A DNA stretch of 64,000 nt, from positions 37,013,753-37,077,752 of the forward strand of contig NC_090290.1 in assembly GCF_037392515.1 (NCBI RefSeq), in the 5' to 3' direction. Origin of the DNA: Haliotis asinina. Lineage: Eukaryota > Mollusca > Gastropoda > Lepetellida > Haliotidae. The translations under genes and the position numbers were made by a program. This document shows positions 1-64,000 of this stretch, piece by piece. Each line of letters opens with the position of its first letter. The first letter of the stretch is position 1. A model generated the notes under the pieces. It did no database searches. It was given only the letters and a program-made list of their open reading frames with translations, and had not been told where the DNA came from.

Positions 1-929
1 CGCTTGTCACGCCAATGATCTTTCTTCGGAATAATGTGACATAAAATCTATTTTCAGGTTGACAGGTTGAACTTGCTCACATGGCCAATTCAATCCTTTC
101 AGTTCACTCCCGACCTGGGCACTGGTCACTTTGTGGGTTACCTTGCTTGAACAAGTCAACAACCCAGGCTACAATGATATAACCTAATTGTAATTTCATT
201 ACCCCAGCTTAATTACAGACAAGGTAAAGTGGTCAGCGGTAAGCATAACGTCTGAGAAGGTGTTTGAGAAAATATACATACATGTATATTGTTCTGAAGA
301 GAATGTCAGTTACATTAGTTCATGATTTTGATATGTGAAAAACAATAGCCAAAACACACCTTTTCAAGAAACATGAACATCGCATAAAAACGCAACCGTA
401 ACGTCTCGTGCATTTTGAGTTTTTTGCATGTGCAGAGTCGTGTATATGCGCTTTGGACGGCAAGATGTAGGGTCGAAAAGTAGAGTGTGGGTCTGCACTG
501 TTGTGAATTAAGACAAATAGTTGCCATATTCGGGCATTGTTCATAGTTCGAAACAGTTGTTTAAATTCAGATAACTTATCTAGTCAACTTAGTTTGGTGG
601 ACAGTCATAAAAGGTGTCAATATTTAGTTTGGTGGTCGGAGTGGCGATATCATTGTTTGGTTACCATTTAGTTGAGTACATTTTTTTTCATATTTAGTAC
701 TTACAAAATTTGTTTAACAATTCCACTGCGCAACATATATTTTAGAATCACTTCAGATTCAAAAATCTATGTACAGATTTATCTATGGATATTTATGACA
801 TTCTCAAAATGTTCTCATAACAAATACCCGAGGCTGCATTTTTTTCGATACAACAATCACGCACAATTGGGTTCATTTATCCCTTGGTTAAATGACTTGT
901 AAATAGATAAATATTTTAGTACTGGAAGT
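1..929. other. intergenic, nothing recognised
   Basis: AT-rich sequence with frequent stops in all frames. No coding signal, tandem array or recognisable repeat was found. Confidence 0.5.
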
Positions 930-1450
930 TTAAATTCGTAACTGTGCTTGTTAGTGGCTGTATCCTGGAGGGCGGTTAAAGTACTGTAAAATAATTGTCC
1001 TCCTGAGAGAGTACGTAAGTCCACAAACATTCAAAGTCAATTCAAACTGTCCATATTTTTAATCGCAGAATATGTGTCTTTTTAGTATATGACTAGATTC
1101 CCTAAATTGCTAACAACTGAAGGGATGATGTAAATCCAGCTAGGGTCCATGCAGGAAGCAAATGTACAGTAAGTCCCCATGGTCCCTAGTATGGTGATCT
1201 ACCTTCAGTGGTTGGTGATATATAGCCCGTATTTTATGTTGTATTGTCCAAATAGTGATATTAGTTTTAACTTTCTACACTAGTTTTAAATGATAACTGT
1301 GATATTCTAGTTATTTTACTGTCCTTTGACGACAGGTTTTTATAGTATATGCACATTTCATTTCGATATCAAACATGTTCTCGTCACGATATGGCTGGAA
1401 AATTGCCGATGTGACGTTAACTACGAACTCACTCACTCACACACTCATTT
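930..1450 (+). mobile_element. 5'-truncated LINE 3' UTR copy
   Basis: This stretch parallels the 3' UTR of the LINE at 14.5-22.4 kb (its positions about 21810-22330). Shared blocks are TTGTTAGTGGCTGTA, GTACGTAAGTCCA, AGTCCCCATGGTCCCTAGTA and GATATGGCTG, followed by an ACTC-repeat tail at 1429-1446. It has no coding part, so it is a typical 5'-truncated insertion ending at the LINE 3' terminus. Confidence 0.85.
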
Positions 1451-1890
1451 ATCCCTTGGCTTGACGGTCTCGGTTATGAAAAGGTCAAGGTCACATCAAC
1501 GTCTCTGCTTCAAGTCAAAGGTGACGAAATAAGACAGTAATGAATCATTTAAAGGTAACGCTTTGAAATGATGGTTGAGCAGATAGCCGAACTGGTAGTT
1601 GAAGTGATAGTTGAATTGATGTATCTGTGCTGATGTCACCGATGAGGCAGGATCCGCTCACTCTTTCGCAAACACCCGGTGTCATCACTGTTTGCCAGAG
1701 ATTCTCAAACACATAATCATATATATATGTAGCTGGAGTCGTTCAACATTCTACAGAGATTCTTGCCAGAGATTGCTTTACTGATTATTGAAATTGCTCA
1801 TGTGGGTTCTATTTACCATCATTCTTCATTTTCATTTCATCAAATGTGTGTCACATCTTACAATTTTCAACATGATTGCCTTGATGGCAA
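1451..1890. other. intergenic, nothing recognised
   Basis: No gene or repeat family recognised. A short ATATAT run lies near 1720. Confidence 0.4.
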
Positions 1891-2045
1891 GGGTCGATAT
1901 AGTAGCCTAGCGGTTAAAGAATTCGCTCGTCGAGACCCGGGTTCGATTCCCTATAAAGGTACAGTGTTTGAACCCCTCCTGTGGTGCCACCCGCCGTTTT
2001 ATTCCTGTAAAACTGAAATGATTCACTCTTTTACTCACGTGATGG
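1891..2045 (+). mobile_element. tRNA-derived SINE (family 1)
   Basis: The tRNA-like head at about 1897-1952 contains an A-box-like block (TAGCCTAGCGGTTAAAG) and a B box (GGTTCGATTCCC). A degenerate body follows and it ends near TTTACTCAC. It is one of about a dozen copies of this family in the window and lies tail to tail with the next copy. Confidence 0.75.
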
Positions 2046-2054
2046 TCAGGACGG

Positions 2055-2196
2055 TACCATAATAGTATTATAGCAATATCACGGCAGAGGATCCCAAAAA
2101 GAGATTCATTCTTTGTAGCCATGTTGGAATCGAACCCGAGTTTTCGGCGTCACGGGCGAACACCCTAAACACTAGGCTATCAGACCGCGTCGGCGC
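2055..2196 (-). mobile_element. tRNA-derived SINE (family 1)
   Basis: Reverse-strand copy. The complement of the B box (GAATCGAACCC) is near 2128 and the complement of the A-box block (ACTAGGCTATC) near 2171. The tail side faces the preceding copy. Confidence 0.75.
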
Positions 2197-2439
2197 AATG
2201 TTACAGTGCCCGTTCATACTTATTTCGAATTAACAGGAATCAACGAGTATCAGCCAAAACATATTCCCCAAATTCGAACCGCATTGGGGAAAGAATGTCA
2301 AAATAAACAATTTTTTTCAAGTTTTGTAAGAATGCGACTCTCAAATGCTATCTGGCGTTTCAGTGACGGGTGGCCACGTTTTGTTTTCGAGTAGTCGGCG
2401 CTTTTCTGATGACGTCAGGGCTCACCTGAAGAACCTGAA

Positions 2440-2840
2440 GTTCTGACAGTATTCGGGGTGTATTTGAGGAACATTAAAGCGGTATTCCAGCTTTAGTCGA
2501 AATATTCCGATACATTTGAAGAATATTCCACCTGAAGTCCAGCACCAGTCGAGATACATTCCAACGCATTCGAGAGGCATTCGAGACATCCCGACAGGAT
2601 TTGAAGTTGATTGCCTTTTCTATTCTCCCTCGAATATGTTCAGAATATACTTCGAATACAGTTAGAATGCAGTAAAAATATTTGGAATGCAGTTAGAATG
2701 CAGAAAGAATATTCAAATGCCGTTCGATATTTTTCCATTTCGATTGTACCTGGAATGTTTTGAACATGTCCACAAGAATGCATTCGGAATGCATTCGAAA
2801 TGCAGTAAGACGTTTTAGAATTCAGTTCGAATTTCCAGAA
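2440..2840. repeat. degenerate GAATGCA/TTCGAA short-unit repeat
   Basis: The words GAATGCAG, TTAGAATGCAG, GCATTCGA and AATATTC recur many times without a strict period. It reads as an old, decayed short tandem or palindromic repeat. Confidence 0.55.
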
Positions 2841-3090
2841 ATCTCCAGACATATTCATGTCTCGTGTGTAAAGGGGGAAATAACATTATTATTGTGCTGG
2901 ATAAAGCTTTACACGTGTTAAAATACGCATGTACACACAGGAATACAAAACTTACACACATGGGTCCGACGTTTACCAAAACAACAAACTGATTTGAGTT
3001 GGCCTGGCTTAAAATCGAGAAAGAAGCTAGGGTGTTGATAACACAGAAATCGGCATGGCAGACGCTCAAATTTGAATAGATCTTCACACG

Positions 3091-3150
3091 GCTGTGTTGT
3101 TGCTGTTGTTGTTGCAGCTGTTGTTGTTCCTGATGTTGTAGTGGTTTTCT
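3091..3150. repeat. imperfect GTT/CTG trinucleotide repeat
   Basis: Runs of TGTTGTTGCTGTTG over about 60 bp. The glutamine- or threonine-rich reading frames here are a by-product of the repeat. Confidence 0.8.
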
Positions 3151-3159
3151 TGTAATCAA

Positions 3160-4110
3160 AGCCGATTAACGCTTTCACGGACCACCCCCACCACCGCAAC
3201 AATCTTGTGGATCACCTACGAAACTGTCGAAAGTAATACACAGTTTGATAAATATAATTTTTAGTAAATTTAAGAAGTGGGGTGGGTGATATTCCAACCT
3301 CCTCCGTACGTCAGTTCGCTTCGTAATTTGGGGCATATTTTCTCAAAACCTATTGAAGTTGGAGAACTGATGTACATGCTAAAAGTTTGTCAACTCTCTC
3401 GACCTGGCCGCAATAACGTGTGATGTTTTGGCATTTCAAACTCCTTGCGTTGAGCTAAGTTGGAAACGTACCCCACTATAACTTAGCATACACAAACGCA
3501 GCGCGTGCTATTTTTAGACAAGGACTCGGTGGAAGTGATTTTTGTCGTCTGCTTTTGACGTCTGATAGAGGTAGACAAAGGGTCGTAGAGGTAAAGGTCT
3601 GTCGATTTCTGTGGAAAGAAGCATCGTATCGCTAACTGAGAGCGGATTAAAATAGTCAGAAATTTGCAAAATATTGAATTTATCCAAGAGCACAATCAGT
3701 AAGTTTTTGAGACATTATCGCGACAGGGAAAATATAATTTATCAGCGTTTGAAATTCCCGCCTGCCCGACCGCCCGTAACGGTCTGTTTTCATCTCGGAC
3801 TTCAAGAGTAGCCTGTCCGGTGGTCTGGTACATGTAGTACTGTTTTACCCCTAACAACTCTGAAGGATGTTATTGTGTTTCAGCAGCATCTAGTTGCAGG
3901 TGAAGATGTCCAGGTTCCTGCTGCTGAAAAATGACAATGACCATACTATGATTCATTTTTCTCCAATCCTGATTGTGAGGCAAAAAGTGAAACAGATTTC
4001 TAGTTTCTAAACCGGGCCATGTAGTTTAGCCTTGACGTTACAATACACGAGGTTGGAGTAAAGTATTCAGAAACCCGATTTCTTTGTTCTTGTTTATTGT
4101 TGAAACTGGA
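3160..4110. other. intergenic, nothing recognised
   Basis: No coding signal or repeat family recognised. Confidence 0.4.
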
Positions 4111-4119
4111 CTGGTACGT

Positions 4120-4870
4120 TTGTCATCGGGATTCGTGGCCAAACAATATTATCAAGGATTGTTAAGAAAGAAAGACGTAACAGTTTGTCTGACATTACTG
4201 GTGAATATAATATTTCAGTACCCGTAGCGGCTTCATCTGGATGCATTCAACGTGAATTACACCGTTTGGGCTAGGATTGGAGGATTGTTTGTAAGAAGCT
4301 AGAAATTCGTCAGGTAAATCGGAAAAAGTGTTTCCAATACTGTAGAGGAAAATTACACTGGAATGTTGATCACCAATGGCGAAAAGTAATATTCAGTGAT
4401 GAAATGACAGTAGTTATCAAACCAGATGGAAAAGTCAAAGTTTGGAGAAAAAGGTCTTACTATGGGACAGGTGTTTTAGAATTTGTGCAGGCAATATGGA
4501 CAGTCAGAAGTCTACTGACATACTTGAAAGGTGTTTGTGGCCAAGTGATAACCAAACACTTCATCATCAGACAATGGATATTCATAGATGGTAATACCAC
4601 TATTCACCGCTCTGCTGCTATGTAAGCCTTGAAGCGAACGAATGAAAATGCCGATTTTTTCTGGCCACCACAAAGTCCATATTTAAATGTATTGGAAAAT
4701 GTGTGACTTCTCCTCAAGAAAACCGTGAAAAACAACTTTGCAAACATGTGAACCCCTGATGACCTCAAGGAAGCGCTTACGACTGTCTGGAAAAAACTGA
4801 CGAATACATATATTCATTCGCTTTATTCATGTCGTTCACGTAAGCTGTAATATCAAAGGGCCACATCATC
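4120..4870 (+). pseudogene. Tc1/mariner-like transposase relic
   Basis: Conceptual translation in shifting frames shows catalytic-domain landmarks of a Tc1-like DDE transposase. They are an FSDE motif near 4395 (first Asp), KVWRK near 4434, DGNTTIHRSA near 4585 (second Asp) and a FWPPQSPYLNVLEN block near 4655 (third acidic residue). A C-terminal helix region follows. Stops and frameshifts interrupt it (for example a stop after the second-Asp block and TGA within LENV-stop), and it is shorter than the usual roughly 340 residues. The DNA-binding N-terminus is poorly preserved. Terminal inverted repeats were not located. It is dead. Confidence 0.75.
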
Positions 4871-4879
4871 AAGTATTAA

Positions 4880-6235
4880 CTTTATTGGACTTCTGTAAGG
4901 TAAGATATTGATATTTAAAATTTGACTTAGCGCTTAGGATACCGGCGGCCATTTTGATAAAGTTGACAAACGTTTGGCTTCTGAGTGTAACTGGTCATGA
5001 AGTAAAGATAGGCTCAAAGCCCTTGAGCGATGTGAGCGATGAAATAGGTAAATTACTAAAAAGTAGAGAAGTTACACGAATAGAAGTCTGCATGCTTATC
5101 GAAAAGATAATTATTAGTTCGAAAGTGGTGCCATAATTGTTTTCATGTTTAGTCCACTCGCTACTTATCAGTATCTGAAATATACAAAGGAATAAAAAGG
5201 CTGTATAACAAACGATCATTATTTTGTTCTCACTTTTCGCTATTTCTCCTTTTCTATCGCGTACGAAAGTGCCCACACCACTATACATGTTAGGATTCTG
5301 ATAACAGCGATCGCAAAAAGAGGTTGCATAGTTAAAGATTCTACGGCTTGACAAGTATTAGATGAGCCTGTGAACACGTTTGTGACAAGCAGGCGGGGCA
5401 AGTCATCTGGATGAATACACTTGATTGCTTCAGGTAGATTGGCGATTAAGCACGTGCAATACATACTGGCCGTTGAGTGAAATCAGTACCGCTACTGTTT
5501 TAACACGTGTCTCGTAGAGCGATTTAGTTCAGCAAGACACCATCCCAATCCGTATGAGTAATTGAACTTTTCACAATTTAGACGACAAACCGTTTCCCTC
5601 TTGTTTCAAATGGAATGTTCTGGAGGGCGTTCCCATATATGTAGTCTGTCGTACAGACCCTGAAGTATAAATATCCAAGAAAACCCACTCAAGTCTAGAA
5701 AATGTGTAGATTTTCACAGCTTCTGAAAATGAGGAAAGTCTCAGGGCTCCATTTCATTAAATTATTTTTTTTCACTATGAACGTTTTTCAGATGAGTAAA
5801 ATATGTTCATTTCTGAGGCTAGCTATTAGTCTACCATATATGCAAATTGAGGTCATTGGTCAGGTCGTGGCTCATCTAATACTTGTCTAGTAGTATATCC
5901 TTTTATATACAATCTGTAGCATAACAGTATGTCGTTTTCTCATTGAATAATAAAGAAAAACTTTGTTGGGAATGGTAGTCTGTGTAGATGTTGATTAAAA
6001 CTATAGAGATAAGCACATAAATCATCGTATGTTTTTTACCCAAATACCAGTTCTCAGAAAAGAGAATTATTGCAATACGTATCGTTTGAAAAACGTATTC
6101 CGATATACTGGTAAAACCATGCAGTCCTAGTATGCACATACATAATTTATCAAATGTGTGTTCAAAATATTTTAGGTATTGCTGTTGCATAATACACTGA
6201 ATGTTTCCAGACGGTGAGAAGCCATTATGTTCCTA
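4880..6235. other. intergenic, downstream of peptide gene A
   Basis: No recognisable gene or repeat family. A tail exon for peptide gene A, if one exists, would lie here; none was recognised. Confidence 0.4.
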
Positions 6236-6240
6236 CCTTC

Positions 6241-7244
6241 TTAACAAACTCCATTGACACATCTCTGCCATGCATCACAATCGGGCAAACATTCCGCTTC
6301 AAATGAAAAGGACAAAGTTACTGTATTAAAACAACAGAGGCAGGTAAATTTGACCCAAGTTGTTTCAGCAGTATTGCTAAACAGTAGTTGTACATGTAGT
6401 AGTACATGTTGGAGTAGTTGCACCAGCGGGATTAGTACTAACCCATAGTACTAACCCAAAAATGAAAAATGACAAAACTGAAAACTTGCCACTGGTATAG
6501 TTATTTATTTTTGGTTCTGTTCATTAGAATATTTCAAACAGTATCTCTAGTAAAAATAAACATTGTGAATCCTTTAATGTCATGAACTTTTTAAAGTCAC
6601 GTGCATTTATAGATTTTGTATCGTAAGAAAATGAAAAACTGAATACACGTGCAAACACAAAATCATGAGGTCAAGTATGCGTGTTTGCCTAAACTGAATA
6701 AGCACAGTGAAGTTGAACTGGAAGAACAAATTGAATTTTTCATTTTGATGACCTTTAAGAAATGCCGCGTCTTACAAATGGAGAACGTCAACGTGCTATT
6801 GGGGGACTCCATGCTGGTCAGTCTGTGTCCTGGTTGCTGTTACAAGAGCCTTCAACTGTTCAAGACAAACAATGATTAAACTCAGTAGAGAAGGCATCAC
6901 ACTGGAAGGGATGCAGATCGCCCGAGGCCAGGAGCGTCACGTGTGACGTCACTCCGGGAAGATGCAGCAATACGATGACGTCATCAACAGATTTGTCACT
7001 GCAACTTCCACAAGTAGGGAGATGTTTGGTGGAAGGTTAGCCCTGCAAACTGTCAGAAATCGCATGCGTGCCGCCGGACTTCGCCCCCGGAGACCCCATA
7101 ACGGGCCAATACTGTGAGTATTAGTATCGGATGTAGTAAGTACGTAGTGATGACATCATCATACTTACTTCCAGCCAAAGACAACGTCACTGGCGTCATC
7201 AGCACCAGCAGCAGCAGCACCACTACGACATTCTCCATCGTCAT
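6241..7244 (-). CDS. small secreted half-EGF peptide, locus A
   Basis: Not a named gene. Two coding exons fit in frame: 7244-7169 (76 nt) and 6296-6241 (56 nt), giving 43 residues. Exon 1 encodes a signal peptide (MTMENVVVVLLLLVLMTPV, then TLSLAG) and ends at the strong donor A|GTAAGT, phase 1. Exon 2 follows an AG acceptor and encodes ECLPDCDAWQRCVNGVC, that is C-x3-C-x5-C-x4-C, then TAA. The stop lies 5 nt before another phase-1 donor (G|GTAGGA), the position where relatives C and E splice to a tail exon, so A may have lost its tail by a nonsense change. The role is unknown. The four cysteines match Cys1-4 of an EGF domain, which would allow two disulfides. Splicing is inferred from consensus sites only. 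Confidence 0.6.
6754..7105 (+). pseudogene. Tc1-like transposase N-terminal fragment
   Basis: Lies inside the intron of peptide gene A on the opposite strand. Translation starts MPRLTNGERQRAIGGLHAG, a typical Tc1-family helix-turn-helix start. After a frameshift and stops come a VTSLRED-like block and LALQTVRNRMRAAGLRPRR, the end of the second DNA-binding helix. The catalytic domain is absent, so this is a truncated relic. Confidence 0.75.
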
Positions 7245-7332
7245 TCGGTTGGTGAAATATATCTCTTGTTCTGAATGAACTACCAGTGTAGCTACAAGCA
7301 AGCAATTACACATATAATTGTATATATGAGTA

Positions 7333-7396
7333 GAGGTGCTGTATGACATGGTGCTGTATGACAAGGTGCTGTATGACAAGGTGCTGTATGACATGT
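7333..7396. repeat. 15-bp tandem repeat
   Basis: Four to five copies of GGTGCTGTATGACAT/AAG in the leader intron of peptide gene A. The unit is a multiple of three, so it leaves open frames (SYST repeats) that are not thought to be coding. Confidence 0.85.
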
Positions 7397-7479
7397 TCGG
7401 CAATGTATTTCATAATGTATAGTGGTGGCGTGAAGGGTCATACGTTTGGTGCTGTGCTGTGTAAATGAGTTGTGCATGA

Positions 7480-7622
7480 CACACAAACACACACAGGCAC
7501 ACACACTCGCGCACACACACACTTTCTCCTATCAACTAACACTCACTCATTCACATATTCATACACATTCCTTATCTACCCCCCCCCTCTCTCTCTCGCT
7601 CTCTCTCACCTACACACACTCA
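7480..7622. repeat. CA/CT low-complexity tract
   Basis: CACACA-rich sequence, then a C8 run and CTCTCT-rich sequence. Confidence 0.85.
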
Positions 7623-7754
7623 TATGAAAACATCCTGGTTTCACCTTGTCACCTTGTGTAGTGCCATTGATTGCAGGATTTGGTTCGGAATCTAGGTACT
7701 TATGGAGGAGAAAAGATGCATGGCCAATAAAAAAAACAAGTCAGAGAGCGAGAC

Positions 7755-7830
7755 TTTATGCGTGAATATATATCATTAAATAACCAACAGATGTTCTGAA
7801 GACTATAGTATTTGTCAATACCATGTCCAC
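7755..7830 (-). promoter_or_regulatory. putative promoter of peptide gene A
   Basis: On the minus strand a TATA-like CATAAA (7760-7755) sits in a block that is clearly similar to the region upstream of peptide gene B. Shared + strand words are GAGACTTTAT, AAC(C/T)AACAGATGTT and GTCAA(T/C)ACCAT. The position equivalent to gene B's leader-exon donor (about 50 nt downstream of the TATA) reads ATAAGT rather than GTAAGT, so the ancestral donor looks lost. Another donor would be needed; AAG|GTGACA lies further downstream. Confidence 0.45.
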
Positions 7831-7899
7831 ATGGCAGAAGAACAATATAAAAAGGCCTTGGGGAAGTATCGACATCTCAAACAATAATAGAAGTCAATG

Positions 7900-8640
7900 C
7901 CACTCGCGTACGACCTACGAGTACATTGAACTAAGCTAATAGAACTGTTCATAGCTCCACACAACCAGAAATATAAGTGGGCTCTGAAAAGGCTTAGAGC
8001 TTATTGCTACATGTTACAGCCTGGACGTCAGCTGAACTAGAGCACATACTTGTAACATAATGACATGAATTGAATTCTTTGCACAACAGTGAAGCATACT
8101 GCATGGGTAAAACAACTTAAGCCAAGAAGCACAATCACATAAAACACACAGAGAGTGAGAAGGATAAGCAATGTATACTGTAAGAGACCAGTAGACAAAT
8201 GCATATAAAATTGGGGCTAGTCTTTAAAAATTTAATTCTAACAGGTATAAAAGATGTTTGGAAACTTACGGACGAGGAATCAAAGCCCAGACAATAAGCG
8301 TTTAAAACAAGAATGTAAATCATGACCTACATGGGTCGTGTAAAATTTTGTTAGCAGACATTACAACACGATTCTTATACATATAACAAATGGGTTACAA
8401 TTCATGCCGAAACATTTTTTTTACCAGGAGGTTACAATTTTGGCAGTTTTGCTATGGAGAGAAAGGGCACCGAACTAACACTGAAAAGAGAACAAGATAA
8501 TATATGGGGTACAGCAGTTAAAGACAATATTCAAAATGGTATTGTCAAAAGATCTGTCAATGTTGTAAATTTCTTGATTTTAGATCGAAAATCTATTTCA
8601 CAGACTGTCAGGAGATCATCTAGTGCAGTATAAGTGACAA
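7900..8640. other. intergenic, nothing recognised
   Basis: No gene or repeat recognised between the gene A upstream block and the LINE fragment at 8.64 kb. Confidence 0.4.
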
Positions 8641-8642
8641 AC

Positions 8643-8920
8643 TTAACTGTTGAACCTCAGTGCTTCTGCAATCGTTGGTGTACAGAACGAACAATACCAG
8701 AGAGAGAACACAACATTATGATTCGCCAGTGTTGATAGGAGTGACGTCGGAAAGCGCGTTGTTGACTTGGGTTCTGAGAGAAAAGTAAGCTCGAAATCCA
8801 TCTGATGTGAAATGTTCACGGAGAGGTCGAGGAGTTTCTGAAGGAGAATATTCTGCTGTATGGTGTTGAATGCAGAGGAGAAATCAACGAACAAGATGCG
8901 AGTGTAGGAGCGTTATTTAG
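8643..8920 (-). pseudogene. LINE reverse transcriptase fragment
   Basis: The minus-strand reading FVDFSSAFNTIQQNILLQKL is the conserved RT block 'VDFSSAFNTI' of L2/CR1-type LINEs. It is followed by a decayed downstream portion. Only this fragment is present. Confidence 0.7.
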
Positions 8921-8939
8921 CTATTTATAGTTACAATCA

Positions 8940-10445
8940 GGGACTATTGATGGTAGCCACATAACATAACAGAAGAAAGATCCAAACCGTCATTTTTGAC
9001 AAAGTCGAATCACAAATACAGGCAACTTCAGAATGCACAGACTTCATCTTCAGAAATTCAGACAAAAGTCTGGTGACAGTATTTACAACTTTATGAGTAT
9101 TTGCAAAAATCAGGCAACGAAATGCAAATTCAGTGCAAAGGAACTGAATAAAAACTAACAGAACAGTTAATGATTTGCACAAATATTCCCAGTCTGCAGA
9201 ATGAATTGTTTAGTAAAGGTCATAATTTAAATGGTTGCATAAGCCATGAGTTGTGCACTTGCAGAAGAAGCACCAACAAATCACATGAATCAAATGAAAG
9301 ATGTTTAGGTACCACAACAAGCAGATATGTTCATGCTATAAGTCATCAGGGCAAGCTATTGGCTACAAGTGTGACAAGTATGGTAAATATAACCACTGGA
9401 GGTCAGTATGTAGATTACAGAGGCTGCGTCGCCAGAATAGAGAGCAAGCTATACACCTCGATCACAAGTGAGAAATCGTCACCACAGAAGTAAATCACGT
9501 TTTCCTCAGAACGACGTAAGGCAACCATCTCAGCAACAGTCTATCAGTTCAACAAATGTCGAGCTAGTTGGCAACTCAGTCACAACAAAACAACTCTGGA
9601 CCCGTCCGTACCACCAGTTGTTCACGGTGGAAATGTCCGGTTTACCTAAACGATAATAATCCAAATGAATTGCAGGAAATGGAGAGAAGGATGGTTTCGT
9701 CAAGGTGACTGAAACTACTTTCTTTCTAGATCCTGAGGATCTCAATCATGCCATACAGAGGACACACCACAAAACTGTACTTGATGAGATAATTCGCTGG
9801 TGCCACTGTATTCTCCAAGTTAGATGCCCATCAAGGTTACTGGTCTGTTGGCCTCGACCAAGAATCAAGTCTCTTAACCACTTTCAACAGTCCATTCGGA
9901 CGTTACAGATGTTGCCGTCTTCTCTTTGGATTACGTCTAAGCCAAGACGTGTTTCAAGAAAAGATGGACCAAGTAGTGAGGAAATGCACAGGAGCAACAA
10001 AATTATCAGACGATGTTGCTGTGTATGGTAAGAGAGATAAAGAACATGATGAAAATCTCCAGAGGCTGATAGTTCGTGCAAATGGGTTTGTGGTCAGCCA
10101 CCAAGGTAAACAAGATAAAGTTCTTTGGTCTAAAGTGGATGAAAATGGAGTGCATCCTGACCCTGAGAAGGTCAAGGCTATCCAAGAAATTCAGCCACCT
10201 CAAGATGCAAAGAAGCTCCAAGAATTCCTTGAGTCCATTCATTTCATCACCAGTCACAGCTGACAGTTCCATTACGAGATCCACGTGCGGTCAGAATCTC
10301 ACAAAGATTCATTTGATAGTATCAATAATCTCATATGCAGCAATATGTCTCTGAATTACTTTGACCCAAATCTTAACACGGTTTTGAGAGTCGATGCATC
10401 CACTAGAAGCGACACAAGTCTTACAAAAGTTTCCCTACACCGGTT
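8940..10445 (+). pseudogene. Ty3/gypsy retrotransposon gag-pol relic, 5' part
   Basis: Broken frames read in the order of a Ty3/gypsy element. Near 9040 there is a gag-like stretch and near 9330-9400 a zinc-knuckle-like C-x2-C...H...C (CDKYGKYNHW). Near 9735 there is LDPEDLN, the start of the reverse transcriptase palm, then SKLDAHQGYW near 9815 and a degraded active-site block near 10000 (the usual ADD reads SDD). A linker and the start of RNase H (YFDPN, RVDAST) follow near 10360-10400. Many frameshifts and stops. The remainder of RNase H resumes at 12.0 kb, so a later insertion split the element. Confidence 0.75.
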
Positions 10446-10599
10446 ACTCATATAAATATAGTGTAAACATTCATTTCTTTCATCTTTATAGCGTTGATAG
10501 GTCATCAGTAGGTGGTATTCACCTTCAACTAATTACATGCCTTTGTCATGACATTATGAACAAAGTCTATTACAATAGGGTGTATTAAAAAGCTTTCCT

Positions 10600-11990
10600 G
10601 TTTCTGTTTCGATTGCAAATTTAAAATTATTACATCTGAACTGACTTAAAACATGTGTGTAATGCCATGGAATGTCTAGAGATAAATATTTTTCAAAAAA
10701 ACATCATTGTCTTAAATTGACAGTACGTCTAACATTTGTTCAAAAGTGAAACAGTATCTTGCCAATCTTGGTTCAAACAATCAAGCAATCTCTGCCTAAA
10801 GAGTGAGATAACGTTTTTACATTTCCTGTGTCTTAATTTATCCACAAAACACCAAAACCAAATTGAAATAAAATATTTCTGATATGCGATGCCCATGTAA
10901 TTCTCCCTACATCATCAAGTGTCTTAAGCATACTATAAGCTTGATAAGGCATTCCCTTGTTAACCATCGTAATCAAATTACACCAGTACAACGTATTTAA
11001 CTGGTTTTAACATATAATTATACTGAAGGGGAATCCTGCCACATTCACCCAAATCCAGAACATTACACGTATATTAATTCAGGTTCAATATTCTCTTGCA
11101 TAACTGTGTTTGTACATTTTCAATAATTTGTGAATACTGGACACCCCATATCTCTGCTCCATACGTAACTATAGGTAAAATCATTGTATCAAAAACTTTC
11201 AATACATCTATACGGGAAATTAATCCAACTTTATACTGATAACCATAGAATGACATTAAAGCCTTATTTGCCTGAGATGCTATACAACTCTGTGCTAGGG
11301 TACCATGATAGGGTAGGAGTAAACACAACACCAAGGTATCTGTAGTTATTAACGACCTTGTTTTTCTCTGTTTCCCTTATAGTACCATTTTTCATAGGAT
11401 CTAAGAGGGTCTCCTCTACGGAACACCATGATTTTAGTTCTATTTATGTTTACCTTCATTCCTGTCTCGTCACAAAACCTTTCCACAACATTTGTTTTCC
11501 TTTGAAGCTGAGCAACAGTATCACTAACACCGGAAATGTCATCCGCTAAAAATACTGCAACCACGTTTGGACACTCTTGAGACATGAGAATACCATTTCC
11601 CCCTTACTCCTCAAGCATAACTGATAACTGATTTATGAAAATGATGAATATTATAGGACTTAAAATGCAGCCTTGTCTAGTCTCGATATAACACTGAAAA
11701 AAACTCCACTGAAGTGTTCTGACACGGGATGAAAGTGCTGAATATATTGAAATCATTAATTTCAGAAATCTACCTCTAACACCGATATCTGAAACAAGAC
11801 CCTATGATTTATACAATCAAATGCCTTTCTAACATCAATGAATATACAATAGAATGTACCAGTTTTCTTGGAGAGATATTTTTGAACCATTGCTTCCAAG
11901 CAAAAATATTTTATCAACAGTTGAATGATTTGGTCTGAAACCAGCCTGTAACTCTGAGATAACATTTCGCTTGTCTCAGCCTCTTATCTA
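10600..11990 (-). pseudogene. degenerate LINE reverse transcriptase inserted in the gypsy relic
   Basis: The minus strand, read from high to low coordinates, gives FIDVRKAFDCINHRVLF near 11860, FLADDISGVSDTVAQLQ near 11540 with VNINRTKIMVFRRG, and FDTMILPIVTYGAEIWG near 11170. These are the A/B, active-site and C-terminal landmarks of a non-LTR reverse transcriptase, with stops and frameshifts between them. It lies between the two halves of the gypsy RNase H, so it inserted later. Exact ends were not resolved. Confidence 0.75.
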
Positions 11991-11999
11991 AAACGGCAA

Positions 12000-12475
12000 A
12001 TGATAACAGTTGACTTTGGATGCAAAAGGTTCCATATTTATCTGTATGGAGATAGGTTTGTAGTTAAATCGGATCACAAACCCCCAGAGATGATCCACCC
12101 GAAACATCTCAGCAGTACCACAGAGGCTGCAGCTTATGCTTTTGAGAATTCAGCCATAAAACCTGTCTATCAAATACTGCCCATGTTCCTGGACGATGCA
12201 CTGCCTCGTTGATGTGCAGCTTTGATGCGCAATTCACCCAAAACAGTGTTTAATCCTTACAAATGGAAACTGATCGAGACACAGAACTCCAGGTCCTGAA
12301 ACAATACATCATTGATGTCAAAAGGAGGTAGCAACCGAACACCAAGCCCAGCTCAAATAACACAGACATTTCCAGACATATCAAGCAGCAAGAGCAGCTC
12401 TTCAATGAAACAAACCAGAAGTTGCCGAGTAATTTGTCATCCACAAGTGAATGACTGAACTCTAAATTGCATTGT
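12000..12475 (+). pseudogene. Ty3/gypsy RNase H relic, 3' part
   Basis: Resumes the RNase H interrupted near 10445. FGCKRFHIYLYG and FVVKSDHKP are hallmark gypsy RNase H blocks, and LDDALPR matches the 'ADALSR' end of the domain. It then decays before any integrase motif is visible. Confidence 0.75.
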
Positions 12476-12476
12476 A

Positions 12477-12747
12477 CCCGTGAAGGTCCCGGGGTAGAAT
12501 AGGCCTTCAGCAACCCATGCTTGCCATAAAAAGCGACTCAGCTTGTCGTAAGAGGCGACTAACGGGATCGGGTGGTCAGACTTGCTGACTTGGTTGACAC
12601 ATGTCATCGGTTCCCAACTGCGCAGATGCTCATGTTGTTGATCACTGGATTGTCTGGTCCAGACTCGATTGTTTACTGACCGCCGCCATATAGCTAGAAT
12701 ATTGCTGAGCGCGGCTTAAAACTATACTCACTCACTCACTCACTAAA
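12477..12747 (+). mobile_element. SINE family 2, near full length
   Basis: Head CCCGTGAAGGTCCCGGGGTA, the GTCGTAAGAGGCGAC hairpin motif at about 12546, the body ATTGTCTGGTCCAGACTCGA and the tail GCTAGAATATTGCTGAGCG, then ACTC repeats. One of about a dozen copies in the window. Confidence 0.85.
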
Positions 12748-13009
12748 TTGCATTGTCTTAAGTTGTGTCACTATCAAAGATACGTAATAACTGACTGACT
12801 ATTGATAACGAAAGCATTGAGTCATTGCATTTTTGTTTTACATGTTAGATAAGTTCAGGTTGTGTCAGTTTCTCTTTCGTTCGACAGATATCTTTAAGTT
12901 GAAATTACTATGAGTTACTCTGAATGATTTTAGTGTTTTAAACTTGGTATAGAGTTAAACTGATGAAACGAGAACGAATTGAGGAAAGTTCCAGCGTTTT
13001 AATTAAATG

Positions 13010-13180
13010 AGAGGGAGTGTAACATTATGCCATGATGTGAATAGCTATGTATAGTTACAACCTGTTACTGCGTACTGTGGCTGCACCCCCTGTGTGGTCG
13101 TATTAAAGTGTTGACTGACATCGTGAAGTTCAAGTTGTCGTCTACCTCGCAACTCAGCATTCATAAAACGTGCCATTACT
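13010..13180 (+). mobile_element. possible 3' LTR remnant of the gypsy element
   Basis: A purine-rich GAGAGGGAG at about 13009 is followed by TGTAACATTATGCC, a usual arrangement of polypurine tract and LTR start. AGCTATGTATAGTTACAA here resembles AGCTATTTATAGTTACAA near 8920, just upstream of the gag relic. Only suggestive; no complete LTR pair was aligned. Confidence 0.3.
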
Positions 13181-14030
13181 GATTACAATCAGTTTGAGTC
13201 AGACGAGGAACCGACAGGTCTCCCGGAATAGATTTTGAGATGTCCCCCGTCATGGCTGGCTGTTCCGTTTCTGCGGTTTTACCCCGCAGCGACAGATAAC
13301 AACTTTTCACTTTTTCAGTGACGATAGTTTCTTAAGGACAAGAGTTTTTTTTATAGATGATAACTGTTTTATAGTGAAGATCGAGGTCTCCATAAAAAAC
13401 GCTTGTGTTTATGTGTATCACTTCTAAATACCTCTCAAATACTAGATGGTTTCTTAAACAACTTTTTTTGGTAGAGTCCGGAAAACAAATATAAGAAATT
13501 GGGAATTAAAAAATGATAAACATGTACAGAACATGTACATGTACTACGTATATTTATGTGGCAATTTTGTAAAATTATAAAACTTGCAATTCGTGGGTCT
13601 GTTTCTGACTCAAACGGACTGTAGGTTGATGTCAAAAAACAATACTGACTGGGTTCACCTTGCTGTAAAGATCATTGTTATGCAAGTGTCAAGGTCATAA
13701 AAGGATGATCGTCCATAGATGTATGGGATTTGTCTGTGTTTGAACTGATAGTTCAATCGTTGGAGGATCTAGACTACTGAAATGTTTCTTTTTTAATTGA
13801 CATTGGGTTTTGTGGTAGTTGTTGGCAAATGTTCTTATAAAATGATGAGTTTGGTGATGGACGGAGTGGTGAAACACGGTTAATTTGCGAATTTACGAAT
13901 TATTAGTGTGGAGTATTATCACTTTTATTTTGTGGCATTTGCTCGGAATCAGCGTTTCCGAACCTGATTGAGGATCTCAGCCAGTTTAAAGAGCCAAGCG
14001 TAAATCCAATCAATACCGACCATGCTTGAT
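13181..14030. other. intergenic, nothing recognised
   Basis: AT-rich with no recognisable gene. A short palindrome-like ACATGTACATGTAC lies near 13530. Confidence 0.4.
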
Positions 14031-14215
14031 TGGTTTCTTGTTTAACGCCGCTTCAGCAAATTCGGCTATTTGGCGGCTGTTAGTAAATAATCGTGTCTAG
14101 ACCAGACAATCCAGTGTTCGACAGCATGAACAATCTACGCAACTGATATGATTGCACGTGTCAACCAAGTCAGCGAACCTGACCAACCGATCCCCCATTC
14201 CGATAAATGAGTCTC
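14031..14215 (-). mobile_element. degenerate SINE family 2
   Basis: The tail complement (TTTAACGCCGCTTCAGCAAAT), CCAGACAATCCAGTG, GTCAACCAAGTCAGCGA and GACCAACCGATCCC mark a decayed minus-strand copy lacking its 5' head. Confidence 0.75.
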
Positions 14216-14483
14216 ATTAACCATGTCAAACAATGGCTTTCTTTTCAACAGATCTGAATTTACTCGTGTTAAAGTGGAAATGCTAAATTCCAGTTCCTTA
14301 ACAAGAAAATGGTATTTAAACGGGAATTTTAATTTTACAGTTTAAACAAATAGAATTTTTAAATTTTATGTCGAGGTTTAGGCAGCATGTTGTTAACGAA
14401 TACGTCACAGACTGGCCTAGTTTGAAAAGGTCGTGCAGAGATTCGCAATTCATCTGGTTTACTGGTTACAAGTGTCATGTGTT

Positions 14484-14494
14484 CTTTGCGCTTA
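14484..14494. repeat. left target-site duplication of the chimeric LINE
   Basis: CTTTGCGCTTA immediately before the LINE 5' end. The identical 11-mer follows the final ACTC tail at 22404-22414. Confidence 0.85.
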
Positions 14495-15075
14495 GGCACC
14501 CGTGGCGAGCCACCTCCTCGTGGTGGGTGCTGGGTCACGCTAAGAGCTCGCCGACACCCCCGTAGTGGACCCGGGGGAATATTTGGTCCACCAACCCGTT
14601 TGCCGTGGGTTGCGGCCCTGTGTCGGTGGAGGAGGGGATCCTGGTGGTTGAGGGCAATGGGAGCAGGACCAATGTTCCTATTGCTCAACACACCACTTTG
14701 GCCCTTACTTCACCTAGACGGGTGGTAGAACTGGCCCAGTTCTATCAATCGGCTGGTCACGCCAAGCCCTGAGCTACAACTATTTCATGCTCAAAATTTA
14801 TGAAACTGGTAATTTGATTTTTCATGCTTGGCTCTTTGGAGATTGTAATTTGAAATTCATCATTTTATGTATGTTTTTGCCTAGAGTCGTATGCCCAGAA
14901 GGCGGTGGCTCATGGGCCAATCTGATGGAAATATTAATCTTTTGATTTTTCTACTGGAGTATATCATCCGGGTATCTTTGGTGCTGCAAGCTGGAGGCCC
15001 GCTTGCTTTAGCATTGTCCTTGTGATACTCCGTGGTGGGTGGGGAGCTCGGATGATGAACCATTTAAAACCAACT

Positions 15076-16190
15076 ATGGCTTACGAAACCCCCATTAAAA
15101 AAGCAAAACGTCCACTGGACCCTGATGAAGATGATAATGAACACAGACCGACCCAATCAATTTACTACTGGCCACGCTTTATAGTGATCGAGACTCATAA
15201 GACACCACTAAAGTTGAACCCGTTTGCAGTATCCAAGGCTATTCAAGGCATTGCGGGTGATGTCAAAAATGTTAGACGCTTGCGTTCAGGAGCTCTTCTC
15301 ATTGAATGTAGTAAACGACAGCAAGCTACAAACCTGATGACAACTGAAATGTTGGTAGGAATTCCTGTATCAGTCTCAGCTCACAGGACGCTCAACACTA
15401 GCAAAGGCATAATTCGAGATCGTGATCAGGTGTTTGCGGACATGACGAAATTAGATATTGGGACAGAGATGAAAGATCAAGGTGTCATGCATGTCAAAAG
15501 GTTTACAACCCGGAAAAATAAAGAAACTGTTCCAACAAACACATACTTGTTTTCTTTTTCCTCGCCAACTGCTCCAAAATCTGTGAAAGCTGGATACTGT
15601 AACATCGCTGTTGATACCTATGTTCCTAACCCATTAAGGTGTTTTAAGTGCCAAAAATTTGGACATGGAGTGAATAGTTGTACATTGTCTGTCACGTGTG
15701 CTCACTGTGGTGAGCAGACACATACAACAGAAGATTGTATCAACAACTTTAAGAAATGCGTTAACTGCGCCGGAAGTCACTCGTCTTTCACAAAAGACTG
15801 TCCAGTTTGGAAACGGAACATGGAAATCAACAAAATCAAATATACTCAAAACATTAGCTTTGCAGATGCAAAAAAACTTGTCCAAAGATCAGACGTAACA
15901 GAAACTTATGCTTCTGTTACCCGAACATCGCCTTCGCCAACCGTGAATGTAATCAAGTCTTCTGTTTGCTGTCAAACCAACTTAACATGGATTAATACTG
16001 ACACTCCTCAGACTTTGCTACCCGAATCATCCACTCAAACTGCTGACGTACTTCCGGAGCCCATGGGTGTTCAGGATGTACCTTGTACACAGGAGAAATT
16101 ATCTCAGACAAATGCAAAACGGACGTCTCAATCCAATGTGAAAGAAACTGAGAAAAACAAGCTTAAATCTAGATGTGAATCTTCACAAAA
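15076..16190 (+). pseudogene. LINE ORF1 (gag-like), copy 1, truncated
   Basis: Nucleic-acid-binding ORF1 protein of the LINE. The start is taken at ATG 15076 (MAYETPIKKAKRPLD), aligned with copy 2; an in-frame ATG also exists at 15022. An N-terminal domain of about 170 residues is followed by three zinc knuckles: CFKCQKFGHGVNSC, CAHCGEQTHTTEDC and CVNCAGSH...C. A Ser/Thr-rich C-terminal part follows. It is open to the breakpoint at 16190, where the 5' UTR of copy 2 begins. Translation would run into that UTR and stop at 16314, so its own C-terminus and ORF2 are missing. Confidence 0.85.
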
Positions 16191-16815
16191 GGGCACCCAT
16201 GAAGAGCCACCTCCTCGTGGTGGGTGCTGGGTAACGCTAAGTGCTCTTCTCCCGTGTGGACCCGGGACAGAATGTGTTCACAGCACCCCATTGCCTGTCG
16301 TAAGAGGCGACTAAATTGGGCAACCTGTTTGCCGTGGGTTGCGTCCCGTGTCAGTGGAGGACGGGATCCTGGTGGTTGAGGGCAGATGGGCTTTTAACTG
16401 CGTTTCATTTGCCCAACACACCACTTCGGCCCTTACTTCACCTAGACGGGTGGTTGAATGGACCCGATTCAACCAATCGGCTGGTCATGCCAAGCCCTGT
16501 GCATGAACTGTGTATGTGTCTTTGGCACAGATTTGATTTGAAATTGTTTTGAATTTCGGCTTTGGCACTACTGGTGATCTGTAAGTTTTGATTGTGAATT
16601 CTAATATGAACTTTGCCTAGAGTCTTATGCCAGAAGGCGATGGCTCATGGGCCAATCTGGTAGTTTAATTATTTATAATTCTTCTACTGGAGTATATCAT
16701 CCGGGTATCCTTGGTGCTGCAAGCTGGAGGCCCGCTTGCTTTAGCATTGTCCTTGTGATACTCCGTGGTGGGTGGGGAGCTCGGATGATGAACAATATGA
16801 CACCAACCATGGCTT
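16191..16815 (+). mobile_element. LINE 5' UTR, copy 2
   Basis: Starts GGGCACCCATGAAGAGCC and parallels copy 1's 5' UTR (from 14495): GAGCCACCTCCTCGTGGTG, TTTGCCGTGGGTTGCG, CACCTAGACGGGTGGT and ATCATCCGGGTATC are shared. Unlike copy 1 it holds the perfect hairpin GTCGTAAGAGGCGAC (about 16299-16313), also present in SINE family 2. It is expected to contain an internal promoter, as I-group LINEs do (inference). Confidence 0.8.
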
Positions 16816-18090
16816 ATGAAGTACCCCACAAAAAAAACAAAGCGTCCACTTGAAATTGATCCTGTTGATACTGACCACAGACCGTCTCTATCGATTGAGT
16901 ATTGGCCACGTTTCCTTGTTATTGAGACTCCGGACAAGACCCCATTAAAGCTGAACCCTTTTGCAGTATCTAAAGGCATTCAAAGTATTGCTGGGGATGT
17001 TAAGAACATTCGGCGCTTACGTTCGGGTGCGCTACTAGTTGAGTGCAGCAAGAAACAGCAAGCATCCAATCTGATGAGTATTGAATCTTTTGTGGGCATT
17101 CCGGTCACAGTCTCTGCTCACAAGACCTTGAACACTAGTAAAGGTATCATCAGAGATCGTGATCGATTGTTTGCTGACATGTCCGAACTTGATATAGCAT
17201 GTGAAATGAAAGATCAAGGTGTGCTATATGTGAAGCGCTTTTCAACCCGAAAAAACAATGAAACATTTCAAACTAATACCTATCTGTTTACTTTTTCATG
17301 TCCAAATGCTCCAAAATCAGTGAAGGCAGGCTATTGTAACATAGAAGTTGATACCTACATCCCCAACCCGCTCAGGTGTTTTAAATGCCAGAAATATGGA
17401 CATGGCGTGAATACTTGCACATTGTCTGTTGTGTGTGCTCACTGTGGTGAGCAGACACACACAACAGAAGATTGTGACAGTGATTTCAAAAAATGCACCA
17501 ACTGTTCAGGCAACCATTCATCTTCTTCGAAACAGTGTCCTATTTGGAAAGAGCAAATGGAGATAAACAGAATAAAGTTTACTCAAAATATCTCCTTTTC
17601 TGAGGCAAAAAAACTGGCTAAAAGGTCTGATCTTCCAGAAAGTTACGCTACAGTAGCAAAAACATCATCGGAGTCTACCTCAAAAATAACAAAATCATCC
17701 ACAGGATGCCAAACTACCTTGACTTGGATAAATTGCGATTCTCCACAGCTTTTATACCCTGCTATGTCATCTCAGACTGAGGAATCACTTCCTAGTACAT
17801 CAAAGTCGTCTTCTGATCACAAATCATCATCATCTCAGTCACACTCGAAATCTCAATCGACAGCTGATAATCAACAAACTGTGAAAGGTAAACCGAAGTC
17901 TAAGCCTGATGCTTCAAAACAACAAAGTGGCAGAGCTCCTAAAGGGTCACAAAATAAAATTCAGTTGTTTAATAGATATGGGTCTCTTGAAGACATGGAC
18001 GTTTCTGAAAACGCCCATTCTAGGGCACATAGCTTGTCGCCCTCCAAAAGAGTGCGGGGTAGATCCCCAATAAATCCCCCCAAAAGATAG
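16816..18090 (+). CDS. LINE ORF1 (gag-like), copy 2
   Basis: Open frame of 424 codons for the ORF1 nucleic-acid chaperone that packages LINE RNA. Three zinc knuckles lie around residues 190-250: CFKCQKYGHGVNTC, CAHCGEQTHTTEDC and CTNCSGNH...C. The last third is Ser/Lys-rich, ending SPINPPKR. The N-terminal domain (about residues 15-175) closely matches copy 1. The ATG equivalent to copy 1's start (MAYE...) lies a few bases upstream but out of frame, because an A-run near 16830 carries one extra base. The frame given starts at ATG 16816 instead. The stop TAG overlaps the start region of ORF2. Confidence 0.85.
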   Translation: MKYPTKKTKRPLEIDPVDTDHRPSLSIEYWPRFLVIETPDKTPLKLNPFAVSKGIQSIAGDVKNIRRLRSGALLVECSKKQQASNLMSIESFVGIPVTVSAHKTLNTSKGIIRDRDRLFADMSELDIACEMKDQGVLYVKRFSTRKNNETFQTNTYLFTFSCPNAPKSVKAGYCNIEVDTYIPNPLRCFKCQKYGHGVNTCTLSVVCAHCGEQTHTTEDCDSDFKKCTNCSGNHSSSSKQCPIWKEQMEINRIKFTQNISFSEAKKLAKRSDLPESYATVAKTSSESTSKITKSSTGCQTTLTWINCDSPQLLYPAMSSQTEESLPSTSKSSSDHKSSSSQSHSKSQSTADNQQTVKGKPKSKPDASKQQSGRAPKGSQNKIQLFNRYGSLEDMDVSENAHSRAHSLSPSKRVRGRSPINPPKR

Positions 18091-18096
18091 TTTATC

Positions 18097-21000
18097 CCAA
18101 TAATATTGTACAGTGGAACTGCAGAGGATTGAGGACAAATTTACATGAATTACAGCTATTAGTCCAGGATTTTACACCTTCAGCGATATGTCTCCAAGAG
18201 ACATACTTAAAACAAACAGATACATTTAACCTTCGTCATTTTAATGCATATCATTGTTTTTCACCTCCGGGTGATAGGGCCACTGGCGGATCATCCATTC
18301 TAGTCAAACAAAACGTTATTCAAAGCCCTGTTTCACTTAATACTAATATGCAGGCTGTTGCAGTGAGAATTACTTTACATGTAGCGTTTACGCTATGCTC
18401 TCTCTATATTTCACCATCTTCAGCTTTTGCCAAAACTGATCTGCAAGCTCTATATGATCAGCTCCCGAAGCCCTGTATTATAATGGGAGATTTAAATGGG
18501 CACAACCCACTCTGGGGTAGTGTAAATACAAACACTAAAGGTAAATTGTTGGAGGACTTTTGTTCTGACAATGATTTATGTATTTATAATGATGGTTCCA
18601 ACACATATTTACACCCTGGTACAGGGACTTATTCTGTTCTCGACTTGTCATTGACAAATTCCGAACTATTAAATGAATTCGAATGGTCAGTCCACGATGA
18701 CCTGTGTGGAAGTGACCATTTTCCTACTATATTAAAAGCTGTAACTCCATCCGATGTTCCTCCATCATCAAAAAAAATTTTAAAAAGGCTAACTGGGCTT
18801 TGTATGAAACACTGTGTGCTGAAAAACTTAAACCTGAACGTTTTATTGACGTTCCTGATGCTATTAAATGCTTTTCTGATGAACTGAATTCCATAGCTGA
18901 TGAGTGTATACCAAAGTCCTCTGTAGTTCCACACATAAGAAAACCATGGTTCAACGATGACTGCAAACAAGCTAGGAAGGCAAGGAAAAAAGCTGAACAT
19001 TATTTCCGTCGCCATCCTATGGTGCATAATTTAAATAAATTTAAAATTTTAAATGCTAAAGCACGGCGTACTTTTAAACAAAACAAACGCCAATCTTGGC
19101 AAAATTATGTGTCCAAAATAAATTCTCGGACACCCATGTCCAAGGTATGGAACATGGTCCAGAAAATAAAAGGTAAAGGTACTAAATCTACGGTCCATCA
19201 TCTTAAACATGGAGATCAATTACTTACTGATAAATCAGATATTGCTAATAAACTAGGTGAAACTCTTGCTAAACACTCTTCCTCTTCTAATTATGTACCA
19301 GAATTCCAGCAATATCAAAAACAAGAAGAAAAGAAAACTATTAATTTCAATTCTGATAATGGGGAAGATTATAATGAAACGTTTTCTATTCATGAACTCC
19401 ATACTGCTCTTGATCAAGCTCATGACACTGCTATAGGAGCTGATAACATACATTATCAACTCCTGAAGCACTTACCAGAATCCTGCCTAGAAACTCTTCT
19501 CAATATTTTTGATGATATTTGGACATCGGGTAACTTTCCTCCGTCATGGCGTGATGCCATAGTAGTACCAATACCTAAACCTGGACGTGATCATACGGAT
19601 CCGTCCAATTATCGACCTATTTCACTAACTAGCTGTGTTTGCAAGACCATGGAACGCATGATAAATAATCGACTTGTTTGGTACTTGGAAACAAATAATC
19701 TTATCACAGATATACAGTGTGGTTTCCGTAAAAACAGAAGTACTGTCGATCACTTAGTGCGTTTAGAATCATTTGTTAAAAACGCACTAATTAATAAACA
19801 ACATGCTGTGTCTATCTTTTTTGATCTTGAAAAAGCATATGACACAACCTGGAAACATGGTATTTTGAGGGATTTACATGACTTTGGTTTGCGAGGTCGT
19901 TTGCCTCAATTTATTGCCAACTTTTTAAATGACAGACAATTCCAGGTCCGTGTGGGTTCTACCCTGTCTGATCATTACAATCAGGATCAGGGTGTTCCAC
20001 AAGGTAGTATTTTGTCTGTCACTCTTTTTAGCATCAAGATCAACAGTTTATCAAAAGTTTTAAACGATTCAATTGATGGATCGCTTTTCGTGGATGATTT
20101 TAATATTTCTTGCCGAGGTAAAAATATGCATACTATTGAACGGCAACTGCAGTTGTGTTTAAACAAAATAAATAAATGGTGTCTTGAAAACGGCTTCAAA
20201 TTTTCGAAGTCCAAAACTAATTGTATACATTTTTGCAGAACATATAAGCCACATAAGGACCCTGAACTCTCTCTAGATGGCACTCCCATCAAAGTTGTAA
20301 AGGAGGCCAAGTTCTTGGGATTAATTTTTGACTCACATTTAACGTTTCTACCACATATCAAATCCCTCAAAACTAAATGCCTGAAGGCACTTGACTTGTT
20401 GAAAGTCGTTTCAAATTCTAAATGGGGAGGGGACCAAGCTACCCTCCTGCAACTTTATCGATCACTGATCCGGTCAAAACTTGATTATGGCTCCATTGTC
20501 TATGGTGGAGCCTGTAAAAGCAACCTGAAACTTTTAGATTCTGTTCACCATCAAGGTCTAAGAGTTTGTCTTGGCTCCTTTCGAACTTCACCTGTTGACA
20601 GCCTGTACGTTGAGGCTGATGAGCCATCTCTTGAGCAGCGACGTATCAAATTAGCTTTACAGTATGTAACAAAATTATATTCCAGTGAGTCAAACCCTGC
20701 ATATAACTGTGTCTTCAGTCCTCTGTGTGAGGACTTATACAATATGAAATCTTCGCTTGTACCGCCTCTTGGTTTAAGAATTAAACCATTTCTTGCTGCT
20801 GCCGGCATTGAGCTGGAAAATATAGCTCCTTCCCGTCTTCTCTCTTCTCCTCCTTGGCAGTTGGTTAGGCCCCAAGTGGACCTAACACTGACCACATTTA
20901 AAAAATCAGAAACTAATGACTTACAGTATAAACAAGAATATCATCAATTGAAACATAAATATAGCAGTTATAAATCCTTATTTACAGATGGGTCCAAGGA

Positions 21001-21775
21001 CGGTGGTGCAGTAGCTTGTGCCACTGTCATTGGATCCAGAACAATATCTTCTAGATTACCAGACAACAGTTCTATTTTTACCGCTGAAGCTAACGCCATA
21101 TTAACAGCTCTTAAATATATTCAAAGACACCCTAAACGTAAACAATATATAATCTATTCCGATTCTCTTTCTTGCCTTCAGGCTATTAAAAATAATTCTT
21201 GTAAACATCCACTTTTAATTGAAATTATTGAATTGTATAATACTCTTGCTACTGGCCAATACGACATCGTCTTCTGTTGGTTACCCAGCCACGTGGGCAT
21301 TTCTGGTAACGCAATGGCCGATCTTGCTGCCAAGGTGGCACTCAACAAATCTGTGACACCACTTCTTATTCCATACACTGATTATAAAGCTAACATTAGA
21401 TCTTATATCCGTGATCTGATGCAGAAGAAGTGGGACACCCAATTGGGTATAAATAAATTACTTGAGATAAAACCTTACATTGGTTATACCCACTTGGGTT
21501 GTCAGTCCAGATTTGAAGAGGTTATTTTAAGACGATGTCGTATTGGCCACACTAGATATACCCATTCATACCTGTTGAAAGGTGAGGATCCTCCGTTTTG
21601 CATCCCTTGTGATGAGAGAACCACGGTCAAGCATATCCTGCTTGACTGTGTTGAATTCTCCATCATAAGGGACAAATATTTCAATGTAAAAACAATTAAG
21701 GACCTTTTTAACACCGTAAGTTCTCATTTAATTCTTGGCTTTTTAAAAGAAATTGATTTCATCACTGAATTTTGA
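18097..21775 (+). pseudogene. LINE ORF2: endonuclease, reverse transcriptase, RNase H (one frameshift)
   Basis: Replication polyprotein of the LINE. Frame 1 (about 18097-18790) is an APE-type endonuclease: QWNCRGLR, LQET, MGDLNGHNPLWG and SDHFP. It has no ATG near its start and overlaps the end of ORF1, so reinitiation or non-AUG start is likely. A one-base slip in the A-runs near 18770-18790 moves the reading to a second frame that stays open to 21775 (991 codons from 18800). That frame has reverse transcriptase blocks FFDLEKAYDTTW, GVPQGSILS and FVDDF (usual YADD-type site). It then has RNase H with all four acidic residues (FTDGS, FTAEAN, YSDSLS, GNAMADLA) and a C-terminal Cys/His motif (CIPCDERTTVKHILLDC). 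The single frameshift makes this copy inactive, but it is young. Confidence 0.88.
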
Positions 21776-22403
21776 TTATTATATTCTGTACATAGCTGCA
21801 TTTTAATTCATGGTAGTTTAGATTAGTAACTTGAATTGTTAGTGGCTGTACCCTCAAAGGGGGTTGAAGTACCGTAAAAGTATTGTCCTCCTGAGAGGGT
21901 ACGTAAGTCCATACACATTTCCTGTACGTTTAAACTTCCAGTGTTTTTAATCGTAGCATATGTGTATTTTTAATATTTGGCTAGATGGGACTAAATTGCT
22001 AACAGCTGAGGGCATGATGTAAATCCAACTAGGGTCCATGCAGGTAGCAAAGGTACTGTAAGTCCCCATGGCCCCTAGTATGGTGATCTACCTTCAGTTG
22101 TTAGCAATCTATAGCCGGATTTTATGTTGTATTGTCAGAATAGTGATATTAGTTTTATCTTTCCACGCTAGTTTTAATTCAAATTGTGATATTCTAGTTC
22201 TTTTACTGTCCTTCGCCGACAGATTTTATAATATACATATAATCCTTTTCTTTGTTAAATGTTCTCGTCACAATATGGCTGAAATATTGCTGATGTGACG
22301 TTAAATATTAACTCACTCACTCACTCACTCATTGTTGAATGTTCTCGTCACGATATGGCTGAGATATTGCCGATGTGACGTTAAGTATTAACTCACTCAC
22401 TCA
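21776..22403 (+). mobile_element. LINE 3' UTR with duplicated tail
   Basis: Parallels the fragments at 930-1450 and 35396-35668. It ends GATGTGACGTTAAATATTAA plus ACTC repeats at 22330, then the last 70 bp are repeated with several substitutions (22331-22403) before the target-site duplication. Confidence 0.85.
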
Positions 22404-22414
22404 CTTTGCGCTTA
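22404..22414. repeat. right target-site duplication of the chimeric LINE
   Basis: CTTTGCGCTTA, identical to 14484-14494. Confidence 0.85.
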
Positions 22415-22835
22415 TTAAGTGTATTTTTGTCACGTGCAATATGACTGATATAATATCAAGTCCGCCAAGCCTTTCTAGTGGCCGAGTCTCGTTTTGAAAT
22501 TTCCAGATTTCCATTTGTTAGAGCACGCTGCACGAGAGCACGCAGCGCGACAGGTTTACAAGATTCAAACGGAGCGTAGTGTTACAATATGGGGTTAGAC
22601 ATATGAATTAAAACTGATTAACATTTATATATCCGGTTAAAAGCATTCGTCCCAAAATAATTCTGGACTGGTTATTGTACTAAGGTACGCAATAGGACGG
22701 AACCCAGTCATCAGACCGTTGCGTAATCAATGGTTTGACTAGTTTGCCCACTAAGCTACCTCTCCGCCCCGCGTCATGTGACAAAAGCTTTTCGCAAGTA
22801 TGTACACAGTACACCTTCAAGTCGCCATTATTCTC
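22415..22835. other. intergenic with a degenerate tRNA-like SINE fragment
   Basis: Near 22695-22785 a faint minus-strand tRNA-like head is visible (GGAACCCAGTCATC, CCACTAAGCTACC, TCCGCCCC). Otherwise nothing recognised. Confidence 0.35.
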
Positions 22836-22852
22836 ATCATTACATCAAACTG
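22836..22852. repeat. left target-site duplication of the foldback SINE
   Basis: ATCATTACATCAAACTG, repeated exactly at 23274-23290. Confidence 0.85.
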
Positions 22853-23273
22853 CAACATATGTCATATTTGGGATTTCACTTTCTCAGTAAAGTACAAATT
22901 CTAGTACTTTTTTTCGGTTGAGTCCCATCCGGGATTCGAACCCGCACCCTCAGAGTCAGGCACCTAATCGCCAGCACACAAAGTCAGCCGCCTAGCCCGC
23001 TCAGCTGAAAGTCGCGGTGGCTGAGTCAGGCACCTAATCGCCAGCACACAAAGTCAGCCGCCTAGCCCGCTCAGCTGAAAGTCGCGGTGGCTGAGCGGGC
23101 TAGGCGGCTGACTTTGTGTGCTGGCGATTAGGTGCCTGACACTGAGGGTGCGGGTTCGAATCCCGGATGGGACTCAACCGAAAAAAAGTACTAGAATTTG
23201 TACTTTACTGAGAAAGTGAAATCCCAAATATGACATATGTTGCATTTGACCACTTTCTAAATGGCATCGTGTA
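22853..23273. mobile_element. palindromic (foldback) tRNA-derived SINE
   Basis: The arms are near-perfect inverted repeats: left about 22851-23009, right about 23090-23244. Each arm contains a tRNA-like SINE with an A box (TGGCTGAGCGG) and B box (GGTTCGAATCC) and a tail with AGTACTAGAATTTGTACTTT. Between them, a roughly 73-bp segment of the left arm (GAGTCAGGCACC to GCGGTGGCTGAG) is tandemly duplicated. The whole unit is flanked by 17-bp direct repeats, so it seems to have inserted as one piece. The family differs from the other two SINE families here. Confidence 0.8.
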
Positions 23274-23290
23274 ATCATTACATCAAACTG
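23274..23290. repeat. right target-site duplication of the foldback SINE
   Basis: ATCATTACATCAAACTG, identical to 22836-22852. Confidence 0.85.
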
Positions 23291-23650
23291 ACTTTCACTT
23301 GATGTGCCTTTCCCGAAAAAAAACCACCACCACCAACAAAGGAGCGAGTACGCTTAGCACATTTATTCCAGACACAGAGCGCCATCAGGGCAGACAAACT
23401 GGGACTTCCGGGTCAACGTTGTGTCGTTGTGGTAGTTGCGTGTACTGCTTGTGGAAGGAATGTTGGCTAACGCTTCCCCGGCGGACCGTTGTTGCAACAA
23501 AATGCAGACGGATCTGGAACATGAATATACATATTCATATTATTGGGTTTTTTCTTTTGAAGGAACGAATAAGAATGTGCTGATTGAATTATAGGCAGTC
23601 GTAGAAACCATTATGGTAGCGGCGTTCAAATGGTTGTGAAGGCTAAGAAT
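23291..23650. other. intergenic, nothing recognised
   Basis: No gene or repeat recognised. A short open frame at 23299-23583 shows no domain. Confidence 0.4.
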
Positions 23651-23920
23651 AGAGACCCGTGAAGGTCCGGGGTAGAATAGGCCTTCAGCAACCCATGCTT
23701 GCCACGGACTCGACTCTGCTTATCGTAAGAGGCGACTAAGAGGATCGGGTGGTCAGGTTCGGTGACTTGGTTGACACATGTCATCGGTTCCCAACTGCGC
23801 AGATGCTCATGTTGTTGATCACTGGATTGTCTGGTCCAGACTTGATTGTTTACAGACCACCGCCATATAGCTAGAATATTGCTGAGCGCGGCGTAAAACT
23901 AAACTCACTCACTCACTTAG
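23651..23920 (+). mobile_element. SINE family 2, near full length
   Basis: Head CCCGTGAAGGTCCGGGGTAG, ATCGTAAGAGGCGACTAAG, GATCACTGGATTGTCTGGTC, then the tail GCTAGAATATTGCTGAGCGC and ACTC repeats. Confidence 0.85.
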
Positions 23921-24009
23921 AATAGGGTTGAGTATTTAAAATTATTCTAAAGGGCATTAGAATCTGTCATCAGCAACCGCAAGGGGGCGAATATCCGGAC
24001 TAGGCGGCC

Positions 24010-24115
24010 AGGCTCAATACCACTGTATCACTAGTTTGTCTGGTCCAAACGTGATTATTTACAGCCCGACGTCACATCTAGCCTGAGGACTGTGGCGTGG
24101 GGAGTTAAACACAGC
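24010..24115 (+). mobile_element. degenerate SINE family 2 3' fragment
   Basis: Weak match from GTATCACTAGTTTGTCTGGTC through GATTATTTACAG to the end. Confidence 0.5.
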
Positions 24116-24610
24116 AAAGCAAACCAAATCAAGTCCCGAAAAGTCCTAAAAGCCAGTATCAACTGCTCAGGCAATTGTGGGGCAATATCAAGTCAGAGAA
24201 AAATCTGTGACAGATGTGCAGTTCAACGAGACAGTCACGCTGCGAAGAGTGACAAGCATACAAACATAGGATAAATTGCATTTAATACTATGTCTATTCT
24301 ATTTCTAGACTGATGTCCAAATCAAAGGATTGTCTGGACTCAACTCAATCATTACAGACCGCTGGGACATTGCTGCGTTCCGAAACAAAGAAGCACACAA
24401 TAACTTATTTGAGTGGCATGTTATAAGGTGAGGCGTGGAACATAGAACAAGCTCAATGTATAACAACTTCGTGAGTGCAACGTTTCGATACAGATTCTTG
24501 TACCTTTGTCCAAACAATATTTCCCCCTGGACACAACAGAAACACTGACCATGCTATAGCTTAAATAATGACCTATTCCATTCGTAAATAGGCGCAGTGT
24601 ATTAAGATAA

Positions 24611-26446
24611 TCATGCCTCACCTCCTCCCCCTGTTCCTCCTGTTCCAAAACAATGTCCATTTATGCATGGCACTCCTTCGTCACAAGGGGGCGAACACGT
24701 CGCGGAACCAACTGAAAAATGACGAAAATGATACCTTTCGGAAGAAATTAAGAATTTAGATTTAATGGGCTGAACAAGCAATTACCTTCCGTTTATATTT
24801 CCACCATCAGCGAAAACGGTTGCGACCACTGGCAGGGGTATAGCTACCATTATGACAAAAGCCCGGTCTTACACACGGTTGATGTTGAAGAGGTTGGGCA
24901 AGCCCTCATTACTTTCTAGGAGTTGTGGGGTAGCCTGGTGGTTAAAGCGTTCGCTCGTCCCGCCGAAGACCCAGGTTCGGTTCCCCACATGGGCACAATG
25001 CGTGAAGCCCATTTTCTGGTGTCCCTCGTCGTGATATTGCTGTAATATTGCTAAAAGCGGCGTAAAACTCACTCACTTACTCATTACTTTCTAAATACAA
25101 AGTTTCAACCTATCGGGTGAGTGATTGAGTTTAGTTTTACGCAGCAATATTCCAGCTATATGGCGGCGGTCCGTCTGTAATCGAGTCTGAACCAGACAAC
25201 CCAACAGCATGAACATCTGTGCAATTGGGAACCGATGCCATGTGTCAACCAAGTCAGCGAGCCAGACCACCAGATCCCATTAGTCGCCTCTTACGAGAAG
25301 CATAGTCGCCTTCTATGGCAAGCATGGGTTGCTGAGGACCTGATCTACCCTGGATCTTTCAACATATCGGGCTTACACGAAACAACTGTCTTACTACACG
25401 CCTGACTGGAGTACCACACTCAGCAATATTCCAGCTTAGTGACTATGGTCTGTAAGAAATCGAGTCCGAGACCAGACAATCCAGTGATCAACAGCATGAG
25501 TCAACCAAGTCAGCGAGCCTGACGACTCGATCCCGTTAGTGTCCTCTTACAACAAGCATGGGCTCCTGAAAACCAATGTTAATCCGGATCTTCGCGGGTC
25601 CCACATCCTTCACCTGATTGGAACCACGTTAATAAACACAATGACGATGCATATTCAACGAAATAGATATAAGGAAAGGAATCTGCTCATATGCCATGCT
25701 TACTCCCAAGCCAAGGAAACGCAGACCATGCCACTGATGCCGTCAACAGCAGCACAACTGTCAACAGCACCGCCCTCATCGTCAGTCTGTGTCTGCAATG
25801 ATCAAACTATGAAAGAAATCAATTCGCCAAATCAGAGCTAAAATTGAAAACAAGTAAAAGTGATTATCATTAGGTAGATCTTTAAAATATGCTAAACAGC
25901 AAAAGAAACGCAATTTTCGAAAAGTGAAATTTCGTTTCGTAAGCGTTCCTGTTTATGTCTTCTATTTCGCTTCTTTGGCTGTTCAGTATATATATAATGT
26001 ATTTCGGTAATGATGGCATCATGGCTGTGTAACGTGACGTCCATGGTGATGAACTTGGTGATGTGATGCACGTGTGTTTGGATATGGGTTGGGTGATGTG
26101 TTGGGTGATGTATTGGGTGATGTGTTGGGTAATGTATTAAGTGGTATATTGGGTGATGTGTTGGGTGATGTATTAAGTGATATATTGGGTGATGTGTTGG
26201 GTGATGTATTGGGTGATGTATTGGGTGATGTGTTGGGTGATGTATTGGGTGATGTGTTGGGTCAATGCCAGTGTGATGGGGATAAAATCGATCATATTCC
26301 TGGACTGACCAAGCCTTAATTGACACAGCGATTAATGGATAATTGTTGAAACGAAACAAATAATACTCATCAGTTCTGTATTCGCATTAAAGTGATTACT
26401 TCCGTAATGATTCAGTTCTGAAAGCACGCTGTTTTGTGTACTTACG
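24611..26446 (-). CDS. small secreted half-EGF peptide, locus B
   Basis: Two coding exons, 25779-25704 (76 nt) and 24711-24611 (101 nt), fit in frame to give 58 residues. A non-coding leader exon ending at 26446 (C|GTAAGTAC donor) splices to the acceptor TTGCAG at 25793. The coding start is ATG 25779. Exon 1 encodes the signal peptide MRAVLLTVVLLLTASVAWSA and ends A|GTAAGC, phase 1. Exon 2 follows TTTTTCAG and encodes TCSPPCDEGVPCINGHC (C-x3-C-x5-C-x4-C), then a glycine-rich tail FGTGGTGGGGEA and TGA. The spacing and the C-(V/I)NG-C end match locus A, as does the upstream region. Function unknown; a half-EGF fold is inferred. Introns hold two SINE families, a MITE and a 12-bp minisatellite. 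Confidence 0.65.
24923..25085 (+). mobile_element. tRNA-derived SINE (family 1), full length
   Basis: GGTAGCCTGGTGGTTAAAGC (A-box region), GGTTCGGTTCCC (B box), GTGATATTGCTGTAATATTG, GCGGCGTAAAACTCACTCAC. Sits in intron 1 of peptide gene B. Confidence 0.85.
25116..25365 (-). mobile_element. SINE family 2
   Basis: Reverse copy: TTTAGTTTTACGCAGCAATA, CAACCAAGTCAGCGAGCCA, TTAGTCGCCTCTTACGA, GCAAGCATGGGTTGCTGA. In intron 1 of peptide gene B. Confidence 0.85.
25405..25605 (-). mobile_element. SINE family 2, degenerate
   Basis: CACTCAGCAATATTCCAGC, CAGACAATCCAGTGATCAAC, CCCGTTAGTGTCCTCTTAC. In intron 1 of peptide gene B. Confidence 0.8.
25887..25992. mobile_element. Tc1-like MITE (copy 1 of 3)
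   Basis: Inverted termini: left ATGCTAAACAGCAAAAGAAAC, right complement ATACTGAACAGCCAAAGAAG. Sister copies lie at 48548 and 60579. In the leader intron of peptide gene B. Confidence 0.7.
26085..26262. repeat. 12-bp minisatellite
   Basis: About fifteen units of TTGGGTGATGTG/A in the leader intron of peptide gene B. The unit length leaves open frames on both strands (HHPT/HHPI repeats on minus), which are not considered genes. Confidence 0.9.
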
Positions 26447-26575
26447 AATCCACGAAGCCTTGCAAATCAAGAAATATCAAAGTAAGGCAGAGAGACTTTA
26501 TACACGCATGAACTAACAGATGTTGTTGATGGATATGCTGGCGTCAACACCATTTCAACGTCATACAAAGACCCT
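26446..26575 (-). promoter_or_regulatory. putative promoter and leader exon of peptide gene B
   Basis: A minus-strand TATAAA at 26502-26497 lies in GTGTATAAAGTCTCTCTGCC. A transcription start would fall near 26470, followed by a leader exon of about 25 nt ending at the strong donor C|GTAAGTAC (26446/26445). The region up to about 26575 is similar to that upstream of gene A (AACTAACAGATGTT, GTCAACACCAT on the + strand). Confidence 0.5.
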
Positions 26576-26579
26576 TTGG

Positions 26580-27600
26580 AATGTGTGAAGGCGTGGGGCA
26601 ACGTGCCGCCAATGTGGCGATTAATGCCAGCTGCTACCTATCATGGCCGATATTAGTTTCAAGGTACTGACCCAACAAAACTGACCACATATGCATATGT
26701 ATGCATATGTACTTTCTGACTGTTTATGTTCATATAATGGTCGCGAAAGTCAACTCTCTGTCTCAATGCATTAACAATGATACTTGCAAGAATTCCTTCC
26801 TTTCTTCATATCAGTCAACTCCGTACTTTGAAGTTTACACAGATTCCCGAACGTTGGTTGTTGAGAGAGCTGTTATGTGAAAATCCCAAGCTTAATTTTT
26901 CTTGAACCCCTCCAATCGTCGTGTGTGAACGTTTTCTATCCGATCTAGGTCCCGTGAACCTTTGCGGGAACAACTTTCCCGCTTTTCCAAGGATACTCTC
27001 TGACCATCTTGACGAAACAAAATGAAATCATTTCTATTCACAACGAGATCTGCTTCCTGTTCGCCACACTGCACAGCTTTGAAGTCGGCCAGTGTACATG
27101 TATTATTGCGCGATCAAACAAATTCGTCATAGCGTAAGGGTACAACAACAGTTTGTTGAAATTACGTTGTTTTTGATATTTTATTGATGTTAATATTCAG
27201 TTATATTAAAGCAGTTTCAAACCTAATTACAAATTTGTTGTTAAGGAATACTGTGAGAACTATTTCTTCAAGGGTTAGGATACAAAACTCTCCAAAAACA
27301 GAAACATAATGGCAGTACGGCCTTGAACAGAATGACCTTACAACATCTAACAGGTATTAAAACACATCACAGTGGAAGATGGTGAAAAACGTATGTGTAA
27401 ATTTCCAAGTCTGACGTTATAAGAACTGAATGTCTTATAACATTAACTCGCTCCTTCACACGAGTTTGAACTACGCTTTGACATCGTTAACTTTTCAATG
27501 CAAACCTATGGCTAATATACGTCGATTCCTACTGTACCCGACACGGATTCGAGTATGCGAATGCCCTTCCCAGCCCTAGTGGATTTTCTCGCTACATCCA
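26580..27600. other. intergenic, nothing recognised
   Basis: No gene. A near-perfect CATATGCATATGTATGCATATG palindromic patch lies near 26690. Confidence 0.4.
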
Positions 27601-28072
27601 CCTGTACATCATTCTCTTCCAGCAGAGGTTGCTTGTCACATCTTCCTACCTAACCTCTGTTGTAATACGACCCTTTCATGGTGCGAGTGTTCAAGACTCG
27701 TGATTGAAGGCAATCAGATTTAGTTGTGCAATCAGCAACCTTATTTCAAAAGTGATCGTTCGCAAGATCTCGGTAATTTCCGGATGCATCGTGAAAACTA
27801 GAACCTCTTCCCGAGCGCGATACTCAAATGTCTCTTCTAGACAGAACTCAATCATGTAGTATTTGTTTCTCCACATTGCTTGCATTTGACAATTTGAATC
27901 TGGGTCGATGTAATGCGTGTTCTGATTGGACAGGAAAAAAGGGAGGTAAATCTGCTGCCATTTTTTGCCGCTGGGGGATTTTATGAGAACCGCGAAATAT
28001 GGCCGTTTTAGAACAGAGGTTCGTAGGAAGATATGACATGTAACCTCTGTGGGAAGGGAATGCGTGTACATT
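27601..28072. mobile_element. MITE with roughly 65-bp inverted termini (copy 1 of 2)
   Basis: The left end (ATTCTCTTCC, then CAGAGGTTGCTTGTCACATC, TTCCTAC, CCTCTGTT) is matched by the complement of the right end (GGGAAGGGAATG back through GTAACCTCTG, GGAAGATATGACATG, AACAGAGGTT). The internal block CCTTTCATGGTGCGAGTG is shared with the shorter copy at 60361. A 138-codon minus-strand open frame inside has no domain and is not considered a gene. Confidence 0.75.
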
Positions 28073-28079
28073 CGTGTGG

Positions 28080-28960
28080 TATAGTTCAACCTATACCAAA
28101 CTGACACCCATTCTGTTTATCAGCCGGTCAGGTTTAATTAGGCGACGCTGAAGACATGCTGTTTTCTAGGAATGAATTTCCTATACAAACCTGAAGTGTG
28201 CATCTGACTCTATGGTTGGTCATCTCTTGTATTCCAAAAATAACCGGATCTGAGTTTCCTGTTTTGGAGGGACAGGTTTTACTTTACTGAAAACTTAACT
28301 GAATATTACTCGAAAGAGCTCTTCCCAGGTTTTACACTTCTGTAGTAAGACCGCTTCCCAGGCTTTACTTTTCCTAACTTCCACAATCAAATGATACATG
28401 AGTGTTTGCAATGAATTGGAAATTATCGTTTAAGATTAAGTTCAAAGTACAAACTTTTTCCCAAACGAGAATGGAGCCGCAGGTCTCAGACTGTAGGCAG
28501 ACGCTGTACCCGCACGGCCACCGGGCCGACGAAGTTACTGGGGTTATATTACCTAATGAGAGCTATCGTCATCAAATTGATTTTACGGACGCTTCAGTTA
28601 TTGTTATGCACAAATGATCATCTACATTGTAATTATCCATCATAGACGGTATATGTGTTCCTCGGTTTTGGTAGACAATGTAAAACCATCAGGGTTGGGA
28701 AACCCCTCCCCCTCCAGTTTTACATTTCTTCTATGCTTAAATTACGTCTTTTGTAGAATGTGGGTTGAAAAAAAACACGATTTATAGAATATAACGTAAA
28801 CATTCTGTAGAATCGGCTTTAATAGTCTGGAGATAAGGTTGTCCTGGGGTAAAACTAATTTCCAAAAGCAATAGAATGATGCCACAATGGTCGGAAGCGT
28901 TTATCACGACAATGGTTCCTTCTACAAGTTTGGCAAGAGGTGGAAATTATGGTGAATACC
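28080..28960. other. intergenic, nothing recognised
   Basis: No gene or repeat family recognised. Confidence 0.4.
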
Positions 28961-28962
28961 AA

Positions 28963-29140
28963 GTGAGTGAGTAAGTGAGTGAGGTGGGTTTTACGCCGCT
29001 TTTAGCGATATTCCATCAATATAGGGAACACCAGAAATAAGATTCACACCCAGAAATAACATTGCACCCGTGCTGGAAATCCAACCCGATCTTCGGTGTG
29101 ACGAGCGAAAGCTTTAACCACTAGGCTACCTCACCGCCCC
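28963..29140 (-). mobile_element. tRNA-derived SINE (family 1)
   Basis: GTGAGT-rich tail complement, GGTTTTACGCCGCTTTTAGC, ATCCAACCCGATCTTCGG, CTTTAACCACTAGGCTACC. Confidence 0.85.
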
Positions 29141-29214
29141 GATATGTTCAGTGGGTTTAAAACCAAGATATGTAACGCAGGCTTTACATTTAGTGTGATT
29201 AATATTGCTACAGG

Positions 29215-29640
29215 TCAATAGGTCTGGAACGGTTCTATTCGATTCACCGAAAATCGAGTCTGACACCTTAGTTTCAATTTTCGATAACCATTATCAGTAT
29301 TATAATATGATATTTGAATGCCTATTTCAGTTGTTTCCACACAGCCAGAACTTAATTTGTAATCCGATTCGATCAATTTCGAGCGCTGAAATAAGGCGAA
29401 ACGTGATTGGCTGACGCCGGACTAATTATCCAATGAAAATTATCGTTAGTAGACACCGCCAAGTTGACGATCGATTTCATGCAAAAAAACTCGACTCACT
29501 TGAACTCTAAGAGATAAATACAAACCTGAAAATCTAAAAACAAATTCCCGTATGAAGAATCGAATCGAAAATGATCGAATAGAGGGTCCAATATTGAACA
29601 TATCGAATCGAGGTCTGGGTGATTCGTTGGAGCCCTACTC
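29215..29640. mobile_element. hAT-like non-autonomous DNA element (copy 1)
   Basis: Parallels 40283-40676: TTTCCACACAGCCAGAAC, GAAATAAGGCGA, ACGTGATTGG, CGCCAAGTTGACGAT and AATCGAATCGAAAATG are shared. The ends are imperfect inverted repeats: left AGGTCTGGAACGGTTC, right complement AGGGCTCCAACGAATC. The TIR resembles hAT elements (AGGGCTGCAACGATT); the family assignment is an inference. Confidence 0.6.
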
Positions 29641-30690
29641 TCAGTAAAATCTGGCAGCGAGTACCTCTTTCGATTCGTGTTGAAATTCGTAATGATTTAG
29701 ATTGTTATAAAGATCACTCACTTCATACACCATACTCTCAGGCATTAAGCTTCTGCCAGGGGATGTTTCACCGTTGCCATTAGACTAAACACTGCTCTCT
29801 TGCAAGTCAATTCGTTTTCCCCCAAAACAAACGTTAATCCGAACTATGTCCATGATTGACCCAAATGAGAATTGTTAAATGTGTCTTTGAACAGTGTTGA
29901 CGCTAAGAGTGTCAGCTTTTTGTTAAAGTCAAATCCGATGTCGGGCTTTGTCGTACACCAGGATAAGCATCGAACGTGGATATGGGCAGACTTCGATTAG
30001 AACCCGCGAAGACTGGTCACGGACATATCTCCGAGTCGTACCTTTCTTCACAGCTGTATAGAAAGAGTAACGAAAATTCTGCAACATCTGTTATTTACCT
30101 ACGCCATGTATATCAATATTTCTCTGATCTCACCGCCTCGTACAATATGTTTATCAAAGAAACATAAAGGAGAATAGACTTATCTCCCGTTGTCCTTTGA
30201 AGTATTGAAGCCTTTGTCTGAATGGCCGTAATGTCGGAACGATAGTGCTCAGCAAGAACAGCTAGCGGTTCAGATGGTACATTAAAGAGACGGTGAGGCA
30301 GGACAAACAATGCCGACTGAAATATTTAGTTGCAGGACTGCCTGGGGAAATGGTCTTTCATAAACCTTCTGTAATAGACTTGATGCTGTCTTGGCGTTAT
30401 GGGAATAAATCGCCATCCGTCGTGCTTTGTTAAATTAAATCAATAGATCTGTCGATATCCTATTTTATAAACATATTCATATCTCACCTATTGAAGGTTA
30501 CCAAATTTGGAATCGGGTTGTCATGGCAATGAACCGGAAGTGGATAGTACAGTTTGTGTTCGCTTAACAGTCTTGTTTTAATAGTTAAAGGGTCATTGAA
30601 ACCTTTAAGAACTATTTTATACCAAGTTTAAAACGAACCACGTCTACGTTTATGCATCGTCATTAGTTCATCAATACAAGGAGGTAAATA
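29641..30690. other. intergenic, nothing recognised
   Basis: No gene or repeat family recognised. Confidence 0.4.
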
Positions 30691-30692
30691 AA

Positions 30693-30815
30693 TGTGTTTG
30701 TACATGCTAACATCATGTTTCATAGGTTCTGCCGCCAATACACATGCAATCTAACAATTCAAACCTTACTTCGAAAATGAGGAAAAATCTCTGACCGCAC
30801 TATTTCATGCCACAA
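30693..30815. repeat. dispersed repeat shared with 61341-61460
   Basis: TGTTTGTACATGC, CCAAACCTTACTTCGAAAATGA-like and ACTATTTCATGC blocks occur in the same order at both places. Nature unknown. Confidence 0.5.
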
Positions 30816-30862
30816 CTGCTACACTTGCTACTTTAAACTGCTACACTTGCTACACTTGCATT

Positions 30863-31035
30863 AAATACCACCACTACCATTACTACTATTACTACTTCTA
30901 CTAAATCCTCCTCTTCCTCCTCCTCCTCCTCTTCCTCCTCCTCCTACTATTACTACCACTACCACTACCACTACCACTACCACTACCACCACTACCACCA
31001 CCACCACCACCACTGCTACTACCACCACCACTACC

Positions 31036-31102
<67 letters not shown>

Positions 31103-31125
31103 TTACTACTACTACTACTGTTGCT
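30863..31125. repeat. TAC/CAC trinucleotide microsatellite
   Basis: About 260 bp of ACT, ACC and TCC triplets. It gives a poly-valine frame on the minus strand that is not a gene. Confidence 0.95.
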
Positions 31126-31195
31126 ATTGCTCTTGACACTATCGACACCTAAACTGAATTTCCACTGCGGTTGTAACTACAACTACTTTGCATAT

Positions 31196-31541
31196 CATTC
31201 ATGTATAGCCTCCCTAAAACATTCCAAGCACATGAGTGTATTCATGTATAGCCACCCTAAAACATTCCAACCATATGGGTTAATTCATGTATACCCACCC
31301 AAAACATTCCAACCATATGGGTGCATTCATGTATACCCACCCAAAACATTCCAACCATATGGGTGCATTCATGTATACCCACCTAAAACATTCCAACCAT
31401 ATGGGTGCATTCATGTATACCCACCCAAAACATTCCAACCATATGGGTGCATTCATGTATACCCACCCAAAACATTCCAACCATATGGGTGCATTCATGT
31501 ATACCCACCCAAAACATTCCAACCATATGGGTGCATTCATG
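31196..31541. repeat. 42-bp minisatellite
   Basis: About eight units of 42 bp containing CATTCATGTATACCCACCC, AAAACATTCCAACCATATGG and GTG. The inner copies are nearly identical. The unit is 14 codons long, so several frames stay open on both strands. Confidence 0.93.
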
Positions 31542-31544
31542 TGC

Positions 31545-32105
31545 CCCATTTATTACGGGAAAACAACCATAAGATTGTGTTATTAGCTAAACCATTCACA
31601 GCTGTCTTTCGTGAGAAGGATTTAATAACATCTGAAATCCTTGAAAATGTAGATGGTCATTTAACATCATGAAATGAGCGTTTTGAAATCTCTTCGTTAC
31701 TTTGATCTAGTCAATATTGATAATATGTAAACATTCTTTCATCCTTACATTAAACTATTTTTATCCCAACAAAGGAAATGCACAAATCAATCTCATTTAA
31801 ATGGTTTGTATTCTCGCGACCAAAATGTATCTGAAACAATCCAATTACGGGCCATGTCAGAACGACCTTTCACACAACCAATCATGGTGCGCTTGTCATT
31901 GACGAAAGTCCTGCAGTTTGTCATTCATCTCGTAAAGGATACCCCGAGATGTTCCGAACGACAGTTCCATGGTCACTTATCGCTGGGAGTGAACATCTGA
32001 ACCGTGTAGAGAATGATTGCTCGACCTGAACCTGACCTGAAAGCTGCTTATAAACTAGCACCAGATGGCTCGAAAAGGTTGTTTTTGTAATGGTTCATGT
32101 TGACT
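31545..32105. other. intergenic, nothing recognised
   Basis: No gene or repeat family recognised. Confidence 0.4.
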
Positions 32106-32112
32106 GTTTTCG

Positions 32113-32280
32113 GGCGGTGCTGTAGCACATTGTTTGAATTGATCGCCCGTCACGCCCACGGCCAGAGTTCGATTCCCTACATGGGCACAATGTGTGAAGC
32201 CCATATCTTGTGTCCTCCCCCGTGATATTGCTGGAATACTGCTTATAGCGGCGTAAAACCGAACTTACTCACTCACTCGA
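32113..32280 (+). mobile_element. tRNA-derived SINE (family 1)
   Basis: GAGTTCGATTCCCTACATGG (B box), GTGATATTGCTGGAATACTG, GCGGCGTAAAACCGAAC, then ACTC repeats. The 5' head is degenerate. Confidence 0.8.
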
Positions 32281-32860
32281 CTGTTTGTTAGTCTTATATT
32301 TGTCAACTTATGTTCGCTAAAGGTCATTCTTACGTGACATCAATACGATATCCTCTGATCTTTTTAATGCCAGAGAAAATGATACCATATGGTTTAATGG
32401 ACTGATTCAGACACGTGTCTTTAATCCTTTCCGATGTCATGCATACAAAAAGACCTCATGTACTGCTATAAGATCTTTATCTCCATCGCATAAAAATGGT
32501 ACTTTATGGTTTATAACTCATGTATCCATGTTAAATAAATCAGGAAAATAAACACCTTAGCACAAGTGTTTACGTTGAAAGTTCATATTTCGTTTTATTA
32601 GAAATTATTCAAAACTTATATACTTCACAATCACATAAGCATCTTAAGTATTTCGTTCAAAGCCAATCTGTATAGTCTGAAACTGAATAACTCATGATTA
32701 TGAAAATACAGGCCCTAAAGGTGAACTCGATCAATAATGCATTATTTGCTTTAGCTATGTCTAGTAAACAGCATGGATTTACTGTTCACGAATCACATCG
32801 GACTTTGTCTGTGTAAGTATGGTGTTCAAGTATTTTGTTAGTACGAGTCATATCCGAAGT
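32281..32860. other. intergenic upstream of the fibrinogen-domain gene
   Basis: AT-rich. Nothing recognised apart from the TATA box just beyond. Confidence 0.4.
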
Positions 32861-32867
32861 TTTCGAA

Positions 32868-32875
32868 TATATAAA
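32868..32875 (+). promoter_or_regulatory. TATA box of the fibrinogen-domain gene
   Basis: TATATAAA, about 90 bp before the first in-frame ATG (32966). Spacing fits a short 5' UTR. Confidence 0.5.
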
Positions 32876-32965
32876 CCCACAGCAGAGACGAGGTGAATCG
32901 TTCTTGGAGTGTTTTAACTGAAGCATCTTACGACCAGTTATCACACGTATTGATTCATCACCTTC

Positions 32966-35900
32966 ATGGGCAGCATCGTTGGCGACAGTCTTCGCCAACT
33001 TCAATTCCTTGTCATCATGTTGGGAGTCAGGGTCGGAGTTTGGGTGATTACTATTTTGCATTCAGTTTTGTCTGACAGCGTGTCATTCCGATCGTTGGAA
33101 AGCTGCAGTAGCAACTACAAGTTTGTGACTAACGTCAACGTCGCTACGACGGCAGCGTCGACGATAGACTGTCTGAGGCGATGTGCACAACATGCTTGGT
33201 GCAGCGGAGCAAACATTTGTCTAGTTCCTGGCCATCCAAAGTTACAATGTGAATTACTGGCATCCACTTCCGGTCAGACATGTGGTCATCTTCAGGCAGA
33301 AACCGGATGTTCCTATAGGGAAAAGGTGAACTGAAATCAATAATTATTATTATTATCTTACTGTTTTGTCTTTGACGTCGAATCTACTAACTGATGGCGA
33401 AATTTAGGTTTTTACCTTGGTGGGGCAACGTAATAAAACGTAGATCGCCAGGAGAATTGGAAACCGAGAATAGAAGTCCACACCAAATGCTGAAAAGTTT
33501 AGTTTTAGACGGAGTAGATAATATCCTAGTTATTAAAATCAATATGTATGTTTAATCCTTTTATGAACGAGAATATATGTATTTAGTCATATAATCATCC
33601 TTCATATAGACTGAGTAGTATGACTGAGCATCTCTTTGTTAACATTCCTCTTACTCACGCCACAGCATTGTTCGCTCATAAACGGCCAATAGCTATGGGA
33701 AGGTAATATACTATTAAGAAAAAAACGCGTAACGCAGAAGTCTGTTGCAAAAATATTGTAATTTCACACATGCATAACTATTCTATTCCACAAATAGACT
33801 TTTGTACATGAATTCATGCATCGGGCCGTGCTACGTTGTCACTGTGGGATTGTATGACATGTAACTAAAATGGCGTCTGTTTCTCGACTGGATTTTTTGC
33901 AATCAGTGAAACATATACTGAAAAGCATAAATATGTCATAACACTTGTTAATCAAGTTTATGCAAACGATTCAACATAGTTTAAATAAAGTTGTGAAAGT
34001 TGGTAAAATAAATGTGTACATGTGAACTGAAAAACAGCTTATCGAACGGTTTTCCGTGCATTGCATGAGTGAAATTATGACGGCATACGGTTGTTAGCGA
34101 TACCGTGGCACCGGGTATTAGTTTTTTCCAGTTGTCACCATACTCGGAGGGGTGACAGGGAAACTTATTAGAACGTCATTGTCCAATAAAATTAAAGTAT
34201 TTTACATGCACGTAAGATAAATGAATCGAACAAACTGTTTCATTATTTAAGAAGATGTTACTGAAAAACTGGCTGTTTTCTACAAATTGACAATCTACTG
34301 ATCATTGGCTCATGAATAGAATCTGAAACTCATATTCACGTCTTTTGTAAGTAGCAATCAGAAGCTGTTATGATGGATAGAAACACTTTTAACAGTGTTG
34401 GTATCTATCCGAAACGTCGCATGTATTGTAATAAAAACATTGTCAAACCATATTCAATTTTCTCTATTTCATATCATTCATATATTTATGTTATATGCTG
34501 AACAGAAAATAAAATGCAAGTTTAGAAATAGTGAAATCTCATAAGTGTAAGCATTCATGTTTATGTTGCCTATTTAAAAACTTGAAAAGCAGAATTACGT
34601 TTCTTTTGATCTTCAGTATATTTATGTTATACTTCAAATGTACATATTTCGTCTTTTTTTCAAAAACTGTGCACATTGCAAGTTTGTACTGAACAACGTT
34701 TTGGTGATTAATTCACTACTTGTTTTCATTATATGCCAGGTTCCTGTAAACCCGTGTCAGAATGGCGGAACATACTTGGTGAACACTGCCACATGTATTT
34801 GTGTGTTTGGGTTCACGGGGCGGATTTGTGAGCGCCGCTATTACGGTAGGTTACGGTCCCCATAAATTACCTTAAGATATACTCTTAAAAAGTAGGGGAT
34901 CTTCATTTCAAAAATATTTGGGAGATTTATCGGAGTCAGTCAATGTTGATATGATATTATTGAATGTTTTGAGCGTGCATCACCATTTGCACTTCCTTAC
35001 AACCATAGCTATTTGGAATGTACTCGCTGTTGAAAGATGATGGTATGTGGCATGATATTGGCACGTCTACGATTTTCATTTTAAAACAAACGATTAGAAA
35101 CAAGCACTAACAAATGTGTGATGTAAGATGAGTGCCAACACTACTGTTCTAAGTGATTTCTCGACCTTCTTGAAAAAACGTCAAAATTAAGAATGGGACC
35201 CTATGCACGTGTATGGGGCTACTGCGTTGTGCACGTGCATACCATGCGTTGTGTTTAGGAGTGGTGATAGAGGGAAATGGTGGTGCGTTCATAAGATGTC
35301 TGTCCTTGAAACGTTTGTTAACGTTTACACTTCCTACCCAAATTGAAAGTTCATTATCCCCTACCTTTTTAAGAGTATATTCTACGACTGAAAACTGGGC
35401 CCATGCAGGAAGCAAATGTACTGTAAGTCCCCATGGTCCCTAGCATGGTGATCTACCTTCACTTGTTGGCAACAATGGCCTGTTTTTACACTGTATTGTC
35501 ATCTTATTACTAGTGTTAAACTGAAATCTGTGATGAACTAGTAGTTTTACTGTCTTTCGCTGACAGACTTTTATAAAATATGTTTATTTATTGTAAAATA
35601 TCGTAAAATTGTATGATATGGCTGAAATATTGCCGATGTGCCTTAGAATCTGAACTCACTCACTCACTCCACAACTAAAAGATTACATGTGTACTTAGCA
35701 GCGCCCACAAATGATACTGTAGGTCAGAGTGAGATTCTTTAACATGTATACACGTAGAAGAATGAGTATGTGTGCTTTTATGATGCTTTTAGCAATATAC
35801 ACGGCAATGGACATCAGAAATGGTATCATGAACTGAATTCCCTCAGGTATCATGCATGGGGCCCCTCAGGTATCATGCATGGGGATCCCTCGAGTATCAT

Positions 35901-37502
35901 GCATGGAGACCCCTCAGGTGTCATGCATGGGGACCCCTCTCGTATCATGAATAGTAACATCTCGGGTGTTATACATTGTAATTGTTCGGGTGTACATGTT
36001 ATGTATGGTAATTCCTCGGGTATTTAGTGTGGCATTTCCTAGGGTATTATGTAAAATCAAACATGGTGATTCCTCGGGTATTATGTATGTGAATTCCTCG
36101 GGTATTATGCATGTTAATTCTTTGAGCATCACCTGTGGTAATACCCCGGAAAATGTGTTTGGTAATTCCTCGGGTGCGATGCATGGCGACTCCTCGGGCA
36201 CATATGAAAATGCCCCGTGTATTATGCATGGTAACTTCTCGGGAAGTATTTATGGTAATCCTTTGGCTGGTTATGTCGCGAAATGTTGTGTAGTCTTTCG
36301 GCATTATGAACGGTTACCCTCAAGCGCAATGTATAGCAATTACTTCGGTATAATAAATAGCAATCTCAAGGTGGAAGCCCGCTTACCTAAGTAGTCCCAA
36401 ATAATTATGCAATGTATACGGGAGTTCATCAGGTATTACATTGTGATTCGTCAGGTTGTATGCTCCTCGAGCATTATTTGCGCGGATGTGTGAAATGGAG
36501 TTAATATCGCTTTGAGTGAGTGAGTGAGTGAGTGAGTGAGTGAGCTTGTAAATGACTAACGTTTTACTCCGCTCTTAGCAAAATTCCAACAATATCACGC
36601 AAGGGGACACCAAAAATGGGCTTCACACACGGTACTAAAGTGGGGAATCGAACCCGGGTATTCAGGCTAACGATCCAACGCTATAACCATAAGGCTACAA
36701 CGCCGATTTGAGCAGTAGTGCTTTCAATGACGGCGTGTTCGATAGTGGGTTGAACCCTGATCCAGTTGTCACATTGCTCCCTGCCTTTCGATAACATGAA
36801 CGCCTGATTTTCTTGTATAGATACGTGATCACGTCATTCCTGATTTCAGATTGTTCCGAGGCGTACTTGATGGGGGAGCGAGTTCCGGGGGACATCACCC
36901 CCCTTGTCATTCACCCCCTGACGTCCCCATCCCCCTTCACAGTGTCGTGCTACCTCGCATGGGGCGGTTTCACCTACATCGAGAAGCGGATCGGTGGCGC
37001 TTGTCCCGACGTCGACTTCAACAGGACGTGGACAGAACTTAAACACTTTCTGGGAGACGTGACGTGTTCATACTGGCTCGGCTTGGAGCACATCCACCAA
37101 CTAACAAGCCAAAACACCTACATGTTAGACATGTACATCACAGCGCCCTTTGGTTTTGGGGGTCACGCCCTCTACTCGGACTTCCGCCTTGGGAGCGAAG
37201 GTCAAGGCTACAAGTTCTTGTATAATAGTTACGTTGAACATGGTTATCCGGCTGATGATGGATTTGCATATGGAAGTAACAACGGTGTAAATGGCTTTAA
37301 CTTCTCAACTGTGGATCGTCCAGACCAGGGTGGGTGTGTTAGTAGGGGTGCCGCCTGGTGGTATGGGTCAAACTGCCCGGAGGTGAACCTCCACCTGCCC
37401 ATGAAGACCGGTGGGGTCTCTGACCCAGCTATATGGGTTAATGATGACTCCCAGATAGAAGTAACCACTCTTGTGGCACAACTCTCTACAGTATGGCCTT
37501 GA
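32966..37502 (+). CDS. secreted PAN-EGF-fibrinogen domain protein (FReD lectin-like)
   Basis: Three exons join in frame: 32966-33325, 34740-34845 and 36850-37502. The first intron is phase 0 (AAG|GTGAAC ... GCCAG), the second phase 1 (G|GTAGGT ... TTTCAG). The product is about 372 residues; starting at the in-frame ATG 33017 gives 355. The N-terminus holds a hydrophobic signal segment (LQFLVIMLG, VWVITILHSVL). Exon 1 then encodes a PAN/apple-like domain with six or more cysteines (DCLRRCAQHAWCSG). Exon 2 is one EGF-like module (NPCQNGGTYLVNTATCICVF, ending GRIC). Exon 3 is a diverged fibrinogen C-terminal domain: GGFTYIEKRIGG, WLGLEHIHQLTSQ, SDFRLG, GGCVSRGAAWWYGSNC. The usual calcium-site DxDND is not obvious. 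Such proteins in gastropods are usually secreted lectin-like recognition molecules; that role is inferred. A TATA box lies at 32868. Confidence 0.82.
33330..34735 (+). other. intron 1 of the fibrinogen-domain gene
   Basis: About 1.4 kb, AT-rich. No transposable element recognised. Confidence 0.5.
34878..35379. mobile_element. TIR element (MITE) in intron 2 of the fibrinogen-domain gene
   Basis: Inverted ends: left TATACTCTTAAAAAGTAGGG, right complement TATACTCTTAAAAAGGTAGG. About 500 bp, no coding capacity. Confidence 0.75.
35396..35668 (+). mobile_element. 5'-truncated LINE 3' UTR copy
   Basis: GGGCCCATGCAGGAAGCAAA, AGTCCCCATGGTCCCTAGC, GATATGGCTGAAATATTGCC, ending in ACTC repeats. Matches the 3' UTR of the LINE at 14.5-22.4 kb. 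In intron 2 of the fibrinogen-domain gene. Confidence 0.85.
35845..36310. repeat. degenerate 23-30 bp minisatellite
   Basis: Repeats of CCTCAGGTATCATGCATGGG drifting into TCCTCGGGTATTATGCATG across about 460 bp. In intron 2 of the fibrinogen-domain gene. Open frames here on both strands are repeat artefacts. Confidence 0.85.
36513..36708 (-). mobile_element. tRNA-derived SINE (family 1) with GAGT repeat tail
   Basis: GAGTGAGTGAGT tail complement, CTCTTAGCAAAATTCCAAC, GGAATCGAACCCGGGTATTC, CGCTATAACCATAAGGCTAC. In intron 2 of the fibrinogen-domain gene. Confidence 0.85.
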
Positions 37503-37810
37503 CGACAGTAGATAGTGCTGTCATGAACTGTAGTATTAAGAAAAATTGGGTGATCCTTAATTACACAAGGTATGTGATTTATTCACACGGATGAACGATT
37601 CGAAGATTCACGAACGCACATACGCACGAACACACGTGCGCACGAACGCAGAATATCAAGTTGTTAGCGGCTCATTGGATATATATGCACCTCGTCATAT
37701 GCATTGCACCACCCATTTACTTCATTAAGTACTAATGGACCTACAACTTCAGAAAAAATGGTGCTTAGAAAAACACATTAATCTGTTTAGATGGCCTCTT
37801 ATGAACGTTC
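37503..37810. other. 3' flank of the fibrinogen-domain gene
   Basis: Presumed 3' UTR and intergenic sequence. No canonical AATAAA was recognised close to the stop. Confidence 0.4.
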
Positions 37811-37819
37811 AGTCAGACA

Positions 37820-38800
37820 CACAAATGCGTTCACATTTCATAACTGTTGAACACAATATTAACGTCCAAAATGACCAGCTCAGTATCTGGTGTAACCGCC
37901 TTGCACTTGGATAACATTTTGTACACGCCGTACCATGCTGGCCACCAGACGTCTGATACTCTGGGAATCTGCTGCCACTCATCATGCAATGCATGGGTCA
38001 ATTCCTGAAAGTTCTGGACCGGATGATGCCTCACCCTAAGTTCCAAAATGTCTAAACACGCCTGGACTTCTGGCTGGGCCGTAGAAGTCTCGCAATGACG
38101 TTGTGTTGGAGATGCTGAACACCAGCTCGAGCACGATGCGGTGTGGTATTATCGTCCTTGAAGATTGGACGTGTGGCAAGAACATGGTCATCGAGACACT
38201 ACAGCACCGTCCAGGATCAAGTTCTGATACCTCTGTCCATTTAATGTGATGAGGTCAAGTTTTCAATCATAATAACAACACCCCCACACCATGACGGATC
38301 CACCCCCAATGGAACATCAGCTTTGATGTTCCTCTGTTCATATGTTGTGCCTCTCTGCCTCCAAACTCGTGCCCCGTTATCTGTCTGATGCGGCAAAAAT
38401 CGACTTTCATAGGACCAGTGGGCCTCTCTCTATGTCCTTAAGCTCCACCGAGCACGTGCTTGGCTGCTGGCTAAACGGTCATGGCGAGGGGTGAGGGGTG
38501 AACGTCTCATTGTCAACTTGGTCTAAGTCCTTCATAATTTAAGCGTCGTCTGATGGTGTTGATGCACACTGTTGTATGGGTCGAAGCTGTGTACAAGTAG
38601 ACTTTGAGCTTCGTCTGGCTTGACGAACGAGAGTACTATCTTCTCCGTCACTGATTTTCCTTGGACGTCCAGACCTCGGTGCATCCTTCACTTCACCGAT
38701 AGCTGTATGCTTACGTATCAGGCGGCTGATGACAGTGTGATTAGCACGACATGACATATCGATAATTTGCCATCTTTGGCTGGTCAACATAAAGCTTCAT
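37820..38800 (-). pseudogene. Tc1-like transposase relic
   Basis: On the minus strand, the start (38790 downward) gives LTSQRWQIIDMSCRANHTVI and RSGRPRKISDGEDSTLV, a typical paired helix-turn-helix and GRPR motif. The end near 38030-37850 gives QNFQELTHALHDEWQQIPR, the C-terminal helix of Tc1 transposases. The DDE core between is broken by frameshifts. Non-functional. Confidence 0.8.
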
Positions 38801-39211
38801 TATACATACAACTGAACTTTAGCTGTGTCTGCCAACATAACACAACATCGCAACATGCACATGGATGCAGATTTGCTGATACAAGGCACAATGTCACTAT
38901 ATATTGGTGCATGTGCACACTTTAGGTGCATGTGCACTCACTTTAGCTTCCTACTGATACAATAAAAGACGCATTATATCTGCATATTTGTCTATGATTT
39001 TAAAATGTATTTATTTTAAAATCTCGATTAAACTGACAGTCAAAGAAAGGTGAGAAACAGACAATATAGTTCGGCACGTCGCATTATGAGCACATTTGTA
39101 TGAGCAGTCCTCACTACATGACACGTCATTTGTCTGATGACGTCGTTCTTCCAGTAGATACTATCAGTTCTAATTGGCTGGATGGATGCTGTCATTGACC
39201 ACCTGGGAGTG

Positions 39212-39410
39212 AGAGACTGAGTTAAATTTTTCACCGCATATTCCAGAATATTCCACCTATATGGCAGCGGTCTGTTAATAAAGGAGTTTGGAACAGAAAT
39301 CCAATGTTCAACAATATGGGAATAGAATTTGGCATAGGATGACATGTGTCTGCGAGCCTGAACACCCGATCCCTCACTGAAGATCAATTCTAACCCGGAT
39401 CTTAACGGGT
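39212..39410 (-). mobile_element. degenerate SINE family 2
   Basis: CACCGCATATTCCAGAATA, CTATATGGCAGCGGTCTGTT, GACATGTGTCTGCGAGCCTG, AATTCTAACCCGGATCTTAA. Confidence 0.75.
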
Positions 39411-40280
39411 ACCTGGAGGTATTCTATGGCAGACGACAAAGGACAAACAACGTTGACATTGTTGGCTGCGAGGACGTTCGGCGAAAACTCCCGATGGTAT
39501 TTTGTAAGGACATAAGGTAGCATTGTTGCAGAATATTGGTGTGAGACTGACATCAATGCCACGCTGAGGTGTCACACTGCCTTTGCGAACACCACTTAAA
39601 TCTAAGATACAGTCGTTGTTTTACAGTGGAAGCATCAATTAAGAATCAGCACTCCAAATATTCTTCATAACTACTGCAATAGCTGAGTGTACGCCTGCAT
39701 GGCGTTCTCGTACTGCGTTCTAGTGTTGAATAAACATATTTCTATCTTGAGTGCTTTGTAAAGGAAAATCAATGATAGCGAGGACAATATAGTATGTTTC
39801 ATTCGACTCAATCAAAAACGTTTTTCCGACATCGTTCACCCCAGTTTATACAACGTGTGACTCGAGTACCATTCGAGCACCTGCTCTCCTCGTGACAAAG
39901 TAGGTATGACGGATGCACGCATACAGTCTGCATCCCGTGAACTTGCCGCCCTGATGGACATGGCCGAGTCAATAGGAGATATGACGTCCCAACAAGTTTA
40001 GTTTCCTTGAGAGCCCAAATACGTATATCAGTCAAGGACTATTAAACACTTAAATAAATACTATGAATTATTAAGTATGTGTATTTATATTTTCCACAAG
40101 TATTGATTGCGACATTGTTGCCAAGGCGACGACAGACGTCAGACGTTATTTATGGGGTAACTTTAGTGTCTGACTATGAATGCTCGTGCGGGTATAGAGA
40201 CATAAGCATACATTATTCCTTCTGCCGATTTCATATCTTAACCTTGATCTTAATTCTAAACCTAAACGCAGTATTCTAAC
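39411..40280. other. intergenic, nothing recognised
   Basis: No gene or repeat family recognised. Confidence 0.4.
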
Positions 40281-40282
40281 TA

Positions 40283-40676
40283 AGGCAGCAACGATTTGGT
40301 GCGATTCATCGAAAGTCGAATCTGACACCTTAGTTGCGAGTTTTGATAACCGTTAATACTGTTTCGATTGGCTATTTGTGTACCTATTTATTTTATTTCC
40401 ACACAGCCAGAACGTATATTGACTTCAACTCGAGCAGTTTCGAGTGCTGAAATAAGGCGACACGTGATTGGTTGACGTCGGGTTAATTATCAAATGAGAA
40501 TATTTGATTGTAAACATCGCCAAGTTGACGATGGATTTCACACTGAACAAGGTGACTAATGTCAAATGAAATCTGACATGTAGATACTTGTATGTAGAAT
40601 CGAATCGAAAATGGTCGAGATATACCGGAAATAGAATCGAATCGAATCGAAGCTAGGTGAATCGTTGCAGCCCTCA
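40283..40676. mobile_element. hAT-like non-autonomous DNA element (copy 2)
   Basis: Better preserved copy of the 29215 element. Left end AGGCAGCAACGATTTGGTGC; the complement of the right end is AGGGCTGCAACGATTCACC. Subterminal GAATCGAATCGA repeats. No clear 8-bp target duplication was found. Confidence 0.65.
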
Positions 40677-40744
40677 ATCAGACTCCTAGCCGTCTTTGTC
40701 TCGTATACCCTTGGTGTTGATCGCTATCAGGGAAACAACATCCA

Positions 40745-40835
40745 ATTGGTTTAACGTTGCAGAGGCTCGAACTCCCGACATTCGGCTCTCCAAGGCCGCC
40801 ACTCTATCCACACGGCCACGGGTGAGGCAGAGAGA
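40745..40835 (-). mobile_element. tRNA-like fragment of another SINE
   Basis: The minus strand reads CCGTGTGGATAGAGTGGCGG (A-box region) and GGGAGTTCGAGCCTC (B box). It is not a complete cloverleaf. Confidence 0.45.
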
Positions 40836-41134
40836 TGGAAATAGGATGCTGTATGGTTTTCAGAGTTACAGAAGCAGATCCATCCACATTTTATGTCGGG
40901 GATACGAATATCATGGTTATTGAACACGTACAAATGGGGAAATGTACGCAACAACTGGTTTCAGACTGCACTGTTGACATATTCATTGCCCCACCAGTAG
41001 AGAGAAAATATAACGGGATACTCGTATGTGTAATTGTAATAAAACGGCATTAAATGATTAAGTACATAGTGTAAGGTCAGTCTTGTTTCATATTTACTTG
41101 AATAGATTACCACCTACCCCACCCACCCACCCTC

Positions 41135-41192
41135 CCCACTGTACACACACGCACGTACGCACACACGCACGCACGCACGCACGCACGCACAT
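41135..41192. repeat. ACGC microsatellite
   Basis: GCACGCACGC repeats of about 55 bp. Confidence 0.9.
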
Positions 41193-41204
41193 CTATATGA
41201 TACT

Positions 41205-41368
41205 GTGAGTGATTTTAGGTTTACGCCGCATTTAGCAACGTTCCAGCAATATCACGGTGAGGGACACCAGATATGTGCTTCACACATTGCACCCATGTGG
41301 GGATCGAAACCTGGGTCTTCTTCGTGACAAACAAGCACTTTAGCCAAAAGGCTAACCCACCTCTCCTT
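41205..41368 (-). mobile_element. tRNA-derived SINE (family 1)
   Basis: GTTTACGCCGCATTTAGCAA, AGCAATATCACGGTGAGGG, GGGGATCGAAACCTGGGTC, CCAAAAGGCTAACCCACC. Confidence 0.82.
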
Positions 41369-41458
41369 ATATGATACAAATAGGACGAACGCAACTATGG
41401 TAAGTAGTACGTTGTTTTTTATTTAAGGCAGCACATATGGTTCCAATTACATAGCGAC

Positions 41459-41642
41459 GTTCTGTAAACAACCCAGTAATCAAGGATAATCCAGTGGTGG
41501 ATATCATGAACACCGATCTACGCGATTGCAATACACGTACTAATACGTCAGCGAGTCTGACCACCCGATCTCGCCAGTCGTCCCCCTACGACAAGGATGA
41601 GTTGCTGAAGGCCAACGCTGATCCGGATCTTCACGAGTGGGA
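41459..41642 (-). mobile_element. degenerate SINE family 2 (5' part)
   Basis: TCTGTAAACAACCCAGTAAT, GACCACCCGATCTCGCCAG, GAAGGCCAACGCTGATCCGG. The 3' tail is missing. Confidence 0.7.
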
Positions 41643-41644
41643 AA

Positions 41645-42610
41645 AAATATTAAGGGTTTATTCTGATTCTTACTGGCAGAATGAAATGTATTCTTCTGAT
41701 GTGACAGGGAGCAGGGAGGATTTCGAGATGGATATCCCATAATGTTTCCATTTTACAAGCTTTAACTTAAAACAGAATTCTAAATGGTGAGGTAAATTAA
41801 ATGTAGGTGTAATTGATTTCTCAGGATTTATTCAGTGTTCACGTTAACGCAGAAACATGCGTTACACAAACAAAACCCAAAATATTTTGCATGCGTGTTT
41901 TGCACGCATAGATTCTTAATTGTAAAACGTGCCTTAAAACAGCAAACATATAAGAAAAACAATAAATTTTGAAATGATTCTGGATTGTAATGAACATTTC
42001 ATGCGCAAAAGATTTGGACTGCTTATTTATAACCATTATGTTATTTCAGGACCCACTCGTACCGTGAACTGTTGAACGGAAGACAATTTATACCGTTCAC
42101 AGAAATAAGAACATGTTAAGAAAAGTCTGAGGGCAAAATCATTTCAACTCATTTACGAGTCACTTGAATCTTGTTTACGCCTTTGGGATAATAACAATAC
42201 AAGCATGCTTTGTTGCTATCTGGCAAGGTAAAAGGCTTTGTGTGTGTAATCGTATTCCTGTTATGATTTATCAAACAATCAATGATAATCAACGTAAAAA
42301 TGATAATCTGTTACCTCGCTGATTCTAGTGATGTTGTACTTTTAGCCGAGTCCCCTGTCATTTTCTCCGACTCAGCACTTGAGGGTCGATTGTAAAATTC
42401 AAATCAACATTTTGGAAAATTACAGCGTCAAGAAGAGGCTGTCTATCAAGATATTGTTGTAAAGATATAACGTCAGTGCGAAAGCCGGTTTTGGCATACA
42501 GGGCAAAATATGGAGGGAAATTAACAATACTGTAATGGGTAACGCAAAGGCATAAACTGATATAGTTTTATTCTACTCCTAGCTTAAATAATGTTTACCA
42601 GGATCTTGAA
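41645..42610. other. intergenic, nothing recognised
   Basis: No gene or repeat family recognised. Confidence 0.4.
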
Positions 42611-42612
42611 TT

Positions 42613-42740
42613 GGAACACGGCAGAGACCGGGTTCGATTCCTCAGATGGGTACAATGCGTGATGTTAACATCTGATGTCCCTGACCCCGATATTGCTGGA
42701 ACATTGCTAAAAGCGGCTTAAAACAATATTAGCTCATCAG
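42613..42740 (+). mobile_element. tRNA-derived SINE fragment (family 1)
   Basis: GACCGGGTTCGATTCCTCAG (B box), GATATTGCTGGAACATTGC, AAAAGCGGCTTAAAAC. The A-box side is lost. Confidence 0.75.
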
Positions 42741-42828
42741 GGCCCCTTAGATTAAGATGGGTTGTCCTGGAGGGTTTGATAGTGATCGCCGGTCATACAT
42801 TGGTACCTTACACAATCTTTGCACCCCA

Positions 42829-42920
42829 GGTTTTTTCGAGGTGTCGATGTAGGGATTCGAACCCGGGTCTTCAGCGGGACGAGCGAACACTTTAACCACC
42901 AACCTTCCCTACCGCCCCAA
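42829..42920 (-). mobile_element. tRNA-derived SINE head fragment (family 1)
   Basis: GGGATTCGAACCCGGGTCTT, CACTTTAACCACCAACCTTC, CTACCGCCCC. Confidence 0.75.
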
Positions 42921-42990
42921 ACTCATAACCCACAGATACAAACAGGACACTCGCTTGATGAGGATGTATATTTTATATGGGCAATATTCA

Positions 42991-43637
42991 GAACACACCT
43001 TTCATCCTACCATTTCCTTCTTTTACCTGTCTTGCAGTGATAACGAGGTACATGAGAACACACCTTTCATCCTACCATTTCCTTCTTTCATCTGTCTTGC
43101 AGTGATAACAAGGTACATGAGAACACACCTTTCATCCTACCATTTCCTTCTTTCACCTGTCTTGCAGTGATAAGGTACATGAGAACACACCTTTCATCCT
43201 ACCATTTCCTTCGTTTACCTGTCTTGCAGTGATAACAAGGTACATGAGAACGCACCTTTCATCCTACCATTTCCTTCTTTTACCTGTCTTGCAGTGATAA
43301 CAAGGTACATGAGAACACACCTTTCATCCTACCATTTCCTTCTTTCACCTGTCTTGCAGTGATAACAAGGTACATGAGAACACACCTTTCATCCTACCAT
43401 TTCCTTCTTTCATCTGTCTTGCATTGATAACAAGGTACATGAGAACACACCTTTCATCCTACCATTTCCTTCTTTTACCGATCTTGCAGTGATAACAAGG
43501 TACATGAGATCACACCTTTCATCCTACCATTTCCTTCTTTCACCTGTCTTGCAGTGATAACAAGGTACATGAGAACACACCTTTCATCCTACCATTTCCT
43601 TCTTTTACCGGTCTTGCAGTGATAACAAGGTACATGA
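42991..43637. repeat. 65-bp minisatellite overlapping the ankyrin/SOCS gene end
   Basis: Ten head-to-tail units, nine of 65 bp and one of 62 bp: GAACACACCTTTCATCCTAC, CATTTCCTTC, TTTCACCTGTCTTGCAGTGA, TAACAAGGTACATGA. Units differ by a few substitutions. The last unit (about 43573-43637) contributes the C-terminal codons and stop of the minus-strand gene. Confidence 0.93.
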
Positions 43638-44887
43638 CGGAGCTGCACAAAGTGTTTCAGTTTCAGAGGCAATGGAAGAAAGTCCACACCGGACTGAACC
43701 CTCTGTCCTAAACAGTCCCGTACCTCAAAGCACGCCAGTTCCATCAAACTGCGTGGTGTACACACAAAGGTCTTCAGCTGTTCCATCTTTAGTTGCCATG
43801 CAGCCTCCGGAGCTCTTAGCGGCAGATCGTAAAGGTGGTCGTAGTCGTGGTCGTGGTCGTCAGCGTCGTCGTCTTCGTCATACATTTCCAACTCAAAAGT
43901 CGGGTCGTACCCTGCGTTGACGAACAGGTCCGTAATGTTCACGTTCCTTGCATAGAGCGCCATAATAAACGCTGTATGGTAGCCACTATTCATCGGCAAC
44001 ATGTCAACGTTGAGGTCGACAATGAGGAAGCGTACGACGTCGTAGAAGCCGTGTCTCACTGCCTGGTGTAATGGCGTCCATTCCCGCACATCTGGACTTT
44101 CGGGATCAGCCCCACGATAATGCAGGAGCTTGGCCATGTCAATATTTCGGTTATAAACTGCAACGAAAAAAGGAGTCTGTTCTCTCTCGTCTGTCGAGTT
44201 CACGTCAGCTCCAGCGTCAATGAGATCTCGCGCTATTTCAAGACATCCGTGACTTGCGGCAATGTGAAGAGGGGTTGTCCCGTTTTTGTCACACGAATTA
44301 ACATTAACGTTTTGCGTCACCAAGTACTGAACAATACCACGCTGTTTTTTGTCAACAGCCACTGAAAGCAGAGATAATTCTTGTTTCCCGATAGCCGTAT
44401 TAACGGATACCCCATGACCTATAAAATACCTAATAATGTCTAATCTCCCCTTATTAACAGCATACGATATTGGAGAAATTCCAGTTGCCTTCCAATCAAC
44501 ACCGTCTACTCCGTATTGTTCAACAAGACACTTGACAACGCTCACGCGACCCTCCAAACACGCTATATGAATGGGGAAGACGAAATTACATAGTTCTGTG
44601 TCATAGTTCGTTTCGTCTAAGCTGAACCCTAAATGGATCAAACATTTCACCATTTCAGCTTCCCCACACTGGGCCGCTACCCCCACAGGAAAATAATCCT
44701 GGCGTTTCACGGAGGAGTGACAAAACCGACGATAATAAGCCGGGGGGTACATGTGTTTTGACTGAACATACCGCTTCACGGCGCACAGGTCGCCCCGTCT
44801 GATCAACGCGTTGAGTTTGGCTATATGTTGGTAATCTTTATCTGTGATCTGTGTTACTTCTGTTGTTGAATTGCCTTCTGTGAACAT
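43589..44887 (-). CDS. ankyrin-repeat protein with SOCS-box-like C-terminus (ASB-like)
   Basis: Single intronless open frame of 432 codons. After a roughly 45-residue N-terminus come about seven ankyrin repeats (residues about 65-310). The clearest are NGTTPLHIAASHGCLEIARD, LIDAGADVNSTD and EWTPLHQAVRHGFYDVVRFL. An acidic stretch (MYDEDDDADDHDHDYDH) follows. Then RSLMELACFEVRDCLGQR with LPLPLKLKHF looks like a SOCS box (known pattern SL..LC...IR..L...LPLP..LK..). ASB proteins are substrate receptors of Cullin-5 E3 ligases in the cytosol; that role is inferred for this protein. The last 15 or so codons and the TAG come from the first unit of the adjacent 65-bp minisatellite, so the natural terminus may have been altered. 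A TATA-like box lies about 150 bp upstream. Confidence 0.82.
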   Translation of the reverse strand: MFTEGNSTTEVTQITDKDYQHIAKLNALIRRGDLCAVKRYVQSKHMYPPAYYRRFCHSSVKRQDYFPVGVAAQCGEAEMVKCLIHLGFSLDETNYDTELCNFVFPIHIACLEGRVSVVKCLVEQYGVDGVDWKATGISPISYAVNKGRLDIIRYFIGHGVSVNTAIGKQELSLLSVAVDKKQRGIVQYLVTQNVNVNSCDKNGTTPLHIAASHGCLEIARDLIDAGADVNSTDEREQTPFFVAVYNRNIDMAKLLHYRGADPESPDVREWTPLHQAVRHGFYDVVRFLIVDLNVDMLPMNSGYHTAFIMALYARNVNITDLFVNAGYDPTFELEMYDEDDDADDHDHDYDHLYDLPLRAPEAAWQLKMEQLKTFVCTPRSLMELACFEVRDCLGQRVQSGVDFLPLPLKLKHFVQLRHVPCYHCKTGKRRKW

Positions 44888-45038
44888 ATTGATGAACTCT
44901 TAGTCTTGTATTTGTCTGTTAGGTTGGTATTTCCGCGTACACAGCCCACGTGAGTCATCACAACATACTGTCTTCCGGGAGAGCGCTGAGACGCGACATG
45001 CTGGGACAGCGAGGTTGATTTTATCGCTTAGTGTGAGC

Positions 45039-45046
45039 TATTTATA
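45039..45046 (-). promoter_or_regulatory. TATA box of the ankyrin/SOCS gene
   Basis: The minus strand reads CCCTATAAATAGC. It is about 150 bp before the ATG at 44887. Confidence 0.5.
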
Positions 45047-45099
45047 GGGCGTAGCGACAACGCGAGTGTTCTTTGTTCTCGCCCTAGCACCTTTCACTG

Positions 45100-45537
45100 T
45101 CACGTGTGCTGTTCGATTGCGCTATAAATAACCGTATCTTTTCATACTAAAGGATAAATGTTGAAACGTCGCTGAATTTGTTTCATAAACAGAAACATGT
45201 AATACATGCTATCAACATTAACACGACAAAGTATGTTTCAGTTAGAACATACGGCGATTTTGAGTTATTTCGTCTTATTTACTCTTTTCTAGAATAGAGT
45301 TGTACATTTCGCGAATATGAAAGAACATACAACGAGAAAAGAATGAAATGTCAATATTTTTATTGTTCACGCAAGGCTTGGCGCAGTTCGAGACAGTTAA
45401 TTATAACAGGAGACAGTTTCTTTTTATTATGTAACAAGTTTAATTTCATTTGCAATACGTTTACGAAAATAGACATGCAATTATTGATAGTCACTTTTCA
45501 GACCACAGACGTGTTTCCATATAGCCCACTTTCATAG
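45100..45537. other. intergenic, nothing recognised
   Basis: AT-rich sequence between the ankyrin/SOCS gene and a SINE cluster. No gene recognised. Confidence 0.4.
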
Positions 45538-45592
45538 CAGCAGCAGCAGTACTTCGTAGTAGTTGTAGTAGTAGTAGTAGACGTAGTCGTAG
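45538..45592. repeat. CAG/GTA trinucleotide repeat
   Basis: GCAGCAGCAG followed by GTAGTAGTAGTAG. Confidence 0.85.
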
Positions 45593-45598
45593 AAGAGG

Positions 45599-45703
45599 GA
45601 GTGAGTTTAGTTTTACGCCGCACTCAGCAATATTCCAGCTATATGGCGGCAGTCTGTAAATAATCGAGTCTAAACCAGATACTCCAGTGATCAAACAGCA
45701 TCT
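45599..45703 (-). mobile_element. SINE family 2, 3' part
   Basis: TTTAGTTTTACGCCGCACTC, AATATTCCAGCTATATGGCG, AATCGAGTCTAAACCAGAT. 5'-truncated. Confidence 0.82.
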
Positions 45704-45708
45704 TCACG

Positions 45709-45862
45709 GATTGAGTTTAGTTTGGTGTCAGCAATATTTCAGCAATATCACGGCGTGGGCACCGGAAATGGGCTTCACACATTGTAACCATGTGGGGAAT
45801 CAAACCCGGGTCTTCAGCGTGACGAGCCAACCCTTGAACCACATGGCTATCCTACCGCTCCA
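45709..45862 (-). mobile_element. tRNA-derived SINE (family 1)
   Basis: AGCAATATCACGGCGTGGGC, GGGCTTCACACATTGTAACC, CAAACCCGGGTCTTCAGCG, CCACATGGCTATCCTACCG. Confidence 0.82.
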
Positions 45863-45904
45863 AGAGGAGAGGAAGAAGGAGAAGAAGATTTATTTGTTCT
45901 AAAA

Positions 45905-45910
45905 TTTATT
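45905..45910 (-). terminator. polyadenylation signal of peptide gene C
   Basis: Minus-strand AATAAA, about 45 nt after the TGA. Confidence 0.55.
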
Positions 45911-45952
45911 TAATATATTTCCTCTGAGCTGTGCAGGAGACCTCCCCAGCGT

Positions 45953-47685
45953 TCATCCTGGGGGTGGTGGCGGTGGCGGCGGTGGTGGCGGCGGCCCTCC
46001 ATTGTTGCCAAAACCAAGGATGCTGTTCAACGAACTTACACCTGAAAAACATATTCGTGAAATCTCTGTGATTACTAGTATTCCTGCCACTTTCATACTG
46101 TAGCTGCAGTGTGCTGGTTGTCATCTTTTGACTAGAAACAGATTATTTTCTCTTTCACACATATTCATGTTACATTCACTTCTACAGAAATACTTAAATA
46201 AGAAAGGTATCAATTTGTATGTTCTCTTTGTAGATTTTGTAAAGGCTTTCGGGTATGTTCACAGGAAAAGTTATGGATCTTATAAATAATCATTCCTTAA
46301 GCAATAAAATGAGTAAACTTTTAAGAAGTTTAAATGATAAAGTAAAGATGTGTGTGAGAAAGAATATCTGAAACTTTTGAGCGCCACATAGGAGTAAGAC
46401 AAGGTTGTATCTTGAGCCCATTTTTATTTTCTTTCTTTATCACTGAACTTGCAATGCAGATTCATGAAAACTGTTCAAGCGGTACTCAGTTACATCCAGA
46501 TTATAGTACAGCCATTTCTTCTAATACTTGCTGATGATGTCATACTTTTCTCTTTCCTCGGATTACAAACAGAAATACACGAATTACAAAAATACTGCAA
46601 TGAATGGAAACTAAAGAAAACGAAATAATAGTGTTCAAGAATGAAGGTAAACTTGCTGCATAAGCGAAATGGACTTTTTTTGTTTGTTTATAAACATATT
46701 TTTATTCATAAAAATATAAACAACATGAATGCGGATTGGCACAACAAGCCAAAGGCTTATGTATCTCCATTTATTATAACATAATACAATCAAACATTTA
46801 TACAGTACAGAGGCAATGAACAATGAATTATTTCAGAAAAACAAAAACAAAAATATGAAGGTGAAATGATAGACTCAAAGTGCTACGTCTTATACATGCC
46901 TAAGACTTTATTTTACAAACCACCTATCGTGGTCCTTACATGTGAGAAATGCATCGATAACTGATATTAGATATATTTATATTTTAGGTGACTTGCCAAC
47001 TATATATGGTTCTGAGGTATGGGGACTCCAAACACTTGATCCGCACGATAAAATACATTTTAGGCAAATAAAGGATTTCACGAAAGTTACTACTTCAGAT
47101 ATGATGCTTTATGGTGAATGTGTTAGATTTCCGTTATTTGTTAAATCAAATATAAAAGTACTAAAATATTGTTAAAAATCTTACATATGCCATCTTACAG
47201 ATTACCCCCAATAGTGTTACAATATGATGACCTTTTTTATAGAAGTGGAAAGCTTTACTGGGTTACTGACGTTAAAGATTTCCTATTTTCTACATTTTTC
47301 GGTAATATATGGATAGAACAGTGCATAGACCCACATCAAGATATCTCATATCCATCAAACAAAAGTTACAAGTTATATATCTAGAGACTTGGTCTGACCA
47401 ATTACCTGTGTCAAATAAATGTCTTTTTTTTTTTTGTTTCGTTTTTTTTCAGTCAAGATATAACCTTGTGTTGCAGTTACATAGATTGATAAAGTCACTG
47501 AAAACCGTATTCGCATGGATAGGCAACTTCGCTTTTCAGTGTTGACCCCAGCATCATTATCTACTAAATGATATATATATATATATATATACATACATAC
47601 ATACATACATACATACATACATACATACATACATACATACATACATACATACATACATACATACATACATACATACATACATACA

Positions 47686-47716
<31 letters not shown>

Positions 47717-49262
47717 TGTTTTCCTTTCCCACACTATAGTCATTTCATGGCTTAAGGGGCCCGAATGTATGGTTGCCACTACGATCCATACACGCACTAT
47801 CATCGCCTCTATCAGCAGATAGGTATGAGAATATGAGGAATGACTCACCACAGAACTCAATCGTGAATATGCGGACACATTTCCCACCGTCTTTACACTC
47901 CTTTTTACACTTCTCTGAAACATACAATTTTTCAATTTTTATACAGCAGACACGAAAGATATACAATGATGGCAGCCAGACACTGTCACAAACACACGCG
48001 CGGACACACAAACGTATGCAAGTGATATTTGCATACACACGCACTCACGCAAGCCAGACACACAGAGCATCAGAGAACTTGATTTAGATTCACGTCTATA
48101 ACTATCTATACTTATTTTCTGTTTCGAGATGATAACCTCTGTAACGTCGAGACCAGTGAAGGTTCGGGGTAGAACAGGTCTTCAGCAACCCATGCTTGCC
48201 ACAAGAGGCCATTGTGCATGTCGTAAGAGGCGACTAACGGGCTCAGAAGACCAGGCTAGCTGACACATGTCATCCGTTTCCAACTGCGCAGGTCGATTCT
48301 CATGCTGCTGATCACTATATTGTCTGGTCCAGACTCGATTATATACAGGACGCCACCATACAGCTGCAATATTGCTGAGAGCGGCGTACAACTATACTCA
48401 CTCACTCACTGTAACGTCGACTTTGACCATGCCATACTAAAACGCCTTGGTCCTACGTGAAGACGGTGCCTCGTGCTGACAGTGAGTGGGTAGCGTCAGG
48501 GTTTGTCTGTCGAGTGACATTAAAACTTCGGCTGTATTTCATTCACATACTGAACAGTAAAAGAAACCCAAATCAGGTTTTCGTCATGCTTTTAAAATAG
48601 ATGATACAAACATGGACGCTTACGTTTATGAGATTTTATTTTTTTGAAAATTGCGTTTCTTTTGCTGTTTAGTATGTACAGCTAATGATAATATAAATAC
48701 ATTTCGAAAGCACGTGTCGTTGCACCTTTGTTATCAATTTCAATAAAAAAGATGTTAAAAGAGTAACAACATATTTCGTGAAAACGTCTTGACCTTTCAC
48801 AATAAAGATACTGTCATCCACAAAACTCTTGTCTACGTGTGTATTAATTCTAAATGCCCTTCAAAGATGTTCCTTAATAACCCGGAAATCATTGGAATAG
48901 TGCTTGTTGTCATTCTTAGATCACCGAATCGGTTTTCTCAAAAAACGGTTCCATTATGACCACATCAGGATCGACCCTCCCGTACTCACTTGTGTCGCAT
49001 GTTGCCAGTGTGACACACAGTAGGAGAATCAACAACGTCTGGAACATGACCCACTGAAATCACAACGTCAGAGTCTAAACGGTATGAAATGTTTCATAGT
49101 AACGCGAGATGTTTGATTTATGTACCCAAACTGAGAACACGATCCCTTTGTATGCACATGTTCCTGTGTTAGCATGATGTCCACAAGTGCGCCTGTAAAC
49201 AACATCTTCTCGAGACCAGGGAGTTAACTGATAAATTCCACCTTCCAGACCGGGCACTTACC
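45953..49262 (-). CDS. small secreted half-EGF peptide, locus C (proline tail)
   Basis: Three coding exons join in frame to give 70 residues: 49047-48990 (58 nt), 47914-47849 (66 nt) and 46041-45953 (89 nt). Exon 1 follows the acceptor ATTTCAG and encodes the signal peptide MFQTLLILLLCVTLATCDT, ending A|GTGAGT. Exon 2 encodes KCKKECKDGGKC then VRIFTIEFC, i.e. C-x3-C-x5-C-x8-C, the spacing of cysteines 1-4 of an EGF domain including the GG before Cys3; it ends G|GTGAGT. Exon 3 encodes GVSSLNSILGFGNNGG, twelve prolines, Gly, then TGA. All introns are phase 1. AATAAA lies just beyond (45910-45905). A short leader exon ends at the strong donor GGGAG|GTAAGTG (49262). Not a named family. Secretion is well supported; function is unknown. 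A dead LINE fragment and microsatellites sit in intron 2. Confidence 0.7.
46195..47400 (+). pseudogene. degenerate LINE reverse transcriptase in intron 2 of peptide gene C
   Basis: Reads in broken frames: LYVLFVDFVKAFGYVHR near 46210, GVRQGCILSPFLFSFF near 46390, LADDVILFSFLG near 46530, then after an unrelated roughly 250-bp insertion IYGSEVWGLQTLD near 47005 and MLYGECVRFPL near 47110. These are RT core and C-terminal landmarks of a non-LTR element. It is dead. Confidence 0.75.
47566..47715. repeat. TA then CATA microsatellite
   Basis: About 20 bp of TATATA followed by about 125 bp of CATA tetranucleotides. Confidence 0.97.
48152..48412 (+). mobile_element. SINE family 2
   Basis: GTGAAGGTTCGGGGTAGAAC, TGTCGTAAGAGGCGACTAAC, TTGTCTGGTCCAGACTCGAT, ending with ACTC repeats. 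In intron 1 of peptide gene C. Confidence 0.85.
48548..48676. mobile_element. Tc1-like MITE (copy 2 of 3)
   Basis: Left CATACTGAACAGTAAAAGAA, right complement CATACTAAACAGCAAAAGAA. About 128 bp. In intron 1 of peptide gene C. Confidence 0.78.
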
Positions 49263-49302
49263 TCCCTTGACTCGAAGAAGATGAAAAACAACATTTTTCA
49301 CT

Positions 49303-49325
49303 TTTATGTGAATTATATTTTTGCA
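49303..49325 (-). promoter_or_regulatory. putative TATA element of peptide gene C
   Basis: Minus-strand CATAAA (49308-49303) within AATTCACATAAAAGTG resembles the TATA context of gene A (ATTCACGCATAAAGTC). It lies about 40 nt before the leader-exon donor, close to the roughly 50 nt in genes A and B. Confidence 0.4.
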
Positions 49326-49417
49326 AAGATTATTGTGTATCCCCAGGAGAAATGTTCAACATGTAATCCGCCACAGACAAGCCTGTGTGTGTGACTGAAT
49401 AAGTTTCAAGCTTGCGT

Positions 49418-49585
49418 GAGTGACCGAATGAGTTTAGTTTTAAGCCGCTTTTAGCCGTATTCCAGCAACATCAAGTCGGAGTCACCAGAAACGAGAATCA
49501 CACATTGTACTCATGTGGGTAATCGAACTCGGGTCTTCGGCGTGAAAAGCGAACGCTCTAATCAGCTGGCTACTCCACCGCCCTG
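49418..49585 (-). mobile_element. tRNA-derived SINE (family 1)
   Basis: TTTAGTTTTAAGCCGCTTTT, GGTAATCGAACTCGGGTCTT, CTAATCAGCTGGCTACTCC. Confidence 0.83.
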
Positions 49586-49589
49586 ACAA

Positions 49590-50790
49590 GTCTGTGTACA
49601 TATTATTGTTCATGATAACATCACTTAAGAGGTAAACAATTCTCAAATGTCTGTTGAAACAACTATTCACGTAAACGTAAGTACGTGTATACTGCCAGAA
49701 AGCTTGTGCTTGTTACTTGTACGGTTTTCTCTCTAGTACTATTTGTTAAAAATATTCAATATGTAAACTAGCGTTTGTGAAAATAAAAATGGGAGGACGT
49801 TTACATTCGTTATCCTAATCCGTAAATTTAACCATGTGCTAAAATTAAATAATTAAAATTAAGCAATTAATTAACATCACAGTTAATGTTCAACATCGTG
49901 GAAGCATTAAATACAGCCTTACCCCAGCAACGATTCTGTCCTGTGTGAGCCATATATTTCCTTGAACATGTAAACTAGAACCATATGGTTCTTATAATCA
50001 ATTATCATGTATTGTTGCTAATGTCCCCAACACCAACGCACATTGTCCTGGTTGTAAGACGTGTTTAATGGGGAGACTCAGGTAGCTATAAAGAGTTGAA
50101 TGACTATCCGCTTAATAATAAAAAGCTTCGTATTTACTCGCTTCTTTCCGTGACCTACGAATTGTACGCCATTATTGCCAAGAATCGCACCAAACCAATC
50201 AAATCGCGCGTAGGAAATGGTGGCACCGTCCAACTTTGAAAAATGCAAATTACGTTTTAAACATAAACTTTGAACTAAATGATCAGGTACTTTCAACACT
50301 GAAACAAATTTACGAAGGGAATGCCTGTATTGCTGTTCTGCCCACGGGATGTAGGATATTCAAGGAGCAGCCATGTTTGGAAATTCAGAGTTATCGTTCC
50401 TTCGTAATAGTATTAGACTAATTTCACCTTTATGGCCGTTTGCGCTTAGACAGAGTCTAGTAGTAAACATGGCCATGGGAGGGTTACGGGACGTCAACTA
50501 TTAAGAACTTTGCTTGGATGAGTTTGCAAATGATGAACGTTCCAATGAAACATATTCCATATCAACTTGCCGGCCAGGAGGATTGGTGATTAGAGCTCAC
50601 CTGATCAGGGAACTGGGTGACAGATGTTCATCACTTACCTGCAGCCTAAGTGACATGCATTCCTCTAAGTTCTTGCATGTCCTACTACCCCAAACGGTGT
50701 GAAAAAAGCGACACAATGCGGTTTAGTGACTAACTGTAAGGCTAGCACTGCAGTTGGGCTGTTGGTGAAGAGAGCTGTAGCCTTCCACTC
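49590..50790. other. intergenic, nothing recognised
   Basis: No gene or repeat family recognised. Confidence 0.4.
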
Positions 50791-50796
50791 GTCCCC

Positions 50797-51058
50797 GAGC
50801 ATGCTGTCAGTGACGGGCGGATCCTTGCCGAGCATGCTGTCAGTGACGTGCGGATCCATGCCGAGCATGCTGTCAGTGACGTGCGGATCCATGCCGAGCA
50901 TGCTGTCAGTGACGTGCAGGTCCATGCCGAGCATGCTGTCAGTGACGTGCGGATCCATGCCGAGCATGCTGTCAGTGACGTGCGGATCCATGCCGAGCAT
51001 GCTGTCAGTGACGTGCAGGTCCATGCCGAGCATGCTGTCAGTGACGTGCGGATCCATG
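50797..51058. repeat. 33-bp minisatellite
   Basis: Eight units: GAGCATGCTGTCAGTGACGT, GCGGATCCATGCC. Units alternate between CGGATCC and CAGGTCC variants. 33 bp is 11 codons, so three frames stay open; none is supported as a gene. Confidence 0.95.
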
Positions 51059-51129
51059 GCATATATCATGCTCCACCCGGTGACACCATCACCATGGCGA
51101 CATGCATGCAACAGAGGAACCACGAACGA

Positions 51130-52172
51130 CCGGGTATATTGAGTGAGTGAGTGAGTGAGTAAGGTTTTACCCTTTATCCACAAGGTTAACGACTGTTCCC
51201 CATCCTGTCTTAGTAAGTGCCACTATGCAACAGAGGAACCACGAACGACCGGGTATATTGAGTGAGTGAGTGAGTGAGTAAGGTTTTACCCTTTATCCAC
51301 AAGGCTACCGACTGTTCCCCATCCTGTCTTAGTAAGTGCCACTAAGCAACAGAAGAACCACGAACGACCGGGTATATTGAGTGAGTGAGTGAGTAAGGTT
51401 TTACCCTTTATCCACAAGGTTAACGAGTGTTCCCCATCCTGTCTTAGTAAGTGCCACTATGCAACAGAAGAACCACGAACGACCGGGTATATTGAGTGAG
51501 TGAGTGAGTGAGTGAGTGACTAAGGTTTTACCCTTTATCCACAAGGCTACCGACTGTTCCCCATCCTGTCTTAGTAAGTGCCACTAAGCAACAGAAGAAC
51601 CACGAACGACCGGGTATATTGAGTGAGTGAGTGAGTGAGTAAGGTTTTACCCTTTATCCACAAGGTTAACGAGTGTTCCCCATCCTGTCTTAGTAAGTGC
51701 CACTATGCAACAGAAGAACCACGAACGACCGGGTATATTGAGTGAGTGAGTGAGTAAGGTTTTACCCTTTATCCACAAGGTTAACGACTGTTCCCCATCC
51801 TGTCTTAGTAAGTGCCACTATGCAACAGAAGAACCACGAACGACCGGGTATATTGAGTGAGTGAGTGAGTGAGTGACTAAGGTTTTACCCTTTATCCACA
51901 AGGCTACCGACTGTTCCCCATCCTGTCTTAGTAAGTGCCACTAAGCAACAGAAGAACCACGAACGACCGGGTATATTGAGTGAGTGAGTGAGTGACTAAG
52001 GTTTTACCCTTTATCCACAAGGTTAACGAGTGTTCCCCATCCTGTCTTAGTAAGTGCCACTATGCAACAGAAGAACCACGAACGACCGGGTATATTGAGT
52101 GAGTGAGTGAGTGAGTAAGGTTTTACCCTTTATCCACAAGGCTACCGACTGTTCCCCATCCTGTCTTAGTAA
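51130..52172. repeat. roughly 118-bp tandem array with two alternating unit types
   Basis: About nine units carrying a GAGT run of variable length, then TAAGGTTTTACCCTTTATCC, ACAAGG, a type-specific block, CTGTTCCCCATCCTGTCTTA, GTAAGTGCCACTA and CAACAGAAGAACCACGAACG. Type A has GGTTAACG with CTATGC; type B has GGCTACCG with CTAAGC. Order is A B A B A A B A B. Confidence 0.93.
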
Positions 52173-52184
52173 GAGAGGACAGAC

Positions 52185-52325
52185 GTGGTTCACTTTATCA
52201 TAATACAATTCAGACCATGGCCGGTGATAAAACGCGGGTTTAAAACGATGATCTTATATAGGAAATCGAACCCGAACACTCGGCGTGACGAGGTAATGCA
52301 GAAACCACTCAACCACCCTATCACT
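52185..52325 (-). mobile_element. degenerate tRNA-derived SINE (family 1)
   Basis: GAAATCGAACCCGAACACTC, GCGTGACGAGG, AACCACTCAACCACCCTATC. Confidence 0.6.
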
Positions 52326-52473
52326 TTCATATAAAATCTAAAATGCGTGACAGCCACAGTAGTCGTGTGGGTATAAGCTTGTTGTCGTCAGGGTTCGATT
52401 ATCAATATTATACAACGCATCATCTTTCTCATTTCTTGTATGTAACTGTCCAGTCAGCGCCTCTTTTTACAGA

Positions 52474-52733
52474 CCGGGATCCGGGGTAGAATAGGCCTTC
52501 AGCAACCCATGCTTGCCATAAAAGGCAACTATGCTTGTCGTAAGAGGCCGCTAACGGAATCGGGTTTTCAGGCTCGCTGACGTGGCTGACACAACATGTC
52601 ATTAGTTCCTACTTGCGCAGATCGATGCTCATGTTGTTGATCACTGGATTGTCTGGACCAGACTTGATTATTTACAGACCTCCGACATATAGCTGGAATA
52701 TTGCTGAGTGCGGCGTAAACCTAAACTCACTCT
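52474..52733 (+). mobile_element. SINE family 2, near full length
   Basis: GGGGTAGAATAGGCCTTCAG, TGTCGTAAGAGGCCGCTAAC, TTGATCACTGGATTGTCTGG, GGAATATTGCTGAGTGCGGC. Confidence 0.85.
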
Positions 52734-52825
52734 CTAAGTCTCTTCTGCACCTCTTTTTAAACACGAACAGTGAACAAAGGAAATCTTTTTGCAGTAGTAC
52801 TTTACTTCAAACTCAGCGAGTTTCT

Positions 52826-52973
52826 TTAAATGCCGCTTTTAGCAATATTCCAGCATTATCCCGACTGGGAACACCAGAAATGGTCTTCACACATTGTACC
52901 CATGTGAGGAATCGAACCCAGGTCTTCAAAGTGACGAGCGAACGCTTTAGCCAGTAGGCTACACCGCCGCCCC
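52826..52973 (-). mobile_element. tRNA-derived SINE (family 1)
   Basis: AAATGCCGCTTTTAGCAATA, GAGGAATCGAACCCAGGTCT, CTTTAGCCAGTAGGCTACAC. Confidence 0.85.
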
Positions 52974-53279
52974 TAACTTCAAGGCGAATACATTCAAGGT
53001 CGATATGAAGTAAAACAGTCTATAATCTCATCGGCAACATCTTGTGTAACAACAGCAGTTACCGAAGGTATATGCTAACATTAACTATAATTTTCTCTTA
53101 TACATTCTCAGTGATATTACCATGCTTCGTCAGCTGTTACACATTGTCAACTGGGTATGTTCAATGCGTTTTGTCATAAATGTAACAACAATACATTAAG
53201 TTTAATTAAACAGTCTGTTCAGATGATTGGCCTACTTCATGGAGACTATATTGATATTTTGTCAATGAGTCTTTTGAAT

Positions 53280-53501
53280 TACAGTGGAAACTGTCTATTA
53301 TGGACTTGTCTAGCACCGACTCATTTGTCCGGATTGTAAGGCGGTCCAGAACAGAAATTGTTTTGTCCGTTACCTACACTTTCGTGCAACTTTTTTCAAG
53401 GTAAGAAAGCGGACAATCAACGGAAGACGACCACAGGGGGTAGTCGGAATTGTTGAGGAAACCGGATCGTACGGATTCCGGATTTGACAGATTTCACTGT
53501 A
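53280..53501. mobile_element. pogo/Tigger-like MITE
   Basis: Inverted ends: left TACAGTGGAAACTGTCTATT, right complement TACAGTGAAATCTGTCAAATC. About 220 bp with no coding capacity. The CAGTG(A/G)A terminus is typical of pogo-group elements (inference). Confidence 0.7.
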
Positions 53502-53696
53502 CATAATTTAGAAACAACACTCAATTTGCATCCTTAAGCTCTGCCTGTCGTAATTTTGTATAAATATATATCGATGTGCCTTACAAGGACATATATTTCA
53601 CTACTTCGTTTCATCTGCGATTGTTTAAAATATATTCAAGAGACACGTCCCCAAAACTAGCAAAAATATTTGTACAATCACTTTAAGATTTAAATA

Positions 53697-53950
53697 TCAC
53701 TCTCTAATAAGCGCCGGGTATGTTTTTCCATACATGTATTCTCCTTGATCCAAAATTAGATTTTTAAGGAATGGTCCTTTTAGTAAAAAAAATCATGTTC
53801 CCCATATGGCACAGGTAGATGGATATTATGTAATACGTCTCCAATAGACGCCGAGCCTCTAATAAGCGCCGGGCCTCTAATAAGCGCCGGGTCTCCAATG
53901 AGCGACGGGCCTTGAAGGCAAGTGATAAAATAAGCACCCGGTTCTTATTA
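53697..53950. mobile_element. MITE with CTCTAATAAGCGCCGGGT ends
   Basis: Left CTCTAATAAGCGCCGGGT at about 53700. The complement of the right end is CCTCTAATAAGAACCGGGTG. Internally the CCTCTAATAAGCGCCGGG motif is repeated about three times near 53855-53910. Confidence 0.65.
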
Positions 53951-54029
53951 GAGGAAGTACACTATAAACATTCTTAGCATCACGACACTGTGAAATAACA
54001 ACAAAGATGGCTTCATCTCTTAATGAGGT

Positions 54030-54035
54030 TTTATT
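54030..54035 (-). terminator. polyadenylation signal of peptide locus D
   Basis: Minus-strand AATAAA about 30 nt after the TAA of the acidic tail exon. Confidence 0.55.
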
Positions 54036-54063
54036 TCAGTACACCGGGCGCTGAAATGGGTCA

Positions 54064-56974
54064 TTACGGTTCTTCGTCGTCTTCGTCTTCATCTTCTTCG
54101 GAACCACCGATACCTCCAGCCCCAGGCAGACTCGCCACTGTGAAGGAGTGAGGGAAAATACGAGTGAGCGAGTGAGTGAGTGAGTGAGTGATACTAACGA
54201 GTACGCTGCTGAAAAAAAAGAGGAATTATATTTTTTTAGAGCAGGGATTCGAAAGGAATCTGGATTCAGGATACAAAGGTACTACCATTGAATGTGACTA
54301 CACAGCAGATTGCTGCAGTTAGACGACTCACCCATCCAAGCCACAAACTAAAATGCTCAGCAGATACGATCTTCTAAATGTATACTCATGGAAATTAACA
54401 GGGGAACCAATAAAAGTACAAGTGGTCCTTTATTCATTTTCAGAATTTCACTCACAATACACTACGGTGTAGAAACCTGGAAAAGAATAAATTAACACAT
54501 ATACTCTCATATGTTCCCTTATTCGTTTCCATGAGTATTAAGAACGTTCAAACAAGAAAACAAAATTTACATCTGATAGTACCGTTACAATAATGTCACC
54601 CAGCCATCATCTCTTGAACGGTACTAAAACGGAACCTAATTTATTTAGTGAAGGTCGCCAGTGAGTGAGTGAGTTTAGTTTCACGCCACACTCCAGCAAT
54701 ATTCCAGCAATATTCCAGCAATATGGCGGAGTGAAGGCCCCGAATAGGGTATGGTGCCGACAAACCACAAACAGGTTAAAGCTGGGGTTCGACAACACGG
54801 TGACAAGATTCTACACGCATACAGAACAAAATTTTAGCAAAATTTTAAACTATTTGTTTCGCCGTTTTAGTAATATTCAAGCAATGGGCACTACACACTG
54901 TACTCATTAAATCATTATCGTGGCATAAACATACCAAAAGTGCAGCTGTTCAGACTAGAAAGGTTCTGTTTAGGCATATTAATGACATTACACAGATTTA
55001 AACCAATTCTGTTTGAATTATTTTCTTGGATATTTGACACCAAAACTATGCCTATTTCACTCTATGGCTCTGGCTCTACACAGTGCTGGGTGAATGTGGC
55101 AGGTACCCTCGGATATTCTTGCATTTAAACGTGCAATAAAATTAGGATGAGGTTATTGAATATGCTTATGTAGACATCCTACATATAGCATCCTTTTACG
55201 AGCAGCTACTAAAGGGAAAAGTAACTGGGTCTCCAAACTGACCTACTTATTGTTTCGACTTGGATATGTCTGTGTATGGGAGTCACAAACAATAATTAGT
55301 AAAGAATCCTTTATTGCTTAACTTATGACAAGATTACAGTGTTCGTTTGAACAAGTCGTGGATAGCGTTAATATATTCACAGGGGATAAGCCGGAATGCT
55401 CAGCCGGAAGTTGGTCGTCATCAAATACGGAAGAGAATTAGTCCCATACTTCATACGATTTTGATATTTCCAAATAGTCAATGTATATGTCAGATTGTAT
55501 GGTATCACAGAAGCTAAAATCTTGACATAGATGGTACGTTACCTCATTTAGCCTAAAGATACACAATACATGAATTTAAGAGATTATGTTTTATAGAGGT
55601 CGAATGTGGTCGATTTCTCTGCTTTTCCGATTCGCCCCGAAAAACGTGTCAAGACCTACTTCAAATGTAAACAAAATATAATATGTCACGACCAAATGAT
55701 ATACATGTATGTAGGTTATAATCCATGACCATTCAGCTTCGAAGACAAGTCCATTTCATAAACATCTTCTCTAAATACCAACATCTTACAAAGTTTGGGG
55801 CTCAAGCTTTACCGGGATCGACTGTCTGTCGAGGAATTGTATTTGACGACGATCACCTTACGACTGAACATGGACATGGCTTACACCTCTGTGTAATTAC
55901 GGCGAAATCCACTGTGGAAGTCTGTACTCTATGTCTTATGTCTTATGTCTGTACCATTTCACTTGTTTCCCTAATGGCCGTTCTGCACAATCACACAAGC
56001 AAGTTCAAAGTGTAGGTACCCAAGAACAGAGCAACGCTTACCACAGATATCGAATGGACCCAAGTCAAGACATGTGCTGCCAGGGGAACATTCTGTTCTA
56101 CAAGGTCGATCTACAAAACAAACATGGGAAGACGAGGCTCATTCACAAATCCAAGTTAGCCACTGCATTTTGTATATACAGTTCATACGTGCGTGAATGC
56201 ACGTTAATTATTGTCACGATTTCCCAATTAAACCACGGGAACAGCACATATATGCTTCATACCGTGTATCACCTGACAGAATAGAATCTGAACATTAGGC
56301 GTCACGATCGAACGCATAGGCCATATGACTACAATCTTTCCCCCGTTATATTGTAGACTTAAAACACAGTGATAAGTACAATTAAGCAGAGGCTGAAGTA
56401 AGGTACATTTAAGTATAATTTTGGTTATCTGTAACTTTGACAAAAAACATGGCAAAATACAAGACAACCTTGGTAGCCATATACAGGACAATCCCAAATT
56501 TGAAGCAACATTTACATACATATGTGACATGCAAGTCCTATTTGACGTGCCTTGGCATGTGTTTGTGATAGGTGCCAGCGTTTAGGAGAAACAGAGTTTC
56601 GCGAATCTCTGGTGCCATCACTGTTTGATATTGATTCCTAAATGCATGTTCAACAAATAGTCGGACGTGTGCAATGGACTCTGCTCTGGGCCGAGACGCC
56701 TAAGTTGTTACGTAAAAAGCTTTCTCGCTGAAATGGATGCTGTCACAAAGCTAAAATACTCACAAAAGTTCGCACATTCACATCGAGAAGAATTAATATA
56801 AAATCTAATAGAATTATATTTACATACTACAAAATGGAGTTAACCAGAATACCTCACTGTGAGAGCATAGTTGTTTATCTATCGTAAAAAACGTTTACAA
56901 TTCTGATCCCTACCCAGAGAATGCACTGCACTCAGAAGGAGGAACACCAACACCAATTGCCGAACCGCCGTCAT
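54064..56974 (-). CDS. small secreted peptide, locus D (acidic tail; cysteine exon not found)
   Basis: Two exon candidates match the family pattern. Exon 1, 56974-56914 (61 nt), follows the acceptor ATTTCAG directly at the ATG and encodes the signal peptide MTAVRQLVLVFLLLSAVHSL, ending G|GTAGGG, phase 1. The tail exon, 54137-54064 (74 nt), follows TTCACAG in phase 1 and encodes VASLPGAGGIGG then SEEDEDEDDEEP and TAA, with AATAAA just after. A phase 1-1 cysteine exon is expected between them but was not recognised. Direct joining keeps the frame, giving about 44 residues without cysteines. Either the exon is lost, too diverged to see, or the two exons are not one gene. Function unknown. Confidence 0.45.
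54660..54735 (-). mobile_element. SINE 3' tail fragment
   Basis: GAGTGAGTGAGTTTAGTTTC, ACGCCACACTCCAGCAATA. An AATATTCCAGC repeat is expanded to three copies. Confidence 0.75.
54740..56195. other. presumed intron of locus D with unassigned open frames
   Basis: Plus-strand open frames at 55725-56015 and 55931-56284 overlap in different frames and show cysteine/histidine-rich stretches, but no domain was recognised. Possibly remains of a transposon gene. Confidence 0.3.
56200..56335 (-). mobile_element. degenerate tRNA-derived SINE (family 1)
   Basis: ATTAGGCGTCACGATCGAAC and GCATAGGCCATATGACTAC match the complement of the family-1 head with decay. Confidence 0.5.
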
Positions 56975-57255
56975 CTGAAATATATATACGTCATAGAGTC
57001 TTTAATATCTTGTAAATCTGTAAATCCTGTTAAATAAAGTACCGATAAATAGGTGGTTCTGTGGATACATGGTTTTGGCAAGAAACATAATGCCACTTAA
57101 CAATGACACAAAAATATGCTTTCATTTACACACACGAAAAGGAAATGTTTCAGAACGAATAAACGAACGTGGCTTCACAGTAAACATGAACATAATTATG
57201 CAATATGAACACTACGTAAACATATTTCCCCGATAAACATGATTAAACATATTCA

Positions 57256-57263
57256 CTTTTATA
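57256..57263 (-). promoter_or_regulatory. candidate TATA element of locus D
   Basis: Minus-strand TATAAAAG in TTTTTTATAAAAGTGAATATG resembles the gene C context ACATAAAAGTGAAAAATG. It lies about 280 nt upstream of the signal-peptide exon. Weak evidence. Confidence 0.25.
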
Positions 57264-57269
57264 AAAAAG

Positions 57270-59020
57270 ATGGTAGATTACATAATTATTATAAGGAAAC
57301 TTTGACAATACACTTATGCATATTGGTTTAAATGCTTCTTGACTTTATGTGCTGTTCATACCTACCTTGTCAAATGAAGTAATGTGTAACATATGTGCTT
57401 ATGATAATCAGTAGACACTGTATGTGCTACCTTCAAATATGTTCGATATAATCAATTACTATACATGCCTCCTAATTACCCAATGCACAATACAATACTA
57501 ACTTTAATAAAGTATTCGATAAATTGACGTGTTTCATTTGTGAACAATGGGAATGGAGATCAAAGGTCTAGCCGTTCTAAACTGCCATGAAGGACGTATT
57601 ACACACGTTGGATTGAAATTGACTGATGTGAATGACCAAGTTTCATATTGTGCATACACTATTTGCATTTGTATTACGTGCACGTGTGTTTGGCACAATT
57701 CCAACAACACAGGTATATGAATATTGCAGCAAAATAAGCAGTCATCTTTGACTTTATCCTTTTGAAATATGAACGATCCGTGGAATTGCCTTATATGTTC
57801 CATATTAAGACCTGACCATCCTTGAATCGGAATTTCAATTTGGTCGAGAAGGTGAAAGAGAACTTACGATATATCGATCATTTCATGACTTTTAATGACT
57901 GCCAAAATAAGCCATTCGCTTCCATTGATTTACCAACTCAAGTCAAAACATTTATTACAGAACAGTATCGTATCCTTTTTACTGGCTTCTGCCCTATTGC
58001 ACAACTGAGTGCAATAACCAGTCCAGAATTTTTAGACTAATTCATATAACTGGATGTATAAATATTAATCAGTATGATTTGATAGTCTTGTATACTGCAA
58101 CACCACGCTCCTTCTAATCCTTGTATATACGTCCTTGCATACAGCGTGCTCTGTCGCACAGCGAGCTCTGACAAACGGACACCCAGAAATCGTGGAAATC
58201 TCAAAACAAGGCTCTGCCGCCAGCAAATTTGGCGGTCTGGTACTGAATTGATCTCATATCAGTCCCATTGTGTGCTGCACTGAATAGGTGAAAACACATA
58301 TAACAGGTGTAACCAGTGAGCCAGATGCATTGTGAATCATTTTACGACCTCATCAAACAAGGCAGTCTGTGACGTCTTAGTTTAGGTATGCTGTTTTCAC
58401 TTCGCCATAAAACTTAGAAATACGATATCATTAAAGTTTAAAATTAAATTATATTTGTAAATACCATTTTCTTCTGAAAGAAGGAATTGGAATTCTGTGT
58501 AACCAGAGTTGATTGTCTATTTTCATTTTCACACGAGAAATTTCGAATCGGGTGAAAGGTACGTCATTGTCTGAATAGGTTACCAATTCTCATGTTTATG
58601 TATGTTATAATTCAAAGTCTATGAGTTTTTCAATGATGAAAAGGACAGAGGTAGGCCCAAGTATGCAATTACTAAATACATACAGCGCCTTGCCTGTGCA
58701 GTTTGGATGTCATCTCCCCAGCTCACAAATTGCCAAGAACCAGTTAACGGTCGCTTTTCACGCTGATCCTTTTTCTTTAAAAAAATATTTATGTCACAAA
58801 CATTATGTCATTTGCTCAGTTACTTTTTCTTACATTCTTTTATGTTCATTTGCTTTTGTGTCAATTGCTTTTTGCGCAATTCGTCGGCGTCATTTTGTTT
58901 CAAACGGAATGTACCTCTGATTAAAATAACGTATTGGAAGCTGTGAGCCACAACGTTTCGCTTTCGAGTCTAGAACCTAATCAACACGTCGCTGAATTTG
59001 AAACACAACATGTACATGTG
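57270..59020. other. intergenic, nothing recognised
   Basis: No gene or repeat family recognised. Confidence 0.4.
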
Positions 59021-59023
59021 AGT

Positions 59024-59270
59024 AGTTGAATGAGTTTAGTTTTACGCCACACTCTGCAATATTCCAGCTATATGGCGACGGTTTGTAAACAATCGAGTCT
59101 GGCCAGACAACCCACTGATCAACAGCATGAACATCGATCTGCGCAACTGGAATACGATGATATGTGTCAACCAAGTCAGCAAGCCTGACGAAGCGATCCC
59201 GTTAGTCGCCTTTTCTGGCAAGCATGGGTTACTGAAGATCAATTCTAACACGGACCTTCATGGGCACATG
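59024..59270 (-). mobile_element. SINE family 2, near full length
   Basis: TTTAGTTTTACGCCACACTC, CAACCAAGTCAGCAAGCCTG, CCGTTAGTCGCCTTTTCTGG, GCAAGCATGGGTTACTGA. Confidence 0.85.
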
Positions 59271-59439
59271 TACATGTACATGTGACTCTTCTATATGTGG
59301 TGGTCAGAACCCATAGAGTGATCACAGACAACATCACAGGAGCCATTGCTTAATTCGTTTAATCAGAACAATGTTGGCATCAACCGACCCATCAGCATGA
59401 TGGTGGTTCTGACCACACAGAAGAAGCCCTTCGACAGTG

Positions 59440-62400
59440 TCATTTCCTCCCCGGAGGATGACCTCCTTGGTTTCCAAACCCGTTTGCCTCTTCATCACTG
59501 CCATCTCCTTCGGGTTCTGTAAAGATAATCCCAAGATTATTCAATATAACACCCCACCGCCTATACACTGTATCCTTGTCTACTGACACTGCTGAGTAAC
59601 AGTTAAAGTTGAACAACATTGGGTGCGTGGAATCCTTGAATGGGTGACCGTGTTCGGCACATGTGGTCTCATCTTAGTTAAATGATTTTGTTCAAACATG
59701 GCACAGTTCACCCAGCAGAAAATTTGTACCCAGCGGAATAAGTCAAATGACTAACCTTCTAGCGCCTGACTGGCAGCTTGGGTTATCAGGGATATTATCC
59801 AAGCTGCTCATGATATTGATCACTGGATTGTCTATCCAGACCCGATTATTTACAGACTGCCGCCATACAGTTGGAATGTTTGGCGTAAAACTAAACTCAC
59901 TCACTCAATCAATAACGTAAATGCAACTTAATGCCCACGAGGGCTAAAATATGAGGGTTCATATTTTTAATACGATGCCCTAGGGTCAAGGTGACTTGAC
60001 GTCATGAACAATGCTATGACGTCACGTTTCTTCTGCGATGTTGAGTTCCACATGCGGCGACAGCGGGTAGCCAGCCTATGTTTGAAAGTAGATTTGACTT
60101 TATTTTCCTCAATTTGACGACTTCAGTAATAAGGAGAATATTATACTCGATCCCACTTATGCTATGTTTACGACACTCGTGCCTAAATATTGGTATATCC
60201 CTCTCTCTCACTCAGGTAATACCAACATGTAAGCACTCGTGTTGTAAATATAGCATGATATGAGCGCGAACATAACATCCTCATGATCACTGATTTCTCG
60301 TTCGGTCCTTCTAAAGGATAAAGAGCTAACTCCATTTTCTCGCATTATATGAAGACACACGGTTCCACCCTCCTGTCATATCTTCAAACGTAATCTCTGT
60401 TCTAATACGGCCCTTTCATGGTGCGAGTGATCTGGACTGGAGGTTGTTTTGGCCGTATTAGAACAGAGTTTAAGTAGGCAGATATGTCAGGAGTTACCTC
60501 TGTGGCAAGAATGAACTTTATACTGCCATTGTGACTTGAGTGTCATTGAATTTGCCCTGGTCTTAATTTCTAGTGGATCAGCAATTATACTGAATAGCAA
60601 AAGAAACACAACTCTGTATTTTGGTTGAGATTTTAAATAAACGACATGAACATAAACACTTTTTTATGAGATTTCATTTTTTCAAAACTTTGCTTTTCAG
60701 TATACTTTGCAAAAATCTTCATTAGTTGACGAGTTACATGATGCAGTTGTTAATTTATAACAATGGATTTATTTGATCACTGATATCTCAAGGTCACTTG
60801 TTTCAATAAGGAAATCATCACGTTCAGTCTTTAATTTCAAATACATACTGCACACAAAACCACCTCCCATGCTCTTGCATATTTGTCCGTCAGAACACTC
60901 CGGGACACAATCCCCTGAAAAACATAAACACATCAAGTATGCTCTTGTCGTTCAACGTATCTATCTTATGTAATACTTCAGTGTTTATTTTGAACTGTTT
61001 ATTTCATAGGTATCGTGTCACAATAAGGAGTACCAGAGTTAAGCAAGTAGGAAATGCTATATTTCCAGATGACATATAAACTAGCCCACGACAAGAAAAC
61101 AAAATTAGAGTTATGTCCCTTCCATCGATTTGCATTAGCAAAGCATCGGTAATTTCCGTACATCATACATGTCTCAGTTATTCGAGATAAAGAATTGCTA
61201 ACAACGAAGTACCAAAGCCCGGCAGACCCAGCGTTTAACATAGGAAATATTTCTTGCTTGTAAGCTGGTACATTGCATTTAATAAGAGAGCGCTCATCCA
61301 ACCAGAGAACTACTTCCATGTGTGAGATATGGTAAAGAGAAATGTTTGTACATGCCAGTATCATAGTTCACGGCTTCTGGCGCCAGCGGACATACATTAC
61401 AAAACATCCAAACCTTGTTTCGAAAATGAAGGAAAACATCTCACTATTTCATGCAATGAGTTTCATGGGTACAGTTTTGAGGTCCGATGTTTATCCTGAA
61501 ACTATTTACAACAATTAGTTAGATTTAAAAAGTTATTATTGGTTTGTATCACACGGGGGAAAGCGCAGTAGTTGGAATAGTGAAACAAATGCACTTGTGA
61601 TATGTGATGAACCTGACCTTAGACCAACTTTACTTGTTATAGGTGTTTCATTTAATGTGCATACTCCCTTGCTGTACGGACAAAAAAAAGCGATTTGAAA
61701 CTATGATCGTTAGTTAAACATCTTTCATCCCAAGGTGAAAAATCATGAGGAATTCCAATCTTAATTTCACTTTATTCGATTTACTTTTTTGTTTAAAGTG
61801 AAATTCATCGGTACGTTTTCTTTGCAAACGGACTATAATGGCGTTTTTAGACCCCATGGTGCAACGTTTGAAGTCTGTTAGTGTTCACCAACATCTGTTG
61901 ATGATTGCTAACTGCGGTGTAAAACTTCATTCATTCACATCTTATGCAGAGGAACTGATTGGACCTCCTCTCGGTGCAGATATACAGCACATGAAGATCG
62001 GTTGAAATGTTTGATCATCAAATGTACACTAAGATATAAGTCAGGGGGACAGAAATATGAAATATTGGGCCCGATACACGTGAACATGACCGTATTGATT
62101 TATTTCTCGATAAAGTTGTGCCATTACTCATTGAAAAGTGTTGTTTTTCATTTATGGCCATGTTCTTAGTTTAGGAAAAATAACAAGTTGATTAATCAGT
62201 AAAACGAGATCAACCAGCACAACATATGGTGCTATTTAGTATATTTATGTTTCACACCATTGTCATCTCCATGTGACCCGTTAAGATCCTGGGATAGAAT
62301 AGGTCTCCAGCAACAAATCCTTGCCATAAAAAGCGACTATGCTTGTCGTAAGAGGCGACTAACGGGATCGGGTGGTCAAGCTCGCTGACTTGGTTGACAC

Positions 62401-63512
62401 ATGTCATCGGTTCCCAATTGCGCAGATTGATGCTCATGTTATTGATCCCTGGATTGTCTGATCCAGACCCGATTATTTACAGACCACCGCCATATGGCTG
62501 GAATATTGCTGAGTGCGGCGTAATCTAAACTCACTCACTCACTCACCTCATCTCCAAGTTAGTAAACGTGATAAATCGATGTGACTTGTAGTGGGTTGAG
62601 TTAAGTTAAGTTGGGCTTTAAGTCACATCGGCATTATTTCAGCCAGGGAGTAACGAGATCAAGTTTGCACTTATTACCGTTTACGTGTTAATCATATGTA
62701 GCAACACCTCGAATCCTTGGTCCTAGCATGTCGGGCTACCCGTAGCTCCACAAAAGCGGATTTCGACATGCTCACCTAACAAGAGAGTCAGTTGGTCCTT
62801 CTTATCAGGACACGGTTACAAACAGGATGTGAAATAGATATAATATATTTCAAAATAATATTCGCAAATTGACACACGCGGTAAGTACTGGAATAATACG
62901 CGTACGGTGTCAAATCATACTCGTTCACCACTTGGGACACGGTGTCAAATCATGCTCGTTCACCACTTGGGACACCGGACAACTGACGATGGGGACAGTA
63001 CATAAGGAAAATAGACCAGCAAAACATCATCAGAATGCAGGCCCTTTACCTGCAGATCACGTTTTAAACATGTTTGGAAGACGTGTACATATGCCCCGAA
63101 GTCAAAGGAGGAGTGGACAAGACCAGGAATTGTCATTGATTCAATCCATGTCACGCCGAAAAGATAAAAATTATATACCTTGGATGCATAATTATATATT
63201 TATTTCTCAAAATATCTTGAACGTTCAATGCCAAGACACTCTTCTTCTTCCTTGGTTGTTGAACCATAAAAAACACCAACACCAACATATTCTGTTGATT
63301 GTCATGTTACAATCAGCTCTCCTTGTCTGGTCTACGCATTACCATTGCTCGATACGTCAGTTCTCTTACCATCTCTTATGTTCACATTTACCAGACTATT
63401 CTTGAGAGTACGGTAACCAAGCAAAAGAGATAACGTGAGATAACGTACCTTCTACGTGAAGCGTGAGCAGCGCTACAAGCATCAGTAGAGAGATCAAAAT
63501 CCCAGTCCGCAT
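59440..63512 (-). CDS. small secreted half-EGF peptide, locus E (Gly/acidic tail)
   Basis: Three coding exons join in frame to give 68 residues: 63512-63449 (64 nt), 60914-60849 (66 nt) and 59516-59440 (77 nt). Exon 1 follows CCTACAG plus a 6-nt leader and encodes the signal peptide MRTGILISLLMLVALLTLHV, ending G|GTACGT. Exon 2 (acceptor TTTTTCAG) encodes DCVPECSDGQICKSMGGGFV then C, i.e. C-x3-C-x5-C-x8-C, ending A|GTATGT. Exon 3 (acceptor TTTACAG) encodes KPEGDGSDEEANGFGNQGG, HPPGRK, TGA. The cysteine exon has the same length and phases as in locus C, and both tails carry GFGN(N/Q)GG. This is the best-preserved member. The mature peptide would be about 47 residues with two disulfides. Function unknown; expression not testable here. 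Confidence 0.72.
59795..59912 (+). mobile_element. SINE family 2 3' fragment
   Basis: TTGATCACTGGATTGTCTAT, GATTATTTACAGACTGCCGC, GGCGTAAAACTAAACTCACTC. In intron 2 of peptide gene E. Confidence 0.82.
60361..60530. mobile_element. MITE with long inverted termini (copy 2 of 2)
   Basis: TCATATCTTCAAACGTAATC, TCTGTTCTAATACGGCCCTT at the left is mirrored by GGCCGTATTAGAACAGAGTT at the right. The internal TTTCATGGTGCGAGTG is shared with 27601-28072. In intron 2 of peptide gene E. Confidence 0.75.
60579..60713. mobile_element. Tc1-like MITE (copy 3 of 3)
   Basis: Left ATACTGAATAGCAAAAGAAA, right TTTGCTTTTCAGTATAC. In intron 2 of peptide gene E. Confidence 0.75.
60999..61364 (-). other. unassigned 121-codon open frame in intron 1 of peptide gene E
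   Basis: Starts MILACTNISLYHISHMEVVL and contains several Cys and Trp residues. No domain recognised. It partly coincides with a dispersed repeat shared with 30.7 kb, so it may be repeat-derived. Confidence 0.25.
61341..61460. repeat. dispersed repeat shared with 30693-30815
   Basis: TGTTTGTACATGCCAG, AACCTTGTTTCGAAAATGAA, CACTATTTCATGC blocks in the same order. Confidence 0.5.
61461..62270. other. intron 1 of peptide gene E, mostly unique
   Basis: A degenerate SINE tail (GATTGCTAACTGCGGTGTAA, CATTCATTCAC) lies at about 61900-61937. Otherwise nothing recognised. Confidence 0.4.
62273..62548 (+). mobile_element. SINE family 2, full length
   Basis: TGACCCGTTAAGATCCTGGG, TGTCGTAAGAGGCGACTAAC, GATCGGGTGGTCAAGCTCGC, GGAATATTGCTGAGTGCGGC, then ACTC repeats. 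In intron 1 of peptide gene E. Confidence 0.87.
62588..62662 (-). mobile_element. LINE/SINE 3' tail fragment
   Basis: The minus strand reads GGCTGAAATAATGCCGATGT, GACTTAAAGCCCAACTTAAC, matching the LINE 3' terminus rather than the SINE tails. Confidence 0.65.
62904..62978. repeat. tandem duplication of about 36 bp
   Basis: CGGTGTCAAATCATACTCGT followed by TCACCACTTGGGACA occurs twice in a row with one difference. Confidence 0.9.
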
Positions 63513-63563
63513 GGCCGTCTGTAGGGAAGAAATATGTTTGTTGAAATAACATACGTTGTTAGC

Positions 63564-63640
<77 letters not shown>
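63564..63640. repeat. CT then CA dinucleotide microsatellite
   Basis: About 43 bp of CT followed by about 30 bp of CA, just upstream of the signal-peptide exon of gene E. Confidence 0.95.
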
Positions 63641-64000
63641 TACAATGCAAAGCAAAGCAATGCAATACGATTCAATGCACATTTACTAACCATTTAGTCT
63701 TCACAAGATTCCTTCAGCGTCTATTTGTACCTGCACGAAATGTCAACGTGATCAACAAGCCTCCTGTGGGTGTGTTTGTGTAGTGCATGTTACATGCAGT
63801 TTCTCATGAATCAATAGTCATTTTTCATAGTTCATTTTTATTTGAAAAGCGAAATGCAGTTACTGCTTAAGATAGACAGGTAATGTAAATGACTGTTGAT
63901 AGATGTAATAGTTTAGAAATATGTTCGATTCAGTAAATGATACCAACAATATTTTCTCAATTCATAGGTAAATATTTCGTTCTAATATGTCTCTTGAATG
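63641..64000. other. upstream flank of peptide gene E, nothing recognised
   Basis: The leader exon and promoter of gene E should lie here or beyond the window. No convincing TATA box was identified. Confidence 0.35.

Follow-up and report, generated by a model that had tools for sequence, protein, structure and literature searches.

A tandem cluster of predicted genes for small, secreted four-cysteine peptides in the abalone Haliotis asinina

A window of 64,000 bases (C11:37013753-37077752 of the 1.14-Gb genome of 159 contigs) was analysed, in which five loci, here called A to E, were all read in sequence and their gene models rebuilt. All five were found on the minus strand, at the coordinates proposed in the initial annotation, and all are built from a signal-peptide exon, a cysteine exon with the pattern C-x3-C-x5-C-x4/8-C and a glycine-rich tail. 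The tail forms an exon of its own in C, D and E, as had been suggested, each modelled with a stop; in B it is fused to the cysteine exon, and in A a stop removes it. At the exon borders, phase-1 donors close the signal exons, as first described, and phase-1 acceptors open the cysteine exons. Positions within the window are given below in window numbering.

Locus A consists of a signal-peptide exon at 7169..7244 (phase-1 donor gtaagt) and a cysteine exon at 6241..6296 (ECLPDCDAWQRCVNGVC, then TAA). In B, the signal-peptide exon (25704..25779) is followed by a cysteine exon that reads through into the glycine-rich tail (24611..24711; CFGTGGTGGGGEA, stop), and an internal donor-like GTGAGG leaves a spliced alternative possible for this exon. 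Locus C has its signal-peptide exon at 48990..49047, a phase-1/1 cysteine exon at 47849..47914 and a tail exon at 45953..46041, which carries GFGNNGG and a proline run, with AATAAA 42 nt past the stop; part of an interspersed repeat with 55 match rows across the genome occupies 46600-47600 (minus strand) in an intron of this locus. In D, the signal-peptide exon (56914..56974) ends in gtaggg, weaker than the other signal-exon donors, and the tail exon (54064..54137) carries GAGGIGG and an acidic run, with AATAAA 28 nt past the stop. The exons of E lie at 63449..63512 (signal peptide), 60849..60914 (cysteine) and 59440..59516 (tail).

The reading frames close across the predicted joins in A, B, C and E, with the 44, 59, 71 and 69 codons (including stop) originally reported, where the 44 codons of A are counted from the first ATG and the rebuilt model, starting at the second, has 42. 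The initial annotation was right in assigning a cysteine exon to these four loci and wrong in describing D as being without one: the exon had been missed and lies at 56042..56110 (CRTECSPGSTCLDLGPFDIC, donor gtaagc). With it included D encodes 67 residues, so that all five loci fit one plan. An AG was found no more than 20 nt before the ATG in six of eight signal exons, A and the outlying up1 (described below) being the two with none. The AG of E is unusual, its score being reached at 1.1% of all ATGs (6 to 18% for the other five), and it is kept in a dispersed copy of E; an intron in the 5' UTR of the family genes is only suggested by these sites.

Several other features were recorded in the window. 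On the plus strand, an open frame at 36795-37502 encodes a Fibrinogen_C domain (77.6 bits), and a cysteine-bearing frame at 32954-33334 (plus strand; no Pfam match) may belong to this gene as an exon further upstream. Between loci B and C, a single open frame on the minus strand (43589-44899) contains ankyrin repeats and a SOCS box. A probable non-LTR retrotransposon occupies 14938-21775 on the plus strand, with reverse transcriptase and RNase H in the frame 18716-21775, and two tRNA-Thr(tgt) calls of 89 and 95 bases on opposite strands (22922-23175) are perhaps tRNA-derived repeats.

To judge the motif against chance, the window and 100 kb on each side of it (264,000 bases) were compared with 20 order-2 and 20 order-5 Markov sequences. 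The exact motif occurs nine times, eight of them with a phase-1 acceptor by our own rule, against a randomised expectation of 0.70 (order-2) or 0.75 (order-5), and of 0.1 with the acceptor; since 15,000 of the 264,000 bases are N, the observed counts are lower bounds. The original argument that such agreement would be hard to obtain by chance is supported. All nine cysteine exons map to the minus strand, eight are preceded by their own signal-exon candidate, and seven (C, D, E and the outlying G19, G20, up1 and up2) have both a phase-1 acceptor and a phase-1 donor, giving symmetric 1/1 borders; A and B end in a stop. A looser cysteine motif matched seven times in the window alone, five of the matches being A to E. 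A scan blind to spacing, for any phase-1 exon with four or six cysteines, returned 11 rows, namely seven for six of the nine family exons and four for three other places, with A, C and E falling below its thresholds. The signal-exon scan gave 17 places on the minus strand versus four on the plus strand, and 11 of the 17 belong to the family.

In leave-one-out profile searches, six of the nine cysteine exons ranked directly behind the eight training exons (E 0.0005 to 0.96), B ranked 11 and D 25. G19 ranked 1520, and its membership therefore rests on its architecture. Five of the best non-family profile matches, on the minus strand, were read by eye and none resembled a family exon; searches of Rfam and of a phage collection led nowhere. 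The exon architecture, the unity of the family and the hydrophobic leader can be read directly in the DNA, the leader as a hydrophobic N-terminus in the signal exons according to a hydropathy rule of our own, not a dedicated predictor. We consider it highly probable that the gene structure and the family are real, and the earlier description of one family of tiny peptides, spliced on a common plan and secreted, agrees with these results, secretion being predicted from hydropathy.

The family extends beyond the window on both sides. Four more cysteine exons, all on the minus strand, were found outside it (G19 and G20 beyond its high end, up1 and up2 beyond its low end); the signal-exon scan added three genes, U1 to U3. 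No convincing signal exon of its own was seen for up2, which is probably the second head of a gene, called up, that it shares with up1. This makes six further genes just outside the window and a cluster of about 11 same-strand genes over ~115 kb (C11 36.979 to 37.094 Mb), or about 12 genes with the dispersed copy of E; scans of the readable remainder of the 264 kb gave no further family genes. Members with a short loop (x4: up1, up2, A and B, with U1 to U3 as derived forms) lie on the low side and those with a long loop (x8: C, D, E, G19 and G20) on the high side. No tail exon could be fixed for up, U1 to U3 or G19, that of G19 having been sought in readable sequence only.

On the low side, at ~36.994-37.011 Mb, tandem units of ~7.4 kb carry family signal exons. 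Over 7.3 kb, U1 and U2 agree at 99.7%, which marks their duplication as very recent. The cysteine exon of U1 to U3 is homologous to that of A, with TGT changed to GGT at the third cysteine and to TCT at the fourth. The signal-exon DNA of up1 is 77% alike to that of A over 82 bases and 77% alike to that of B over 70 bases. At the position of the TAA of A, its paralogue up1 reads CAA, and downstream of it A still contains a donor-like GAAG|GTAGGA; for these reasons A is read as a truncated relative of up1, and the notion that it represents a separate short design was rejected. Given the truncation of A and the absence of two cysteines from U1 to U3, part of the cluster may be decaying.

The genome was searched with six of the nine cysteine exons (up1, C, E, D, G19 and B) as queries. 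Outside the cluster, among the best candidates scored, they gave only a second copy of E, here E2, whose cysteine exon was found with that of E at C11:49079836-49079901, 12 Mb away. It contains all three exons of E, aligned in three blocks, with identical splice sites and stop, and is the sole family member in its 30 kb. Divergence in noncoding sequence amounts to 591 of 4551 aligned bases (13.0%), plus 426 gap columns; the signal exon differs at 7/64 bases, the cysteine exon at 14/66 (21.2%) with its four cysteines intact, and the tail at 11/74 with one in-frame 3-base gap. At its end the tail is invariant over 14 residues, all base changes there being synonymous. By the Nei-Gojobori method, dN/dS is 2.47 for the signal exon (based on a single synonymous change), 1.31 for the cysteine exon, 0.37 for the tail and 0.94 for the whole coding sequence, so that no constraint on the protein is apparent outside the tail. 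The cysteine exon diverges no less than the noncoding sequence, its excess over it being not significant (Fisher p 0.063), and the head therefore changes quickly. Taken together, the comparison indicates that frames are kept, that the end of the tail is constrained and that the head changes fast around four retained cysteines; as a copy of a full gene, E2 is the best evidence for the family.

The tails share a motif of their own. G-[NG]-x-G-G was found in seven rows among 768 terminal-exon candidates on the minus strand, corresponding to five places, all of the family (the tails of C, D, E and G20, and the fused exon of B), and in none of 713 candidates on the plus strand. Since the motif was derived from a comparison of the C, E and G20 tails themselves and later relaxed to admit D and B, it is its specificity, not its discovery, that counts as evidence. 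A longer form, GFGN-x-GG-x-PP, is common to C and E and occurs nowhere else in the 126 kb listed. In C, D and E (3/3) the stop is followed by a polyadenylation signal no more than 80 nt away, compared with 11.8% of minus-strand stop triplets, the limit of 80 nt having been set after the distances were known; A and B have none within this distance. The tail of G20, which also has such a signal and adds two cysteines in the model, outside the head, was picked among candidates by acceptor, polyadenylation signal and glycine content before the motif was noticed, and its signal is therefore no independent case. Over six modelled mature peptides, with guessed cleavage sites, net charge ranges from -12 to +3 (the latter in C and G20, the other four, A, B, D and E, being negative), and five of the six contain 7 to 12 glycines.

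The name 'half-EGF', under which the peptides were first described, was weighed against profile searches. The first half of an EGF domain, in which C1 pairs with C3 and C2 with C4, combines a characteristic spacing of C1 to C4, a C-x2-G-x2-C turn and symmetric phase-1 exon borders. In a first profile search of the PDB, six of seven rows were EGF-containing proteins, four of them from one antigen family, and the seventh, a conotoxin (E 2.8), was set aside; in a second search the proportion was three of four. The proteins in these rows include P25, factor XII and PVFP-5, which we take to contain EGF domains. Their E values run from 0.32 to 3.6 and none is significant; in three shuffled controls of the second profile, one of seven rows was an EGF protein, which scored equally well (E 0.39). 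Pfam returned nothing above its cut-off in the eight models scanned, U1 to U3 and E2 being outside the scan, and no family for the five of nine bare cysteine exons that were long enough; weak rows for the joined up model included Prokineticin (E 0.15) and Dickkopf_N (E 0.56). The term consequently describes the spacing well, and the phase-1/1 exon and the turn fit it too, but ancestry from an EGF domain is not proven by these searches, and the likeness is suggestive only. In a further reading, half an EGF domain would have become a free-standing module in a new secreted abalone class, in which a two-disulfide EGF-like hairpin is combined with fast-changing glycine-rich tails, some of them bearing proline or acidic runs suited to mineral or matrix binding, and which is re-made by tandem duplication; we regard this as speculative and rather improbable.

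The explanation we prefer, to which we assign a probability of about 55%, is that tandem duplication has built up a family of small peptides that are secreted, for which a role in a matrix is favoured at low confidence. Each full gene would join a signal exon, a phase-1/1 exon for a four-cysteine hairpin and a gene-specific glycine-rich tail. The head is predicted to fold as two stacked disulfide loops; so stapled, it would bind a partner, and the low-complexity tail would provide assembly or mineral contact. A matrix role is favoured because the glycine-rich tails, the proline and acidic runs and charges of -12 to +3 suit assembly better than attack on membranes, an argument from composition only. 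This role, as components of shell organic matrix, mucus or cuticle, is put forward tentatively and is much less sure than the family itself, the tissue and role, like the splicing and disulfide bonds, being predicted from sequence. Fast change of the head together with the loss of cysteines in some copies suggests birth-and-death evolution.

A rival explanation would be host-defence peptides, tandem and fast-changing disulfide peptides released from haemocytes or epithelia against microbes. A tandem array with recent duplication (U1 and U2) and the retention of cysteines while other positions change would agree with such a function. Membrane-active peptides are mostly cationic, however, and the modelled peptides A, B, D and E carry a negative net charge, with just +3 in C and G20, so that we find defence a rather doubtful explanation. 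The divergence of the cysteine exon between E and E2 could also recall secretions with a reproductive function, in the egg coat, sperm or a gland, whose fast divergence is driven by conflict, abalone lysin being an example. Its excess over noncoding divergence is not significant, however, and none of the eight models matched egg lysin in Pfam; a reproductive role appears distinctly unlikely. Separately, egg-lysin family matches were observed on contig C14, seven of eight above the Pfam cut-off, which mark the genome as being of abalone type.

A role as ligands or antagonists of the EGF receptor, built from half an EGF domain, could draw on the fit of spacing and turn to C1 to C4 and on the weak EGF rows in the PDB profiles, but is very improbable given heads that diverge fast, lack a C5-C6 loop in all nine exons and match no profile significantly. 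It is scarcely credible that the exons belong, intact or as decayed relics, to a single long multi-EGF gene: phase-1/1 cysteine exons on one strand could splice together, as those of up1 and up2 probably do, but eight of nine have their own upstream signal-exon candidate, C, D and E each have their own tail, stop and polyadenylation signal, and E2 stands alone.

A tandem family of secreted peptides with a matrix role, the reading favoured here, may be undescribed so far. No paper on such a peptide family was among the best matches listed by a literature search that covers few subscription papers. Against the matrix role, the main text of two abalone shell proteome papers (PMC6003135, PMC2989941) contains no 'EGF', and no such peptide is named in passages from them. 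Gene finders easily overlook exons this small (~20 to 30 codons) when they are scattered over kilobases, and that ~12 genes could be recovered with just exon phase and cysteine spacing as guides hints at the share of the gastropod secretome that may lack annotation. The predicted mature peptides form a concrete target list for proteomics of shell, mucus and immunity, and the half-EGF head, should it fold by itself, would offer a minimal disulfide scaffold of natural origin.

Compared with known systems, the head resembles the first half of an EGF domain in its C-x3-C-x5-C-x8-C spacing, in the C-x2-G-x2-C turn of most members and in its phase-1 borders, and differs in that each head has four cysteines, with C5, C6 and their loop absent from the head exon in all nine. 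The N-terminal hairpin of follistatin and FIMAC domains (Pfam CFAI_FIMAC_N) is matched weakly by A at residues 30-41 (21.4 bits), but this lies below the 27-bit cut-off, occurs in one of eight models and comes with no Kazal-type part. Among abalone nacre proteins, AP7 is described, in the text available, as carrying a calcium-binding part next to four cysteines that are conserved (PMC6003135). From what is given there, AP7 and perlinhibin are, like the peptides modelled here, small, secreted and cysteine-containing. The cysteines of AP7 are placed in a C-terminal RING-like domain that follows an N-terminal mineral domain, whereas the head of the present family is N-terminal; this comparison concerns position. 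Low-complexity shell-matrix proteins of molluscs are rich in Gly, Pro and Asp. The tails of the family are likewise glycine-rich, those of C and D also having Pro or Asp/Glu runs, but they are at most 29 residues long and are attached to a disulfide head.
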